From assembly GCA_039720395.1 (NCBI GenBank), contig CM077831.1:19336982-19400981 (forward strand): 64,000 nt of DNA, written 5' to 3'. The position numbers were made by a program, and so were the translations under genes. The notes beneath the pieces are model-generated. The model was not told where the DNA came from. It saw only the letters and a list, made by a program, of their open reading frames with translations, and did no database searches. The stretch comes from Liquidambar formosana (taxonomy: Eukaryota > Streptophyta > Magnoliopsida > Saxifragales > Altingiaceae). Positions 1 through 64,000 of this stretch are shown in pieces; the stretch's first letter is position 1; every line of letters starts with the position of its first letter.

Positions 1-581
1 AGGGAAATGAAGATTTGGTACCTTCGAGAGTAGGGGTGAGTCACTGTCGCAATTCCGTCGATGGGATGAGAGGGCGAGAGTGGAGGTGAGTCACTGCCAG
101 CGTTCCGTCAAAGGAGAAGGAGAATGGGAGTGCCGACCGGAGGTTGAGTGGTGCTGGCCTTGGTTGGCTTGATTGCTTGAAGCCTTGAAGAGTTGAAGGC
201 CTATGTGTCGATTGGGATGGGAGAAGCCTTCTCCAAGAACGAGAATGGGAGTGCTGGCATGCGTGGTGAACTGTGACTTAGTGAGGATTAAGGAAGGAAG
301 ATGGGAGGTTGGGAGGTTGGGCTGGAAGCTTGGAACAATGGAACGGCACTGACTTAGTGCCTTGCTGAGTGAAAGAGAACAAGATAAGGGTAGGGTTTGC
401 TTTTTGCCTTTTTGGTATTGTATTTCCATTTTAGCCCTTTAGGCTTTAAAAATTGAAATGGTTATTTTTTTATTTTTTTTTTCTGTTAACTTGTTATGTA
501 ATAAACTATTAAACTGATTTGAAATTTTGAATATTAAATAAGTACGTAAATAAGTAAAATAATAAATATTATGAATTTATG

Positions 582-638
<57 letters not shown>

Positions 639-841
639 GGTTCTCGGTCCGGGAATTCGGTCCGGGAATTCGGTCCGGTCCGGGACAAAACCCCCCTAAA
701 CCGTGGCCCGGACCGAAGTAATTCGGGACATGGTATTTTAAACCGGAACCGAACCGAATTGGTTTTGGCCCGGACCGGACCGGACCGAATTGCTCGGAAC
801 GGTCCGGTCCACGGGTCTACCCGAACCATTTTGCACCCCTA
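1..841. mobile_element. Right part of a hAT-like insertion (left end outside window)
   Basis: The A-family LTR sequence starts abruptly at 842, at the point matching 19445 of the intact 3' LTR, so everything to the left is an insertion. It ends in TTTTGCACCCCTA, which resembles hAT-type terminal inverted repeats (TAGGGGTG...). The next 8 bases, ATTCAAAC (842-849), occur once in the uninterrupted LTR at 19445-19452, as expected for one copy of an 8-bp target duplication. The subterminal part (640-830) is rich in CGGTCCGG/TTCGG motifs. A directly repeated GGTGAGTCACTG block lies at 34-100. No transposase is visible. The hAT assignment is inferred from the end sequence alone; the left terminus is not in the window. 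Confidence 0.5.
584..635. repeat. (AT)n microsatellite
   Basis: About 25 uninterrupted AT dinucleotides inside the hAT-like insertion. ORFs across it encode only Tyr-Ile repeats and are not genes. Confidence 0.97.
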
Positions 842-2074
842 ATTCAAACTAGGGTTTTTTACATAGCTTTGCATTATTTCATGTTTAAAGCTTATTATTT
901 TATCATGTGTTGATGATTCTAATGCTTAGAATGCATGATTAGGATATTGTCTATGGCTGGTTTTGCATGATATAATGTCATTCTATGTGGTTTTATGAGT
1001 GTTGGTGTTTTTAGGGTTTCTTAGAGTCTTTTCTAGGGTTTTGCATTGAATAGTCAATATTTTATGCTAAAGCTTGAGTTTTTATTGTGTTTTGCTATTT
1101 CCATTAGTACGTATGCATGCTTAGGATCATATTTGTGGGCTGTTTAGTATGCTAGGATGATGTTCCATGTGATTTACTGCATGTTTGGGACTTTAGGGTT
1201 TCTTAGGTGCTTAAAATGGTTTTCTGCATGAAATAACTCTTTGGCATACTAGAGCTTATGTTTTTATTGTGTTTTGTTGCTTCCATTGGAATGTATGCAT
1301 GATTAGGATAATGTTTATGGGCTGTTTAGTATGCTAGGATGATGTTCCATGTGATTTGCTGCATGTTTGGGATCCTAGGGTTTCCTTAGTGCTGAAATTG
1401 AGTTTATGCTTAGAATAGCTATATTTCGTGTGCAAGCTTGTATTTTTATCATGTGTGGATGCTTCTATTGATTAATATGCATGATTAGCATGATGTCTAT
1501 GATGGGCTTTGCATGATTTAGAGTTATTTTATGTGGTTTTGAGCACAATTGCGATTCTAGGGTTTCATTCATCCTTGTATTAGGAAGGTTGCATATAGCA
1601 TGATAGCTTAGGGTTTTTCTTTGTGTTTTCTTCATGGTTGATATATATGTGCTGCATATTTGATAACTATGATATTTCTAGCATTCATATAGGTGATTTT
1701 AGGGTTTTTTGCATGTCATTGCATGTAGGGTTGAATTAGGGCTTCAGTTAGCTTATGATTCATGTTGTTGCATGACTTGTGGTTGATTTTAGGCCTTATT
1801 TCAATTCTGTCCAGATCTGTTATTTGTCCTTGATGTGATATTTTGAGCATGTGTTAGCCTATGTTTGGGCATGATAATGGCTTGATTTGGCATCTAGCTT
1901 GTTTGGTTGGCATTTTTGGTATGTTTTGCATGGAAATTGCAGGTACTTTGACAGGTACAACAGGTGCAACTACCCCACCAATGTGGGGTGGTTATTTTGG
2001 CTATTGCGAGATGAAATCTTGCAAATTACCCTATGCAATAGGGTGGTTATTTTGACAGGTTGCTTTTGCTAAAG

Positions 2075-2080
2075 GTAAGT
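2075..2080 (+). promoter_or_regulatory. Putative 5' splice donor in LTR leader
   Basis: AAAG|GTAAGT is an excellent plant donor. The same GTAAGT occurs at the equivalent place in the 3' LTR (20677), in LTR B (CAG|GTAAGT, 40861) and, in reverse, in LTRs B' and C. Paired with the AG upstream of pol it could give a spliced pol mRNA. This is inferred, with no transcript evidence. Confidence 0.5.
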
Positions 2081-2621
2081 AGGGTGTGAGGGTGCCCCAA
2101 TTCACCCTTCTTCCCTTTTCCTTGAAACTTTCCCTTTCTCCCCCCCCCCCCCTAGGGTTGTTTCCTAATAGAGGGGTATGGTAACTCCTATAGTTTCCTT
2201 TCAATAACAAATACCTTTTGAATCAAGGTTTCCATCTTTTTATCAAATTCCATATTTTACCAAAAATCTTTTGAGAATCATTTATTTTGGAAACTTACCA
2301 TGTTTTACTTGAAAGGAAACTTAGGGTTTACCATAGGCCTCTATTAGGTTATAACCCTATTCCCTTTCGAACTACGTGGACTTTGATCCATGTATTTCCA
2401 TACATGGTACGTAGGCGCTCTCCGTGATGTTCAAGTCCGCCCTAGGATACTAAGTATCCTAGGTTTTCTCCCCCCTCTTTCTTTTTCTGTTTTTCTTTGA
2501 TTTACTTGATTATATGGATGAATGAATGAATGATATGCATGCTGTCTTGTGATGATAACTGTTGATTTGTGTGTGATTAAGACTTTGATTTAGCCCAATT
2601 AAATTAAGAGACCGTTTAGGG

Positions 2622-2665
2622 CGATATGGGTGCCTATAGGCTTTGCCTAGAACCTTCCCATATCG
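2622..2665 (+). other. Conserved nested hairpin in LTR U5 region
   Basis: Outer arms CGATATGGG (2622-2630) and CCCATATCG (2657-2665) are perfectly complementary. They enclose an inner TAGGC-TTT-GCCTA stem. The same structure with changed but paired arms occurs in the other LTR families of the window. Confidence 0.75.
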
Positions 2666-2886
2666 TAACTTAGCCTCCGAATCCCCGAATTCTCTGGTTT
2701 CCAAAAGATCATTTGCCTTACCATTTTTAAACATGGAGTCATTATTTTGTTTTCCTAAAACAAAACTGTTTTTTAGGGTTTTCCTTGTTTCCTTTAAAAA
2801 ATAAGGTGGCGACTCCTTTTCCTTTTTCAAACCTAACCAATCTCTTCGCCAATCCCTCGTGGGCCCAATTTCCGGGGTCCACAGTC

Positions 2887-2905
2887 TGGCGACTCCACTG
2901 GGGAT
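2887..2905 (+). other. Primer binding site (tRNA-Arg type)
   Basis: TGGCGACTCCACTGGGGAT starts 3 nt after the LTR end. From memory of plant tRNA-Arg(ACG), its 3' end including CCA is complementary to this site; Arg priming is known for Ogre/Tat elements. The first ten bases also occur 80 nt upstream, inside the LTR (2807-2816). Confidence 0.85.
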
Positions 2906-3630
2906 TTGTGGGCTAGACTCTACACAATTTGATTAGGCTAAGTTAATTTCTTTTGTTTAATTAAAATCAATCACATTGCATTCGCTTGATTGTGTGCTTT
3001 CATTTATTGCATTGTGTGCGCAAACTCTTGCATGTTAGGATCGATGTCCCTTGCCACTGACGGGCCTAGCCTCAACCTTGGTTTTCCTGATTCCATGAGT
3101 TGGGGCGAAAGCTCTCAACCTCTCTTGCCAAGTACCCTTGGGCTTGCCCTTGGGTATATTAAATGAGTTAATCACGTACTGCTGGACCCACGCGGCGTTC
3201 CTGATGCCACATGTGGTTAGGTATAAAGATTGCTCAAGCAAGTGAAGGACCCCAGCCTACCCTATCATTAGTCCATATAGACAGACTTGTAGGGCACTAT
3301 GGTTTCACCTTTATGCACCCACATCTGTTTGTAATGATATCATGACCGTGTTTGTGATGTGCTTAATGGAAAAATTAATAGAGGACCTTTGCACCCTATA
3401 TCCTTAATACGTACCTTTCGCCCATGACCCTTGCAAAGGTGATTGGATTAAAAGGGACTAATTGAGTATATATGGCGTGAAGTCATTGGGACAAATATGG
3501 AAGCCTAGGACATACCCTTAGGATGAGAGACTGATTGTTCCCTTTTATAGAGGAGTGAGAGGACGTACTGGCTTGGATCCGCGACCAGCAAGGGCGCTTA
3601 GTGAAGATTGATTCTACCAACCAGTCAGAC
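2906..3630 (+). other. Untranslated leader of element A
   Basis: No convincing gene. The sequence is related to 41670-42521 in element B, for example around the GTGTGCTTTCATTTATTGC block, so it is family leader and probably holds dimerisation or packaging signals. The gag frame is open upstream of the ATG back to a TGA near 3565 and encodes a stretch shared with B (LAWIR..QGRLV), so translation could start further upstream. Confidence 0.7.
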
Positions 3631-6600
3631 ATGGCCGATGAAGCAACTAGTGAAGGGGGTTTTGATGTTGAGACTTGTTTGAAGGCTATCATGACCAAAC
3701 TTGATTACACCACTAATGTATCCGAGAGAGCATTGAAAATGGCCCAAGATATCCAACATAAGATGTCCGAACCCGAACAGAATAATGGCCGTACCCCGGG
3801 GGATAACACCGAAAATGGGACCCAGTCTGGAGAAGGCACTAAGACCAATGATGGGGGAAGCACTCAACCCAAAGGGAATGAATCACCTGAAGTTTTTAAC
3901 CTAGAAGGGGGAAGTAAGGGGAAGACCTCTGATACAGACTCTATGTTGGCTAGTAAGGTAGAAGCCTTGGAGAGAACTATAAAGGGAATCCGTAGGACAG
4001 ATGACATGGTGGATGTACGTACCCTATCTTTGTTCCCTCAAGCTCGTATTCCACTACAATTCAAGATGCCCGAATTAGAAAAGTTTGATGGAACGGGTTG
4101 CCCCAAGACCCATTTGAAAATGTATGTACGAGCTATGCACCCTCGAGGAGCGACAGATGAACTCTTGGCCCAAATGTTCCATGAAACCCTAGCCACTTCC
4201 GCTTTAAAGTGGTTCCTAGCCTTGGATGAGAATAGAACCCGGACTTGGGAGGACATATGTAATGAGTTTTCGGAGCACTACAAGTACAACACTGAGGTGG
4301 ATGTCACAAGAAGGGACCTAGAGACCACAAAACAAGGGGCTAATGAGACCTTTTCCGCTTTCATTACAAGGTGGAGGCAAAAGGCCTCGAAAATGGCGGA
4401 TAGACCGAATGAGGAAGATCAGATTCAGTTGGTGGTTAAGAACCTATTGCCGGTGTATCACAAGCACCTCTTTGCTCACTACTTCCCTAATTTCAAGGCT
4501 CTTATCGGAGCGGGTACACAAGTTGAGGATGCCATTGCCGATGGGTCGATCAAGACAGAAGAAGTCCAAAAGAGCCGCAGGCCGAACTTTGCTGGGAAAA
4601 ACAATGCCGAGGTCAATGCCATAGCCCAACCCATTCAACCTATCTCCCTAAATGACACCAACCCACCTCGCCAATTCACTGAGCTGCATATGCCACTTGA
4701 GAAAGTACTTGAAAAGCTGAAAAGCCGAGGCCTATTGAAACCTCTCGACCCAAGACCACCACCAAATCCATTGCCCAAGAGCTACAATGAGAATGAATAC
4801 TGCAAATTCCACCAAGCCAAAGGCCACTCAACCAACCGTTGCTATCGCCTTAGGCATGAGATCCAAGACTTACTTGACAAGCAAATCATCTCACCACCAA
4901 CTCCACCAAACCGCCCAAATGTCACCCAAAATCCACTTCCCTCTCATAATTCATCCAACTCCATAAATGCCATTGAAGCCGACCCATCTCGACTTTGCCT
5001 ACCCATAAGACAATACACTCCATTACCCATGTCCTTGACCCAAGCCTTTTACCAATGCTGTAACCAAGGCCTTATCATACTTCACCCTCCAAAGCCAAGA
5101 CCCCAAACACCCCATCAATATTGCCAATACTATGGTATACCCGGCCATGACACTGAGGACTGTGCTATGTTGAGAAAGGTCGTCCAAGACCTCATTGATC
5201 AAAAGACCCTACGATTGCCAAAGAAGTCCATCCAACAGCAGTTGAAAGAAAGATATGAAGCAGGAGACCCTCGAGTGGGGTTATTGGGAGAACCTTCGGG
5301 GAAGTTTGATTACTATGTGCTTTATCCTGATCCATTGCCAAGTGAGCCCATAATTCCTACGGGCTGGGATGATATACCCGAAGAGGTGCAGATGGAGGAC
5401 ATTGACATGATTGAATGGGATGACCTGATGGGTGACACAAATGAAATTGATGACATATGGGCTAGTGATGAAGAAGTAGACCACATGACAAGAGGGGGCC
5501 GCCATTTCAAGCCTCCGCACTTGGAATCTGATAATCCACTGGGTGAGTTAGATAAACGCCTTGATGTGCAAGAAGAAGAGGATGAAGTCCTCAGACAATT
5601 GAAGAAGACTAATGCCAATATCACCATATGGGGCTTGCTCATGGCCTCTCACAAACACAGACAGACAGTACTGAAGTTGCTTAACCAAATACAGGTTCCG
5701 GTTGATTTGTCTCCCGAGGGATTGGTGAATCTAGTAAACCCTACTCCGAAGAATTCCACTATAGTGTTCACAGAAGCTGACTTACCTAAGAGTGGGCCAA
5801 GCCACTCCCAAGCTTTGCACATAACTGTTGACACCATGGGAAAGAGGGTTCCCACGGTCTTGATTGATAATGGTTCTGCACTGAATGTGTGTCCCTTGAG
5901 AACTGCAACCGTTTTGGGCTTGGGGCCCACTGATTTCACTCCATCTGGGCAGACAGTGAGGGCGTATGATAATACCCGTAGAGAAGTAATTGGGGTGATC
6001 ACTCTACCTTTAATCATGGGACCCACGGAGTTCAGAGTAGAGTTTCAAGTCTTGGATGTGCCGTCATGTTTCAATCTGTTATTGGGAAGGCCTTGGATTC
6101 ATCCTGCTGGGGCTGTACCATCATCATTGCATCAAAAGGTAAAGTTCCCACATGAGGGAGCCATTGTTACACTTCAAGGGGACTATGATTTGAAAATGGC
6201 GGGAGTACCCGTATGTGAAATAAAACCAGAATCAATTGAGATACCCTTGTCTGGGTTTGAGTATGTGCAGTGCATTGAAAAGGAGTTGGAAAAGGAAGAA
6301 CTGATCCCCCTTGACTATTGTCCCCATGGTAATTTACATGTTGGTGAGATAATGCGGAAAATGAATTTCTTCCCGGGTATGGGCCTAGGGCGTCGCCAAC
6401 AAGGAATTCCCCATTCTTTTCAAAGTCGGGTTGTTTCCTACACTTTTGGGTTAGGATATGAGCCCACTAAGAATGACTATGCAGAAATGACAAGGAGGAA
6501 TAAGGAGAAGGGAAAAGCTAGAGCAGAAGGAAGGGTGCCAGACTTTAAGATTTCACCATACAGGCCGACTCTGAATGGCTATTTCATCAAGGAAGGGGAT

Positions 6601-7197
6601 GACTTCCTGTACTGTGGGTTCCCAGAGCCTATGTTCAATCCAACAACCAAGATCAGAATCCCGGGGTTTGAGATTTTCTTCACCGAGTGGTATCCAATCA
6701 CCGCTGAAATGGTGGATGATGAAGCCATCAATGACAGTTATTGGGAGAAGAAAGAAGAAGATTGGGTGGAGCACATGGATTCTGACACCATGGTCACTTT
6801 GTTCCAAGACATGGTCCTTACCATAGGGTTTGAAGGTGTACAAGAGGAAGAGCCATCACACTATTGCACTTTTTACCCAAGTTCTGATCCAGCATGGGCA
6901 GATAAGGATTTTTGTGACAAGTACTTTACAAATGGGCCGAATCCTCAGAGCTTGACAAGTTGGTACAATTCTATGGGAAAGAAGAAAGAAGACTGGGTAG
7001 AGCATGTGGATACCGAGGCTATGGTCGCCATGTTCCAAGATATGGTTCTTACTTTGGGGGAGTCAGCAACAGAAGATTGCCAAGATTCGTCAATTCACCA
7101 TGCAACCATGCCACTTCATAACTGGTACCTAGAAGATGGAGCCATTGCAGAAATCCTTGAAGAGGAAGATCATGACTTGCCTGATAGTAGCTTGTAG
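3631..7197 (+). CDS. gag-pro: Gag-protease polyprotein of element A
   Basis: Encodes 1188 aa from ATG 3631 (MADEATSEGG). This start is conserved in element B; a GTG at 3601 in the same frame is a less likely start. Seen in order: variable N-terminus, a retrotransposon Gag domain (about aa 139-300), two zinc-knuckle-like motifs of the C-x2-H-x4-GH-x4-C type (about aa 389-407 and 496-512; the second has Tyr for the first His), a retropepsin-like protease with LIDNGSALN (D746, DNG in place of DTG/DSG) and FNLLLGRPW, then a Gly-rich G-patch-like segment (about aa 900-950). Gag packages the RNA and the protease matures the polyprotein. Compared with element C the C-terminus has a 77-aa insertion created by duplication of a block containing EDWVEH. 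The ORF is intact. Confidence 0.93.
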   Translation: MADEATSEGGFDVETCLKAIMTKLDYTTNVSERALKMAQDIQHKMSEPEQNNGRTPGDNTENGTQSGEGTKTNDGGSTQPKGNESPEVFNLEGGSKGKTSDTDSMLASKVEALERTIKGIRRTDDMVDVRTLSLFPQARIPLQFKMPELEKFDGTGCPKTHLKMYVRAMHPRGATDELLAQMFHETLATSALKWFLALDENRTRTWEDICNEFSEHYKYNTEVDVTRRDLETTKQGANETFSAFITRWRQKASKMADRPNEEDQIQLVVKNLLPVYHKHLFAHYFPNFKALIGAGTQVEDAIADGSIKTEEVQKSRRPNFAGKNNAEVNAIAQPIQPISLNDTNPPRQFTELHMPLEKVLEKLKSRGLLKPLDPRPPPNPLPKSYNENEYCKFHQAKGHSTNRCYRLRHEIQDLLDKQIISPPTPPNRPNVTQNPLPSHNSSNSINAIEADPSRLCLPIRQYTPLPMSLTQAFYQCCNQGLIILHPPKPRPQTPHQYCQYYGIPGHDTEDCAMLRKVVQDLIDQKTLRLPKKSIQQQLKERYEAGDPRVGLLGEPSGKFDYYVLYPDPLPSEPIIPTGWDDIPEEVQMEDIDMIEWDDLMGDTNEIDDIWASDEEVDHMTRGGRHFKPPHLESDNPLGELDKRLDVQEEEDEVLRQLKKTNANITIWGLLMASHKHRQTVLKLLNQIQVPVDLSPEGLVNLVNPTPKNSTIVFTEADLPKSGPSHSQALHITVDTMGKRVPTVLIDNGSALNVCPLRTATVLGLGPTDFTPSGQTVRAYDNTRREVIGVITLPLIMGPTEFRVEFQVLDVPSCFNLLLGRPWIHPAGAVPSSLHQKVKFPHEGAIVTLQGDYDLKMAGVPVCEIKPESIEIPLSGFEYVQCIEKELEKEELIPLDYCPHGNLHVGEIMRKMNFFPGMGLGRRQQGIPHSFQSRVVSYTFGLGYEPTKNDYAEMTRRNKEKGKARAEGRVPDFKISPYRPTLNGYFIKEGDDFLYCGFPEPMFNPTTKIRIPGFEIFFTEWYPITAEMVDDEAINDSYWEKKEEDWVEHMDSDTMVTLFQDMVLTIGFEGVQEEEPSHYCTFYPSSDPAWADKDFCDKYFTNGPNPQSLTSWYNSMGKKKEDWVEHVDTEAMVAMFQDMVLTLGESATEDCQDSSIHHATMPLHNWYLEDGAIAEILEEEDHDLPDSSL

Positions 7198-7392
7198 GTT
7201 CCTTAGTTAGAAGTCTTTCCTGCTTTCAATAAAGTGTGTCCGCCTATCCCACTTTGTGGAGTTAGGAGTCGTTTCATAGTTGTGGCACCAAATTTTGTTT
7301 CCTTTTCAAGTTTGTGTCTTTTTGTTGGTTCCTTTAATGAAGTGTGTTTCTCTTATATATTGTTTGCTTGCAGTGTTTCTTTTCTCTCTTCT
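7198..7392 (+). promoter_or_regulatory. gag-pol spacer with conserved 3' splice acceptor
   Basis: Short spacer holding a pyrimidine-rich tract ending TTGCAG at 7373, 19 nt before the pol ATG. The same AG lies exactly 19 nt upstream of pol in elements B (46018) and C (62804, minus). CAATAAAGTGTG (about 7227) recurs in the B spacer and could act as a weak poly(A) signal. In Ogre elements an intron lies between protease and RT; here the acceptor may instead serve a subgenomic pol mRNA. Confidence 0.55.
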
Positions 7393-10300
7393 ATGGATAT
7401 TTATGGCATGGATATAGATCCTAGGAATGACGTCCCCCCGGAGCTCGTCGAGCGAAGGAAAAGGGGTGTCACCGAACCTAACATGGATGAATTGGAGTCA
7501 ATCAATTTAGGGACAAATGAATTGCCAAAGATAATTAAAATTGGGATAACCCTTTCACCACTTGAAAAAGAAAAGCTGATAGCCCTCCTAAAGGCCAACA
7601 TAACGGCCTTTGCATGGTCTTATGAAGACATGCCCGGCATAGATCCAGACATTGTGCAGCACTTCATCCCCACCAATCCCCTTAAAAAGCCGGTAAAGCA
7701 AAAATTGAGAAGATTGAAACTAGAGTGGGCATTGAAGGTAAAAGAGGAAGTAACCAAGCAACTCGATGCGGGGTTCCTACAGGTTGTGGAGTATCCCGAG
7801 TGGTTATCCAATATAGTTCCCGTGCCTAAAAAGGATGGAAAAGTGAGGATGTGTGTGGATTTTCGAGATCTTAATGCAGCAAGCCCTAAGGATGATTTCC
7901 CTTTGCCCCACATTGATGTATTGGTAGATAGTACTGTAGGACATGCGCTCCTCTCTTTCATGGATGGGTTTTCCGGATACAATCAGATAAAGATGGCACC
8001 GCAAGATATGGAGAAAACAGCCTTCATCACACAGTGGGGAACGTATTGCTATAAAGTGATGCCATTCGGTTTGAGAAATGCTGGGGCTACCTATCAGAGA
8101 GCTGCTACAACATTGCTGCATGACATGATCCATAAGGAGGTGGAAGTGTATGTGGACGACATGATCGTGAAGTCTGTGGACCGAGAAGGACACTTCATGG
8201 CACTAGAAAGGTTCCTGGAGCGAGCAAAGAAGTATAACCTGCGGTTGAATCCACAGAAATGCGCCTTTGGTGTCACTGCGGGCAAGTTATTAGGATTTAT
8301 GATTACTCAGAGGGGAATCGAGGTCGATCCGGGAAAAATCAAGGCCATTGTAGAGATGGAGCCGCCTAGCACAGAGAAACAGATTCGAGGGTTTTTGGGG
8401 AGAATTCAGTACATAAGCAGGTTCATTGCTAATTTGACTATGGTGTGCGAGCCGATTTTCAAGTTACTTAAGAAGGGTGTGCCGAAGGTATGGAACGAAG
8501 AATGTCAAGAAGCCTTTGAGACTATTAAAAGGTATTTGAGTAATCCACCAATTCTAGTTCCTCCGCGACAAGGTGAGCCGTTATTATTATACTTGACGGT
8601 CACTGAAACCGCGACGGGAGCTATGCTAGCTCAGTACCTTGAAGGGTCGAAAAAGGAGAATGCCATTTACTATCTAAGCAAGAAGATGACAGACTATGAG
8701 GTGAAGTACAACGCCATAGAAAAGGCTTGTGTGGCTTTGGTATGGGCAACTCAGAAACTCCGTCACTACATGATGTCGTATGAGGTTTTCTTGATAAGCC
8801 GTATGGATCCACTGAAGTACCTGATAGAAAGGCCGGTCTTGTCCTACAGAACTGCCCGATGGTCGATTCTTCTCAATGAATTCGACATAAAGTATGTAAC
8901 ACAGAAGTCAGTAAAAGGAAGTGTCATTGCAGATTACTTGGCTAGCTGCCCTGTGGCGTCATCAGAACAATTTAATGACCAATTCCCCGATGAGGATGTC
9001 CTGGAGATTGGAAAGAAGATTTGGAAGGTATACTTCGATGGAGCTGCAAATAAGAGAGGGTATGGGATAGGAGTCCTACTGGTTTCACCTGAAGAAGCAT
9101 TCACACCCTTGGCGGTTAAGTTAGGGTTTGAAGCAACCAACAACATTGCTGAGTATGAAGCCTGCATCCTCGCGTTGGAAGCTGCACTAGAATTGGGGAT
9201 CAAAGAGTTAGAGGTTTTCGGAGATTCAGCACTGATTATCTGCCAGATAAAGGGAGAGTGGAAGACTCGTGATGAGAAGCTGCTGCCATATCATGCATAC
9301 TTAGAAGCCTTGACTAAAGAATTTGTGGAAATAGAGTTCAATTATTTGTCAAGAAATAAGAATCAGTTCGCCGATGCTTTGGCAACTCTAGCTTCCATGG
9401 TGGAAATCCCGGATGGTGGGAATGTAAAACCGTTGGTGATAGAATGTAGAGAAAAACCTGTGTATTACTGCTCTATTCGAGAAGGAGAAGTGAAAGACAG
9501 CCACCCTTGGTACTATGACATCATGAAATTCATCGAGGAAAGGGAGTATCCTGAAGGAGCATCCCGCGTTGATAGGAGAACACTAAGGAGGCTAGCAAGT
9601 CACTATGTTTTGTGTGGAGGAAAGCTATACCGGAGGTCATACGATGGGGTCCATCTGTTGTGTGTCACTGAGGAAGAAGCCGAACGTCTTGTTAGTGAAA
9701 TCCATGAAGGAGTTGGAGCACCGCACATGAATGGTTATATGCTAGCTAAGAAAATCATGAGGTTGGGCTACTATTGGTCTACAATGGAGAGAGATTGCCA
9801 TGCACATGTTAAGAAGTGTCACAAATGTCAAGTCTTTGCTAATGGACAACACTTGCCTTCCATGCCTTTGACAAGCATGTCGTCGCCTTGGCCGTTTGCA
9901 GTGTGGGGAATAGATATAATTGGGCAGATTAAGCCGAAAGCCTCCAATGGGCATGAGTACATCTTGGTAGCTATCGATTACTTCACTAAGTGGGTAGAGG
10001 CAGCATCTTTCAAGACCCTGAATGCCAAGAAGGTAGCGCAGTTCATACAGCTCAACATCATCTACAGGTATGGGGTACCCCACGAGATCATTTCAGACAA
10101 TGGTCAGCACTTTCAGAAAGAAACCAAGGAGCTTTTGCAGAAATACAACATAGTGCACCATCTATCCTCCCCTTATCGCCCGCAGACTAACGGAGCAGTG
10201 GAGGCCGCTAACAAGAATGTTAAGAAAATACTACAGAAAACAGCTGACACTTACACTGATTGGCATGAGAAGTTACCCTTTGCCTTGTGGGGCTATAGAA

Positions 10301-10752
10301 CATCTGTGAGATCGTCAACAGGGGCTACCCCTTATTCTTTGGTGTATGGGATGGAGGCTGTCTTGCCTATTGAGTTGGAGGTACCGTCGTTACGGGTTGC
10401 CATGGAAAGTCAGATAGCAGAAGCAGATTGGGTTAAGAACCGTTATGATGAGCTGGCATTGCTCGATGAAAGGCGATTGAGGGCCTTGTATCATGTGCAG
10501 GGTTATCAGCGAAGGGTCGCAAGAGCATTCAACAAGCATGTCAAAGACCGAGGTTTGAAGACAGGGGATTTGGTGTTGAAAGAGATCAGAGCTCCAATTT
10601 TTGATCCACGAGGGAAGTTCAAGCCAAGTTGGGGTGGCCCGTATGTTATCAAGGAGATATTGCCAGCAGGGGCTGTTCGCCTCATGGATTTGGATGGAAT
10701 TGAGTTCGCTCGCCCTACCAATTTGGATCAATTGAAGAAGTATTATGTGTAA
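7393..10752 (+). CDS. pol: Pol polyprotein of element A: RT, RNase H, second RNase H, integrase
   Basis: Encodes 1119 aa from ATG 7393 (MDIYGMDIDPRN, conserved in B and C); the frame is open further upstream. Domains: reverse transcriptase with FRDLNAASPKDDFPLP (aa ~157), MPFGLRNAGATYQR (~223) and YVDD (253-256); Ty3-type RNase H (~390-520); a second, archaeal-like RNase H with FDGAAN, AEYEAC, FGDSAL and FADALA supplying D-E-D-D (~547-662); an integrase with an HHCC zinc motif (~771-812), catalytic D in GIDIIG (~840), D in SDNGQHF (~902) and E in GAVEAANK (937); and a C-terminal GGPYVI segment. It copies RNA to cDNA and inserts it. The extra RNase H is the hallmark of Tat elements. No stop or frameshift, so it is plausibly active. 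Confidence 0.97.
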   Translation: MDIYGMDIDPRNDVPPELVERRKRGVTEPNMDELESINLGTNELPKIIKIGITLSPLEKEKLIALLKANITAFAWSYEDMPGIDPDIVQHFIPTNPLKKPVKQKLRRLKLEWALKVKEEVTKQLDAGFLQVVEYPEWLSNIVPVPKKDGKVRMCVDFRDLNAASPKDDFPLPHIDVLVDSTVGHALLSFMDGFSGYNQIKMAPQDMEKTAFITQWGTYCYKVMPFGLRNAGATYQRAATTLLHDMIHKEVEVYVDDMIVKSVDREGHFMALERFLERAKKYNLRLNPQKCAFGVTAGKLLGFMITQRGIEVDPGKIKAIVEMEPPSTEKQIRGFLGRIQYISRFIANLTMVCEPIFKLLKKGVPKVWNEECQEAFETIKRYLSNPPILVPPRQGEPLLLYLTVTETATGAMLAQYLEGSKKENAIYYLSKKMTDYEVKYNAIEKACVALVWATQKLRHYMMSYEVFLISRMDPLKYLIERPVLSYRTARWSILLNEFDIKYVTQKSVKGSVIADYLASCPVASSEQFNDQFPDEDVLEIGKKIWKVYFDGAANKRGYGIGVLLVSPEEAFTPLAVKLGFEATNNIAEYEACILALEAALELGIKELEVFGDSALIICQIKGEWKTRDEKLLPYHAYLEALTKEFVEIEFNYLSRNKNQFADALATLASMVEIPDGGNVKPLVIECREKPVYYCSIREGEVKDSHPWYYDIMKFIEEREYPEGASRVDRRTLRRLASHYVLCGGKLYRRSYDGVHLLCVTEEEAERLVSEIHEGVGAPHMNGYMLAKKIMRLGYYWSTMERDCHAHVKKCHKCQVFANGQHLPSMPLTSMSSPWPFAVWGIDIIGQIKPKASNGHEYILVAIDYFTKWVEAASFKTLNAKKVAQFIQLNIIYRYGVPHEIISDNGQHFQKETKELLQKYNIVHHLSSPYRPQTNGAVEAANKNVKKILQKTADTYTDWHEKLPFALWGYRTSVRSSTGATPYSLVYGMEAVLPIELEVPSLRVAMESQIAEADWVKNRYDELALLDERRLRALYHVQGYQRRVARAFNKHVKDRGLKTGDLVLKEIRAPIFDPRGKFKPSWGGPYVIKEILPAGAVRLMDLDGIEFARPTNLDQLKKYYV

Positions 10753-11067
10753 GGCCTACTAGGTTGAAAACCCATAAGGGCGGCCTAGGCAAAAGTTAAG
10801 GCATTTGAACTACGAGGGCCTGATTCCCCATTCCTAAAAAAAAAATGAAAAAAGAAAAAAAAAATGAAAAAAAATTGAAAAAAGGATGGGGATACGTAGG
10901 CAGCCCATAAAGTTACCTTGGGTGCGGTCCAAACAACACCACAACAACAAATCTCAAAATTAAATTATTATTGGCAATTCATTTAGAACTAATTGATTGA
11001 CATAGCAATTTATTGGTGTTAGATAAAGAACTATTGACATGCCATAGATATCCTATTTCTAAAGTCT
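10753..11067. other. Convergent spacer: A-rich tract and conserved GATACGTAGGCA block
   Basis: Lies between pol (+) and the antisense single-exon gene (-). It holds an A-rich run (about 10838-10884) followed by GATACGTAGGCAGCCCATAA and GTTACCTTGGGTGCGGTC (10891-10929). Element C keeps the same order in reverse (about 59205-59400: the conserved block then a long T run). The conservation suggests a cis signal such as a 3' end or an internal plus-strand primer; this is inference. Confidence 0.6.
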
Positions 11068-12354
11068 TCAAGTCCTTTTGATTTTCTTCAGAATTTCTTG
11101 GTTTGCTTTCTGCTCCTTTCTTTCAAGTCTTCGCTTCTTTCGCAAGTCATGAGCATGTGCTGCTTCCACTGCCTCCAGAATGTCTTCCCTGCAAAACCCA
11201 AGTCTTGTGTCCTTGATAAGGTCATAAATCCTTTCCCTGCGTATGGTCTCTCTTTCACCTAAGCTATTCTTCAACCATGTCTTGTATTCAGGGCTCATGA
11301 CATAAGGCCCATCTGTGTTTTCAACTCGAGTCAGTTTCAGTTGGTCAGTCCATCTAGTCTTGGCCCACTTAACCATTGTGGGGCCCACAGGTTCGACAGA
11401 ATGATCAAATACCACAGAAGTAGGTATGGTTTGCATAGCACCCATCTGACGAAGGATTCTTGAAGTCCAATAGAATGAAGTTGACCTCAACCCTATGAGC
11501 TTGACCATAGCACACCTAGAAGTTCGGAAAAGAATTTGTTCCTTGCATCCCCATATGGAGACAAACCACTTGATGTTTCGCCATGAGAGAGTTTGGAAAT
11601 ACCCTAACCATTCCCTCAAAGAAAATTGACCAGGGAGTTCAACTCGACGGCAACAGTAATGTTGAGGTTTGTATGGATTAATGGTGGCAGGAGATAAGAA
11701 GTTAAGCCTTTCGAGAAGCCACATCTGCAGTAGAATGGGGCTCCCTCTTAATGGGGCTTGTGGGTTATCATGAGCTTTGTCTAAGCTATTGAGGGTTTCA
11801 TCTAGCACCATGGGAATCAGGTTGTTGTGTTCAAGAAGAAAAGGGATCAGTTCACATATTTGAATAGGGACATAGAGAGTCCCCGTGGAGATAAGGAAGC
11901 GACCAATCAAGCAGAAAGCAAAAGCGTGTTGTGTAGTAAGGTTGAAATTCAGGGTACCTTTGTTATCATGAGCCAAGAAGGATGCTGCTATTTCCATGAG
12001 ATTCACCATATGATCCTTCACAAATATGGAGGCCTCTTGTTGAGAAATTCCAAGGAAGTTGGAGAAAGAAGGTAGGTAACTTGAGCGTGGAGTAGGGAGG
12101 ATGAAAGGTCCTACAGGTGAAACTCCATACAGAGCGCAGAACTCTTCCATTGTTGGGCATAGCTCTTCGTAGTTGAAGCGGAATACATGAAGTTGGGGAT
12201 CCCAAAAATATGTAGCAGTAGTAAGAAGAGTGGGTTCAAGCTTCACATGCATCAAAGAAAACAACGGATCCAAGCAGTAGCGCTTGAACTCCTTCCTTGC
12301 CTCTGCACTCATAACTTTCAGAAAATCACTCAAGAGCTTGTCTAGGGCTTCCAT
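11068..12354 (-). CDS. Antisense ORF, DUF7745-like protein carried by element A
   Basis: Encodes 428 aa in one exon, antisense to gag/pol. The N-terminal half has YFWDPQLHVFRF followed by ELCPTMEEFCALYGV, a pattern I associate with plant retroelement-linked DUF7745 / plant-mobile-domain-like proteins. The C-terminus is very basic (KKRRLERKEQKANQE), suggesting a nucleic-acid contact or nuclear signal. A TATAAAAG box lies at 12410-12403 (minus), about 50 nt upstream of the ATG, and the 80-bp palindrome lies 144 nt upstream. Element C carries the same gene at 57800-59067 with a frameshift. Its biochemical function is unknown to me. Confidence 0.75.
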   Translation of the reverse strand: MEALDKLLSDFLKVMSAEARKEFKRYCLDPLFSLMHVKLEPTLLTTATYFWDPQLHVFRFNYEELCPTMEEFCALYGVSPVGPFILPTPRSSYLPSFSNFLGISQQEASIFVKDHMVNLMEIAASFLAHDNKGTLNFNLTTQHAFAFCLIGRFLISTGTLYVPIQICELIPFLLEHNNLIPMVLDETLNSLDKAHDNPQAPLRGSPILLQMWLLERLNFLSPATINPYKPQHYCCRRVELPGQFSLREWLGYFQTLSWRNIKWFVSIWGCKEQILFRTSRCAMVKLIGLRSTSFYWTSRILRQMGAMQTIPTSVVFDHSVEPVGPTMVKWAKTRWTDQLKLTRVENTDGPYVMSPEYKTWLKNSLGERETIRRERIYDLIKDTRLGFCREDILEAVEAAHAHDLRKKRRLERKEQKANQEILKKIKRT

Positions 12355-12402
12355 AACTTGCTCTCAATGAATGCTAGTAGGGTTTGAGACCCCTTGGATG
12401 TG

Positions 12403-12410
12403 CTTTTATA
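12403..12410 (-). promoter_or_regulatory. TATA box of the antisense single-exon gene
   Basis: TATAAAAG on the minus strand, about 50 nt before the ATG at 12354. Element C has TATAAAA at the equivalent place (57744-57750). Confidence 0.7.
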
Positions 12411-12497
12411 GGAAAAAATTCGGAAATCCGTGTTTTGGAAGGTGGAATCCCGTCAAAATAGGAAGTTTCCTAAAATCAGGCGAAACACCGCTTCGGG

Positions 12498-12577
12498 CTC
12501 GGGTGACCACCCAGGCCTGGGCGGCTAGCCGCCTGGGCCCAGGCGGCTAGCCGCCCAGCCCCAGGTGGTCACCCGAG
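12498..12577. promoter_or_regulatory. 80-bp quasi-palindrome, copy 1 (upstream of antisense single-exon gene)
   Basis: Outer arms CTCGGGTGACCACC and GGTGGTCACCCGAG are perfect inverted repeats. Inside are two copies of the self-palindrome GGCGGCTAGCCGCC around a central TGGGCCCA. Its near edge is 144 nt from the ATG of the minus-strand gene. Confidence 0.9.
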
Positions 12578-12829
12578 GCCGCCGCTTTGTTTCGCCCATT
12601 TTTGCCTTGTTGTGCCTTTGCTTGGCCCTTTTGTGATGTTTTGACTCATTTGTGCTTGATTTAAGCCCATTTTTCACTCAATACAAGATCATATCATTGC
12701 AATAAAGTTCAACATAGATTCATCAAGTATCCATAATAAAGGTTCAAGGTTGGGAATTGAAATTCCTAATTAATACATAACAAGATAGATAGAAAGACTC
12801 CAACATTCCTAACAAGAGGTGAGTGAAAC

Positions 12830-15491
12830 TCAATGATTTCCCGTGGGCCTTCTCTTTCGACTTGGCCCAGCTCCATCATGCCCTGAACGAGGTGCTCTAG
12901 AAGGGGGCATATCCTGTGGTGGATTAGACGATGATGCCTGTTGCAAACAAAGATAATGAGTTAGGAGGGTAATGGTGCCAATCCTAGTTGAAAGTTAATA
13001 AGATGATCACTTACTTGGGGATTCAAGCGTGCTTCCAGAACTGAGTTCTCTAAACTCATTCGCACAAGATCCCTCCTCAATCCTTCATTGAGTTCAATGC
13101 ATTCCTGGGCATACTCCCGTGGAACCTAGGAAAGTATAAACATGGTTAACAATAATGAAAGAATCCAATTTCAAGAGGATAAGAGTTTAGAACTCACATT
13201 CTCATAATATGGATCGATCTTGGGATATTCATCGAATGGTGGATGGGTAATGTCAGTCTTCACAAATTTTGTCCCACTGCACAAGTTCACATACCAATTT
13301 AGTTGTGGGAGGGGTGGAGGTTGATTTCCTTCAAGGTCCTCATCCTCGTCATTGTAAGTCATCCCAGTGGCAGATCCAACTGTGGAGCTGTGTCCCCTTG
13401 CCCGTCGGCCCTGAAATTCAAATACTTGTCAAATGGAGTTTTTCTTATAATCTTAAAAAGAGTTTAAGAGTGTGGGGAGCTCACCCCTTGAGGTGGGAGA
13501 CCAGTGACCCTAGGATTCATTAGATATTGTCGGCAAAAGGCAGTGTATTCTATGCGAGGGGAGGTGAATCCCTCAGCATCCCAACCCCTCAGAGCTTCTT
13601 CTAGTTCGTCCCCCATCAAGTGGCTAGTGTGCCTCATGTTCTCAGGTGGCATGGAAGGTGTCACAGCTGCATTCATATTTCCATGGACTTGTCTCAGGAC
13701 TCGCTCCCCAAGATACCAACTTCTACCTGTGGGGCCTTCAAAAAGGACCCTTTTGCTTGTCGACTCCAAACAAGAGGAGTACTTCTCGGGAAGCCTATGC
13801 TCCCACAGCCTCCATGGATTCCATTCCACCTGTTGAGTTTGAAATGAGAAATGAAAAAAAGAAAGATAAAAAAGATAAAGTGAAAGAAAGATTTTACCAT
13901 ATCAGCAGTCAAGCTGGCAAGATATGCCCTTGCATGGGCATAATCGTGTCGATTGGAGGCTCTTGTAGCCAAGCAAGATGGAGCGTAATTCTGAAGGATG
14001 GGCCATGACATGGCATCACTAGCAAGAGTTGGGCGACACATGTTCAGGTACTCGTAGTACCATATCTGTGGAAAATAAAAAATATAGAGGAAATCATGTA
14101 TGTGTTAAGTTTCGGGAAATAATAGAGAATTGAATGTTCTTTGTTACCTCCCAAACGAAAGGAAGTCCCCCAAAGTTCTTTGCAACTCCTCGGGACATGT
14201 CGGTCATGGAGCGATACATGTTTGCGAAAGCAGCTCCACCCCAATTGTATCTCCCAATTTTGTTCACATCCTCCATGCTAGCTAGCAACTCTAGTCGAGC
14301 CATGTCATTGGTGCCCGCAAAGAAGGTGCATGAAATCATGTAGAGCAAGAAAGCTCTCACAATGTATTGGGGATCCTGTCCCCTCACTCTCTTCTTCAGT
14401 GGCAAAGGTGTTGTAGAGCCAAGTACGGCGCACACCTTTTGGGCTCAGTTCCGCTTCAACCCCGAGTAGAGCTACTATGTAGTTCTGGTCCATGTTGGCT
14501 TGCTCATAGTATTCCAAGCGCTTGCCTTTCAAGCTCAACCCAGTTATCATGGTGAAGTCCTTAGGAGTCATGGTCATCTCCCCGAAGCTAAAATGGAAAG
14601 TGTTGGTGGTGTCCCACCATAGCTCTGTCAAGGCAAACAATGCTTGCCTATCCCATTGCTCATTCCATAGAGCATCTAGAAGGGCCCAAAACCCGCCTTC
14701 TTTACTATCTTGCGAGCACGTGGTTGGGCATGTTCCATATATCTCCACCATGAGATGAGCCCCTTTATTGATGTCCTTGTACGGAGACTTTGGAAGTCGG
14801 GCTATGTCAAAAGATTGTGTATTGAGTTAGCATTGAAAACTATAAGATATTGGGCATACATTGGTAATTGAATTTCAAATGGTTTTCCAAAAGTTTTAAA
14901 ATATGGGTTTTGATTCATGAAATGAATTAGAAATGAATGCCCATGACTTTGTGTATTCAAATTCATTGATTTTGTAAGGATTGAACATGGTTTTGCCTTT
15001 CGGGCATTTTATCGAACACTTGGTGTGTGACTTGTTTTCAAGCACTGAAATAAAAGATTTTTGTATATCAAATCCTTGCCAAAACCATATGACTTGGTTC
15101 TACAATGCAAACCAATTGATTTTTCGAGAATTGAACATGTTTTTGTCTCTTTGGCATTTTATCAAACACTTGGTGGGCATCTTTTCTCAAGCATTGGGAA
15201 ACAAGCTTTTTACACATTCAATCCTTGCCAAATCAATGAACTTGGCTTAACAATGATAGAAACAATCAAAAGAAGATCATGGGAATGCATTTTATCCAAT
15301 AGAAATCAAAATTTCATGATAAACATGTTAAGTTGGAAAGAACTAACCTCATGTTGGGAATGGAGGTAGGAGAGATGCTTCTTAGGTTCAAGCAACACCT
15401 TGTCTTGGGATGCATCATAGATTGGTGCCTTGTATGTATTCTTGATCACATAATATGGATACTTGATGTTGGAATCATTGCTAGAAGCCAT
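12830..15491 (-). CDS. Antisense intron-containing plant-mobile-domain (PMD-like) gene of element A
   Basis: Seven exons read on the minus strand: 15491-15348, 14801-14148, 14065-13898, 13829-13485, 13410-13198, 13125-13015 and 12937-12830 (TGA). Every intron has GT...AG ends, and the same seven exons and phases occur in element C (54608-57342). Exon 2 encodes the diagnostic FHFSFGEMTMTPKDFTMITGL, typical of the transposon-derived plant mobile domain family (MAIN/MAIL1-like and related TE proteins). The last exon ends in a basic tail (RKRRPTGNH). Compared with copy C, exon 2 has one extra nucleotide near 14400, a likely inactivating frameshift. PMD proteins are nuclear; a role here in silencing avoidance or element control is speculation. 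Confidence 0.75.
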
Positions 15492-15789
15492 TGTTGGTGG
15501 TTGAGCTTGTATGTGAGAAAAATGGGTTTGATAAGAAAGATGATGAATGTGATCTTGCAACTTGATGATTGATGCTTGTTTTTGTTGTTGAATGACTTGT
15601 TCTTGATGCTATTTCATGCACACAACTTGAATTGAAAGTGAAACTTTGATTGAGAATATGTATGTGAGATTTGGAGAATGATGGAATGAGTTTCTAGAGA
15701 GAGAAACTCTCAATTTTCGAAATTGGGTGAGTGTGAGCACAAATGGGGGGTCAAGGGTTTAAAAACCCAGAATTTTGGAGGACCCTAGC

Positions 15790-15868
15790 CTCGGGTAACC
15801 GCCTAGCCTGGGGCGGCAAGCCGCCTGGGCTTGGGCGGCAAGCCACCAGCAGCCAGGTGGTCAGCCTC
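15790..15868. promoter_or_regulatory. Quasi-palindrome, copy 2 (degenerate, upstream of PMD-like gene)
   Basis: Same layout as copy 1 but eroded: CTCGGGTAACCGCC on the left, two GGCGGCAAGCC blocks, and GGTGGTCAGCC on the right. It lies about 300 nt upstream of the PMD-like start at 15491. Confidence 0.75.
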
Positions 15869-16259
15869 CCCTTGCTCGCTCCGTTGCGCTCGTTTGGCCT
15901 TTGCTCGCCTATTCGCGCTTTTGAACCCTCTTTGAGATGAAATCTCAAGCTTGTTTTGAGTTGAAAAATGAATAAATATCTTGACATTGTTTGACATGAA
16001 ATGATTTGAAATGGATTGCATTGGTGGCCCTTGTGCGGGCATGGCATGCTAGTAGGGTTGAACAACCCTCTCTATGCATATGGTTTTTGATCATTAGGGA
16101 TGAATTCCCTCCTATGTCACTATGATTTGTTGTCATTTGGGATAAAGATACCTTCCCTATATGCATGTGAATGATTGCTTTCATAATTGTGTCTCCTATA
16201 TGAGTTGATGTTTGAGCCAAGGCATGAATAGCCTCCATGTGAGATGACTTGGTGAATTT

Positions 16260-18080
16260 GTTGAGTGTTGGTAAGTAGAAGCTTACCTTTGTCTTGATGA
16301 CTTAGTGAGAGAAAGATGCAATCTTTCTCAGGATTACATGCTTACCTTGATGATTTGAAAGATGCAATCTTTCCTCATGACTTGTGTTTACCTTGATGGT
16401 TTGATTATGAGAAGGACGCAATCTTTCTCATGCTATGTGTTCACCTTGAGAGTTTGATATGAGAAGGATGCAATCTTTCTCACGTCCCATGTTTACCTTG
16501 ATGACTTGAAAGATGCGATCTTTCCCAATGGTATGTGTTTACCCTGATTGAAGGTTGTGACCTTCCTCGTACTATGTGACTACCTTAACAATTGAATGAT
16601 AACCTTGATGGTTTGAATATGAGAAGGATGTATCTTTCTCATGTTTTGAGATAGCCTTGATGGCTTCCTGTGGTATGTGTTTACCTTGATTGATTTGAAC
16701 AAGAGAAGGACGTGATCTTTCTCATGTTATGTGATTTACCTTGATGTTTGAATGATAACCTTGATGGTTTGAATATGAGAAGGATGTATCTTCCTCATAT
16801 TTTGAGATAGCCTTGATGGCATAGTATTACCTCATATTATTCGCCAGTTGTCACTGGCATAGTATGGGAAGACCTTTCATCGAACGAAGTTCGATGTAAG
16901 CTACGAATACCTCGTACTATTCACCAGTTGTCACTAGCATAGTATGGGAAGACCTTTCATCGAACGAGGTTCGATGTAAGCTATGGATACCTCGTACTAT
17001 TCGCCAGTTGTCACTGGCATAGTATGGGAAGACCTTTCATCGAATGAAGTTCGATGTAAGCTATAGATACCTCGTATTATTCACCAGTTGTCACTGGTGC
17101 AGTATGGGATGTGATTACTTTGATATTTGAATGATAGCCTTGATGGCTTCTTGTGGTATGTGTTTACCTTGATTGGTTTGAGCAAGAGAAGGTTGTGACC
17201 TTCCTCGTGCTATGTGATTACCTTGACAATTGAATGACAACTTTGATGGTTTGAATATGAGAAGGATGTATCTTCCTCATATTTTGAGATAGCCTTGATG
17301 GCATAATGTTACCTCGTACCATTCGCCAGTTGTCACTGGCATAGAATTGGAAGACCTTTCATTGAACGAAGTTTGATGTAAGCTATGGATACCTCATATT
17401 ATTCACCAGTTATCACTGGTGTAGTATGGGAAGACCTTTCATCGAACGAAGTTCGATGTAAGCTATGGATACCTCATATTATTCGCCAGTTGTCACCGGC
17501 ATAGTATGGGAAGACCTTTCATTGAACGAAGTTCGATGTAAGCTATAGATACCTCGTATTATTCACCAGTTGTCACTGGTGCAGTATGGGATGTGATTAC
17601 CTTGACAATTAAGTAATAACCTTGACGGTTTGAATATGAGAAGGATGTATCTTTCTCATATTTTGGGATAGCCTTGATGGCATAATGGATACCTCGTACT
17701 ATTCGCCAGTTGTCACTGGCATAGTATGGGAAGACCTTTCATCGAACGAAGTTCGATGTAAGCTATAGATACCTCGTATTATTCACCAGCTGTCACTGGT
17801 GCAGTATGGGATGTGATTACCTTGACAATTGAGTAATAACCTTGACGGTTTGAATATGAGAAGGATGTATCTTTCTCATATTTTGGGATAGCCTTGATGG
17901 CATAATGTTACCTCGTACCATTCGCCAGTTGTCACTGGCATAGAATTAGGAAGACCTTTCATCGAACGAAGTTCGATGTAAGCTGTGGATACCTCATCTT
18001 GTCCCCTAGTTGAAACTAGTATACAGTATGAGAAGAGTTCTATAGAACTTATGAGGAGTACCTTTGTGCCTGTGTATGAT
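16260..18080 (+). repeat. Hairpin-rich tandem repeat region of element A
   Basis: Two repeat types alternate. Type 1 (16300-16800 and between the arrays) holds AG-rich hairpins such as GAGAAAGAT-gca-ATCTTTCTC (16309-16329) and GAAGGT-tgtg-ACCTTC (16550-16565). Type 2 is an exact 80-bp unit, with starts at 16828, 16908, 16988 and 17068 and further copies to about 18030. Each unit carries two hairpins: GCCAGT-tgtc-ACTGGC and CATCGAAC-gaa-GTTCGATG. No gene is supported here. Tandem repeats before the 3' LTR are known in Tat/Ogre/Retand elements. Confidence 0.9.
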
Positions 18081-18174
18081 GAATTCGAAGAATTCAATAA
18101 TATGTTTACCCTCTTTTCCCCAGTGGATCCTGATGAAATCAATTCCCCGGGCAAAAATGGGTTGTTCTTTTGGT

Positions 18175-18207
18175 CATTGGCTTGCAAGTGAAACTTGCTC
18201 ACCAATG
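18175..18207 (+). other. Nested hairpin abutting the polypurine tract
   Basis: CATTGG-ctt-GCAAGT-gaa-ACTTGC-tca-CCAATG forms two stacked 6-bp stems. Element C keeps the structure with paired changes in the inner stem (52567-52599). Confidence 0.8.
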
Positions 18208-18216
18208 AGGGGCTTC
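18208..18216 (+). other. Polypurine-tract-like sequence
   Basis: AGGGGCTTC directly precedes the 3' LTR start TGTCACACC and is identical in element C, as expected for the plus-strand primer site. It is short and not purely purine. Confidence 0.6.
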
Positions 18217-18924
18217 TGTCACACCCCATTTTTGCCACCCTAGCTAGGGTTTGTCATTGCCTGTGTCTTTTTGTTTCCTTTTTGAGTCTAGTCTTTTGCA
18301 TTGAGTTTCTAGGGTCCTAAGGATGGTGTGTATGAATTTTGGTTCGATTTGGAGTTGATCTTGAGGGTTAATTAGAACTTTTGTGACTTGAGGGGCATAT
18401 TCGTCTTTTTGATCACAAACTTTCCATTTGACCTTGAAATGATCTCCAAGTTGCCAATTGGAGTTCATATGGTTGTATTTGAGGTATTTGTGGGTTTGAT
18501 TCGATGAATTGAAGGTTCGGGATTAGAATGGCTCAACAAGGCTCAGGATGGCTAAGAGACCTACTTCGGGTTTGCTCGAATTGGTTCATGATTTTCACTC
18601 TATGACTACTCATTTGACCTTGATTGGTCTTAATTTCATCCCCAAATGTGTTTAGGGAGGTTGAATTTCGAATTGGAAAGCATTCGGTGCGACCCTATGT
18701 GCATACCTAAGCTAAGCAATGGTGAGGCATAGCGGTAACCACCTTTGTAGGACCCAACCATGTAGCCATGGCTAGGGTTTTCTTGCCCTCAAGTGACTCA
18801 AATTACATTCCCCTTCGAAACACGGTCGTTTTGGCTTTCGTTTCGTCAAAATCGGAGTTGATTTGAGCTCGGAAACACATTTGGAAGTCGAAAAGGTCAA
18901 AAATGGGCAAAAGCTGACAGTGGC

Positions 18925-19004
18925 CTCGGGTGACCACCCAGGCCTGGGCGGCTAGCCGCCTGGGCCCAGGCTGCTAGCCGCCCAGCCCCAGGTGGTCACC
19001 CGAG
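18925..19004. promoter_or_regulatory. 80-bp quasi-palindrome, copy 3 (U3 of A 3' LTR)
   Basis: Same outer CTCGGGTGACCACC/GGTGGTCACCCGAG arms and paired GGCGGCTAGCCGCC cores (second core GCTGCTAGCCGCC). Lies 188 nt upstream of the LTR TATA box. Confidence 0.92.
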
Positions 19005-19191
19005 CCACTTTCCTTTTTTGAGCCTTGACGCGGCTCCCACCCTATTTTCTCGGATTTGCTCGCCTTTGGCCGCCATTTAACCCTAATTTCAGCCCTTTTT
19101 GACCTACTTGAGCCCCAAGGTAACCTCTAAGAGCCCTTGGATCAATCCCTAGGGTTTTAATCCCAACCATTGAGGGTTTTCCCTCAATCCC

Positions 19192-19199
19192 TATAAATA
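19192..19199 (+). promoter_or_regulatory. LTR TATA box
   Basis: CCCTATAAATACCCCC context, typical of plant LTR promoters; the equivalent site in LTR B is 39935-39942. Confidence 0.75.
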
Positions 19200-22100
19200 C
19201 CCCCTTATACTTCAGCAATAGGGGGAGCCAATTTCAAAACTAGGAGAAGCACATTGGAGGCTATGGCAGCCATCCTTAGGGTAGTTCAACCTAAACTTTG
19301 AGTGAGAGAGTGTGAGAGAAGGCTTGAAGGAAGGCTAGAGCATTGCTTGGAGGCTTGAAGGAAGGAATTTCCAGCAGCACATAAGAGGAGGAGGACTCTC
19401 TACAGCAGCCACCATAGGTATGCCCCTCCCCCTTTCTCTCTTTCATTCAAACTAGGGTTTTTTACATAGCTTTGCATTATTTCATGTTTAAAGCTTATTA
19501 TTTTATCATGTGTTGATGATTCTAATGCTTAGAATGCATGATTAGGATATTGTCTATGGCTGGTTTTGCATGATATAATGTCATTCTATGTGGTTTTATG
19601 AGTGTTGGTGTTTTTAGGGTTTCTTAGAGTCTTTTCTAGGGTTTTGCATTGAATAGTCAATATTTTATGCTAAAGCTTGTGTTTTTATTGTGTTTTGCTA
19701 TTTCCATTAGTACGTATGCATGCTTAGGATCATATTTATGGGCTGTTTAGTATGCTAGGATGATGTTCCATGTGATTTACTGCATGTTTGGGACTTTAGG
19801 GTTTCTTAGGTGCTTAAAATGGTTTTCTGCATGAAATAACTCTTTGGCATACTAGAGCTTATGTTTTTATTGTGTTTTGTTGCTTCCATTGGAATGTATG
19901 CATGATTAGGATAATGTTTATGGGCTGTTTAGTATGCTAGGATGATGTTCCATGTGATTTGCTGCATGTTTGGGATCCTAGGGTTTCCTTAGTGCTGAAA
20001 TTGAGTTTATGCTTAGAATAGCTATATTTCGTGTGCAAGCTTGTATTTTTATCATGTGTGGATGCTTCTATTGATTAATATGCATGATTAGCATGATGTC
20101 TATGATGGGCTTTGCATGATTTAGAGTTATTTTATGTGGTTTTGAGCACAATTGCGATTCTAGGGTTTCATTCATCCTTGTATTAGGAAGGTTGCATATA
20201 GCATGATAGCTTAGGGTTTTTCTTTGTGTTTTCTTCATGGTTGATATATATGTGCTGCATATTTGATAACTATGATATTTCTAGCATTCATATAGGTGAT
20301 TTTAGGGTTTTTTGCATGTCATTGCATGTAGGGTTGAATTAGGGCTTCAGTTAGCTTATGATTCATGTTGTTGCATGACTTGTGGTTGATTTTAGGCCTT
20401 ATTTCAATTCTGTCCAGATCTGTTATTTGTCCTTGATGTGATATTTTGAGCATGTGTTAGCCTATGTTTGGGCATGATAATGGCTTGATTTGGCATCTAG
20501 CTTGTTTGGTTGGCATTTTTGGTATGTTTTGCATGGAAATTGCAGGTGCTTTGACAGGTACAACAGGTGCAACTACCCCACCAATGTGGGGTGGTTATTT
20601 TGGCTATTGTGAGATGAAATCTTGCAAACTACCCTATGCAATAGGGTGGTTATTTTGACAGGTTGCTTTGCTAAAGGTAAGTAGGGTGTGAGGGTGCCCC
20701 AATTCACCCTTCTTTCCTTTTCCTTGAAACTTTCCTTTTCTCCCCCCCTAGGGTGGTTTCCTAATAGAGGGGTATGGTAACTCCTATAGTTTCCTTTCAA
20801 TAACAAATACCTTTTGAATCAAGGTTTCCATGTTTTACCAAAAATCTTTTGAGAATCATTTATTTTGGAAACTTACCATGTTTTACTTAAAAGGAAACTT
20901 AGGGTTTACCATAGGCCTTGATTAGGTTATAACCCTATTCCCTTTCGAACTACGTGGACTTTGATCCATGTATTTCCATACATGGTACGTAGGCGCTCTC
21001 CGTGATGTTCAAGTCCGCCCTAGGATACTAAGTATCCTAGGTTTTCTCCCCCCTCTTTCTTTTTCTGTTTTTCTTTGATTTACTTGATTATGTGGATGAA
21101 TGGATGAATGATATGCATGCTGTCTTGTGATGATAATTGTTGATTTGTGTGTGATTAAGACTTTGATTTAGCCCAATTAAATTAAGAGACCGTTTAGGGC
21201 GATATGGGTGCCTATAGGCTTTGCCTAGAACCTTCCCATATCGTAACTTAGCCTCCGAATCCCCGAATTCTCTGGTTTCCAAAAGATCATTTGCCTTACC
21301 ATTTTTAAACATGGAGTCATTATTTTGTTTTCCTAAAACAAAACTGTTTTTTAGGGTTTTCCTTGTTTCCTTTAAAAAATAAGGTGGCGACTCCCTTTTC
21401 CTTTTTCAAACCTAACCAATCTCTTCGCCAATCCCTCGTGGGCCCAATTTCCGGGGTCCACAAAGTGAATTAGAGCACTTTATACCCTACTTACCCGAGC
21501 ACAATAGATCCAAGCATTAGCCATTTCAAGCCATAGCAGCCCTATTTGCAATAGGACAAGCATTGTACCTGTTTGCACCTTTACAAGTGCACAAAATCAT
21601 GCAAAGAGGAGCAATATGCTAATTTGGACAGAACCATGACAAGGCCTAAAATCACCCATTTATCATGCAAACAACAAGAATAATGAATAACTAAGGACCC
21701 TAACTCAATCCTATATGAAAATAGATGATATTTTATGTAAAATATGAAAATAGACCTTCCTACGGCGAGCTTTCTTAAGCGAAACTATCCTAAGATAATT
21801 TCACGTAAAAAAGTCATTATGGGGAGGTGCAATCAACATATCCTACGTAAAATATATATACTAGAACACAATGGAAGTGATTTCATGCTTAAACACATCA
21901 CAGAAAGCTCTCATGCAAAACCTCACTCAATGAAAAGGATAATTATCCTTAGAAAAGGATAATGTCTCCAAAAACCCTATAAAATCTACAATATGAATGC
22001 AAACCTAGCATGATTCAACTATATGCAGCATATATAGAATGACTATGATGAGAAATTACTCACAAAACTAAGCTAAGCATGCTGTATGAGACCTGTGTGA

Positions 22101-22833
22101 TTTTAGGGTTATCGAAACCCTAATCTCACAACTATGCATAAAAACCTATGAAAAGACTCTAACACATGCTCAAATTATCATGAATATCATTCATATCATG
22201 TATATTAACTAACAGAAGCATCAACTCATGACAACAATCGCTGCAACCTAAACATGTGAACTATGCATGATTTAAGAGGATAAGAAGAATAACACTATCC
22301 AATCCTTAGTAAACTAGGGATAATCAAGTATATAAAGCCATAAATCATCTTAAAATCATTCATAATGCATCCTAAAAATATTGAACTATCCTAACATGTG
22401 GAGTTATATCATGCACTAGAACTATCATAGAAGAAGAAGGAGAGAACTCATGTTCAGCATTAAATAGACATGCTTACCTCTTGTAGAACCTTCCTTGTCT
22501 TCAAACTTCTTGTTTCCTTGCTTGCTTGGGGTTGAAGAGCCTCCTCTTGATGTCCTTCTAGCTCTCCAAACTTGTAACTCCCTCTCTCTCTAAGTATAAA
22601 GTGCAATTCACTTCCCCCATGTGTTGAATATCATGTCCTTTATATAGAGAACTGACCCCCTAAACCAATGGCTAAGATTAATTCATTAAACAATGATCCT
22701 AGGGCTATTAGAGACTCTCTTGGTGCTCAAACAACTTAAACTTACACACTCCTAAGAGAAAACAAGTTATATTGGCGGAGGAAACCGTCAAAAGAGGGAG
22801 AGAGAGTCAAAATTTTAGTTGAAGATGGAGTCT

Positions 22834-22913
22834 CTCGGGTGACCATCTGGCCCTGGACGGTTAGCCGTCTGGGCTTGCACGGCTGACCATCCAGCCCCGG
22901 ACAGTTACCCGAG
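22834..22913. promoter_or_regulatory. 80-bp quasi-palindrome, copy 4 (degenerate, in B' LTR)
   Basis: CTCGGGTGACCATC...GTTACCCGAG with eroded cores (ACGGTTAGCCGTC). The length is still exactly 80 bp despite the sequence drift. Confidence 0.8.
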
Positions 22914-23162
22914 GGCTCTTCTATTCCGCTTCGTTTTTGACTCCTTCTTGCTTCAGAAGTCCTAAAATGTTCAAATTAAATCCGATTTTGAGGAAATAAA
23001 AGCCAAAACGACCGTGTTTCGAAGGGGAACACATTTTCAAGCATTTTAGGACAAAAACCCTCAACCATGGGTGCATGGTTAGGTTTTACAAAGGTGGTTA
23101 ACCATGGTGCCTCAACGTCACTAAGCTAGGTTTGTACACAAGGTCGAACCGAATGCTTTCCC

Positions 23163-24854
23163 TGTTAGGATTATGCCCTAGAGCCAATCATAGAGATGAT
23201 TGTTTAGGGATTAGGAACAATCAATTGATTTCATTTATATATGTCACATTTATTATTGATTTAATAAAAAGGCTTATTCTATTATGTTTATATGCATCAT
23301 TTATATTTACATAATATGTCCATGGAGTTAGAGTTGAGAATATGAAATTACAAAGGGTTGTAATTTTGAGACTCTAAATATATCTCTGTACTAAACTCCT
23401 AAATCATTCCTAGTTGAAGGTTCACTATGATGGACAGTAATGAACCATAGGACTAGCACTTATTAGGTTGACTCTATAGGAGGATAGCTAGTCTCAAGCT
23501 ATTTGTGTGGAGACACTACAACCAACAAGTGGGTGCCTATTATAAGAATAGGTACACTGAATGTGACCAAAGATATGAGATAAACTGAATGGAGTTTTAA
23601 CCTGCCTGTCAATCAGTTTCTCATTGTTATAGTGGTACAAGTAATCCTTAGACCTGAGACACCATGGTTGTCTTATACATGTAGCTTTAGAAGTTTGATA
23701 ACACTAAGTGCAGATCCTATTCAGGGGTCTGTAAGGGTGTTCATTGGCCCTACTGCTATGTGTGTGAAGGCATGTGAGTGATCAACAAGGAATCCATCAC
23801 TCTTAGGAAAAAGAAAGTGAATGTCTCATACAGCATTCATTAAATATAACTCATTAAATCCATGGGCCCATGGTAGAATGAATATGGAAAGGAGTTTCCA
23901 TAAGTTCATCATTGAGTTGATATTAATGAATGAGTATAAAGTAATTGAACTAGGGACTTGACAGACTTCCATGTCCTATTAGTTCAATTGGAGACATTGT
24001 GTTGATGGAAGGATGGAATTGTAACCTGTAAACTATAACAGAAGGGTTCTTTGTAAATGACTATTCATCTCATTAAGGACCACACCATGAGCCATATGCT
24101 AGGTGTTACTCATGGTTAGTAGAAGCCCTAATTGATATAAATGAGTTATAATCAATTAGGGAATTGAAAGGAGTTTCAATTAGACCCTTAATGGAAAGTG
24201 TTCCATTGTGCACAACTTGTGCTGTTCCTACTACTTGATGATGTGAACCCAATGGGTCACACACTGATCATGCTAAGAGAGCTTGATTGTCTATGAGAGA
24301 AAGGGCATAAGTGATTAAAGAAAAGTTCTTTAAGGGGCTAATTTGTATTTGATGCAAACTAGTGGGCTAATTGTGTAATTAAGAGTAATTACACAAATTA
24401 GATTAGGGTTTGGAATCCCCCCTTGGCCGGCCCTATTAGTGGGCTATATAATGCCCACTATAAGGTGATGACATCATCACAATCACTCCTCCCCAAGGGC
24501 TGGCTGAAAATTACAGCTCTCCCTCTCTCTCTCTCTTTCTTCTCCACCTCTAGCAACAACAAGGAAGAAGAAGGAAAGGACTTCAAGTTCAAGCTAGGTG
24601 TGGATACCATTGGAGGCAGCACACTTGGGCTGCTCATTCACCGCTGTCCAGAGACAAAGCTTGGAGCAAAAAGGAGAAGACAAAGCTTGGAGCATAAAGG
24701 AGAAGACATTAATCAACTGTAAGTAATCCCAACTCTCTTGGTAGTTAGGGTTTATGTTTTTGTATTATGCATAATCGGATTCATGGGTTTGGGAATCGTA
24801 GGAAAATTTTAATTCCGCCCTTTGTAGTTTTCCTCTCTAGTTCGATTCCCAACA
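23163..24854 (+). mobile_element. Solo LTR D, copy 1 (1692 bp)
   Basis: Starts TGTTAGGATTATGCCC and ends GATTCCCAACA (TG...CA). It is flanked by the perfect 5-bp duplication TTCCC (23158-23162 and 24855-24859) within the B' LTR. A reverse copy lies at 48884-50551. No protein domains. A 99-codon ORF at 24423 is LTR leader, not a recognisable gene. The superfamily cannot be fixed without internal sequence; the size would suit a copia or gypsy element. Confidence 0.88.
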
Positions 24855-25316
24855 TTCCCAATTAAAATTCGATCTTTATAAACATATCTAGGATGTAAAT
24901 AAAGCCCAATTGAAGTTAAATAAGAGAAAATTGGTTGGGTCTTATGAGTCAATTTGAGCACACCAAGAAAGGGTCTTTTAGCCAACCCGAACCATTATGA
25001 GCTGAATTAATCTTAAACCATTAATTCATGAAATTGAACCTATATATAGACTCTATGTACTCATATGAACTTGTGGGGATGACTCGGGATTCATTTCAAG
25101 GTCAAATGGAAAATAGATGGCTTAAAAGACGATTATGCCCTTAAAGTCGCAAAAGTTCTTGTTGACTATCGAAATGAACTCCAAACCACTTCAAAATTCA
25201 TACACATGATATTTAATGCCATAGAAACTCAATGCAAAAGGCTAGACCCGAAAAGGACTCAAAATCCTACATGAAATGATATGTCCTAACTAAGGTGACA
25301 AAAATGGGGTGTGACA

Positions 25317-25450
25317 ACTACCATCGAGGGATAATAAATGCCAAGATTGTGCGAGTGTGTACAATTTTGGTTTTGCCCAATTAAGTCTCATAATTAATTA
25401 AAGCCAATAAATACCTTGGAGTCTAGCTCTATCCCCAGTGGAGTCACCAT
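25317..25450 (-). other. Leader fragment and primer binding site of element E
   Basis: Reverse-strand primer site TGGTGACTCCACTGGGGA (25449-25432) directly follows LTR E. It differs from the element A site by one base (C to T). The rest of the element's interior was displaced by the B' insertion and is not in the window. No ORF. Confidence 0.75.
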
Positions 25451-26921
25451 TGTGAGCGCCGTATCCTCTACCACGCCGTGCTCAGGCAGTACGCCACTAA
25501 CCACGGATGATTAGGGCGGAAAAGGGAGTCGCCACCCGATTTGGCTTCAGGAACCAATCGACCCTAGGAAGGGTCTAACTTACCATAACTAGAGATTGTT
25601 CGGGTTCAGAGCTAGGGTACGCAGATGGGAAGGTGTTAGGCACCCATCTATGCCCGGCCAAGGCCGACCCCCACATGTACTTATTAGCTTTAATTAAAGA
25701 GAGACTTAATTGGATTCAACCATACTCAAGCAATTATATAATTCAACTCAAATGATGGCGCACAATGACAAATAGATATGAAATCAAGGTAAACAGGAGA
25801 AATAAATATATACACAGAATTGAGTATTTAAAAGATTAACCTACACTTGCGCTGCTTGCAAAATAAGGGGTTATTCTGCCTCGAATATGTCATGCACGTA
25901 CATGCATGTGATAAGCATGTACGTGCATAGGTGAAGCACGTACATACATGCCTTACTTATAGTATATGCAGAATCGTGAATCTGAACCTATTATGCGACT
26001 ATCATGTTATACGGACCCACAAATGACTGAAACATGTATATAAACCATCCTAGCATGCTCTAGAAATGATAAGAACAATCCTAGATCTAAATATGAGAGA
26101 GAAAAGAATGATCAAATGAAAGAAATGTTAGGATTAATGAGTTAATTCAGCCATACGGTGTAATCATGCATATATCTAGGAAAATAATAAGCAAATGAAC
26201 ATATGCTATTTAATCCTAGTCTACATACTTCAAGTATATGCTAAATCATGCTTTAAATCCTTAAATGCTGATTCCATTTGTCAAATGAAAGAACACATAC
26301 AAAAATCTTAGACCTATTTCATGAAAGACAATCAATGAGCATGTAAAATGATAAGAGAATGAAAGTTAAAGGGAGAATGGATACCCTCAGGTTTGAGTGA
26401 CAGTAAGAACTCCACGGGCTCCTCCTTCTAGACTCCTACAATCACAACTACTGGTTTTTAAGGCTTTTTTGGGAGTGGCGCTAAGGGAGATTGGGTAAGG
26501 GCTGAGAAGAATTGGATGGAGGCTGAAAAGAATTGGATGGAGGCTGAGAAGAATTCCCCTCTAAGCAGAAAAATGGCCCCCCTTTTCTTGGTTGAAAGTG
26601 GGGTATTTATAGGGAAGTATTAGGGTTTATTTCAGAGGTAATTAGGGTTTCCAGCCGCCACAAGACGGCTGGCATCAAGGCTTCATCTCTATATGGTAAG
26701 GAAGAAAATGCTGAAATAGAAGATTTTGCAAATCTCAAGTGATGCACGTACGTGCATGGGAAATGCACGTATGATTATGGGTTATGGCTTTGTGCTGAAT
26801 TGAGCTGTGATCGCGTCGGTCCTTCAGGATTCACTTGTAATAGTTCTATTTGACACCACCTTTCATCATTGGGCTTAAAGGTGGTCTGAAATGTTAGGCG
26901 GTACAAAATTAGGTGTCAACA
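25451..26921 (-). mobile_element. 5' LTR of element E (Tat-type, 1471 bp, reverse)
   Basis: On the minus strand it runs TGTTGACACCTAATTTTGTA to GGCGCTCACA, then the primer site. It contains a reversed TATA (GGTATTTATAGGG, about 26605), the 16-bp palindrome ATGCACGTACGTGCAT (26742-26757), an inverted pair ATGCACGTACATGC/GCATGTACGTGCAT (25892-25928), an AGATGGG/CCCATCT hairpin (25623-25649) and GGAGTCGCCA (25525-25534). It is related in layout, not in sequence, to LTRs A-C. CACAC (26922-26926) would be its right target duplication. Confidence 0.8.
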
Positions 26922-27302
26922 CACACGATCGATCTCTGTCATCATGGCTTTGGTCGCAACTAACCTCTTTCACAGCAATACCTTCAATCACGAACTCACA
27001 AGCTCGATCACCGTCGCAACGGTCTCACAAACACTCAAGGTTGTAAATGGTGTGTGGTTTGATAATCTCTAGAGCATATGAGTGAAAAACCTAGGTTAAA
27101 GTGCTCTAGAGAGGTTTTAAGAAGATGAACAATGAAAACCCTAATAAGGAGAGGTTTGCTTCACCTTCTCAATAATAAAAGACTCCATATATATAGTCTA
27201 AGAAACCCCAAGTGGCTGTACTATGTTTTGGTATTAAAAAAGCAAGTTTTAAAACTTTAAAAACTGTTTTTTACGAGATCGGATCGATCCGGGTTGACAA
27301 AA

Positions 27303-27443
27303 CCAAAATTTGCATTTCTAGAGCAGTATGGATCGATCCACCAACGCTATGGATCTATCCACCTAGGCAATAGCAAAATCTGCATTTTTAAAATACCATG
27401 GATCGATCCTCATAAGCCATGGATCGATCCACCTAAGCAGAAA
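27303..27443. repeat. Two ~70-bp repeats with GGATCGATCC palindromes
   Basis: Two diverged units (from about 27303 and 27374), each holding two ATGGATCGATCC-type palindromes separated by about 15 nt. Confidence 0.7.
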
Positions 27444-28142
27444 AACCTCAGAAGCTAAAAATTCTTTTTCAAAACCATTTTTATAAATAAAGAAATATTC
27501 AAAGCGATTTGAAATGATTTTTAAACATTAAAACTAAGGCTTCTACAGTCACTTACCTTTCCTAAGAAAAATTATGAGTTGAAGCTTTAAACTCCACGCT
27601 TTGTCTCAACTTTGCAACTTCACCAATCTTCAATCAAATCAAGACTCAACCATACTTTGGCACGGAATATGACAACATTAAAAACACAGACTTTACAAGT
27701 TCAAATCGAGCGCTGTTTTTTTTGGTCCAAATGTATCTTATAAGACTTTTTTTTTTAGGTGTATGTATTTGAATGCCATTAAATAATATAAGTTTAACAC
27801 TATGTCACAAGGAAATCATGTGGATAAGTGGTAATTTAGGTGTCACTTATAGAGTTATACTGAGTGACAAATAAATATAGGGTTCAACTCCTCGAGTTGC
27901 TACTTTTGAAAGGCTTGGGACTATAATGCACTTAACACTATAAGAGATCGGTCCAACCAAACAATACCCGTTCTTCCAAAATATGGCCGGTTCAACCATT
28001 TTCACCAAATTTAGGCGGGCTAATTGCTTTAAACGATCCATATAAAGAACTGAAACCAATTTATCATTTCTACAATAGATCAAGAATTTTTTTAAGAAAA
28101 AAAGCGTGATCTACTCTATTGTGATCTTAAGTGTCAACATTA

Positions 28143-28231
28143 GATTACGGTTTTTCATTGTGATCTATTTGGACTAAAGATCACGGTTTTTCATTGTGAT
28201 CTATTTGGACTAAAGATCACGGTTTTTTGAC
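28143..28231. repeat. 36-bp tandem repeat, 2.4 copies
   Basis: Units GAT(T/C)ACGGTTTTTCATTGTG followed by ATCTATTTGGACTAAA at 28143-28178 and 28179-28214, plus a partial third. Probably the remains of a transposon; family unknown. Confidence 0.85.
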
Positions 28232-29348
28232 AAATTGTGATATTTTTTTATAGAAAAGACCACGATGTTTTTGAAATAACCTAATCTATTCTTCAAATTT
28301 AAAACTTGTATCATCATTGGTAAAATGAGGAATTAATCATAGATAAGGCACTAAAAAATTTGTTAATGTTCGTAGTGCATATTTGGTTTCAACTTAAATT
28401 CTCCTAGAATTGGTTCAATTTAAGGGAATGTCAGCCATTACCATAACTGAAAAAGTAAATTTTAAAATAGTGACATTTCAAACTTGAATTCCTACATTGA
28501 TCATATCCTATCTATCACATAAATTTTTTTTTTCAATGAAGTACGAATGGAAACATGGAAATTCCATACGAAAACCAAACAGACCCTAATTGAGCTTCCT
28601 TCCCACTCCCCAGCTACAAACCCTCACTTTTCACAAGCCAGTCTTAGATCTTTACATGATTAGCACACCACCCACTCTCATTCACACACACTTTACATTA
28701 CACACAAAAGCGAATCACTTACTCACACAAAGTTTCAATGCACAGTGCACAACAAACACACTACAAGCTTACACTCTCATATCACTCACACACTTGCTTC
28801 ACTCTCACAATACACACCTTTACTAGTTGGCATTCATGATTTAACTAGTGGTTTCTAGGTTTCGAGCCAGAATCCTCTGTTTGGGTGCATACAACGGCTC
28901 TAAAAGGCTTAACTCCCATTGTATAAGTGTGTTTGTCTTTTTCAACCGTTAGATTACCCAAGCATTCAAGTAGAGGATCCTTTCACAGTGTTTTCTAAAG
29001 ATTCCACCAACCAGAGTCCAACTTCCCATAACCTTCTAAAGGAAGGACCCACTCAAAATATGTTAAAGACAAGCCTCTATTACACTCACACACTACCTTC
29101 TCCAAGATGCAAAAATAAAGGTCGGTGGGAGCTAGCGAGGCATGTTACTGTCAATGGGGGATGAAAACATTTTCATATAAATGGAAACAAGATTTTTCCA
29201 AAGAGCAGGCTTATTGTATGTGTGAAATACGCTTTTCAATCATCATGATCTAAATGGCAAAGGGTAGACCCACAGGGCTTCTTCGCTTTCTGTTTTTGTG
29301 GACCTTTTCTTGGAGTCTTTTATCCACTGGAATCAGATGAGGTTCTCT

Positions 29349-29394
<46 letters not shown>

Positions 29395-29416
29395 ATATAT
29401 ATATATATATATATAT
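29349..29416. repeat. (CT)n and (AT)n microsatellites
   Basis: About 22 CT units followed by about 10 AT units. The AT tract continues after the solo LTR at 32678, showing that the LTR inserted into it. Confidence 0.95.
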
Positions 29417-32400
29417 TGTGGACCCCGGAAATTGGGCCCACGAGGGATTGGCGAAGAGATTGGTTAGGTTTGAAAAAGGAAAAGGGAGTCGCCACCTTAT
29501 TTTTTAAAGGAAACAAGGAAAACCCTAAAAAACAGTTTTGTTTTAGGAAAACAAAAGATTGACTCCATGTTAAAAATGGTAAGGCAAAAAGTCTTTTGGA
29601 AACCAGAGAATTCGGGGATTCGGAGGCTAAGTTACGATATGGGAAGGTTCTAGGCAAAGCCTATAGGCACCCATATCGCCCTAAACGGTCTCTTAATTTA
29701 ATTGGGCTAAATCAAAGTCTTAATCACACACAAATCAACAATTATCATCACAAGACAGCATGCATATCATTCATCCATTCATCCACATAATCAAGTAAAT
29801 CAAAGAAAAACAGAAAAAGAAAGAGGGGGGAGAAAACCTAGGATACTTAGTATCCTAGGGCGGACTTGAACCTCACAAGGAGCGCCTACGTACCATGTAT
29901 AGAAATACATGGATCAAAGTCCACGTAGTTCGAAAGGGAATAGGGTTATAACCTAATCAAGGCCTATGGTAAACCCTAAGTTTCCTTTCAAGTAAAACAT
30001 GGTAAGTTTCCAAAATAAATGATTCTCAAAAGATTTTTGGTAAAATATGGAATTTTGATAAAAGATGGAAACTTTGATTTAAAAGGTATTTTTATTGAAA
30101 GGTAACTATAGAATCTACCATACCCCTCTATTAGGAAACAACCCTGGGGGGGGAGAAAGGGAAAGTTTCACAGGAAGGAAAGAAGGGTGAATTGGGGCAC
30201 CCTCACACCCTACTTACCTTAAGCAAAAGCAACCTGTCAAAATAACCACCCTATTGCATAGGGTAATTTGCAAGATTTCATCTCGCAATAGCCAAAATAA
30301 CCACCCCACATTGGTGGGGTAGTTGCACCTGTTGTACCTGTCAAAGCACCTGCAATTTCCATGCAAAACATACCAAAAATGCCAACCAAACAAGCTAGAT
30401 GCCAAATCAAGCCATTATCATGCCCAAACATAGGCTAACACATGCTCAAAATATCACATCAAGGACAAATAACAGATCTGGACAGAATTGAAATAAGGCC
30501 TAAAATCAACCACAAGTCATGCAACAACATGAATCATAAGCTAACTGAAGCCCTAATTCAACCCTACATGCAATGACATGCAAAAAACCCTAAAATCACC
30601 TATATGAATGCTAGAAATATCATAGTTATCAAATATGCAGCACATATATATCAACCATGAAGAAAACACAAAGAAAAACCCTAAGCTATCATGCTATATG
30701 CAACCTTCCTAATACAAGGATGAATGAAACCCTAGAATCGCAATTGTGCTCAAAACCACATAAAATAACTCTAAATCATGCAAAGCCCATCATAGACATC
30801 ATGCTAATCATGCATATTAATCAATAGAAGCATCCACACATGATAAAAATACAAGCTTGCACATGAAATATAGCTATTCTAAGCATAAACTCAATTTCAG
30901 CACTAAGGAAACCCTAGGATCCCAAATATGCATCAAATCACATGGAACATCATCCTAGCATACTAAACAACCCATAAATATTATCCTAATCATGCATACA
31001 TTCCAATGGAAGCAACAAAACACAATAAAAACATAAGCTCTAATATGCCAAAGAGTTATTTCATGCAGAAAACCATTTTAAGCACCTAAGAAACCCTAAA
31101 GTCCCAAACATGCAGTAAATCACATGGAATAACATCCTAGCATACTAAACAGCCCACAAATATGATCCTAAGCATGCATACGTACTAATGGAAATAGCAA
31201 AACACAATAAAAACTCAAGCTTTAGCATAAAATATTGACTATTCAATGCAAAACCCTAGAAAAGACTCTAAGAAACCCTAAAAACACCAACACTCATAAA
31301 ACCACATAGAATGACATTATATCATGCAAAACCAGCCATAGACAATATCCTAATCATGCATTCTAAGCATTAGAATCATCAACACATGATAAAATAATAA
31401 GCTTTAAACATGAAATAATGCAAAGCTATGTAAAAAACCCTAGTTTGAATGAAAGAGAGAAAGGGGGAGGGGCATACCTATGGTGGCTGCTGTAGAGAGT
31501 CCTCCTCCTCTTATGTGCTGCTGGAAATTCCTTCCTTCAAGCCTCCAAGCAATGCTCTAGCCTTCCTTCAAGCCTTCTCTCACACTCTCTCACTCAAAGT
31601 TTAGGTTGAACTACCCTAAGGATGGCTGCCATAGCCTCCAATGTGCTTCTCCTAGTTTTTGAAATTGGCCCCCCTATTGCTGAAGTATAAGGGGGTATTT
31701 ATAGGGATTGAGGGAAAACCCTCAATGGTTGGGATTAAAACCCTAGGGATTGATCCAAGGGCTCTTAGAGGTTACCTTGGGGCTCAAGTAGGTCAAAAAG
31801 GGCTGAAATTAGGGTTAAATGGCGGCCAAAGGCGAGCAAATCCGAGAAAATAGGGTGGGAGCCGCGTCAAGGCTCAAAAAAGGAAAGTGGCTCGGGTGAC
31901 CACCTGGGGCTGGGCGGCTAGCAGCCTGGGCCCAGGCGGCTAGCCGCCCAGGCCTGGGTGGTCACCCGAGGCCCTGTCAGCTTTTGCCCATTTTTGACCT
32001 TTTCGACTTCCAAATGTGTTTCCGAGCTCAAATCAACTCCGATTTTGACGAAACGAAAGCCAAAACGACCGTGTTTCGAAGGGGAATGTAATTTGAGTCA
32101 CTTGAGGGCAAAAAACCCTAGCCATGGCTGCATGGTTGGGTCCTACAAAGGTGGTTAACCGCTATGCCTCACCATTGCTTAGCTTAGGTATGCACATAGG
32201 GTCGCACCGAATGCTTTCCAATTCGAAATTCAACCTCCCTAAACACATTTGGGGATGAGATTAAGACCAATCAAGGTCAAATGAGTAGTCATAGAGTGAA
32301 AATCATGAACCAATTCGAGCAAACCCGAAGTAGGTCTCTTAGCCATCCTGAGCCTTGTTGAGCCATTCTAATCCCGAACCTTCAATTCATCGAATCAAAC

Positions 32401-32677
32401 CCACAAATACCTCAAATACAACCATATGAACTCCAATTGGCAACTTGGAGATCATTTCAAGGTCAAATGGAAAGTTTGTGATCAAAAAGACGAATATGCC
32501 CCTCAAGTCACAAAAGTTCTAATTAACCCTCAAGATCAACTCCAAATCGAACCAAAATTCATACACATCATCCTTAGGACTCTAAAAACTCAATGCAAAA
32601 TACTAGACTCAAAAAGGAAACAAAAAGACACAGGCAATGACAAACCCTAGCTAGGGTGGCAAAAATGGGGTGTGACA
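29417..32677 (-). mobile_element. Solo LTR of family A (3261 bp, reverse)
   Basis: Reads TGTGGACCCC at the left and GGGGTGTGACA at the right, the full family A LTR in reverse. Both sides have TATAT (29412-29416 and 32678-32682), consistent with a 5-bp duplication within an AT repeat. It carries the 80-bp palindrome (31891-31970), a reversed TATA (about 31700) and the U5 hairpin (29635-29678). It is close in sequence to the LTRs of element A, so it was formed by LTR-LTR recombination of a fairly recent insertion. Confidence 0.93.
31891..31970. promoter_or_regulatory. 80-bp quasi-palindrome, copy 5 (solo LTR A)
   Basis: CTCGGGTGACCACC...GGTGGTCACCCGAG with cores GGCGGCTAGCAGCC and GGCGGCTAGCCGCC. 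Confidence 0.92.
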
Positions 32678-33944
32678 TATATATATATATATAGACACAC
32701 ACACACACAATAATTGTAGATTCAAGAGACAATTTTATCAAAACCCAATAGGCCAAAATAGAGATATAAGTGATTTGTCACATATGCGGACTTTCTCATT
32801 TGTGTTGTGTATAGCAAAAAGGGCAATGCTATTGGACCCCCTTTAATAGCCCTCAGAAGACCTTTCATGATGTGACGTGAAATCAGAGGTGGAGTAGTAG
32901 GGTCCAAGAGCATTATTCCTAATCTATTCATGCCACATCATGAACCTTTTTTGGGGAACTATTAAGAGAAATCCACAAACATTTCTTGCAAAAAAAATAA
33001 AACAAAAAATAAGATAGAACTGAACTCACGTTATCCACGCCATAATTGCCCTAAGTTATTAATAGGCCAAGACTATATATATATATATGTTTCTAATGTG
33101 TCTTTCTTTGGCCCTATACGGGACGGGTCAATTTTGATTTTTGAGTACTTGGAACGAAGAAACCAAAAGAAAGCAAAAAATTGGCCTTCCCTTGATTAGA
33201 TAAGATAGTAGGGAATTCTTCTTCACATATGCGTAGGTGCTATTGCTACAATCATGGAGTAAGTCTGATGCAATGGTATAGCGAGACTAAGGGTCACATC
33301 TTTAATCCATCATTAAAATTTCTAATCCACAAGTTTCCTCGAGTCCATAGGGAGAGATAAAGAGAAATTCTTTAATATTCGGTTAACAAGGCTGAATCTG
33401 CCGTGGGGCTTACAAACTTGACTAAGAAAACTAACCCCAATCTTTGTAGGACACAAAATAAGTAGAAAATATAAATAAAAAAATACACAAAAATTAGTAC
33501 AAATTAGTTACGGAAACTTCTAATATTAAGGCCTATAATAAAGGTATAATTGACAGTAAACGAACTTGACTTCTATATCTGAAATTATTATTAGACGTGT
33601 CAATAAATCGGATTTTGATTCGAATCAACCGTTAGTCAGCAAATCAAATATGGATATTACCTAATCCGATCTGATAATTCTGATATGATAAATTAAATAA
33701 TATAGTAGATTATATATTTTACTAATTGTTAGTTTACCATAGATCTATGGTTTTTATAAACACTATATAATAAAAATGTTGAAATTTATTCTCAAATTAA
33801 AAATATGTTTCTTCTGATTATAAAATTTTATAAAAGCTCTCTCTTTCTCTTTGAAATTTGATGCCCATTTTTTGTTAGCTATACTTTTTGATAGATTATT
33901 GGTCAGGTCAAAAATCTAAAACTAACATATTCAGATATGTTACT
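32678..33944. other. AT-rich spacer with a weak foldback repeat
   Basis: Starts with the remaining AT/CA microsatellite. An imperfect inverted repeat about 32843-32975 (CTTTAATAG...CATGATGTG and its complement) may be a degenerate MITE, but clear ends and a target duplication were not found. A short (AT)n lies near 33075. No gene recognised. Confidence 0.5.
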
Positions 33945-35523
33945 TGTGAGCGCCATGCCCTAATACCACATAGCTTGAGAATACGCATTAGCCTCAAAGG
34001 ACTAACACAGAAAGGAGTCGCCACCCAATATTGGGAACGAGTAAACCCTAGCAGAGTCTAGCTCATCATAACCAAAGATTCGAGTTCGGAGCTAGCTACG
34101 CCGCTGGCAAGGTCTTAGGAACCTAGCTGCGCCCGGTCGAAACCGGCCCCCACACATAACTATTGGCTTTAATTAATTAAGTATTCAATTAAATTCCACC
34201 CTAAATCATGCAATAATATAATAGCACACACAATGACCAAAACAGTGAATAAATAAAATAAAACAGAGAATCGAAATATATTAGAAAGAATAGATCAGAA
34301 TAAGATGTATCAACCAACCAAAAACAAAAGATATGAATAAGCTAACAATCTGTCTGCCGAGGTAAGGTGCGTACGCATCACTGATAGGTGCGTACGCACC
34401 TAATATGCATTTTCACCAACTCAATCACATGTATACTTAAAAAGGGGAAAAACGAAACATAAGACAAAAATAATAGAAAATAAACTTTCTGCCTAGAAGG
34501 GAATGTGTACGCACTTGGGATAGGTGCGTACGCACCCTATAGGCATATCATACAGAATCACGCAGGCCTTATATTAATCTACGTCATGCCTCCTTAATAA
34601 AATAAAATATACAGAAAATAAATATGAATATAAACTAAACCTAAATCATGCTAATCATGCTTTAGACAAAAATAAAATAAGAAAAGAAGAACTAGAATAA
34701 AAAGCTAAAGAAAAACCAAATTTACCGACTTTGTGATTGTTCGTGGCCCCTCAGGTCTCTAGATTGAATCAAACCAACACGAATCCTCCTCTTCGTCAAA
34801 GTGTTATCACAGCAAAGAGATCAAAACTCACTCAACTTTGAAAAGAAATAGAAAACAAAAGAGAATCAGAGAAAAGAGAAGTGATTTTCGTCACTTTGCA
34901 ACAGCAGAAACTTCAATTGAGTTTTTGGGTATCAAAACATTGGAATTGGACAAAATTTGTGAAATACAAAGTTGTAAAAAATCGAATTATCTTTCTAAAA
35001 AGACCAATTTCATCAAATTCCAACTTCATATGCAAAAATTATGATTAAAATATGATTGCTGGTTTTCAGAAAAACTGCTGCTGAATTATGACGAATTTCA
35101 CTCTCTCCAAACCCTATTCTCCTCCCCATACCTCTAAGGCATTGAAAGAGTATTTATAGCTGAAATCTGGAGTTTCCCTTTCCTTCCTAGACTAGGTTTT
35201 CTTAGAGAATAATCAAAAGGTATTTATAATGATAAAAGACTTCTAATCTGAATAGGAAAGGGAAATTGTCTTTTGTAAAAATTGGGAGACTGACCGCTAA
35301 CACGCATGCACATGTACCGTATGTGCGTACACACACTCATCACATACGTACACGTGTTAGTGGCATGATAAAAATGGTTAATTTAATAAAATAATATTAA
35401 CCAAAAATCTCATGCTGTGATTCACACTAATTTTTCAAAGATAATCCATAAATAACCACACTAAACTCATCATCGGGGCCACAGGACTTAAGATGACAAC
35501 CGTTACAAAATTGGGTGTCTACA
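33945..35523 (-). mobile_element. Solo LTR F (Tat-type, 1579 bp, reverse)
   Basis: Reads TGTGAGCGCC at the left and GTGTCTACA at the right, with imperfect 5-bp duplication TTACT/TGACT. It shares with LTR E the GTGAGCGCC end and the GGAGTCGCCA motif (34014-34023). It holds palindromes TGCGTACGCA (34368-34377) and GGTGCGTACGCACC (34387-34400, 34523-34536), and a diverged set at 35300-35360 about 150 nt upstream of its reversed TATA (TATTTATAG, about 35152). Small ORFs within it are not credible. Confidence 0.8.
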
Positions 35524-35703
35524 TGACTGCCTAAACTTAAGCAGTAGTTTGAACTTTGAAGGGAGAACATATAAGGTTCCAATGTTCTATTGACAAATTA
35601 TATCTTGTCACTGCCTAGTAAAAGAATAACTTAGAAACTGAAGCCCAAACAAGCTTAGGCTTATAGATATGAGCGAAAGCCATTTTGAAGTGGTTTAAAT
35701 ATA
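35524..35703. other. Short AT-rich spacer
   Basis: Between solo LTR F and the MITE; nothing recognised. Its last 10 bases (35694-35703) are the left MITE target duplication. Confidence 0.6.
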
Positions 35704-36100
35704 GGGGGCCTCTATTGGCAACCAAAGACTTGCTCTTCATTCCCCACTTATTTTATATTTTAAAGTTTTATGAAAAATATAGAAGGTCTTCATAAAAACT
35801 GATCCCATATTCTATTAGAAAACATCATTTTAAACAACTTTTTAGAAAAAAAAAATCCAAAATCTATTGTTTAAGTATACTTTTTTGCCATTTATAGTCT
35901 CTGCTTCATCAATGACTAAAAAGTCCACTTAAATGATAGACTTTGGAAAAACGTTCTTCCAAAAAGTTGTTCAAAATGATGTTTTCTAATAAGCAATTCA
36001 ATCAGTTTTTATGAAAATATTATATATTTTTCATAAAATCTTAAAAGCATAAAATAAGTAGGGGATGAAAAGCATGTCTATGGGTGCCAATAGAGGCCTC
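35704..36100. mobile_element. Mutator-like foldback MITE (397 bp)
   Basis: The two halves are long imperfect inverted repeats of each other, starting GGGGGCCTCTATTGGCA and ending TGCCAATAGAGGCCTC. Perfect 10-bp direct repeats TTTAAATATA flank it (35694-35703 and 36101-36110), matching the 9-11-bp duplications of Mutator-type elements. Non-coding. Confidence 0.85.
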
Positions 36101-36110
36101 TTTAAATATA

Positions 36111-36990
36111 CCTTGGGAATTGAATTGGCCTATCATGATTTGCCCATTATGTAAAATGACAACTAGCTTTACAAATGGGATTGAAAATTTGAAATGGTGG
36201 GATTTCAAGAAATTTAAAAGTTGATCATTAATATTTATTAGTCATTTGTGGTGATAGTTTAAAGGTTTCTTTAATGGACCCAATTTAGACGATGGATTGT
36301 AGCTATAAATGTTGGGAAAAAACTCAGTTTCCATCAGACCTCTAAATAATATATTGTACTTCCTTCGTCCCACAAAAATACGTCATTTTTGTTACTTTTT
36401 TCTATCCCAAAATGTTTATCTATTTTGAAAAGTCAAACTATACATTTGCTTTACTTTTCTACACCCTTTGTTCCGTCAAAAAATACATTTTTTATATCTT
36501 GTCGAGTTGTAGTGAAAAAGGGTAGTTTTGAAAATAAAAAAGTTTAGTTAATGCATTAATTACTTTTGAATCCAATGGGGAAAAAAATGGGAATTGAAAA
36601 ACTTTATTATGATTGAACAACCCACGGATGACAAACTAACCTGACTACGCTGCACCAAACTTGTGTATATTATTATCGATGAGAAACCAAGAGAAAACTT
36701 TTTTTTTTCCCTTTTTTGGGGGTTTAAAATGTTAATTAGATCGAAATTGGAAATTAGTTCATGCATATGCATGAGAATAAGCATTTGTTGGAGGAATCGA
36801 GGACAAAGTAGTAGTAAATGTGGCTATCTGGCTGATTCATTTCATGGCATCCAAGCCCAACTCTCTTTTCAAGCATGGAGTCGGTTTTCAGGATCAGAGG
36901 GTTTGTGCCTTCTGATTCCCAATCAAGTGATCCTAGGTTATTCTAGGGACATTGAATTGAAGATCCAACGATCGAATTAACTATTGGATG
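36111..36990. other. AT-rich spacer with a possible Stowaway-like end
   Basis: No gene recognised. TACTTCCTTCGTCCCACAAA (about 36357) resembles a Stowaway/mariner MITE terminus, and a second similar motif in the same orientation follows at about 36463. No matching inverted end was found. Confidence 0.4.
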
Positions 36991-37220
36991 AGAGATTGAG
37001 AAGAATTGAACCACCCAATGTTGCTTTAAGGGTTCAATTTAGGGTTTTTGGGCATTGTACCAGCTCCCTGTTCTAGGGGCTCGAAGATTGAATTAGGAGA
37101 ATGCCTTGCCCTAGTGGCGGGTAGGACAAGGTGAATAAAATTAGGTGCGTCCGACCTATATACTTCTAATGGGTTGGTCAATTTTGTCGGAGGCGGCCTG
37201 ACAAAATTTAGGTATCTACA
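36991..37220 (-). mobile_element. LTR end fragment G (reverse), left limit uncertain
   Basis: On the minus strand this starts TGTAGATACCTAAATTTTGT, a typical gypsy LTR start, and it abuts plastid DNA exactly at 37220. Arms TTTTGTC/GACAAAA form a small hairpin near the end. The left boundary is a guess because no second LTR is visible. Confidence 0.5.
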
Positions 37221-37404
37221 GCCACAAACGACGAAAATCTCTCTTTTGCCTATCTCTATCCCGATGAGCCGAAACCAAAGCTCTAATTTTCTGTTGAGTA
37301 ATAGTTCGAGTAAGTCTTGAATGAGCCCCCCGAAAGCTTGATGCAAATAAACGAATTTTTGTTCTACGTCTCCGAGCTATATATCCTCGTCTAATTCTGG
37401 TCAT
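37221..37404 (-). pseudogene. rpl20: rpl20 fragment (plastid ribosomal protein L20), nuclear copy
   Basis: ATG at 37404 and 61 codons starting [15 protein letters not shown] and running to RRLW match plastid ribosomal protein bL20. The frame then enters LTR G and stops. The normal protein is about 117-120 aa, so half is missing. Without plastid expression signals or a transit peptide it should be non-functional. Confidence 0.93.
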
Positions 37405-38193
37405 TGAATAAATGAAACTTTAATGAATAACTAATTGATTTCCTTTCTTTCAGCTATTCTTTTCCCTTTTCCTGGTCTATTAATAACAAAACGGATTCTT
37501 CCAATGTATAAAATCAAAATTCCAATGGCTTTTGCTACTATAACCTTCCCGACCACTATTTTTTTTTTCTTTTTTCTAGGCATTTCACCTCGAAATAAGA
37601 AATTTATTGATACGAGGTATCAAAAACATAGTAAATCAAAAAAATAGTCAATATAAATGGATAAAGAAATAGTGGTTCCATCGTTTCTATGGTTACTTCT
37701 TAAACGGCGAGGCCCTCTCTATACACCGGAGCCCCTTCCTTCATTTAATCAATATTATTGGTAACTTGTACAGTTCACACCCTTTGGCTCTACCCATGAA
37801 TTATCCAGTAATAGGTCTTTCACAACGAGATCTGCCTAGACAGTAACGGTATTTAATTATGAAGGTTAGCTAGGTAGCTGACCCTGTTAGTCCGTTCTTG
37901 CAAGAGTGGGAACATAATCTTTCTGCTTCTTTAAATAGGATTTCCCCGCTTAATGGATAACCATTTGCTACCAATGGGGAATTGCTTTTCATCTTAAATT
38001 GAGGTGATTGGATTTGCACCAATGGAAACCATAAATTTCATACACAATAGAGGGATCTTTTTATTTTTAGATAGTGAATGGGGTTCTTCCATTCTATCCT
38101 ATTCACATTCTATCCTATTCACTGGTACTGATCATTGATACTGGAAAAAGTTTCTTTTCTTTTGTCCCAGCTCATGATCTGAACGAGTCACAC

Positions 38194-38307
38194 ATACACC
38201 CTAGTACATGTTCCTCGGCGCTGAGGACATCCCCCAAGAGCGGGGGATTTCGTGACATTTCTGATTGGCTGTCTTGTGTTTCTAATAAGTTGTTTAATGG
38301 TTGGCAT
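38194..38307 (-). pseudogene. rps12: rps12 5' exon (plastid ribosomal protein S12), nuclear copy
   Basis: Exactly 114 bp (38 codons), from [10 protein letters not shown] to the ...TCTRVY end, followed by the trans-splicing group II intron start GTGTGACTC. The exon is uninterrupted, but its partner exons lie elsewhere in plastid genomes, so this copy cannot make S12. Confidence 0.95.
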
Positions 38308-38463
38308 GCTGAATCGTATACATAATGGGCTGGTTTAGATCAATCCTAACCGGATAATTATGAATTATCCTTCTATTTATCTATTTAATAGAATATTAAA
38401 CTGAGTAAGAAGATAAATAAAATCTCAATCAAATCACGGATTTGCGTGAAATTCCTGCTATTT

Positions 38464-38690
38464 TCATTCAACCGCTACAAGATCAACAATTCCATGAGCT
38501 TGGGCTTCTGTTGCTGACATAAAAACATCCCTTTCCATGTCTTCGGATACAACCCAAAAGGGTTTGCCCGTTCTTTGTGCATAAACCCTTGTGATGGTTT
38601 CGCGCAATTTCAGTAGTTCTTCCGCTTCCAGGATAAATTCTCCCGTTTGTGCCTCAAAATAAGAACTACCAGGTTGATGGATCATTACCC
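38464..38690 (-). pseudogene. clpP: clpP exon 3 and part of intron 2, nuclear copy
   Basis: Encodes the C-terminal part of the plastid Clp protease proteolytic subunit (MIHQPGSS...EAQTGEF...VDLVAVE-stop) without stops. The catalytic Asp region lies in this exon; the Ser and His come from missing exon 2. Intron 2 continues to 38946, where element B inserted. The exact 3' splice junction (near 38690) was not resolved. Confidence 0.92.
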
Positions 38691-38946
38691 TGATGATATA
38701 ACATAATAAATAGTTCCTCTATCTCGCATGATGAGGTGAAGAGAAGAAATAAGGAATAACAAGAAAAAAAGATAGAATTGAACAACCGTACAGGCATCTT
38801 TTGCACATTGCATACGGCTCTATAATGGAATTTACTTTTACCTTTCATCGGAAGAAAGAGAAAATATAGAGTCTATCAGACCCAGATCGGTATGTGCTCC
38901 AATTACCACCCTTTCTTTTGGAGGAGTTAAAAAATACTATGATGGT

Positions 38947-41647
38947 TGTCACACCCCATTTTTGCACTACCTTAGTAAGGCTCATCATTTCATGCATGTT
39001 TTTGTTTTCTTTTTGAGTCTAGTCACTTGCATTAGTTTTCTAGAGTCACAAGGACAATGGATATGAATTTTGGTTCAATTCGGAGTTGATCTTGAGGGAT
39101 AATAATAGCTTTTGTGACTTGAGGGGCATAATCGTCTTTTAAGTCCCAAACTTTTCATTTGACCTTGAAATGATCTCCAAATTGTCAATTGGAGTTCATA
39201 TGGATGCATAAGAGGTATTTCTAGTGTCAATTTGATAAATCAATGGCTCGGGATTTAAATGGCTCGATACAGTTCAAGTTGGTTAATTGACCTTTCTTTG
39301 GGTTAGCTCTAATTGACTCACAGTTACCAACCAAATCTTTTCAAATTGACTTTCATTAGTCATCATTTTACCCCCAAAAGTGTTTCATGAAGTTCAATTT
39401 TGATATGGAAAGTGTTTGGTTTGACCCTATGTGCATGCCTATGCTTAGCAAAGGTAGAGCATAGCGGTTAACCGCCTTGTTCAAACCTAACCATGCCCCC
39501 ATGGTTAGTGGTTTTCACCCTAAAATGTTCAAAGACATATTCCTCATCGAAACACGGTCCTTTTGGCTTTTGTTTCATCAAAATCAGAGTTAATTTGCCC
39601 CCTGAAACACTTCTAGAAGCATTAAGAGTCAAAATAGGAGAAAAATCCGAAGTGGGCTCGGGTGACCACCCAGCCCCGGGCGGCTAGCCTCCTGGGCCCA
39701 GGTGGCTAGCCGCCCAGGCCCTGGTGGTCACTCGAGAGCACTTTCCTAATTGCTCTATGTTTCCTTGCTGAAGCGGATTCCTCCCTATTTTGACGTATTT
39801 GGGCTCTTTTGGACGGGTTTCCTTCTAATTTTTTGTAACTTATGAGTTACTTAAGCCCCAAGGGGGTCTCTAATAGCCCTTGGATTAAATTTTAGGGTTT
39901 TAATCCCAGCCATTGGTTAATCCTAATTGAAGTCTATAAATACCCCCTATGCTTCAGCACAAGGGGAGCCACTTTATGCATCAATACTTGAGTGTTTGAG
40001 AGAGAATAAGAAAGAGAGACTTGAAGGAGAGCTGGAGTTCTTGCTGTAGCCTTAGAGAACATTGATTGAAGTCATCCACAAGAGCAAGAGGGAGTTCATA
40101 CAGCAGTAAGGAAGGCTCTTCCTAAGGTATTCCTCTTTTCTGTTCAAGCTTAAATTAGGATAGCTCTATTGCATGCCATGCTTATGATTTCTACCATGAA
40201 TTGAGATTTTTATTAGTTAATACATATGATATTGATGATGTTCATGATGAGTTTTGCATGCTTTAGAGTTAGTTCATAGGTTCCAATGCATAGTTATGAT
40301 TCTTGTGCTTCTGTTGTCCTTGTTCTAGGATAAGTGTCATTGCATGTTAGAGTTAGGTTTCTTGTCATGTTTTATTGCTTTAGTTAATTAATATGCATGG
40401 TTTAGGTTCTGTTTAGTTTTATTTTAGCATGATTGGGGTTTGTTTTGTATGTTTTTAAGCATATTTGTGAGTTTAGGGTGGTTAGTGTCCTTGTTTTATG
40501 TTAGTTTTCATACAGCATGATAAAGTAGGTCTTTTCATTGGTTTTTCTTCATGTTTGCTGTGTATGTTTTACATATGGAGTAAATATGATATTTTTGCAT
40601 GCATGTTAGATCATTCTAGGGTTTTTATGCATGATATGGTTCTAGGATTGTGTTAGGGCTTATCAAAGTTTGCTATTTTTGTTATTGGCATGTTTAGTGG
40701 ATGATTTTAGGCCTTAGTACTATTCTGTCCAGATTTGCATGTTAGTATTTTTGCATGGTTTTGAGCACTTGTAAGGGTGCAAATAGGTGTGGTAATTGTC
40801 CTATGGCAAATAGGGCTGCCAATGTTTGAAATGGCTAATGTTTGGAGCAATTGCGCTCAGGTAAGTGGGTGTGAAGGTGCCCCAATTCACCTCTCTTCCT
40901 TATTCTTTCTCTTCTCCCTCTTTAGGGTTATTTCCTAATGCGAGTCTATGGTTTAATCAAAGGTTTCCTTCCATAATAAATTCTGGTTTTTATTAAAGTT
41001 TCCATTTTGTGGAATTTTCCTAAAATCAAACTTTGTTTATTCAACTCTTTTGATCAAATAAGGAAACCTAGGGTTTTAACCATAGGTTTGTATTAAGTCT
41101 TAACCCTAGTTCTATTCGAACTACGTGGACTTTGATCCATGTATTTCGTTGCATGGTACGTAGGCGCTCTTCGTGAGGCTCAAGTCCGTTCTAGGATCCA
41201 AGCATCCTAGGTTTCTTTTTGTGTTTTTTTCTTTTTTTCTTTATTTTCTGTTTTTATGTGCTTATTATGCATGGATGGATGAATAAAATATATGATATGC
41301 ATGCAATCCTTGTGATGATATACTTGCTGATTTTTGTATGGAAAGATCTTGATTTAGCCCAAATGAACTGAGAGACCAAAAGGGTGACATAGGTGCCTAC
41401 AGGCTTTGCCTAGAACCTTCCCATGTCATAACTTAGCCTCCGAATCCCCGATTTCTTTGGTTTCCAAAAGATTGGTTTTTGCCTTTCCTTTTTTATGGAG
41501 TCATTCAAATTGTTTTCCTAAAACAAACTGTTTTTAGGGTTTTCCTTGTTTCCTTTAAAAAATGAGGTGGCGACTCCTTTCCTTTTTCTTTTTCAAACAA
41601 ACGAATCTTTTCGTCAATCCTCGTGGGCCCAATTTCCGGGGTTCACA
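38947..41647 (+). repeat. 5' LTR of element B (2701 bp)
   Basis: TGTCACACCCC to GGGGTTCACA. U3 holds the 80-bp palindrome (39657-39736) and a TATA box (39935-39942). The leader has CAG|GTAAGT at 40861. U5 has the TGACATAGG/CCCATGTCA hairpin (41385-41428, one mismatch) and TGGCGACTCC at 41568-41577. Confidence 0.95.
39657..39736. promoter_or_regulatory. 80-bp quasi-palindrome, copy 6 (U3 of LTR B)
   Basis: CTCGGGTGACCACC...GGTGGTCACTCGAG with cores GGCGGCTAGCCTCC and GGTGGCTAGCCGCC; 199 nt upstream of the TATA box. Confidence 0.92.
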
Positions 41648-41650
41648 GTT

Positions 41651-41669
41651 TGGCGACTCCACTGGGGAT
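41651..41669 (+). other. Primer binding site of element B (tRNA-Arg type)
   Basis: TGGCGACTCCACTGGGGAT, identical to that of element A, 3 nt after the LTR. Confidence 0.85.
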
Positions 41670-42521
41670 TTGTGGGCTAGACTCTATAAAGTTTAATTGG
41701 GCTAGGTTAATTTCTTATGTTTAATTAAAATCAATCACATTGCATCCGCTTGATTGTGTGCTTTCATTTATTGCATTGTGTGCGCAAATTCTTGCATGCT
41801 AGGATCGATGTCCCTCGATGTATCCTTGCAAACGATGGGCCTAGTTTCAACCTTGGTTTTCCTGATTCCAAGTGTTGGGGCGAAAGCTATCAACCTCTCT
41901 TGCCTAGTACCCTTGGGCTTGCCCTTGGGTATATTAAATGAGTTAATCACGTACTGTTGGACCCACGCGGCGTTCCTGATGCCACATGTGGTTAGGTATA
42001 AGGATTGCTCAAGCAAGTGAAGGACCCTAGCCTACCCTCTTTTAGTTCATGTAGTGGGCCTTGTAGGACACTATGGTCTCACCTTTATGCACCCACATTT
42101 GTTTGTAATGATGCTATACCGTGTTTGTGGTGTGAGGCTTTATATCTTATGCCCTTAACATAGACCTTTAAACCCTAACCTTCGTTAAGGTCATGGGTTA
42201 GGAGGAATAAATTAAGGAAATAGGATGTAAAGCTATGTTTGTGATGTGCTAGTCCTAGGGGATTAATTAAACCTAATCGAAGGACTCTATACCCTATTCT
42301 TTTAAACATACCCTTAATCCATGACCCTTGTAAAGGTAATTGGATAAAAGGAATGAATTAATTGAACATGGTGTAGAGACCGAGTTCATTAAGGAAAATA
42401 TGGAGGTTTAGGATAAGTCCTTAGGCTAAAGGTTAAAACTTTTTTATCCATAGATGTGCTGGCTTGGATCCGCAATCCGCAAGGGCGTCTAGTGAGTGTT
42501 GAACCTACCCATCAGACAGAC
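41670..42521 (+). other. Untranslated leader of element B
   Basis: Related to the leader of element A and similarly without a gene. Short ORFs here lie in different frames in the two elements and are not conserved as proteins. Confidence 0.7.
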
Positions 42522-45500
42522 ATGGCCGATGAAAGAACTAGTGAGGGACACTTTGACCTTAAGGCTTGCCTGAAAGCCATCATGACCAAGCTTGATCATA
42601 CCGCCGAGACATCCGATACCGCATTGAAAATGGCTCAAGAGAACCAACAAAAGATGGCAGATCTTGAACAAAATGGCTCTAAGGCCCATTCCTCGGGTAT
42701 ACCTCATGGGGCTGGCACCGAAGAGGGACCTCAATCCAATGAGAACACCAAGACAAGGGGGGAAAGTAGCTCGAAACCTGTGGTCACCAACCTAGAAGGG
42801 GAAACCAAAGGGAAAGGTTCTAGCAGTGATTCTGTGTTAGCTAGCAAGGTAGAAGCATTGGAGAGAACTATAAAAGGGATTCGTAGGGCCGATGACATGG
42901 TCGATGTGAGGACTTTATCTCTATTTCCAACGGCTCGTATTCCATTGCAATTCAAGATGCCGGAGTTAGAAAAGTTCGATGGGACGGGTTGCCCTAAGAC
43001 CCATTTGAAGATGTATGTGCGAGCCATGCACCTTCGAGGGGCTACTGACGAGCTTTTAGCTCAAATGTTCCATGAAACCTTAGCCACTTTCGCTTTGAAA
43101 TGGTTCTTGTCCTTGGATGAGAATAGAACTCGGACTTGGGAAGACATATGCAATGAGTTTTCGGAGCACTACAAGTACAACACAGAGGTGGATGTTACTC
43201 GAAAGGACCTGGAAACTACCAAACAAGGGGCTCATGAAACCTTCTCCGCTTACATTACAAGGTGGAGACAAAAGGCATCGAGAATGACGGATAGGCCAAA
43301 TGAGGAGGACCAAATTCAGCTGGTGGTTAAGAACTTGCTGCCCGTGTATCACAAGCACTTATTTGCCCACTACTTCCCAAATTTCAAAGCTCTCATTGGG
43401 GCTGGCACGCAGGTTGAAGATGCTATCAATGATGGGACAATCAAAACTGAGGAAGTGAGGAGTCGCAAGACAAACTTTACTGGGAAGAACAATGCCGAGG
43501 TCAACACCATAACTCAACCCATCCAACCCTTGTCTCTCAATGATGTCAACCCACCTCGCCATTTCACCGACCTATTCATGCCAATTGAAAGAGTCCTTGA
43601 AAAGCTTGTAAGCCGTGACCTATTGAAGCCACTCGACCCAAGACCCCCACCAAATCCCTTACCCAAGAACTACAACGAGAATGAGTACTGCAAGTACCAC
43701 CAATCCAAAGGCCATGCCACCAATCATTGTGTTCGTCTTCGCCATCAAGTCCAAGACCTCATTGACAAACAAGTCATCTCACCACCAACCCGTCCAAATG
43801 TCACCCGTAATCCTCTCCCATCTCACAACAACACACCCCCACCTAACACCATAAATGCCATTGGGGTTGAATCCTTACGCCTTCGCCGTCCCATAAGACA
43901 ATACACTCCACTCCCCATGACCTTAACCCGTCTTTTCACCATTTGCCGCAATAACAGCCTTATCATGCCACTTCCACCAAAGCCAAGGCCATCAAGCCCT
44001 CACCAATATTGCCAATACCATCGTGCACCCGGCCATGACACCGAGGCTTGTTCTATACTAAAGAAGATCATTCAAGACCTCATTGACCAAAAGGTTTCGT
44101 TGTTGCCAAAGAAATCTATCCAACAAGAGCTGAAAGAAAGATATGAAGCAGGGGATCCTCAGGTTGGCCTATTAGGTGAATCGTCGGGGAAATTTGACTA
44201 CTATGTGCTGTACTCAAGCCCAAGTCCAATATCGGATGAGCCGATAGTCCCTACAGGTTGGGATAACTTGCCGACAGAAATGGAGAGCATTGACATGATA
44301 GAATGGGATGACTTAATGAATGACTCCAAGGAAGTCCATGACATATGGGCAAGTAATGATGAGTTAGACCATATAACCAGAGGAGGTCGCCATTTCAAAC
44401 CTCCCTACCTGGAATCTGAAAATCCGTTGGAAGATTTGGAAGGGCAGAGGCATCCTAGCTTGCAAGAAGAAGAGGATGAAGTGCTTAGGCAACTGAAAAA
44501 GACCAATGCCAACATCACTATTTGGGGCTTACTCATGGCCCCACATAAGCACAGACAGACTGTGTTGAAACTGCTGAATCAGATACAAGTGCCCGTTGAC
44601 ACATCCCCCGAGGGATTGGTACATTTGGTGAATCCAACTCCCAAGAACTCAACCATCGTGTTCACCAATGTGGACCTACCCAAAAGCGGGCCAAGCCATT
44701 CTCAAGTTCTCTATGTGACCGTTGACACTATGGGGAAGAGGGTTCCTACCGTCCTTATCGACAATGGGTCTGCACTGAATGTATGTCCTCTCCGAACTGC
44801 CACTGTTTTGGGTTTGGGACCCACCGATTTCATGCTATCTGGGCAGACTGTAAGAGCTTATGACAACACCCGCCGCGAAGTAATAGGAGTAGTTACTTTG
44901 CCTTTTATCATGGGACCCACTGAATTTAGGGTGGAATTCCAAGTGTTGGATGTGCCGTCATATTTCAACTTGCTATTGGGCCGACCTTGGATCCATCCTG
45001 CTGGGGCTGTGCCATCTTCACTCCATCAAAAGGTAAAGTTTCCTTATGAAGGAGCCATAGTAACGCTTCAAGGGGACTATGAATTGAAACTCGCAGGCGT
45101 GCCTATATGTGAGATACAACCTGAATCAGCAACAGTACCAGTATCTGGGTTTGACCATGTCCAATGCATTGAGAAAGAGCTCGAAAAGGGTGAATTAATA
45201 CCCTTGGACTTTTGCCCCCATGGCAACTTGCATGTTGGTGAAATCATGAGAAGAATGAGTTTCTTTCCAGGCATGGGGCTCGGGCGTCGCCAACAAGGGA
45301 TCCCTACGTCTATTCAAAGCCGTGTCACCTCATACACCTTTGGGCTAGGATATGAGCCCTCTATAAATGATCATGCGGAAATGCTGAAGAGGAACAAGGA
45401 GAAAGTAAGAGCCAAAGCCGAGGGAAGGGTGCCAGACCTGAGGATCTCGCCATATCGACCTACTTTGAATGGTTACTTCGTCAAAGAGGGGGATGATTTT

Positions 45501-45859
45501 CCATATTGCGGGTTTCTAGAACCCACCTTTGACCAAGCTACCAAGATCCGAGTTCCGGGTTTTGAAATTTTCTTCACCGAATGGTATCCGATCACAGCTG
45601 AAACGGTGGATGATGAAGCCATCAATGATGAGTTTAGGAAAAGAAAGAGGAGGACTGGGCAGAGAACCTTAATGTAGGGGCTATGACTGAAATGTTCCAA
45701 GATATGATCCTCACCGTGGAAGACTCGACCATTGAAGAACTCCAGGGTTCGTCCATTAGCCATGCTACCATGCCACTCCTGAATTGGTACCTTGAATGTG
45801 GTGTCATTGCGGAGCTCCATGAAGAAGAAGACCTTGGCCTACCTGATAGCAGCTTGTAG
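42522..45859 (+). pseudogene. gag-pro: Gag-protease of element B, frameshifted near the C-terminus
   Basis: Starts MADERTSEGH and follows the element A protein: Gag domain, two zinc knuckles (YCKYHQSKGHATNHC and YCQYHRAPGHDTEAC, both with the full C-H-H-C set), DNG protease and the G-patch-like segment. A 1-nt deletion at about 45634-45637, judged against element C (GAGTTCTGGG there), ends the frame at 45677, about 60 codons before the family stop at 45857-45859. The enzymatic parts precede the break, so the protein could still have functioned. Confidence 0.88.
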
Positions 45860-46037
45860 GTGTCTTAGTTTAGTAATATTTCCCTAATTCAATAAGATGT
45901 ATCTACTTAACTCACCTTGTGGAGTCATAGTATTGATACAGATTTGTTTTTCTTCTTTTGTGTGTCATTCCTCCTATTCCTAGTCAATAAAGTGTGTTTT
46001 CTTTCTCTATATATGCAGTGTCTCTTTTCTCTCCTCT

Positions 46038-48159
46038 ATGGATATTTATGACATGGATATAAATCCTAGGAACGATGTCCCCCCGGAGCTCGTTGAGCAA
46101 AGGAAAAGGGGCGTCACCGAACCTAATATGGATGAACTAGAATCAATCAACTTAGGGACGAATGAATTGCCAAGAATAGTTAAAATTGGGAAAACCCTCT
46201 CCCCTGTTGAAAAAGAAAAGATGATCTCCCTCTTGAAAGCCAACATTATGGCTTTTGCGTGGTCTTATGAAGACATGCCTGGCATTGACCCCGATATTGT
46301 GCAACACTATATCCCCACTAATTCCCTAAAGAAGCCGGTAAAGTAGAAACTCAGAAGATTAAAACCAGAATGGGCTCTAAAAGTAAAAGAAGAGGTAGCT
46401 AAACAACTAGACGCGGGTTTCCTCCAAGTTGTGGAGTACCCCGAGTGGTTGTCAAATATAGTGCCTGTACCTAAAAAAGATGGGAAAGTGAGGATGTGTA
46501 TCGATTTCCGAGATCTCAACGCTGCGAGCCCTAAGGATGACTTTCCTTTACCCCATATCGACGTGTTGGTAGACAGTACAGTGGGACATGCACTCCTCTC
46601 CTTCATGGACGGATTCTCCGGGTATAACCAGATAAAGATGGCGCCTCAAGACATGGAGAAAACAGCCTTTATCACGCAATGGGGAACGTACTGTTACAAG
46701 GTAATGCCTTTTGGCTTAAGAAACGTTGGGGCTACTTACCAAAGAGCAGCAATGACCCTATTGCATGATATGATCCATAAGGAAGTCGAGGTTTATGTCG
46801 ATGATATGATCGTGAAGTCCGTGGATAGGGAAGGGCATTTCAAGGCACTAGAGAAATTCCTAGAGCGAGCAAAGAAGTACAATCTCCGTTTAAACCCACA
46901 GAAGTGCGCTTTTGGTGTCACTGCAGGCAAGCTATTGGGGTTCATGATCACTCAGAGGGGCATCGAAGTGGACCCAGGGAAGATAAAAGCTATTGTGGAG
47001 ATGGAGCCGCCCAGCACTGAGAAGCAGATCTGAGGTTTTCTGGGAAGAGTTCAATACATAAGTCGATTTATTGCCAACTTGACCATGGTTTGCGAACCAA
47101 TCTTCAAATTGCTTAAGAAAGGTGTGCCAAAAGTATGGAATGAAGAATGCCAAGAGGCCTTTGAGACCATTAAGAGATACTTGAGTAATCCTCCAATCTT
47201 AGTTCCCCCACGGCAAGGTGCACCGCTCTTGTTATACTTAACGGTCACCGAAACCGCGACGGGAGCTATATTAGCTCAATATCTCGAAGGGTCTACAAAG
47301 GAGAATGCCATCTACTACCTAAGCAAGAAAATGACAGACTATGAAGTGAAGTACAATGCCATTGAAAAGGCTTATGTGGCACTAGTATGGGCGACGCAGA
47401 AACTCCGGCACTACATGATGTCCTTCGAAGTGTTCTTGATAAGTCGCATAGACCCGTTGAAGTACCTGATAGAGAGGCCAGTATTGTCATACAGAACTGC
47501 TCGATGGTCAATTCTCCTCAATGAATTTGACATCAAGTATGTGAATCAGAAGTCTATCAAAGGGAGCGTCATCGCAGACTACCTAGCTAGCTGTCCTGTG
47601 TCATCATCCGCTCCGTTCAACGATCAATTCCCAGATGAGGACGTGCTAGAGATTGGTAGAAAGACTTGGAGAGTATACTTCGATAGGGCAGCCAATAAGA
47701 AAGGTTATGGGATATGAGTCCTGATAGTTTCACCTGAAGAGGCATTTACACCGTTGGCAGTCAAGTTAGGGTTTGAAGCTACCAACAACATTGCTGAGTA
47801 TGAGGCCTGTATCCTAGCATTGGAAGCAGCACTTGAATTTGGGATCAAAGAATTAGAAGTGTTCGGGGACTCGGTGCTAATCATTTGTCAGATAAAAGGG
47901 GAATGAAAAACTTGAGATGAGAAGCTATTGCCATACCATGCCTATCTAGAAGCTCTAACCAAGGAGTTCTCAGAAATAGAGTTCAACTACTTGTCAAGAA
48001 ACAAGAACCAGTTCACCGATGCCTTGGCGACCCTAGCGTCCATGGTGGAGATACCTAAAGGGGAAAATGTGAAGCCGTTGGTGATAGAATGTCGAGACAA
48101 GCCTGTGTACTGTTGTGCAATCCGAGGAGGAGAAGTAAATGATGGCCATCCGTGGTTCC
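46038..48159 (+). pseudogene. pol: Pol of element B, nonsense-mutated and truncated
   Basis: Starts MDIYDMDINPRND, 19 nt after an AG acceptor (46018). RT (YVDD present), RNase H and the second RNase H are recognisable. In-frame stops: TAG 46344-46346 (CAG in A), TGA 47031-47033 (CGA), TGA 47715-47717 (GGA), TGA 47904-47906 (TGG) and TGA 47913-47915 (CGA). Catalytic-site context also decays (FDRAAN for FDGAAN). The integrase is absent because element C inserted at 48159, just after the second RNase H. Confidence 0.93.
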
Positions 48160-48883
48160 TGTGAACCCCGAAAATTGGGCCCACTAGGGTTGGAAAGAGA
48201 ATAGGTTTGAAAAAGAAAAAGGAAAGGAGTCGCCACCTTATTTTTTAAAGGAAACAAGGAAAACCCTAAAAACCATTTTTTGTTTTAAAGAAAAAACAAT
48301 TTTGAATGACTCCATAAAAAAGGAAAGGGCAAAAACCAATCTTTTGGAAACCAAAGAAATCAGGGATTCGGAGGCTAAGTTATGACATGGGAAGGTTCTA
48401 GGCAAAGCCTATAGGCACCCATGTCACCCTTTCGGTCTCTCGGTTCATTTGGGCTAAATTAAAGTCTTTCCATACAAAAATCAGCAAGTATATCATCACA
48501 AGAATTGCATGCATATCATATATTTCATTCATCCATCCATGCATAATAAACACATAAAAACAGAAAATAAAGAAAAACAAAACAAAACAAAAAGAAACCT
48601 AGGATGCTTGGATCCTAGAACGGACTTGAGCCTCACGAAGAGCGCCTACGTACCATGCAACGAAATACATGGATCAAAGTCCACGTAGTTCGAATAGAAG
48701 TAGGGTTAAGTCCTAATACAAACCTATGGTTAAAACCCTAGGTTTCCTTATTTGATCAAAAGAGTTGAATTTGATAGAAAGTTTGATTTTAGGAAAGAAA
48801 TCCACAAAATGGAAACCTTGATAAAAACAGAATTTTATTGGTTAAGGAAACCCTTGATTAGAACCATTGATTCATATTAAAAA

Positions 48884-50551
48884 TGTTGGGAATCAAACTA
48901 GAGAGGAAAAACTAAAAAGGCGGAATTTAAAATTTTTCCTACGATTCCCAAACCCATGAATCTTAATTATGCTTAATACAAAACAAAAACCCTAACTAGA
49001 AGAGGGTAGAATTACTTACAGTTGATTCAAGTCTTCTCCTTTATGCTCCAAGCTTTGTCTTCTAATTGAGCAGTCCAAGTGCACTGCCTCCAACAGTATC
49101 CACACCTAGCTTGAGCAAGTTGTCCTTTCCTTCTTCTTCCTTAGGGTTGCTAGAGGTGGAGAAGAGGGAGAGAGAGAGAGGGAGAGCTGTGAAATTTTCG
49201 GCCAGCACTTGGGAGCCTCCAAGAGTGCATCAAGTGATGATGTCATCACATCATAAAAGGCTTTAAATAGCCTCCAACTAGGGCCGGCCAAGGGGGGATT
49301 CCAAACCCTAATCTAATTTGTGTAATTACTCTTAATTACACAATTAGCCCACTAGTTTGCATCAAATACAAATTAGCCCCTTAAAGAACTTTTCTTTAAT
49401 CACTTATACCCTTTCTCTCATAGACAATCAAGCTCTCTTAGCATGATCAGTGTGTGACCCATTGGGTTCACATCATCAAGTAGTAGGAACAGCACAAGTT
49501 GTGCACAATGGAACACTTTCCATTAAGGGTCTAATTGAAACTCCTTTCAATTCCCTAATTGATTATAACTCATTTATATCAATTAGGGCTTCTACTAACC
49601 ATGAGTAACACCTAGCATATGGCTCATGGTGTGGTCCTTAATGAGGTGAATAGTCATTTACAAAGAACCCTTCTGTTATAGTTTACAGGTTACAATTCCA
49701 TCCTTCCATCAACACAATGTCTCTAATTGAACTAATAGGACATGGAAGTCTGTCAAGTCCCTAGTTCAATTACTTTATACTCATTCATTAATATCAACTC
49801 AATGATGAACTTATGGAAACTCCTTTCCATATTCATTCTACCATGGGCCCATGGATTTAATGAGTTATATTCAATGAATGCTGTATGAGACATTCACTCT
49901 CTTTTTCCTGAGAGTGATGGATTCCTTGTTGATCACTCACATGCCTTCACACACATAGCAGTAGGGCCAATGAACACCCTTACAGACCCCTGAATAGGAT
50001 CTGCACTTAGTGTTATCAAACTTCTAAAGCTATATGTATAAGACAACCATGGTGTCTCAGGTCTAAGGATTACTTGTACCACTATAACAATGAGAAACTG
50101 ATTGACAGGCAGGTTAAAACTCCATTCAGTTTATCTCATATCTTTGGTCACATTCAGTGTACCTATTCTTATAATAGGCACCCACTTGTTGGTTGTAGTG
50201 TCTCCACACAAATAGCTTGAGACTAGCTATCCTCCTATAGAGTCAACCTAACAAGTGCTATTCCTATGGTTCATTACTGTCCATCATAGTGAACCTTCAA
50301 CTAGGAATGATTTAGGAGTTTAGCACAGAGATATATTTACAGTCTCAAAACTACAACCCTTTGTAATTTCATATTCTCAACTCTAACTCCATGGACATAT
50401 TATGTAAACATAAATGATGCATATAAACATAATAGAATAAGCCCTTTTATTAAATCAATAATAAATGTGACATATATAAATGAAATCAATTGATTGTTCC
50501 TAATCCCTAAACAATCATCTCCATGATTGTCTCTAGGGCATAATCCTAACA
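48884..50551 (-). mobile_element. Solo LTR D, copy 2 (1668 bp, reverse)
   Basis: Reverse copy of 23163-24854, from TGTTGGGAATC to GGGCATAATCCTAACA, flanked by AAAAA on both sides (48879-48883 and 50552-50556). It sits at a different position within the host LTR than copy 1. No gene. Confidence 0.88.
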
Positions 50552-51767
50552 AAAAATTAACCCTAAAGAGGGAGAAGGGAAAGAGTTAAGAAGAGAGGTG
50601 AATTGGGGCACCTTCATACCCACTTACCTGAGCGCAATAGCTCCAAGCATTAGCCATTTCAAGCATTGGCAGCCCTATTTGCCATAGGACAATTACCACA
50701 CCTATTTGCACCCTTACAAGTGCTCAAAACCATGCAAAAACAATGATATGCAAATCTGGACAGAATAGTATTATGGCCTAAAAATCATCCACTAAGCATG
50801 CTAACAGCAAAAACAGCAAACTTTCGTAAGCCCTAACATATTCCTAGAACCATATCATGCATAAAAACCCTAAAACATACTAACATGCATGCAAAAATAT
50901 CATATTTACTCCATATGAAAAACATATACAGCAAACATGAAGAAAAACCAATGAAAAGACCCACTTTAACATGCTGTATAAAAACAAACACAATATCAAG
51001 ACTCTAAAACCCTAAACTCACAAATATGCTTAAAAACATATAAAACAAACTTCACACATACTAAAATAAACCTAAACAGAACCTAAACCATGCATATTAA
51101 TTAACTAAAGTAACAAAACATGATAAGAAACCCTAACACTAATATGCAATGACACTATCCTAGCATAAGGACAACAGAAGCACTAAAAATCACAACTATG
51201 CATAAAAACATATAGGACAGCCCTAAAGCATGCTAAACAGTAGATAAACAGTAGATATTCCATGTATATTAACTAGCTAGAGTGTTAATACATGATAAAA
51301 AAGTTACCTTTAACATGCAATAGGCCTATTCTATGTGAAAACCCATATTCAGCATGAACAAAGAGTGAGGAATACCTTAAGAAGGAGCTTTCTTTGCTGC
51401 TGTAGAGACTCTCTCTTCCTCTTAGGGATGACTTGAACCAATGTTCTCTAAGGCTACAGCAAGAACTCCAGCTCTCCTTCAAGTCCCTCTCTCTTATTCT
51501 CTCTCAAACACTTAAGTTTTAATGCATAAAGTGGCTCCCCTTGTGCTGAAGCATAGCGGGGTATTTATAGAGTTTCATTAGGATTAACCAATGGCTGGGA
51601 TTAAAACCCTAAAAATTAATCCAAGGGCTATTAGAGACCCCCTTGGGGCTTAAGTAACTCAGAAGTTACCAAAAATTAGAAGGAAACTCGTCCAAAAGAG
51701 CCCTTGTACGTCAAAATAGGGAGGAATCCGCTTCAGCAAGGAAACATGGTGTAAATAGGAAAGTGGT

Positions 51768-51847
51768 CTCGGGTGACCACCCAAGGCTGGGCGGCTAGCC
51801 ACCTGGGCCCAGGCGGCTAGCCGCCCAGGCTTGGGTGGTCACCCGAG
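51768..51847. promoter_or_regulatory. 80-bp quasi-palindrome, copy 7 (U3 of LTR C)
   Basis: CTCGGGTGACCACC...GGTGGTCACCCGAG with cores GGCGGCTAGCCACC and GGCGGCTAGCCGCC. Confidence 0.92.
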
Positions 51848-52557
51848 CCCACTTCTAATTTTTTGCCTGTTTTGACTCCTAATCCTTCTAGAAGTGTTTC
51901 AGGGGGCAAATTAACTCCGATTTTGATGAAACAAAAGCCAAAACGACCGTGTTTCGATGAGGAATATGTTTTTGAACATTTTAGGGTGAAAACCACTAAC
52001 CATGGGGGCATGGTTAGGGTTGAACAAGGCAGTTAACCACTATTCTCTACCTTTGCTAAGCATAGGCATGCATATAGGGTCAAACCAAATGCTTTCCATA
52101 TCAAAATTGAACTTCATAAAACACTTTTGGGGATAAAATGATGACTAATGAAAGTCAATTTGAAAAGATTTGGTTGGTAATTGTGAGTCAATTAGAGCTA
52201 ACCCAGGGAAGGGTCAATTAACCAACTTGAACTGTATTGAGCCATTTTAATCTCGAGCCATTGACTTATCAAATTGACACTAGAAATACCTCTTATGCAT
52301 CCATATGAACTCCAATTGACAATTTGGAGATCATTCCATGGTCAAATGAAAAGTTTGGGACTTAAAAGACGATTATGCCCTTTAAGTCACAAAAGCTCTT
52401 ATTATCCCTCAAGATCAACTCCAATTTGAACCAAAATTCATATCCATTGTCCTTGTGACTCTAGAAAACTAATGCAAGTGACTAGACTCAAAAACCAAAC
52501 AAAAACATGCATGAAATGATGAGCCCTAGTAAGGTGGTGCAAAAATGGGGTGTGACA

Positions 52558-52566
52558 GAAGCCCCT
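52558..52566 (-). other. Polypurine-tract-like sequence of element C
   Basis: On the minus strand AGGGGCTTC directly precedes the 3' LTR, identical to element A. Confidence 0.6.
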
Positions 52567-52599
52567 CATTGGCGAACAAGTTACACTTGTGAACCAATG
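52567..52599 (-). other. Nested hairpin abutting the polypurine tract of element C
   Basis: CATTGG / ACAAGT / ACTTGT / CCAATG stems with 3-nt spacers and loop, the same geometry as 18175-18207. The inner stem changed from GCAAGT/ACTTGC to ACAAGT/ACTTGT, keeping pairing. Confidence 0.8.
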
Positions 52600-52789
52600 A
52601 TAAAGAACAACCCATTTTTGCTAAAAAGCCTGGAGAAATCACACACTGATACCAACAATGATGGGAGGTTGAAAACCTGAGACTGAAATAAGGAAGTGTA
52701 CTCAAGTCATGAGTATACTTAAACCACTGAGGGTTGAGAATTGATAAGAGAAGCATATTCAAACCACTACGAATGAACATACTTTTGAA

Positions 52790-53960
52790 ATGGAGAAATA
52801 TATTCTAGTCACGAATATATTTAACCAAGTGATTAGAATGAGATCTGAGAAGTACGTTCAAGTGATGAACGTACCTTGGAAATGGAGAAGTATATTCAGG
52901 TCACGAATATATTTAACCAAGTGAGTGACAAAATATCTGAGAAGTATACTCAAATGATGAGTATACCACTGAAATAGAGAAATATATTCAGGTCACGAAT
53001 ATATTTAACCAAGTAATCTGAGAATGAAATCTGAGAAGTATACTCAAGTGGTGAGCATACCATTGAAATGGAGAAATATATCCAAGCGAGGGATATATTT
53101 AACCAAGTAGGATTAGAATAATCTGAGAAGTGTACTCAAGTGATGAGGATACTTAATGATTGAGAAAGACTGAGAAGTACGTTCAAGTGATGAACATACT
53201 TTTGAAATAGAGAAATATATTCTAGTCACGAATATATTTAACCAAGTAAGCTGAGAAGTACACTCAAGTGATGAGCATACCATTGAAATGGAGAAATATA
53301 TCCAAGCGATGGATATATTTAACCAAGTAAGTGACAAGTATGTTTAAGTGATAAACATACCATTGAAATGGAGAAATATATCCAAGTGATGGATATATTT
53401 AACCAAGTAGGATAGGAATAATCTGAGAAGTGTACTCAAGTGATGAGTACACCATTGAAATGGAGAAATATACTCTAGTCACGAATATATTTATCCAAGT
53501 AAGTGACAAGTATGCTTAAGTGATAAACATACCATTGAAATGGAGAAATATATCCAAACGATAGATATACTTAAGCAAGTAAGATAGAGAATAATCTGAG
53601 AGGTGTACTCAAGTGATGAGTACACCATTGAAATGGAGAAATATATTCTAGTCACGAATATATTTAACCAAGTAAGTGACAAGTATGTTTAAGTGATAAA
53701 CATACCATTGAAATGGAGAAATATATCCATGTGATGGGTATACTTAACCAAGTAAGATAGGGAATGAGGATTGGGAACCGAGAAGCATATTCAAAGGGTA
53801 AATACACTTTTGAAATGGAAGAATATATTCAAGTGATGAATATATTCAACCAAGTATGATAGAGAATGAGAATTTGAAACTGAGGAGTATATTCAAAGGG
53901 TGAATACACTTTTGAAATGGAAGAACACATTCAAGCGATGAATATATTCAACCAAGTAGG
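52790..53960 (-). repeat. Covarying hairpin array of element C
   Basis: Roughly 90-115-bp units, each with two hairpins. Hairpin 1 has loop AAGTGAT and 8-bp arms that differ between units: GTACGTTC/GAACGTAC (52852-52874), GTATACTC/GAGTATAC (52944-52966), GTATGTTT/AAACATAC (53338-53360) and GTGTACTC/GAGTACAC (53430-53452). Hairpin 2 has arms AAATATATTC/GAATATATTT (52980-53006) or AAATATATCC/GGATATATTT (53074-53100). ORFs across it are artefacts. Confidence 0.92.
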
Positions 53961-54607
53961 ATGAAAAATCAAGATTTGAAATGAGGATATATGATCAATT
54001 TATCAAGATTAAACAAGCATGGTGCAAGAGGAAAGTGACTTACCACATTGTCACTTGAGTTGGCATGGCACAGGGGAAATATATTCAACCCTTTTGAACA
54101 TAAAATCAATTCAAAGAATTGATTTCAAGGTGAAATTTGATTGATTTTAAGCTCAAAAAGTGTCGAATATCTCATTTGGAAGAAGGTTTGATCACGCGCT
54201 AAGGCGAGACAAAGCGAGGGAGAAAGCCAAAACAAAGTGGCTTGGGTGACCACCAGGCCTCAGGAGGCTAGCCGCCCAGGCCCTGGTGGCTAGCCGCCCA
54301 GGGCTTGGGTGGTCACCCGAGCCTATTTGCTGAAAAATCTGGTTTTTTAAATGCATAAGTGCACTATTCATACCCCTTGTTCAAAGAACCCAAAAATTGA
54401 GAGTTTCTCTCTCTAGGAAGCTTACCCCATTTTGCAAAATCACTCCAATACCCAAGAGCAATCAAATCCACACTTCAAGAAGGATTCATACACATGAAAT
54501 AGCATCATTAACACCCAATTTCACATCAAAAACCAGAAATTTGCAGCACTTTGCAAATCAAAATCCATTAAACCCATTTTTGCTCAAAACAAGCTAGTTC
54601 ATCCACC
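53961..54607 (+). promoter_or_regulatory. Upstream region of the PMD-like gene of element C
   Basis: Non-coding sequence before the gene at 54608. It includes the quasi-palindrome copy at 54241-54321; no clear TATA box was seen. Confidence 0.55.
54241..54321. promoter_or_regulatory. 80-bp quasi-palindrome, copy 8 (upstream of PMD-like gene, element C)
   Basis: CTTGGGTGACCACC...GGTGGTCACCCGAG with cores GGAGGCTAGCCGCC and GGTGGCTAGCCGCC (81 bp). About 287 nt upstream of the ATG, comparable with about 299 nt in element A. Confidence 0.9.
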
Positions 54608-57342
54608 ATGGATCCAAATGAAGACTCCACTTCAAAGTATCCATTCCTTGACTCAAAGAGTAGATACAAGGCACCAATATATGATGTTCCTCAAGAGAAA
54701 TTGCTTCTAGAACCAAGGAATCATCTCTCTTTTCTCCATTCCAAGCAAGAGGTAAGCTTACCCATTTTAAACTTTTCTTTGAAATTTTCATTTTTGTTGA
54801 TTGAAATGCATTCCCATGAACTCTCTATGAGTATTCCTAGCAATGTTTGCAATGCCCATTGATTTTGGCAAGGATTGGATGTGAAAAGAATTCAATTTGA
54901 AAACTTGGTGAATAGTGCCCACCAAGTGTTTGATAAAATGCTTGAATGATGAAAATTCATCCAATCTTTGTAAAATTGATGTGTATTGCAAGGCAAAATC
55001 ATAGGCATTCATTTCTAATTGATTTTAGAAACAAAGCCAAGCATTTTCATGAACTTTGAAAAACAAAGTTTGCTATATTTTTGAAAAACCCATGTTTTCA
55101 TGAACAAGGTTTGCTTATTTTTTCCTTAAAAAACCACTTTAGAAAACAAAGTTTGCTTGCTATTTTCTTTGAAAAATCCATGTTTCCATGGTCTTGGAAT
55201 ACATGGTTTACCAATGATCATGAGTTTGAAGAATAAAACCAATGTTTTCATAAACTTTCAAAGCAAGGTTTACTTGTTCATGAACTAAAAAACTTAGTTT
55301 TTGAAAAGCCAATTATCAATGCTTGCATATGATTTTTTTTACACTAACTAGGTGAATGATTCTTCTTGATTAGCCCAACTTCCAAGACCTACGCACAAGG
55401 TCTTCGATAAAGAATCTTATTGGGTGGTGGAGGCGTATGGAACACACCCAACCTTCCGCAAGAGAATCCATTAAGAAAGCGGGTTTTGGTTGGTTTCTTG
55501 ATTCCCTATGGAATGAACAGTGGGATAAGCAAGCCCTCCTTGCCTTGGCTGAGCTATGGTGGGATACCACCAACACTTTCCACTTCAGTTTTGGGGAGAT
55601 GACCATGACTCCTAAGGATTTTTCAATTATCACCGGTTTAAGCCTCAAATGAAAGAGGTTGGAATTCTATGGAGATGCCAACACGGATAGTGCCTATCTC
55701 TTCACTATGTTAGGGATGGATATTGAGGCGGGCTCACGCGGTGTTAGGAGGACATAGCTATTCGAGAATTTTTCCAACCAACTGGAAGGTGTGGGAGTGG
55801 CTCCCGAGTGCATGGCTAGGGCTTTCATGATCTATATGCTTTCTTGCACTCTCTTTGTTGGTGCCAATGACATGGCATAACTGGGATATCTTGCCTCCAT
55901 GGTGGATGTGAACAAGATGGGAAGATATAACTGGGGAGGGGTAGCACTAGCCACTATGTACAGATCCATGTCTGACATGTCTCGAGGTGTTTCCAAGAAT
56001 TTTGGTGGGCTTCCCTTTGTTTGGGAGGTAAGTAAAAATATTTAATTTTTTAGATTCCTCTCAAACTTGATTTGATTTTAATGCTTTTCTTGAATTTTGA
56101 CAGATATGGTATTATGAATACTTGGGACTGTGCCGCCCCACCCTGGATAATGAGATACAGGAATGGCCCATACTTGGGAACTATGCCCCCACCAAGATAG
56201 CCGTGCGTGCCCCCAATAGGCATGACTACGCCCATGCAAGGGCGTACTTGGCAAGCTTAAATGCTGATATGGTGACCCTCCTTCCTCATTCTTTATTCAT
56301 TTTTTTTTTTATTATCTTGCTCATCATTTTTCCCAAATTCAACAGGTGGAGTGGAGCCCATGGGGGCTGTGGGAGGCTAGGTTGCCTAGGAGATGTGTGT
56401 CCTATTTGGAGTTGACTGGAAAGAGGGTACTTTTTGAGGGTCCCTCAGGGTGCTACTGGTATTTGGGGGAGCGCGTCCTTAGGCAGGTGAAAGGACGAGT
56501 GGATGCCGCTCTTACCCCTGTCTTGCCTCCCATGAACATGAGGCATACTGACTCTCTGGATGGGGATGAGCTGATGGAAGCTCTGACTGGGTGGGACGCT
56601 GAGGAGTTCACCTCGCCTAATACCGACTACATGACTTTCTGCAATCAATTTCTGATGCGTCCTAGAGTCATTGGTTTCCCACCTCAAGGGGTGAGTCTCT
56701 ATTCCATTCTTTTCAATTATTGACTTGTGCAAGCACTCTCCTTAAGCAAATTGTCTATTGCAGGGCCGGCGAGCTCGTGGACATAGTTCCACAATAGCGT
56801 CCTCCACAGGCATGACTCATGGGGATGAGGATTATGAGATGGGGGGAATGGCACAGCCACCTCTCCCAGTTCTCGACTGGCAAGTGAATATATGTAATGG
56901 GTTGGAGTTTATGAGGACTAACATTACTCACCCTGCTTTTGATGAAGTCCCTAGGATTGACTCGAGCTATGAGCATGTAAGCTCTAACCCTTTGCCTTCC
57001 TGAAAACCTCTTTCATCATTTATTAACCATGTTCATCTTTTAGGTTCCTCGAGAGTACGCACAGGAGTGCCTTGAACTCAACGAGGGATTGAGGCGAGAC
57101 CTTGTTAGGATGAGTTTGGCGAACTCGATGCTAGAGGGACAACTGAATCCCACTGTAAGCCATTCCCTTTGTTCATTCCAATCATAGGAGCTAATGATAT
57201 AACCCTTCTTTATTAATTGATTTCTTTGCAACAGGTCTCCACATTGCGCCCACCACAGCCAATGCCACCCCCAGGGAATCCTCATGCTGGTCGTGGTAGA
57301 GGCGAATCAAGTAGAAAGAGAAGAACCACGGGAGACCATTAG
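54608..57342 (+). pseudogene. PMD-like intron-containing gene of element C (nonsense-mutated)
   Basis: Seven exons match element A: 54608-54751, 55374-56027, 56104-56271, 56346-56690, 56764-56976, 57044-57154 and 57235-57342 (TAG). All introns are GT...AG. Exon 2 has FHFSFGEMTMTPKDFSIITGL, then three in-frame stops by comparison with A: after SLK (about 55650), TAG for Trp (about 55756) and TAA for Arg (about 55878). Exons 3-7 remain open. The basic end SRKRRTTGDH is kept. A non-functional copy, but it confirms the gene model. Confidence 0.82.
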
Positions 57343-57576
57343 ATTAGCTTACCCTCTTGCTTTGTAATCGAATGAAACATCTTTCTTTATGCTTTTTAAT
57401 CTCTCTTTGAACACTTGCTTTGGTACTTTGTATGAGACTTTTGGAATTCCATGGTGGTGATTTACTCGTATTTTGGTGCAAAAATAAGCTCAAAATAAGC
57501 TTCCTAGGGTCACATAACCATATAGGGGCCAAAAGAGGTCAAAAATAGGCAAAACTGGGCAAAATAGGAAAACGGC

Positions 57577-57656
57577 CTCGGGTGACCACCCGGGGCTGGG
57601 CGGCTAGCCGCCCAAGCCCAGGTGGCTAGCCGCCCAGGCCTAGGTGGTCACCCGAG
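57577..57656. promoter_or_regulatory. 80-bp quasi-palindrome, copy 9 (upstream of single-exon gene, element C)
   Basis: CTCGGGTGACCACC...GGTGGTCACCCGAG with cores GGCGGCTAGCCGCC and GGTGGCTAGCCGCC. Its edge is 144 nt from the ATG at 57800, identical to the spacing in element A. TATAAAA at 57744-57750. Confidence 0.92.
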
Positions 57657-57799
57657 CCCGAAGTGGAAATCCCACTTTGAATAGGAAACTTCCTATTCTG
57701 ACGGGTTTTTTCCTATTTGAACTTGGATTTGTGACCTTTTCCCTATAAAAACACATCCAAGAGGTTCCTAAACCTACTTGTATTCATTCATTAGAAATT

Positions 57800-59067
57800 A
57801 TGGAGGCTCTAGACAAATTTTTAGGAGGGTTTTTGAGAGTTATGAGTGCTGAAGCAAAATCTGAGTTCAAGTGCTTTGGCTTGGATCCATTGCTCTCCTT
57901 GAGGCATGTAAAGCTTGAAGCGAACCTCTTGACTGCTGCTACATATTTTTGGGATCCCCAAGTTCATGTGTTCCGCTTCAACTATGAAGAACTGTGCCCA
58001 ACCATGGAGGAATTCTGCGCGTTGTATGGAGTTTCACCGGTAGGTCCTTTCATCCTTGCTACTCCTCGCCCAAGCTTCCTTACTTCTTTTTCCAACAATA
58101 TGCCTCCACGTTTGTAAAGGACCATATGGTAGACTTGATGAAATTGGCAACCTCTTTTTTGGCCTATGATAGCAAAGGTATTCTGAAATTTACCTTTCCT
58201 ATTAAGCATGCACTCGCCTTTTGCCTCATTGGTCGTTTCCTTATTTCAACTGGTACTCCACATGTTCCCATACAAATCTGTGACTTGATTCCTCTCCTTG
58301 CCAAGGGCTATAACTTGATTCCCATGGTGCTAGCTGAAACCCTGAATAGCTTGGATAAAGTCCATGAGGACCCAAAAGTTCCTTTAGGAGGTAGCCCCAT
58401 TCTGCTGCAAATGTGGTTGCTTGAAAGACTGAATTTCTTATCACCCATTGTCATTACACCATATAAGCCCCAGCATTACTGTCTTCGCCGCATTGAACTG
58501 CCTGGAAAGTTCTCATTAAGGGATTGGCTAGGTTACTTCCAAACTCTTTCATGGAGGAATATCAAGTGGTTCATCTCTATATGGGGCTGCAGTGAACGGG
58601 TGCTTTTGCGAACTTCCGGATGTGCCGTGGTGAGACTCATAGGACTGAGGTCTACTTCCTTCTATTGGCCTTCAAGGGTTCTTCGTCAGATGGGCGCCAT
58701 GCAAAACATACCCACTTCCTTGAAAGGTGACTATCCTGTGGTGCCTGCAAGTCTTTCTGTAGTGACTTGGGCGAAGGATCGATGGCCTAGCAAGTTGACA
58801 CTGACTCAAGTGACGAAAACTGATGGTCCATATATGATGAGCCCCGAGTATAAGGAATGGTTGAAAAGCAATTTAGGTGAGAGAGAGACTACTCGAAGAG
58901 AAAGGATTTTTGGACTTATCAAGAATAACGAACTTGGACCTTGCAGAGAAGATATTATAGAAGCAGTGACAGCAGCTTATGAGCATGACTTGAGGAAGAA
59001 AAGGAGACATGAAAGAGAGAAGAAGAAAGCTGAAAAGCGAGTTGCAAAGAAGCCCAAGAAAAACTGA
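57800..59067 (+). pseudogene. DUF7745-like gene of element C (frameshifted)
   Basis: Starts MEALDKFLGGFLRVMSAEA and follows the 428-aa protein of element A (YFWDPQVHVFRF, ELCPTMEEFCALYGV). Around 58098 a deletion of about 20 nt relative to A, not a multiple of three, ends the first frame at 58117; the remainder continues in another frame to 59067 with the same Lys/Arg-rich tail. The C-terminal part after the break is long and otherwise undamaged. Confidence 0.85.
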
Positions 59068-59425
59068 AGACTCAATAGAATAGGATATTTATGGCACTTT
59101 TATAGTTCTTTTACTTAATACCAATGAATTGCTATGTCAATCAATTTTAGTTTTGAATAAATTGCCAATGATGAATTAAATTTGGGATTTTGTTGTTTGA
59201 TTTAGACCGCACCCAAGGTAACTTTATGGGTTGCCTACGTATCTCCATGATTTTTTGCTTTTTGCTTTTTTGCTTTTTTCTTGTTTTTTTTTTTTTTTTT
59301 TGTTTTTTTTTTTCTGTTTTTTGTTTTTCTATTTTTTTGATTTGAATGGAGAATCAGGTCTTACGTAGTTCTCATGCCTTAACTTTTGCCTAGGCCGCCC
59401 TTACGGGTTTTCAACCTAGCAGGCT
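59068..59425. other. Convergent spacer of element C with T-rich tract
   Basis: Reverse equivalent of 10753-11067: the conserved block (about 59205-59247, reverse of GATACGTAGGCA...GGTGCGGTC) and a long T-rich run (59250-59340). No gene. Confidence 0.6.
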
Positions 59426-62400
59426 TCAAACATGATATTTTTTCAATTGATCCAAATTAGTTGGACGAGCGAACTCAATTCCATCTAAATCCATGAGGCG
59501 AACAGCCCCTGCTGGCAATATCTCTTTGATAATGTATGGTCCACCCCAACTTGGCTTGAATTTTCCCCGCGGATCGAACACTAGAGCTCTGATTTCTTTC
59601 AGCACTACATCCCCTTTCTTTAGACCTCGATCTTTGACATGCTTGTTGAATGCTCTGGCAACTCTCCGTTGATACCCTTGCACATGATACAACGCCCTTA
59701 ACCGCCTTTCATCGAGTAAAGCTAACTCATCATAACGGCTCTTAACCCAGTCCACTTCTGTTATCTGGCTTTCTACAGCGACCCTTAATGAAGGAACCTC
59801 TAATTCAACTGGCAACACGGCCTCCATTCCATAAACCAGAGAGTAAGGGGTAGCCCCTGTTGATGACCTTATTGATGTTCTGTAACCCCATAGAGCCAAT
59901 GGCAACTTCTCATGCCAGTCTGTGTGTGAGTCCGCAGTCTTCTGTAGTATCTTCTTGATGTTCTTGTTAGCTGCTTCCACCGCTCCATTAGTCTGAGGAC
60001 GGTATGGTGATGACAGATGGTGAACTATGCTGTACTTTTGTAAGAGCTCATGGGTTTCTTTCTGAAAGTGTTGGCCATTGTCTGAGATAACTTCATGCGG
60101 TACCCCATATCGATAGATGATGCTGTGCTGTATGAACTGTGCTACTTTCTTGGAATTCAAAATCTTGAAGGACGCTGCTTCCACCCACTTAGTGAAATAA
60201 TCGATGGCAACCAGGATGTATTCATGCCCATTTGACGCCTTTGGCTTGATCTGTCCGATGATATCTATCCCCCATACTGCGAATGGCCATGGTGACGACA
60301 TGCTTGTTAAAGGCATAGAAGGCAAATGTTGTCCACTGGCGAACAGTTGGCATTTGTGGCACTTCTTGACATGTGCGTGGCAGTCCCTTTCCATGGTAGA
60401 CCAATAATAGCCTAACCTCATGATTTTCTTAGCCAATATATAGCCATTCATATGCGGAGCCCCTATCCCTTCATGGATTTCTTTAATCAGATGCTCGGCT
60501 TCCTCCTCGATGACACACAGCAGGTGGATCCCGTCGTGTGATCTCCGATATAGCATTCCTCTACAAAGTACATAGTGACTTGCCAACCGCCTTAAGGTTT
60601 TTCTGTCAATGCGAGATGCTCCTTCTGGGTACTCCCTTTCTTTAATGAACTTCATTATGTCATGGAACCACGGGTGGCCATCATTTATCTCTCCTCCTCG
60701 GATTGCACAACAGTACACGGGTTTGTCTCGACATTCTACCACCAACGACTTCACATTTCCCCCTTCAGGTATCTCCACCATGGACGCTAGGGTCGCCAGG
60801 GCATCGGCGAAATGGTTCTTGTTTCTAGACAAGTAGTTGAACTCTATCTCTGAGAACTCCTTGGTTAGAGCTTCCAGATAGGCATGGTAGGGCAACAGCT
60901 TCTCATCTCGAGTTTTCCATTCCCTTTTTATCTGACAAATGATTAGCGCCGAGTCCCCGAACACTTCTAATTCTTTGATCCCCAATTCCAGTGCCGCTTC
61001 CAATGCTAGGATACAGGCCTTATACTCAGCAATGTTGTTGGTAGCTTCGAACCCCAACTTGACCGCCAACGGTGTAAATGCCTCTTCAGGTGAGACCAGC
61101 AGGACTCCTATCCCATAACCTTTCTTATTGGCTGCCCCGTCGAAATAAACTTTCCAAGTCTTTCTACCAATCTCTAGCACGTCCTCGTCTGGGAACTGAT
61201 CGTTGAATGGAGCGGATGATGACACAGGACAGCTGGCTAGGTAGTCTGCAATGACGCTTCCCTTGATAGACTTCTGATTCACGTACTTGATGTCGAATTC
61301 GTTGAGGAGAATTGACCATCGAGCAGTTCTGAATGACAATACCGGCCTTTCTACCAGGTACTTCAATGGGTCCACGCGACTTATCAAGAACACTTCGAAG
61401 GACATCATGTAGTGTCGGAGTTTCTGCGTCGCCCATACTAGTGCTACACAAGCTTTTTCAATGGCATTGTACTTCACTTCATAGTCTGTTATTTTCTTGC
61501 TTAGGTAGTAGATGGCATTTTCCTTTGTAGACCCTTCGAGATATTGAGCTAACATAGCTCCCGTCGCAGTTTCGGTGACCGTTAAGTATAACAAAAGCGG
61601 TGCACCTTGCCGTGGGGGAACTAAGATTGGAGGATTGCACAAGTATCTCTTAATGGTCTCAAAGGCCTCTTGGCATTCCTCATTCCATACTTTTGGCACA
61701 CCTTTCTTAAGCAATTTGAAGATTGGTTCGCAAACCATGGTCAAGTTGGCAATGAATCGGCTTATGTATTGAACTCTTCCCAGAAAACCCCGGATCTGCT
61801 TCTCAGTGCTAGGCGGCTCCATCTCCACAATAGCTTTTATCTTTCCTGGGTCCACTTCTATTCCCCTCTGAGTGATCATGAATCCCAATAGCTTGTCTGC
61901 AGTGACACCAAAGGCGCACTTCTGTGGGTTTAGACGGAGGTTGTACTTCTTTGCTCGCTCTAGGAATTTCTCTAGTGCCTTGAAGTGCCCTTCCCTATCC
62001 ACGGATTTCACGATCATATCATCGACGTAAACCTCGACTTCCTTATGGATCATATCATGCAACAAGGTCGTTGCTGCTCTTTGGTAAGTAGCCCCAGCGT
62101 TTCTTAAGCCAAAAGGCATTACCTTGTAACAGTACGTTCCCCATTGCGTGATAAAGGCTGTTTTCTCCATGTCTTGAGGCGCCATCTTTATCTGGTTATA
62201 CCCGGAGAATCCGTCCATGAAGGAGAGGAGTGCATGTCCCACTGTACTATCCACCAACACGTCGATATGGGTAAAGGAAAGTCATCCTTAGGGCTCGCGG
62301 CGTTGAGATCTCGGAAATCGACACACATCCTCACTTTCCCATCTTTTTTAGGCACAGGCACTATATTCGACAGCCACTCGGGGTACTCCACAACTTGAAG

Positions 62401-62784
62401 GAAACCCGCGTCTAGTTGTTTAGTTACCTCTTCTTTTACTTTTAGAGCCCATTCGGGTTTTAATCTTCTGAGTTTCTGCTTTACCAGCTTCTTTAGGGAA
62501 TTAGTGGGGATATAGTGTTGCACAATATCGGGGTCAATGCCAGGCATGTCTTCATAAGACCATGCAAAAGCCATAATGTTGGCTTTCAAGAGGGAGATCA
62601 TCTTTTCTTTTTCAACGGGGGAAAGGGTTTTCCCAATTTTAACTATTCTTGGCAATTCATTCGTCCCTAAGTTGATTGATTCCAATTCATCCATATTAGG
62701 TTCGGTGACGCCCCTTTTCCTTTGCTCAACGAGCTCTGGGGGGACATCGTTCCTAGGATCTATATCCATGCCATAAATATCCAT
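59426..62784 (-). pseudogene. pol: Pol of element C, one frameshift in RT
   Basis: ATG 62784 (MDIYGMDIDPRND), 19 nt after an AG acceptor (62804). A 1-nt deletion in a C-run at about 62268-62271 (three C where B has four) breaks the frame just after SPKDDFPLP in the RT. Everything downstream is open: YVDD, RNase H, second RNase H (FDGAAN, AEYKAC, FGDSAL, FADALA), integrase HHCC, D (GIDIIG), D (SDNGQHF), E (GAVEAANK) and GGPYII. One lesion means recent inactivation, or a sequencing error in a homopolymer. Confidence 0.92.
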
Positions 62785-62966
62785 AGAGGAGAGAAGAGAG
62801 ACACTGCATATATAGAGAAAGAAAGCACACTTTATTGACTAGGAATAATGGGAATGACACACAAAAGAAGAAAAACAAACAAATCTGTATCAATACTATG
62901 ACTCCACAAGGTGAGTTAAGTAGATACATCTTATTGAATTAGGGAAATATTACTAAACTAAGACAC
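62785..62966 (-). promoter_or_regulatory. gag-pol spacer of element C with splice acceptor
   Basis: Minus-strand TATATATGCAG|TGTCTC, 19 nt before the pol ATG, the same arrangement as in A and B. Confidence 0.5.
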
Positions 62967-64000
62967 CTACAAGCTGCTATCGGGTAGGCCAAGGTCTTCT
63001 TCTTCATGGAGCTCCGCAATGACACCACATTCAAGGTACCAATTCAGGAGTGGCATGGTAGCATGGCTAATGGACGAACCCTGGAGTTCTTCAATGGTCG
63101 AGTCTTCCACGGCGAGGATCATGTCTTGGAACATTTCAGTCATAGCCCTTGCATTAAGGTTCTCTGCCCAGTCCTCCTCTTTCTTTTCCCAGAACTCATC
63201 ATTGATGGCTTCATCATCCACCATTTCAACTGTGATTGGATACCATTCGGTGAAGAAGATTTCAAAACCCGGAACTCGGATCTTGGTAGCTTGGTCAAAG
63301 GTGGGCTCTGGAAACCCGCAATATAGAAAATCATCCCCTTCTTTGACGAAGTAACCATTCAAAGTAGGTCGATATGGCGAGATCCTCAGGTCTGGCACCC
63401 TTCCCTCGGCTTTGGCTCTTACTTTCTCTTTATTCCTCTTCAGCATTTCCGCATAATCATTTTTGGAGGGCTCATATCCTAACCCAAAAGTATATGAGGT
63501 GACACGGCTTTGAATAGATGTAGGGATCCCTTGTTGGCGACGCCCTAGCCCCATGCCTGGAAAGAAACTCATTCTTCTCATGATTTCACCAACGTGCAAG
63601 TTGCCATGGGGGCAGAAGTCCAAGGGTATTAACTCACCCTTCTCAAGTTCTTTCTCAATGCATTGGACATAGTCAAACCCAGATAGTGGTACCGCTGCTG
63701 ATTCGGGTTGTATCTCACATATAGGCACACCTGCGAGTTTCAATTCATAGTCCCCTTGAAGTGTCACTATGGCTCCTTCATGAGGAAACTTCACCTTTTG
63801 ATGGAGTGAAGACGGCATAGCCCCAGCAGGATGGATCCAAGGTCGGCCCAACAGCAAGTTGAAACATGACGGCACATCCAACACTTGGAATTCCACCCTG
63901 AATTCAGTGGGTCCCATGATTAGAGGTAAGGTAACCACTCCTATAACTTCTCGGCGGGTGTTGTCATAAGCTCTCACAGTCTGCCCAGATGGCATGAAAT
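62967..64000 (-). CDS. gag-pro: Gag-protease of element C (C-terminal part, runs off window)
   Basis: Covers the protein from just after the protease active site (GQTVRAYDNTRREVIG...FNLLLGRPW) through the G-patch-like segment (MSFFPGMGLGRRQQGI, GLGYEPSKND) to the family C-terminus (LPDSSL). It is open to the right edge. It lacks the 77-aa duplication seen in element A, so the short form is probably ancestral. The N-terminus and Gag domain are outside the window. Confidence 0.9.
   Translation of the reverse strand, partial: FMPSGQTVRAYDNTRREVIGVVTLPLIMGPTEFRVEFQVLDVPSCFNLLLGRPWIHPAGAMPSSLHQKVKFPHEGAIVTLQGDYELKLAGVPICEIQPESAAVPLSGFDYVQCIEKELEKGELIPLDFCPHGNLHVGEIMRRMSFFPGMGLGRRQQGIPTSIQSRVTSYTFGLGYEPSKNDYAEMLKRNKEKVRAKAEGRVPDLRISPYRPTLNGYFVKEGDDFLYCGFPEPTFDQATKIRVPGFEIFFTEWYPITVEMVDDEAINDEFWEKKEEDWAENLNARAMTEMFQDMILAVEDSTIEELQGSSISHATMPLLNWYLECGVIAELHEEEDLGLPDSSL

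Follow-up and report, generated by a model that had tools for sequence, protein, structure and literature searches.

Why does one quasi-palindrome of about 80 bp recur beside several genes of a single retrotransposon family? The window, meaning the whole 64,000-nt stretch analysed here, holds nine copies of this module, far above chance expectation, and a sequence-only model recovers exactly the nine starts that the first-pass annotation had listed. Eight of the nine are 80 bp long and the copy at 54241 is 81 bp, in agreement with the seven or eight 80-bp copies claimed. The outer arms and the central GGGCCC described as common features are less general: both arms are exact in five copies and not in the other four, and GGGCCC is found in five and missing from the rest. 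The model's best non-module match in the window, near 26644, has an E of 5.5, and the sequence there does not resemble the internal region that adjoins an X-type LTR; it was rejected as a tenth module. With a (TA)n run excluded, modules account for the top six palindromic centres of the window (scores 20 to 38), while the best centre outside any module scores 11 and the maximum over 60 dinucleotide shuffles is 12. Three copies have poor self-complementarity at the 80-bp register (46/80 at 15790, 56/80 at 22834 and 46/80 at 54241).

The modules belong to Ty3/gypsy elements of the Tat group (RT-RH-aRH-INT). Element A carries a gag frame (3559..7197, plus strand) with a weak G-patch match and, at 7207..10752 on the same strand, a pol ORF encoding RT-RH-aRH-INT, in which RT_RNaseH spans residues 448-550, RVT_3 601-719 and Integrase_H2C2 812-867; the aRH thus lies between RH and INT, the arrangement that defines the Tat group (PMC6317226). 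Placed by domain content, the elements are most like Ogre within that group: a plant mobile domain (PMD) in an extra ORF is a frequent, though not a defining, Ogre trait, and this family carries two antisense PMD genes, PMD1 and PMD2. No Pfam match to the Retand-type antisense Transposase_28 (TRP28) was obtained in the two PMD1 frames and ten other antisense pieces.

In element A, PMD1 is a single-exon antisense gene of 428 aa (11068..12354, minus strand) containing PMD (PF10536) and DUF7745 (PF24924) domains; in element C it occupies 57800..59067 on the plus strand, antisense to the element, and its ATG does not open one continuous frame. A comparison of the two over 324 codons gave dN of 0.18-0.20 and dS of 1.1-1.7, and purifying selection acts on PMD1. 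The multi-exon antisense gene proves to be a second PMD gene, correcting its earlier description: PMD2 is spliced, spanning 13015..15491 (minus strand) in A, where six exon blocks were compared, the PMD matches fall in the main exon and the true gene may reach further, and approximately 54608..57140 (plus strand) in C, where exon 2 has frame breaks. A PDB search with the PMD1 sequence returned no matching chain, and its predicted structure was unusable (pLDDT 36.1) and uninformative on DNA binding.

Mapping the modules, which are given without strand, onto these elements bears out the central claim that three transcription units within one element family share a promoter module whose position is fixed. 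In LTRs the module sits about 710 nt inside U3, usually with a gap of 187 or 198 nt to the TATA box, matching the 188-199 nt spacing reported previously. The copy at 18925..19004 lies in the 3' LTR of element A (18217..21462, plus strand), 708 nt from the LTR start and 187 nt from TATA. An identical copy (31891..31970) lies in a lone A-type LTR on the minus strand, also with the 187-nt gap, and the gap is 198 nt downstream both for 39657..39736, in the 5' LTR of element B (38947..41647, plus strand), and for 51768..51847, in the 3' LTR of element C (48160..52557, minus strand), which contains a 1.7-kb insertion. The assertion that every A/B/C-type LTR carries the module in U3 stands for these four copies and needs correcting at two places. 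The copy at 22834..22913 belongs to a fourth LTR type (X, minus strand; TATA gap 187 nt), and the 5' LTR of element A aligns with its 3' LTR only from 842 (equivalent to 19445), which is already past the TATA equivalent; its U3 is therefore missing from its place in the window.

The remaining copies lie upstream of the two antisense genes in both A and C, as had been proposed. The module at the PMD1 promoter of A (12498..12577) is 87 nt from a TATAAAA (12404..12410, minus strand), and its counterpart in C (57577..57656) is likewise 87 nt from a TATAAAA (57744..57750, plus strand). The module-ATG gap is 143 nt, the 144 nt of the annotation when counted start to end, in A and C alike. Upstream of PMD2 lie 15790..15869 in A, where most of the palindrome is gone and the array described below is retained, and the 81-bp copy (54241..54321) in C. 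The host genome contains 3,095 exact-arm matches; the loci retrieved yielded 72 modules, 32 in LTRs, 39 at PMD1 and one unclassified. Of the 32 LTR modules, 25 have a TATA gap of exactly 187 or 198 nt; of the 39 PMD1 modules, 32 have one of 87 nt. Where the LTR start could be located (28/32), the distance to it was 703-714 nt in 25. A MITE-like hitchhiker was rejected, the module positions being common to the LTR lineages and to the PMD1 promoters of A and C. Scans of viral and prokaryote contigs found no relative.

What is conserved within the module is an array: four 14-bp sites at a 22-bp pitch, separated by 8-bp spacers. Pairwise identity is 86.5% in the sites as against 63.5% in the spacers, and 32 of 56 site columns are invariant as against 3 of 24 spacer columns. 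The array is also retained in the poorly palindromic copies at 15790, 22834 and 54241. Among the matches listed, 49 of 50 copies are 80 bp and one is 58 bp; among the longer copies listed, the commonest length is 102 bp (16/50), one extra 22-bp step, with the other 34 including six of 101 bp and six of 111 bp. Of the two interpretations offered previously, a multi-site operator fits this spacing, length variation and site conservation best. Between A and C the module as a whole is identical at 74/80 positions for the LTR modules and 74/80 for the PMD1 modules, exceeding both the adjoining flanks (about 60-68%) and four-fold sites (39/92 in PMD1, 156/336 in pol). Between B and C, however, it changes at the same rate as the flanks, and against X it is not the most conserved stretch: of 1192 windows, those that do as well or better number 295 (A), 315 (B) and 337 (C).

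The other interpretation, in which selection acts on a cruciform or hairpin, is not upheld. A selected RNA hairpin or DNA cruciform, serving packaging, dimerisation, as a dsRNA trigger or as an insulator, would account for the very strong predicted RNA hairpins in seven of eight distinct copies (z -4.8 to -14.3); 85.3% of cells pair in register as against 24.7-48.7% when slid, and pairs changed on both sides number eight against a shuffle mean of 5.5, a count reached in 57/500. Yet spacer pairs are frequently broken and column shuffles pair almost as well (84.8%; 155/500 as high). The copy at 15790 folds near chance (z -1.66; 10/200 shuffles) and still keeps its sites and spacing, and the fixed promoter spacing also counts against a structural element, which we regard as very improbable. 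Sites that outconserve their spacers, and one copy that has sites without the fold, favour an array bound by protein rather than a cruciform; the palindromy itself would follow from tandem copies of one palindromic 22-bp unit.

The sites differ between lineages in a uniform way. In lineages A, B and C the inner half-sites, six per module, read GGYGG; those of a second group read GAYGG, alike at its LTR, PMD1 and internal modules, and X represents this group in the window (6/6 half-sites). With the groups divided by the position-2 letter itself, 42 distinct modules have G there in 250 of their 252 half-sites, a count that leaves out 12 of 72 rows (modules of other lengths) and in which two of the six half-sites of pattern-found modules are fixed by the search pattern; position 2 is G in 0 of 24 half-sites of the GA group, which was seen in four modules (LTR twice, from one family, PMD1 once and internal once). 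Departures at positions 1, 4 and 5 number 5/72, unlike the uniform position 2 of the GA group. The loci gave 38 distinct 80-bp modules: six G occur in 35 of them, five in two and none in one, with no intermediates. Positions 3, 6 and 7 remain mixed, so the units have not simply overwritten each other. Both dialects have near-constant outermost half-sites (CTCGGGT/ACCCGAG), and a common, perhaps host, factor may therefore also bind. That one nucleus holds two dialects suggests a reader specific to the lineage, probably encoded by the element, with PMD1 or PMD2 as candidates.

We infer, at roughly even confidence, that the module works as a cis-regulatory array of binding sites, read by a probably element-encoded protein that switches three transcription units together. 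The four dyad-like sites would lie on one helix face, given their 22-bp pitch, leaving the spacers to vary more freely, and the array would serve the genomic (LTR) promoter and those of the antisense accessory genes. A sequence-specific DNA-binding protein would occupy the inner half-sites, GGYGGYY in A, B and C and GAYGGYY in the other group, and the occupied array would switch all three units jointly. Because lineages within one genome use different half-site letters, this reader is most likely element-encoded; the likeliest candidate is one of the two PMD proteins, whose gene, lying under the same array, would therefore be auto-regulated. The reader may act as an activator or anti-silencer, much as VANC does on VANDAL elements.

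Ordinary host transcription factors might instead bind the module, which the element would deploy at all its promoters. AP2/ERF factors bind the GCC-box AGCCGCC, TCP-type factors act on TGGGCCCA, and the Tnt1 and ONSEN LTRs use host factors. Consistent with this, AGCCGCC occurs one to four times per module in eight of the nine window modules, the outer half-sites are near-constant in both lineages, and GTCAAAA and TTTTGACG flank motifs surround the LTR and PMD1 modules. The X module, however, has neither AGCCGCC nor TGGGCC and yet retains the array, length and place, which led us to reject the GCC-box as the defining motif, and a single host factor hardly explains why, within the same nucleus, one group has the same letter changed in all its inner half-sites; we consider a host-factor enhancer rather unlikely, though the strongest rival to an element-encoded reader. 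Distinctly less probable is concerted turnover: with no lineage-specific reader, template switching or gene conversion would homogenise the modules within an element and leave the dialect as a by-product. In element A the PMD1 and LTR modules are 79/80 identical (24/24 in spacers), with flanks at background right from the module edge, as such exchange would produce, but in the C type, LTR and PMD1 modules that share the GG dialect have different letters at 7 of 24 spacer positions, and the GA group is uniform at position 2 only. Flank similarity shared by the PMD1 and LTR promoters allows simple common descent. One block of flank sequence, AAGGTCAAAAATRGGCAAAA, is common to the PMD1 and A-LTR promoters. 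Its match is equalled by 12 and 1 of 5000 shuffles, but also by 34 and 25 of 5000 stretches drawn at random from the window, which may include true LTR copies, so it is no more than suggestive; no comparable same-orientation similarity at PMD2 reached low P.

VANDAL elements are DNA transposons (MULEs). In the parts of the account consulted, the Arabidopsis VANC/VANDAL anti-silencing system (Hosaka 2017, PMC5735166) resembles ours in having short motifs repeated in noncoding parts of the element itself, letters in those motifs that vary between related families and change together, and a candidate reader encoded by the element. The concerted change here is a departure at position 2 in 24/24 versus 2/252 half-sites, from four GA modules only. 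Judged by element type, ours is a gag-pol LTR retrotransposon and no VANDAL; it bears a fixed four-site palindromic array at its promoters and has PMD in place of VANC. Ogre and Retand, also Ty3/gypsy, have additional or antisense ORFs (Neumann 2019, PMC6317226; Vicient 2025, PMC11963269) and, as here, a long pol-3'LTR region, which in Retand holds antisense genes and tandem repeats; from the portions seen of these accounts, PMD is present in 57% of Ogre elements and a regulatory role has been suggested for Retand TRP28, while those portions make no mention of a shared promoter array such as the LTR-common module found here with two PMD genes. MAIN and MAIL1, which unlike the element PMDs are host PMD-C proteins, are described, in the sections available, as required for expression of genes with a common promoter motif (DOWN) and for TE silencing (Nicolau 2020, PMC7156037; PMC9899485). 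DOWN (CATGCAGTTT) was rejected as the basis of the module, with 0 matches on either window strand and no similarity to it. The antisense/regulatory genes of HTLV-type retroviruses, as named in part of PMC11963269, offer an analogy only, of an accessory gene proposed to act on its own transcription.

Plant mobile domain function is called unknown or undetermined in the excerpts consulted (Nicolau 2020, PMC7156037; Ikeda 2017). We tentatively propose, at less than even confidence, that gypsy PMDs may be sequence-specific DNA-binding regulators, each lineage's PMD reading its own dialect at the four-site array to drive or un-silence the genome promoter and its own antisense genes. The module offers a defined candidate for the DNA target, and its GG and GA half-sites, both present in one genome, provide an internal control for specificity; whether TE-encoded PMD proteins read DNA thereby becomes a direct binding question. 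If true, this would give TE PMDs a molecular role, bearing on their domesticated relatives MAIN and MAIL1, and would amount to self-recognition by a plant LTR retrotransposon through a feed-forward circuit of the Tat/Tax kind, an own-genome recognition parallel to VANC/VANDAL with some three thousand modules in the host genome.

The first-pass annotation had placed nine copies of an ~80-bp quasi-palindrome, here called the module, at 12498, 15790, 18925, 22834, 31891, 39657, 51768, 54241 and 57577. A sequence-only model recovered the same nine and no tenth in the window (next match, E 5.5), and the count of seven or eight copies of exactly 80 bp was also correct: eight of the nine are 80 bp long and one is 81 bp. 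With a (TA)n run excluded, the six best palindromic centres of the window are all modules, scoring 20 to 38 as compared to a maximum of 12 over 60 shuffles. The module consists of four 14-bp sites at a 22-bp pitch, separated by 8-bp spacers. Across the eight distinct window copies, identity is 86.5% in sites versus 63.5% in spacers, and 32/56 site columns versus 3/24 spacer columns are invariant (Fisher P 2e-4); in copies from the genome the values are 95.6% versus 78.4% for LTR modules (25 distinct) and, with a weaker contrast, 89.7% versus 79.2% for modules at PMD1 (8 distinct). A cruciform as the selected feature, one of the two earlier proposals, was not supported: paired cells were no higher than in column shuffles (85.3% vs 84.8%; 155/500 as high), pairs altered on both sides numbered 8 versus a shuffle mean of 5.5 (reached by 57/500 shuffles), and copy 15790 retains the array with its fold lost (z -1.66). 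The module reads as an array of sites, not a hairpin.

Nested Ty3/gypsy elements are present in the window, with gag and a pol of the order RT-RH-aRH-INT, which Neumann 2019 gives for Ogre and Retand alike. Besides gag and pol, element A (plus strand) carries two antisense plant-mobile-domain genes: PMD1, whose open frame at 11068-12354 encodes 428 aa, and the spliced PMD2. No accessory genes other than PMD1 and PMD2 were seen in the window. Element B is a 5' half only, broken off at 48159 by element C (minus strand), which appears to be inserted into B pol at 48159-48160, where B ends; a lone A-type LTR and an LTR of a fourth type, X, both lie on the minus strand. Comparison of A with C over 324 codons shows purifying selection on PMD1 (dN 0.18-0.20 and dS 1.1-1.7, obtained with three methods; 72/47/149 differences per codon position). 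In PMD2, the third codon position holds most A-C differences in five of six exon blocks, and exon 2, the remaining block, lacks an open frame in both elements. Between PMD2 and the 3' LTR, A (16293-18023) and C (52773-53992) bear differing tandem-repeat arrays, as described for Retand elements. In A-type LTRs, tandem repeats of 182 bp lie downstream of the module (1067-1501, 19670-20104, 30887-31283); a 1.7-kb insert, 93% identical, sits in the X-type (23163-24856) and C-type (48882-50551) LTRs; and the 5' LTR of A matches only from 842, its U3 and module being missing or displaced (1-842, a region that includes an (AT)n run at 582-635).

In the five window LTRs holding U3, the module starts 707-710 nt into the LTR, and its end precedes the TATA by 187 nt in A, the lone A and X or by 198 nt in B and C, an offset of 11, or about one helical turn (X distances join end to end the two pieces either side of an insertion). 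The LTR spacing to TATA noted earlier for A and B is confirmed, as is the equal distance to PMD1 in A and C, in both of which TATAAAA lies 87 nt, and the ATG 143 nt, past the module end. At PMD2, a TTTAAA-like box follows the module end by 24 or 21 nt, a conserved CT-rich block by 72 or 71 nt and the ATG by 298 or 286 nt; the block, 23 bp identical in A and C (AAAATTGAGAGTTTCTCTCTCTA, at 15717, minus, and 54393, plus), is a possible start region. Around LTR and PMD1 modules, W-box-like flank motifs recur in transcription orientation: GTCAAAA, in many cases some 30-40 nt ahead of the module, and CCTATTTT or TTTTGACG, in many cases some 35-55 nt beyond it.

Genome-wide (718 Mb), 3,095 exact-arm matches were found with 30-60 bases separating the arms, and none with the reversed control pattern. 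Among 50 matches listed, 49 measure exactly 80 bp; the other, a three-site module with one site fewer (G000:C1:22622100-22622157), is 58 bp. A further 53 copies have 61-90 bases between the arms; among 50 of these listed, the commonest length is exactly 102 bp (16 copies; five sites, one more), the other 34 spanning 89 to 114 bp (101 and 111 bp six times each). A PMD1 protein search returned 5,961 candidates, and all 98 scored were at least 94% identical. The module adjoins PMD1 in 30/30 fetched PMD1 loci, partially in two (L026, L028). With 40 more stretches taken around listed modules, 70 loci gave 72 modules: 32 in LTRs, 39 at PMD1 and one unclassified. TATA spacing is exactly 187 or 198 nt in 25/32 LTR modules and within 2 nt of this in four more; the remaining three (215, 230 and 230 nt) are long variants matched in part only. 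For the 28/32 whose LTR start was located, the distance is 703-714 nt in 25. At PMD1, spacing is 87 nt in 32/39 modules, the others having 84, 88 (two), 89 (two), 121 and, in one, no TATA found.

Conservation beyond the flanks was upheld between A and C but not between B and C. A and C modules are identical at 74/80 positions at both LTR and PMD1 and at 61/81 at PMD2 (four-fold sites: 39/92 in PMD1, 156/336 in pol), and in U3 the module is the best of 1,192 80-column windows. From B to C it changes at the rate of its flanks (71/80 vs 53/60 and 55/60), and from A to B 21 windows match or beat it. Against X it falls only in the upper third (295 for A, 315 for B and 337 for C, of 1,192 windows), and between A and X it exceeds its own 60-bp flanks (58/80 vs 27/59 and 19/39).

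Inner half-sites follow two dialects, GGYGG (GG) in A, B and C and GAYGG (GA) in a second group that includes X. X and the A PMD1 module differ by 14 changes across six inner half-sites, and one of seven half-site positions is altered in all six (permutation P 0.004). Three further GA modules next to fetched loci bring the total to four: one at a PMD1 promoter (L047:2527-2606), whose PMD1 piece has one stop and shares 70% identity with A across 183 residues (by piece, C-type PMD1 loci share 68-75% with A); an internal one (L049:2803-2879; site spacing 21, 22, 22), with an LTR 86-92% identical to X beginning 1.4 kb downstream; and one in the U3 of that X-like LTR (L074:487-566). Since a nested insertion lies next to the internal copy, we infer from position that it is the PMD2 module. 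With the groups divided by the position-2 letter itself, position 2 is A in 23/24 and T in 1/24 half-sites of the four GA modules, and G in 250/252 half-sites of 42 distinct other 80-bp modules (37 from loci, others from the window; 12/72 rows whose length differs and the window copy of 81 bp are omitted, and for pattern-found GG modules the search fixed two of six half-sites, leaving four free). The Fisher value for this split, 4.5e-18, assumes independent half-sites, which these are not. None of 38 distinct modules from loci has two to five altered half-sites.

Copying of whole units is disfavoured as the source of this uniformity because positions 3, 6 and 7 remain mixed among half-sites; positions 1, 4 and 5 depart in 5/72 in the four GA modules. 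Nor would one host factor easily account for lineage-specific letters at all inner sites within one nucleus, in a comparison resting on one genome and four GA modules. Among titles and abstract openings, with subscription literature mostly outside this scope, we recognised no published description of the module. Nicolau 2020 and PMC9899485 do not settle whether a promoter motif is read by PMD complexes, and Ikeda 2017 restricts PMD-A1 and A2 to Gypsy elements and speculates on an anti-silencing role for MULE-captured PMDs. A reader encoded by the elements themselves, a protein binding the array, would account for the lineage-specific letters of the inner sites, and VANC, as described in Hosaka 2017, offers a parallel system that pairs motif letters differing between related families with an element-encoded reader.
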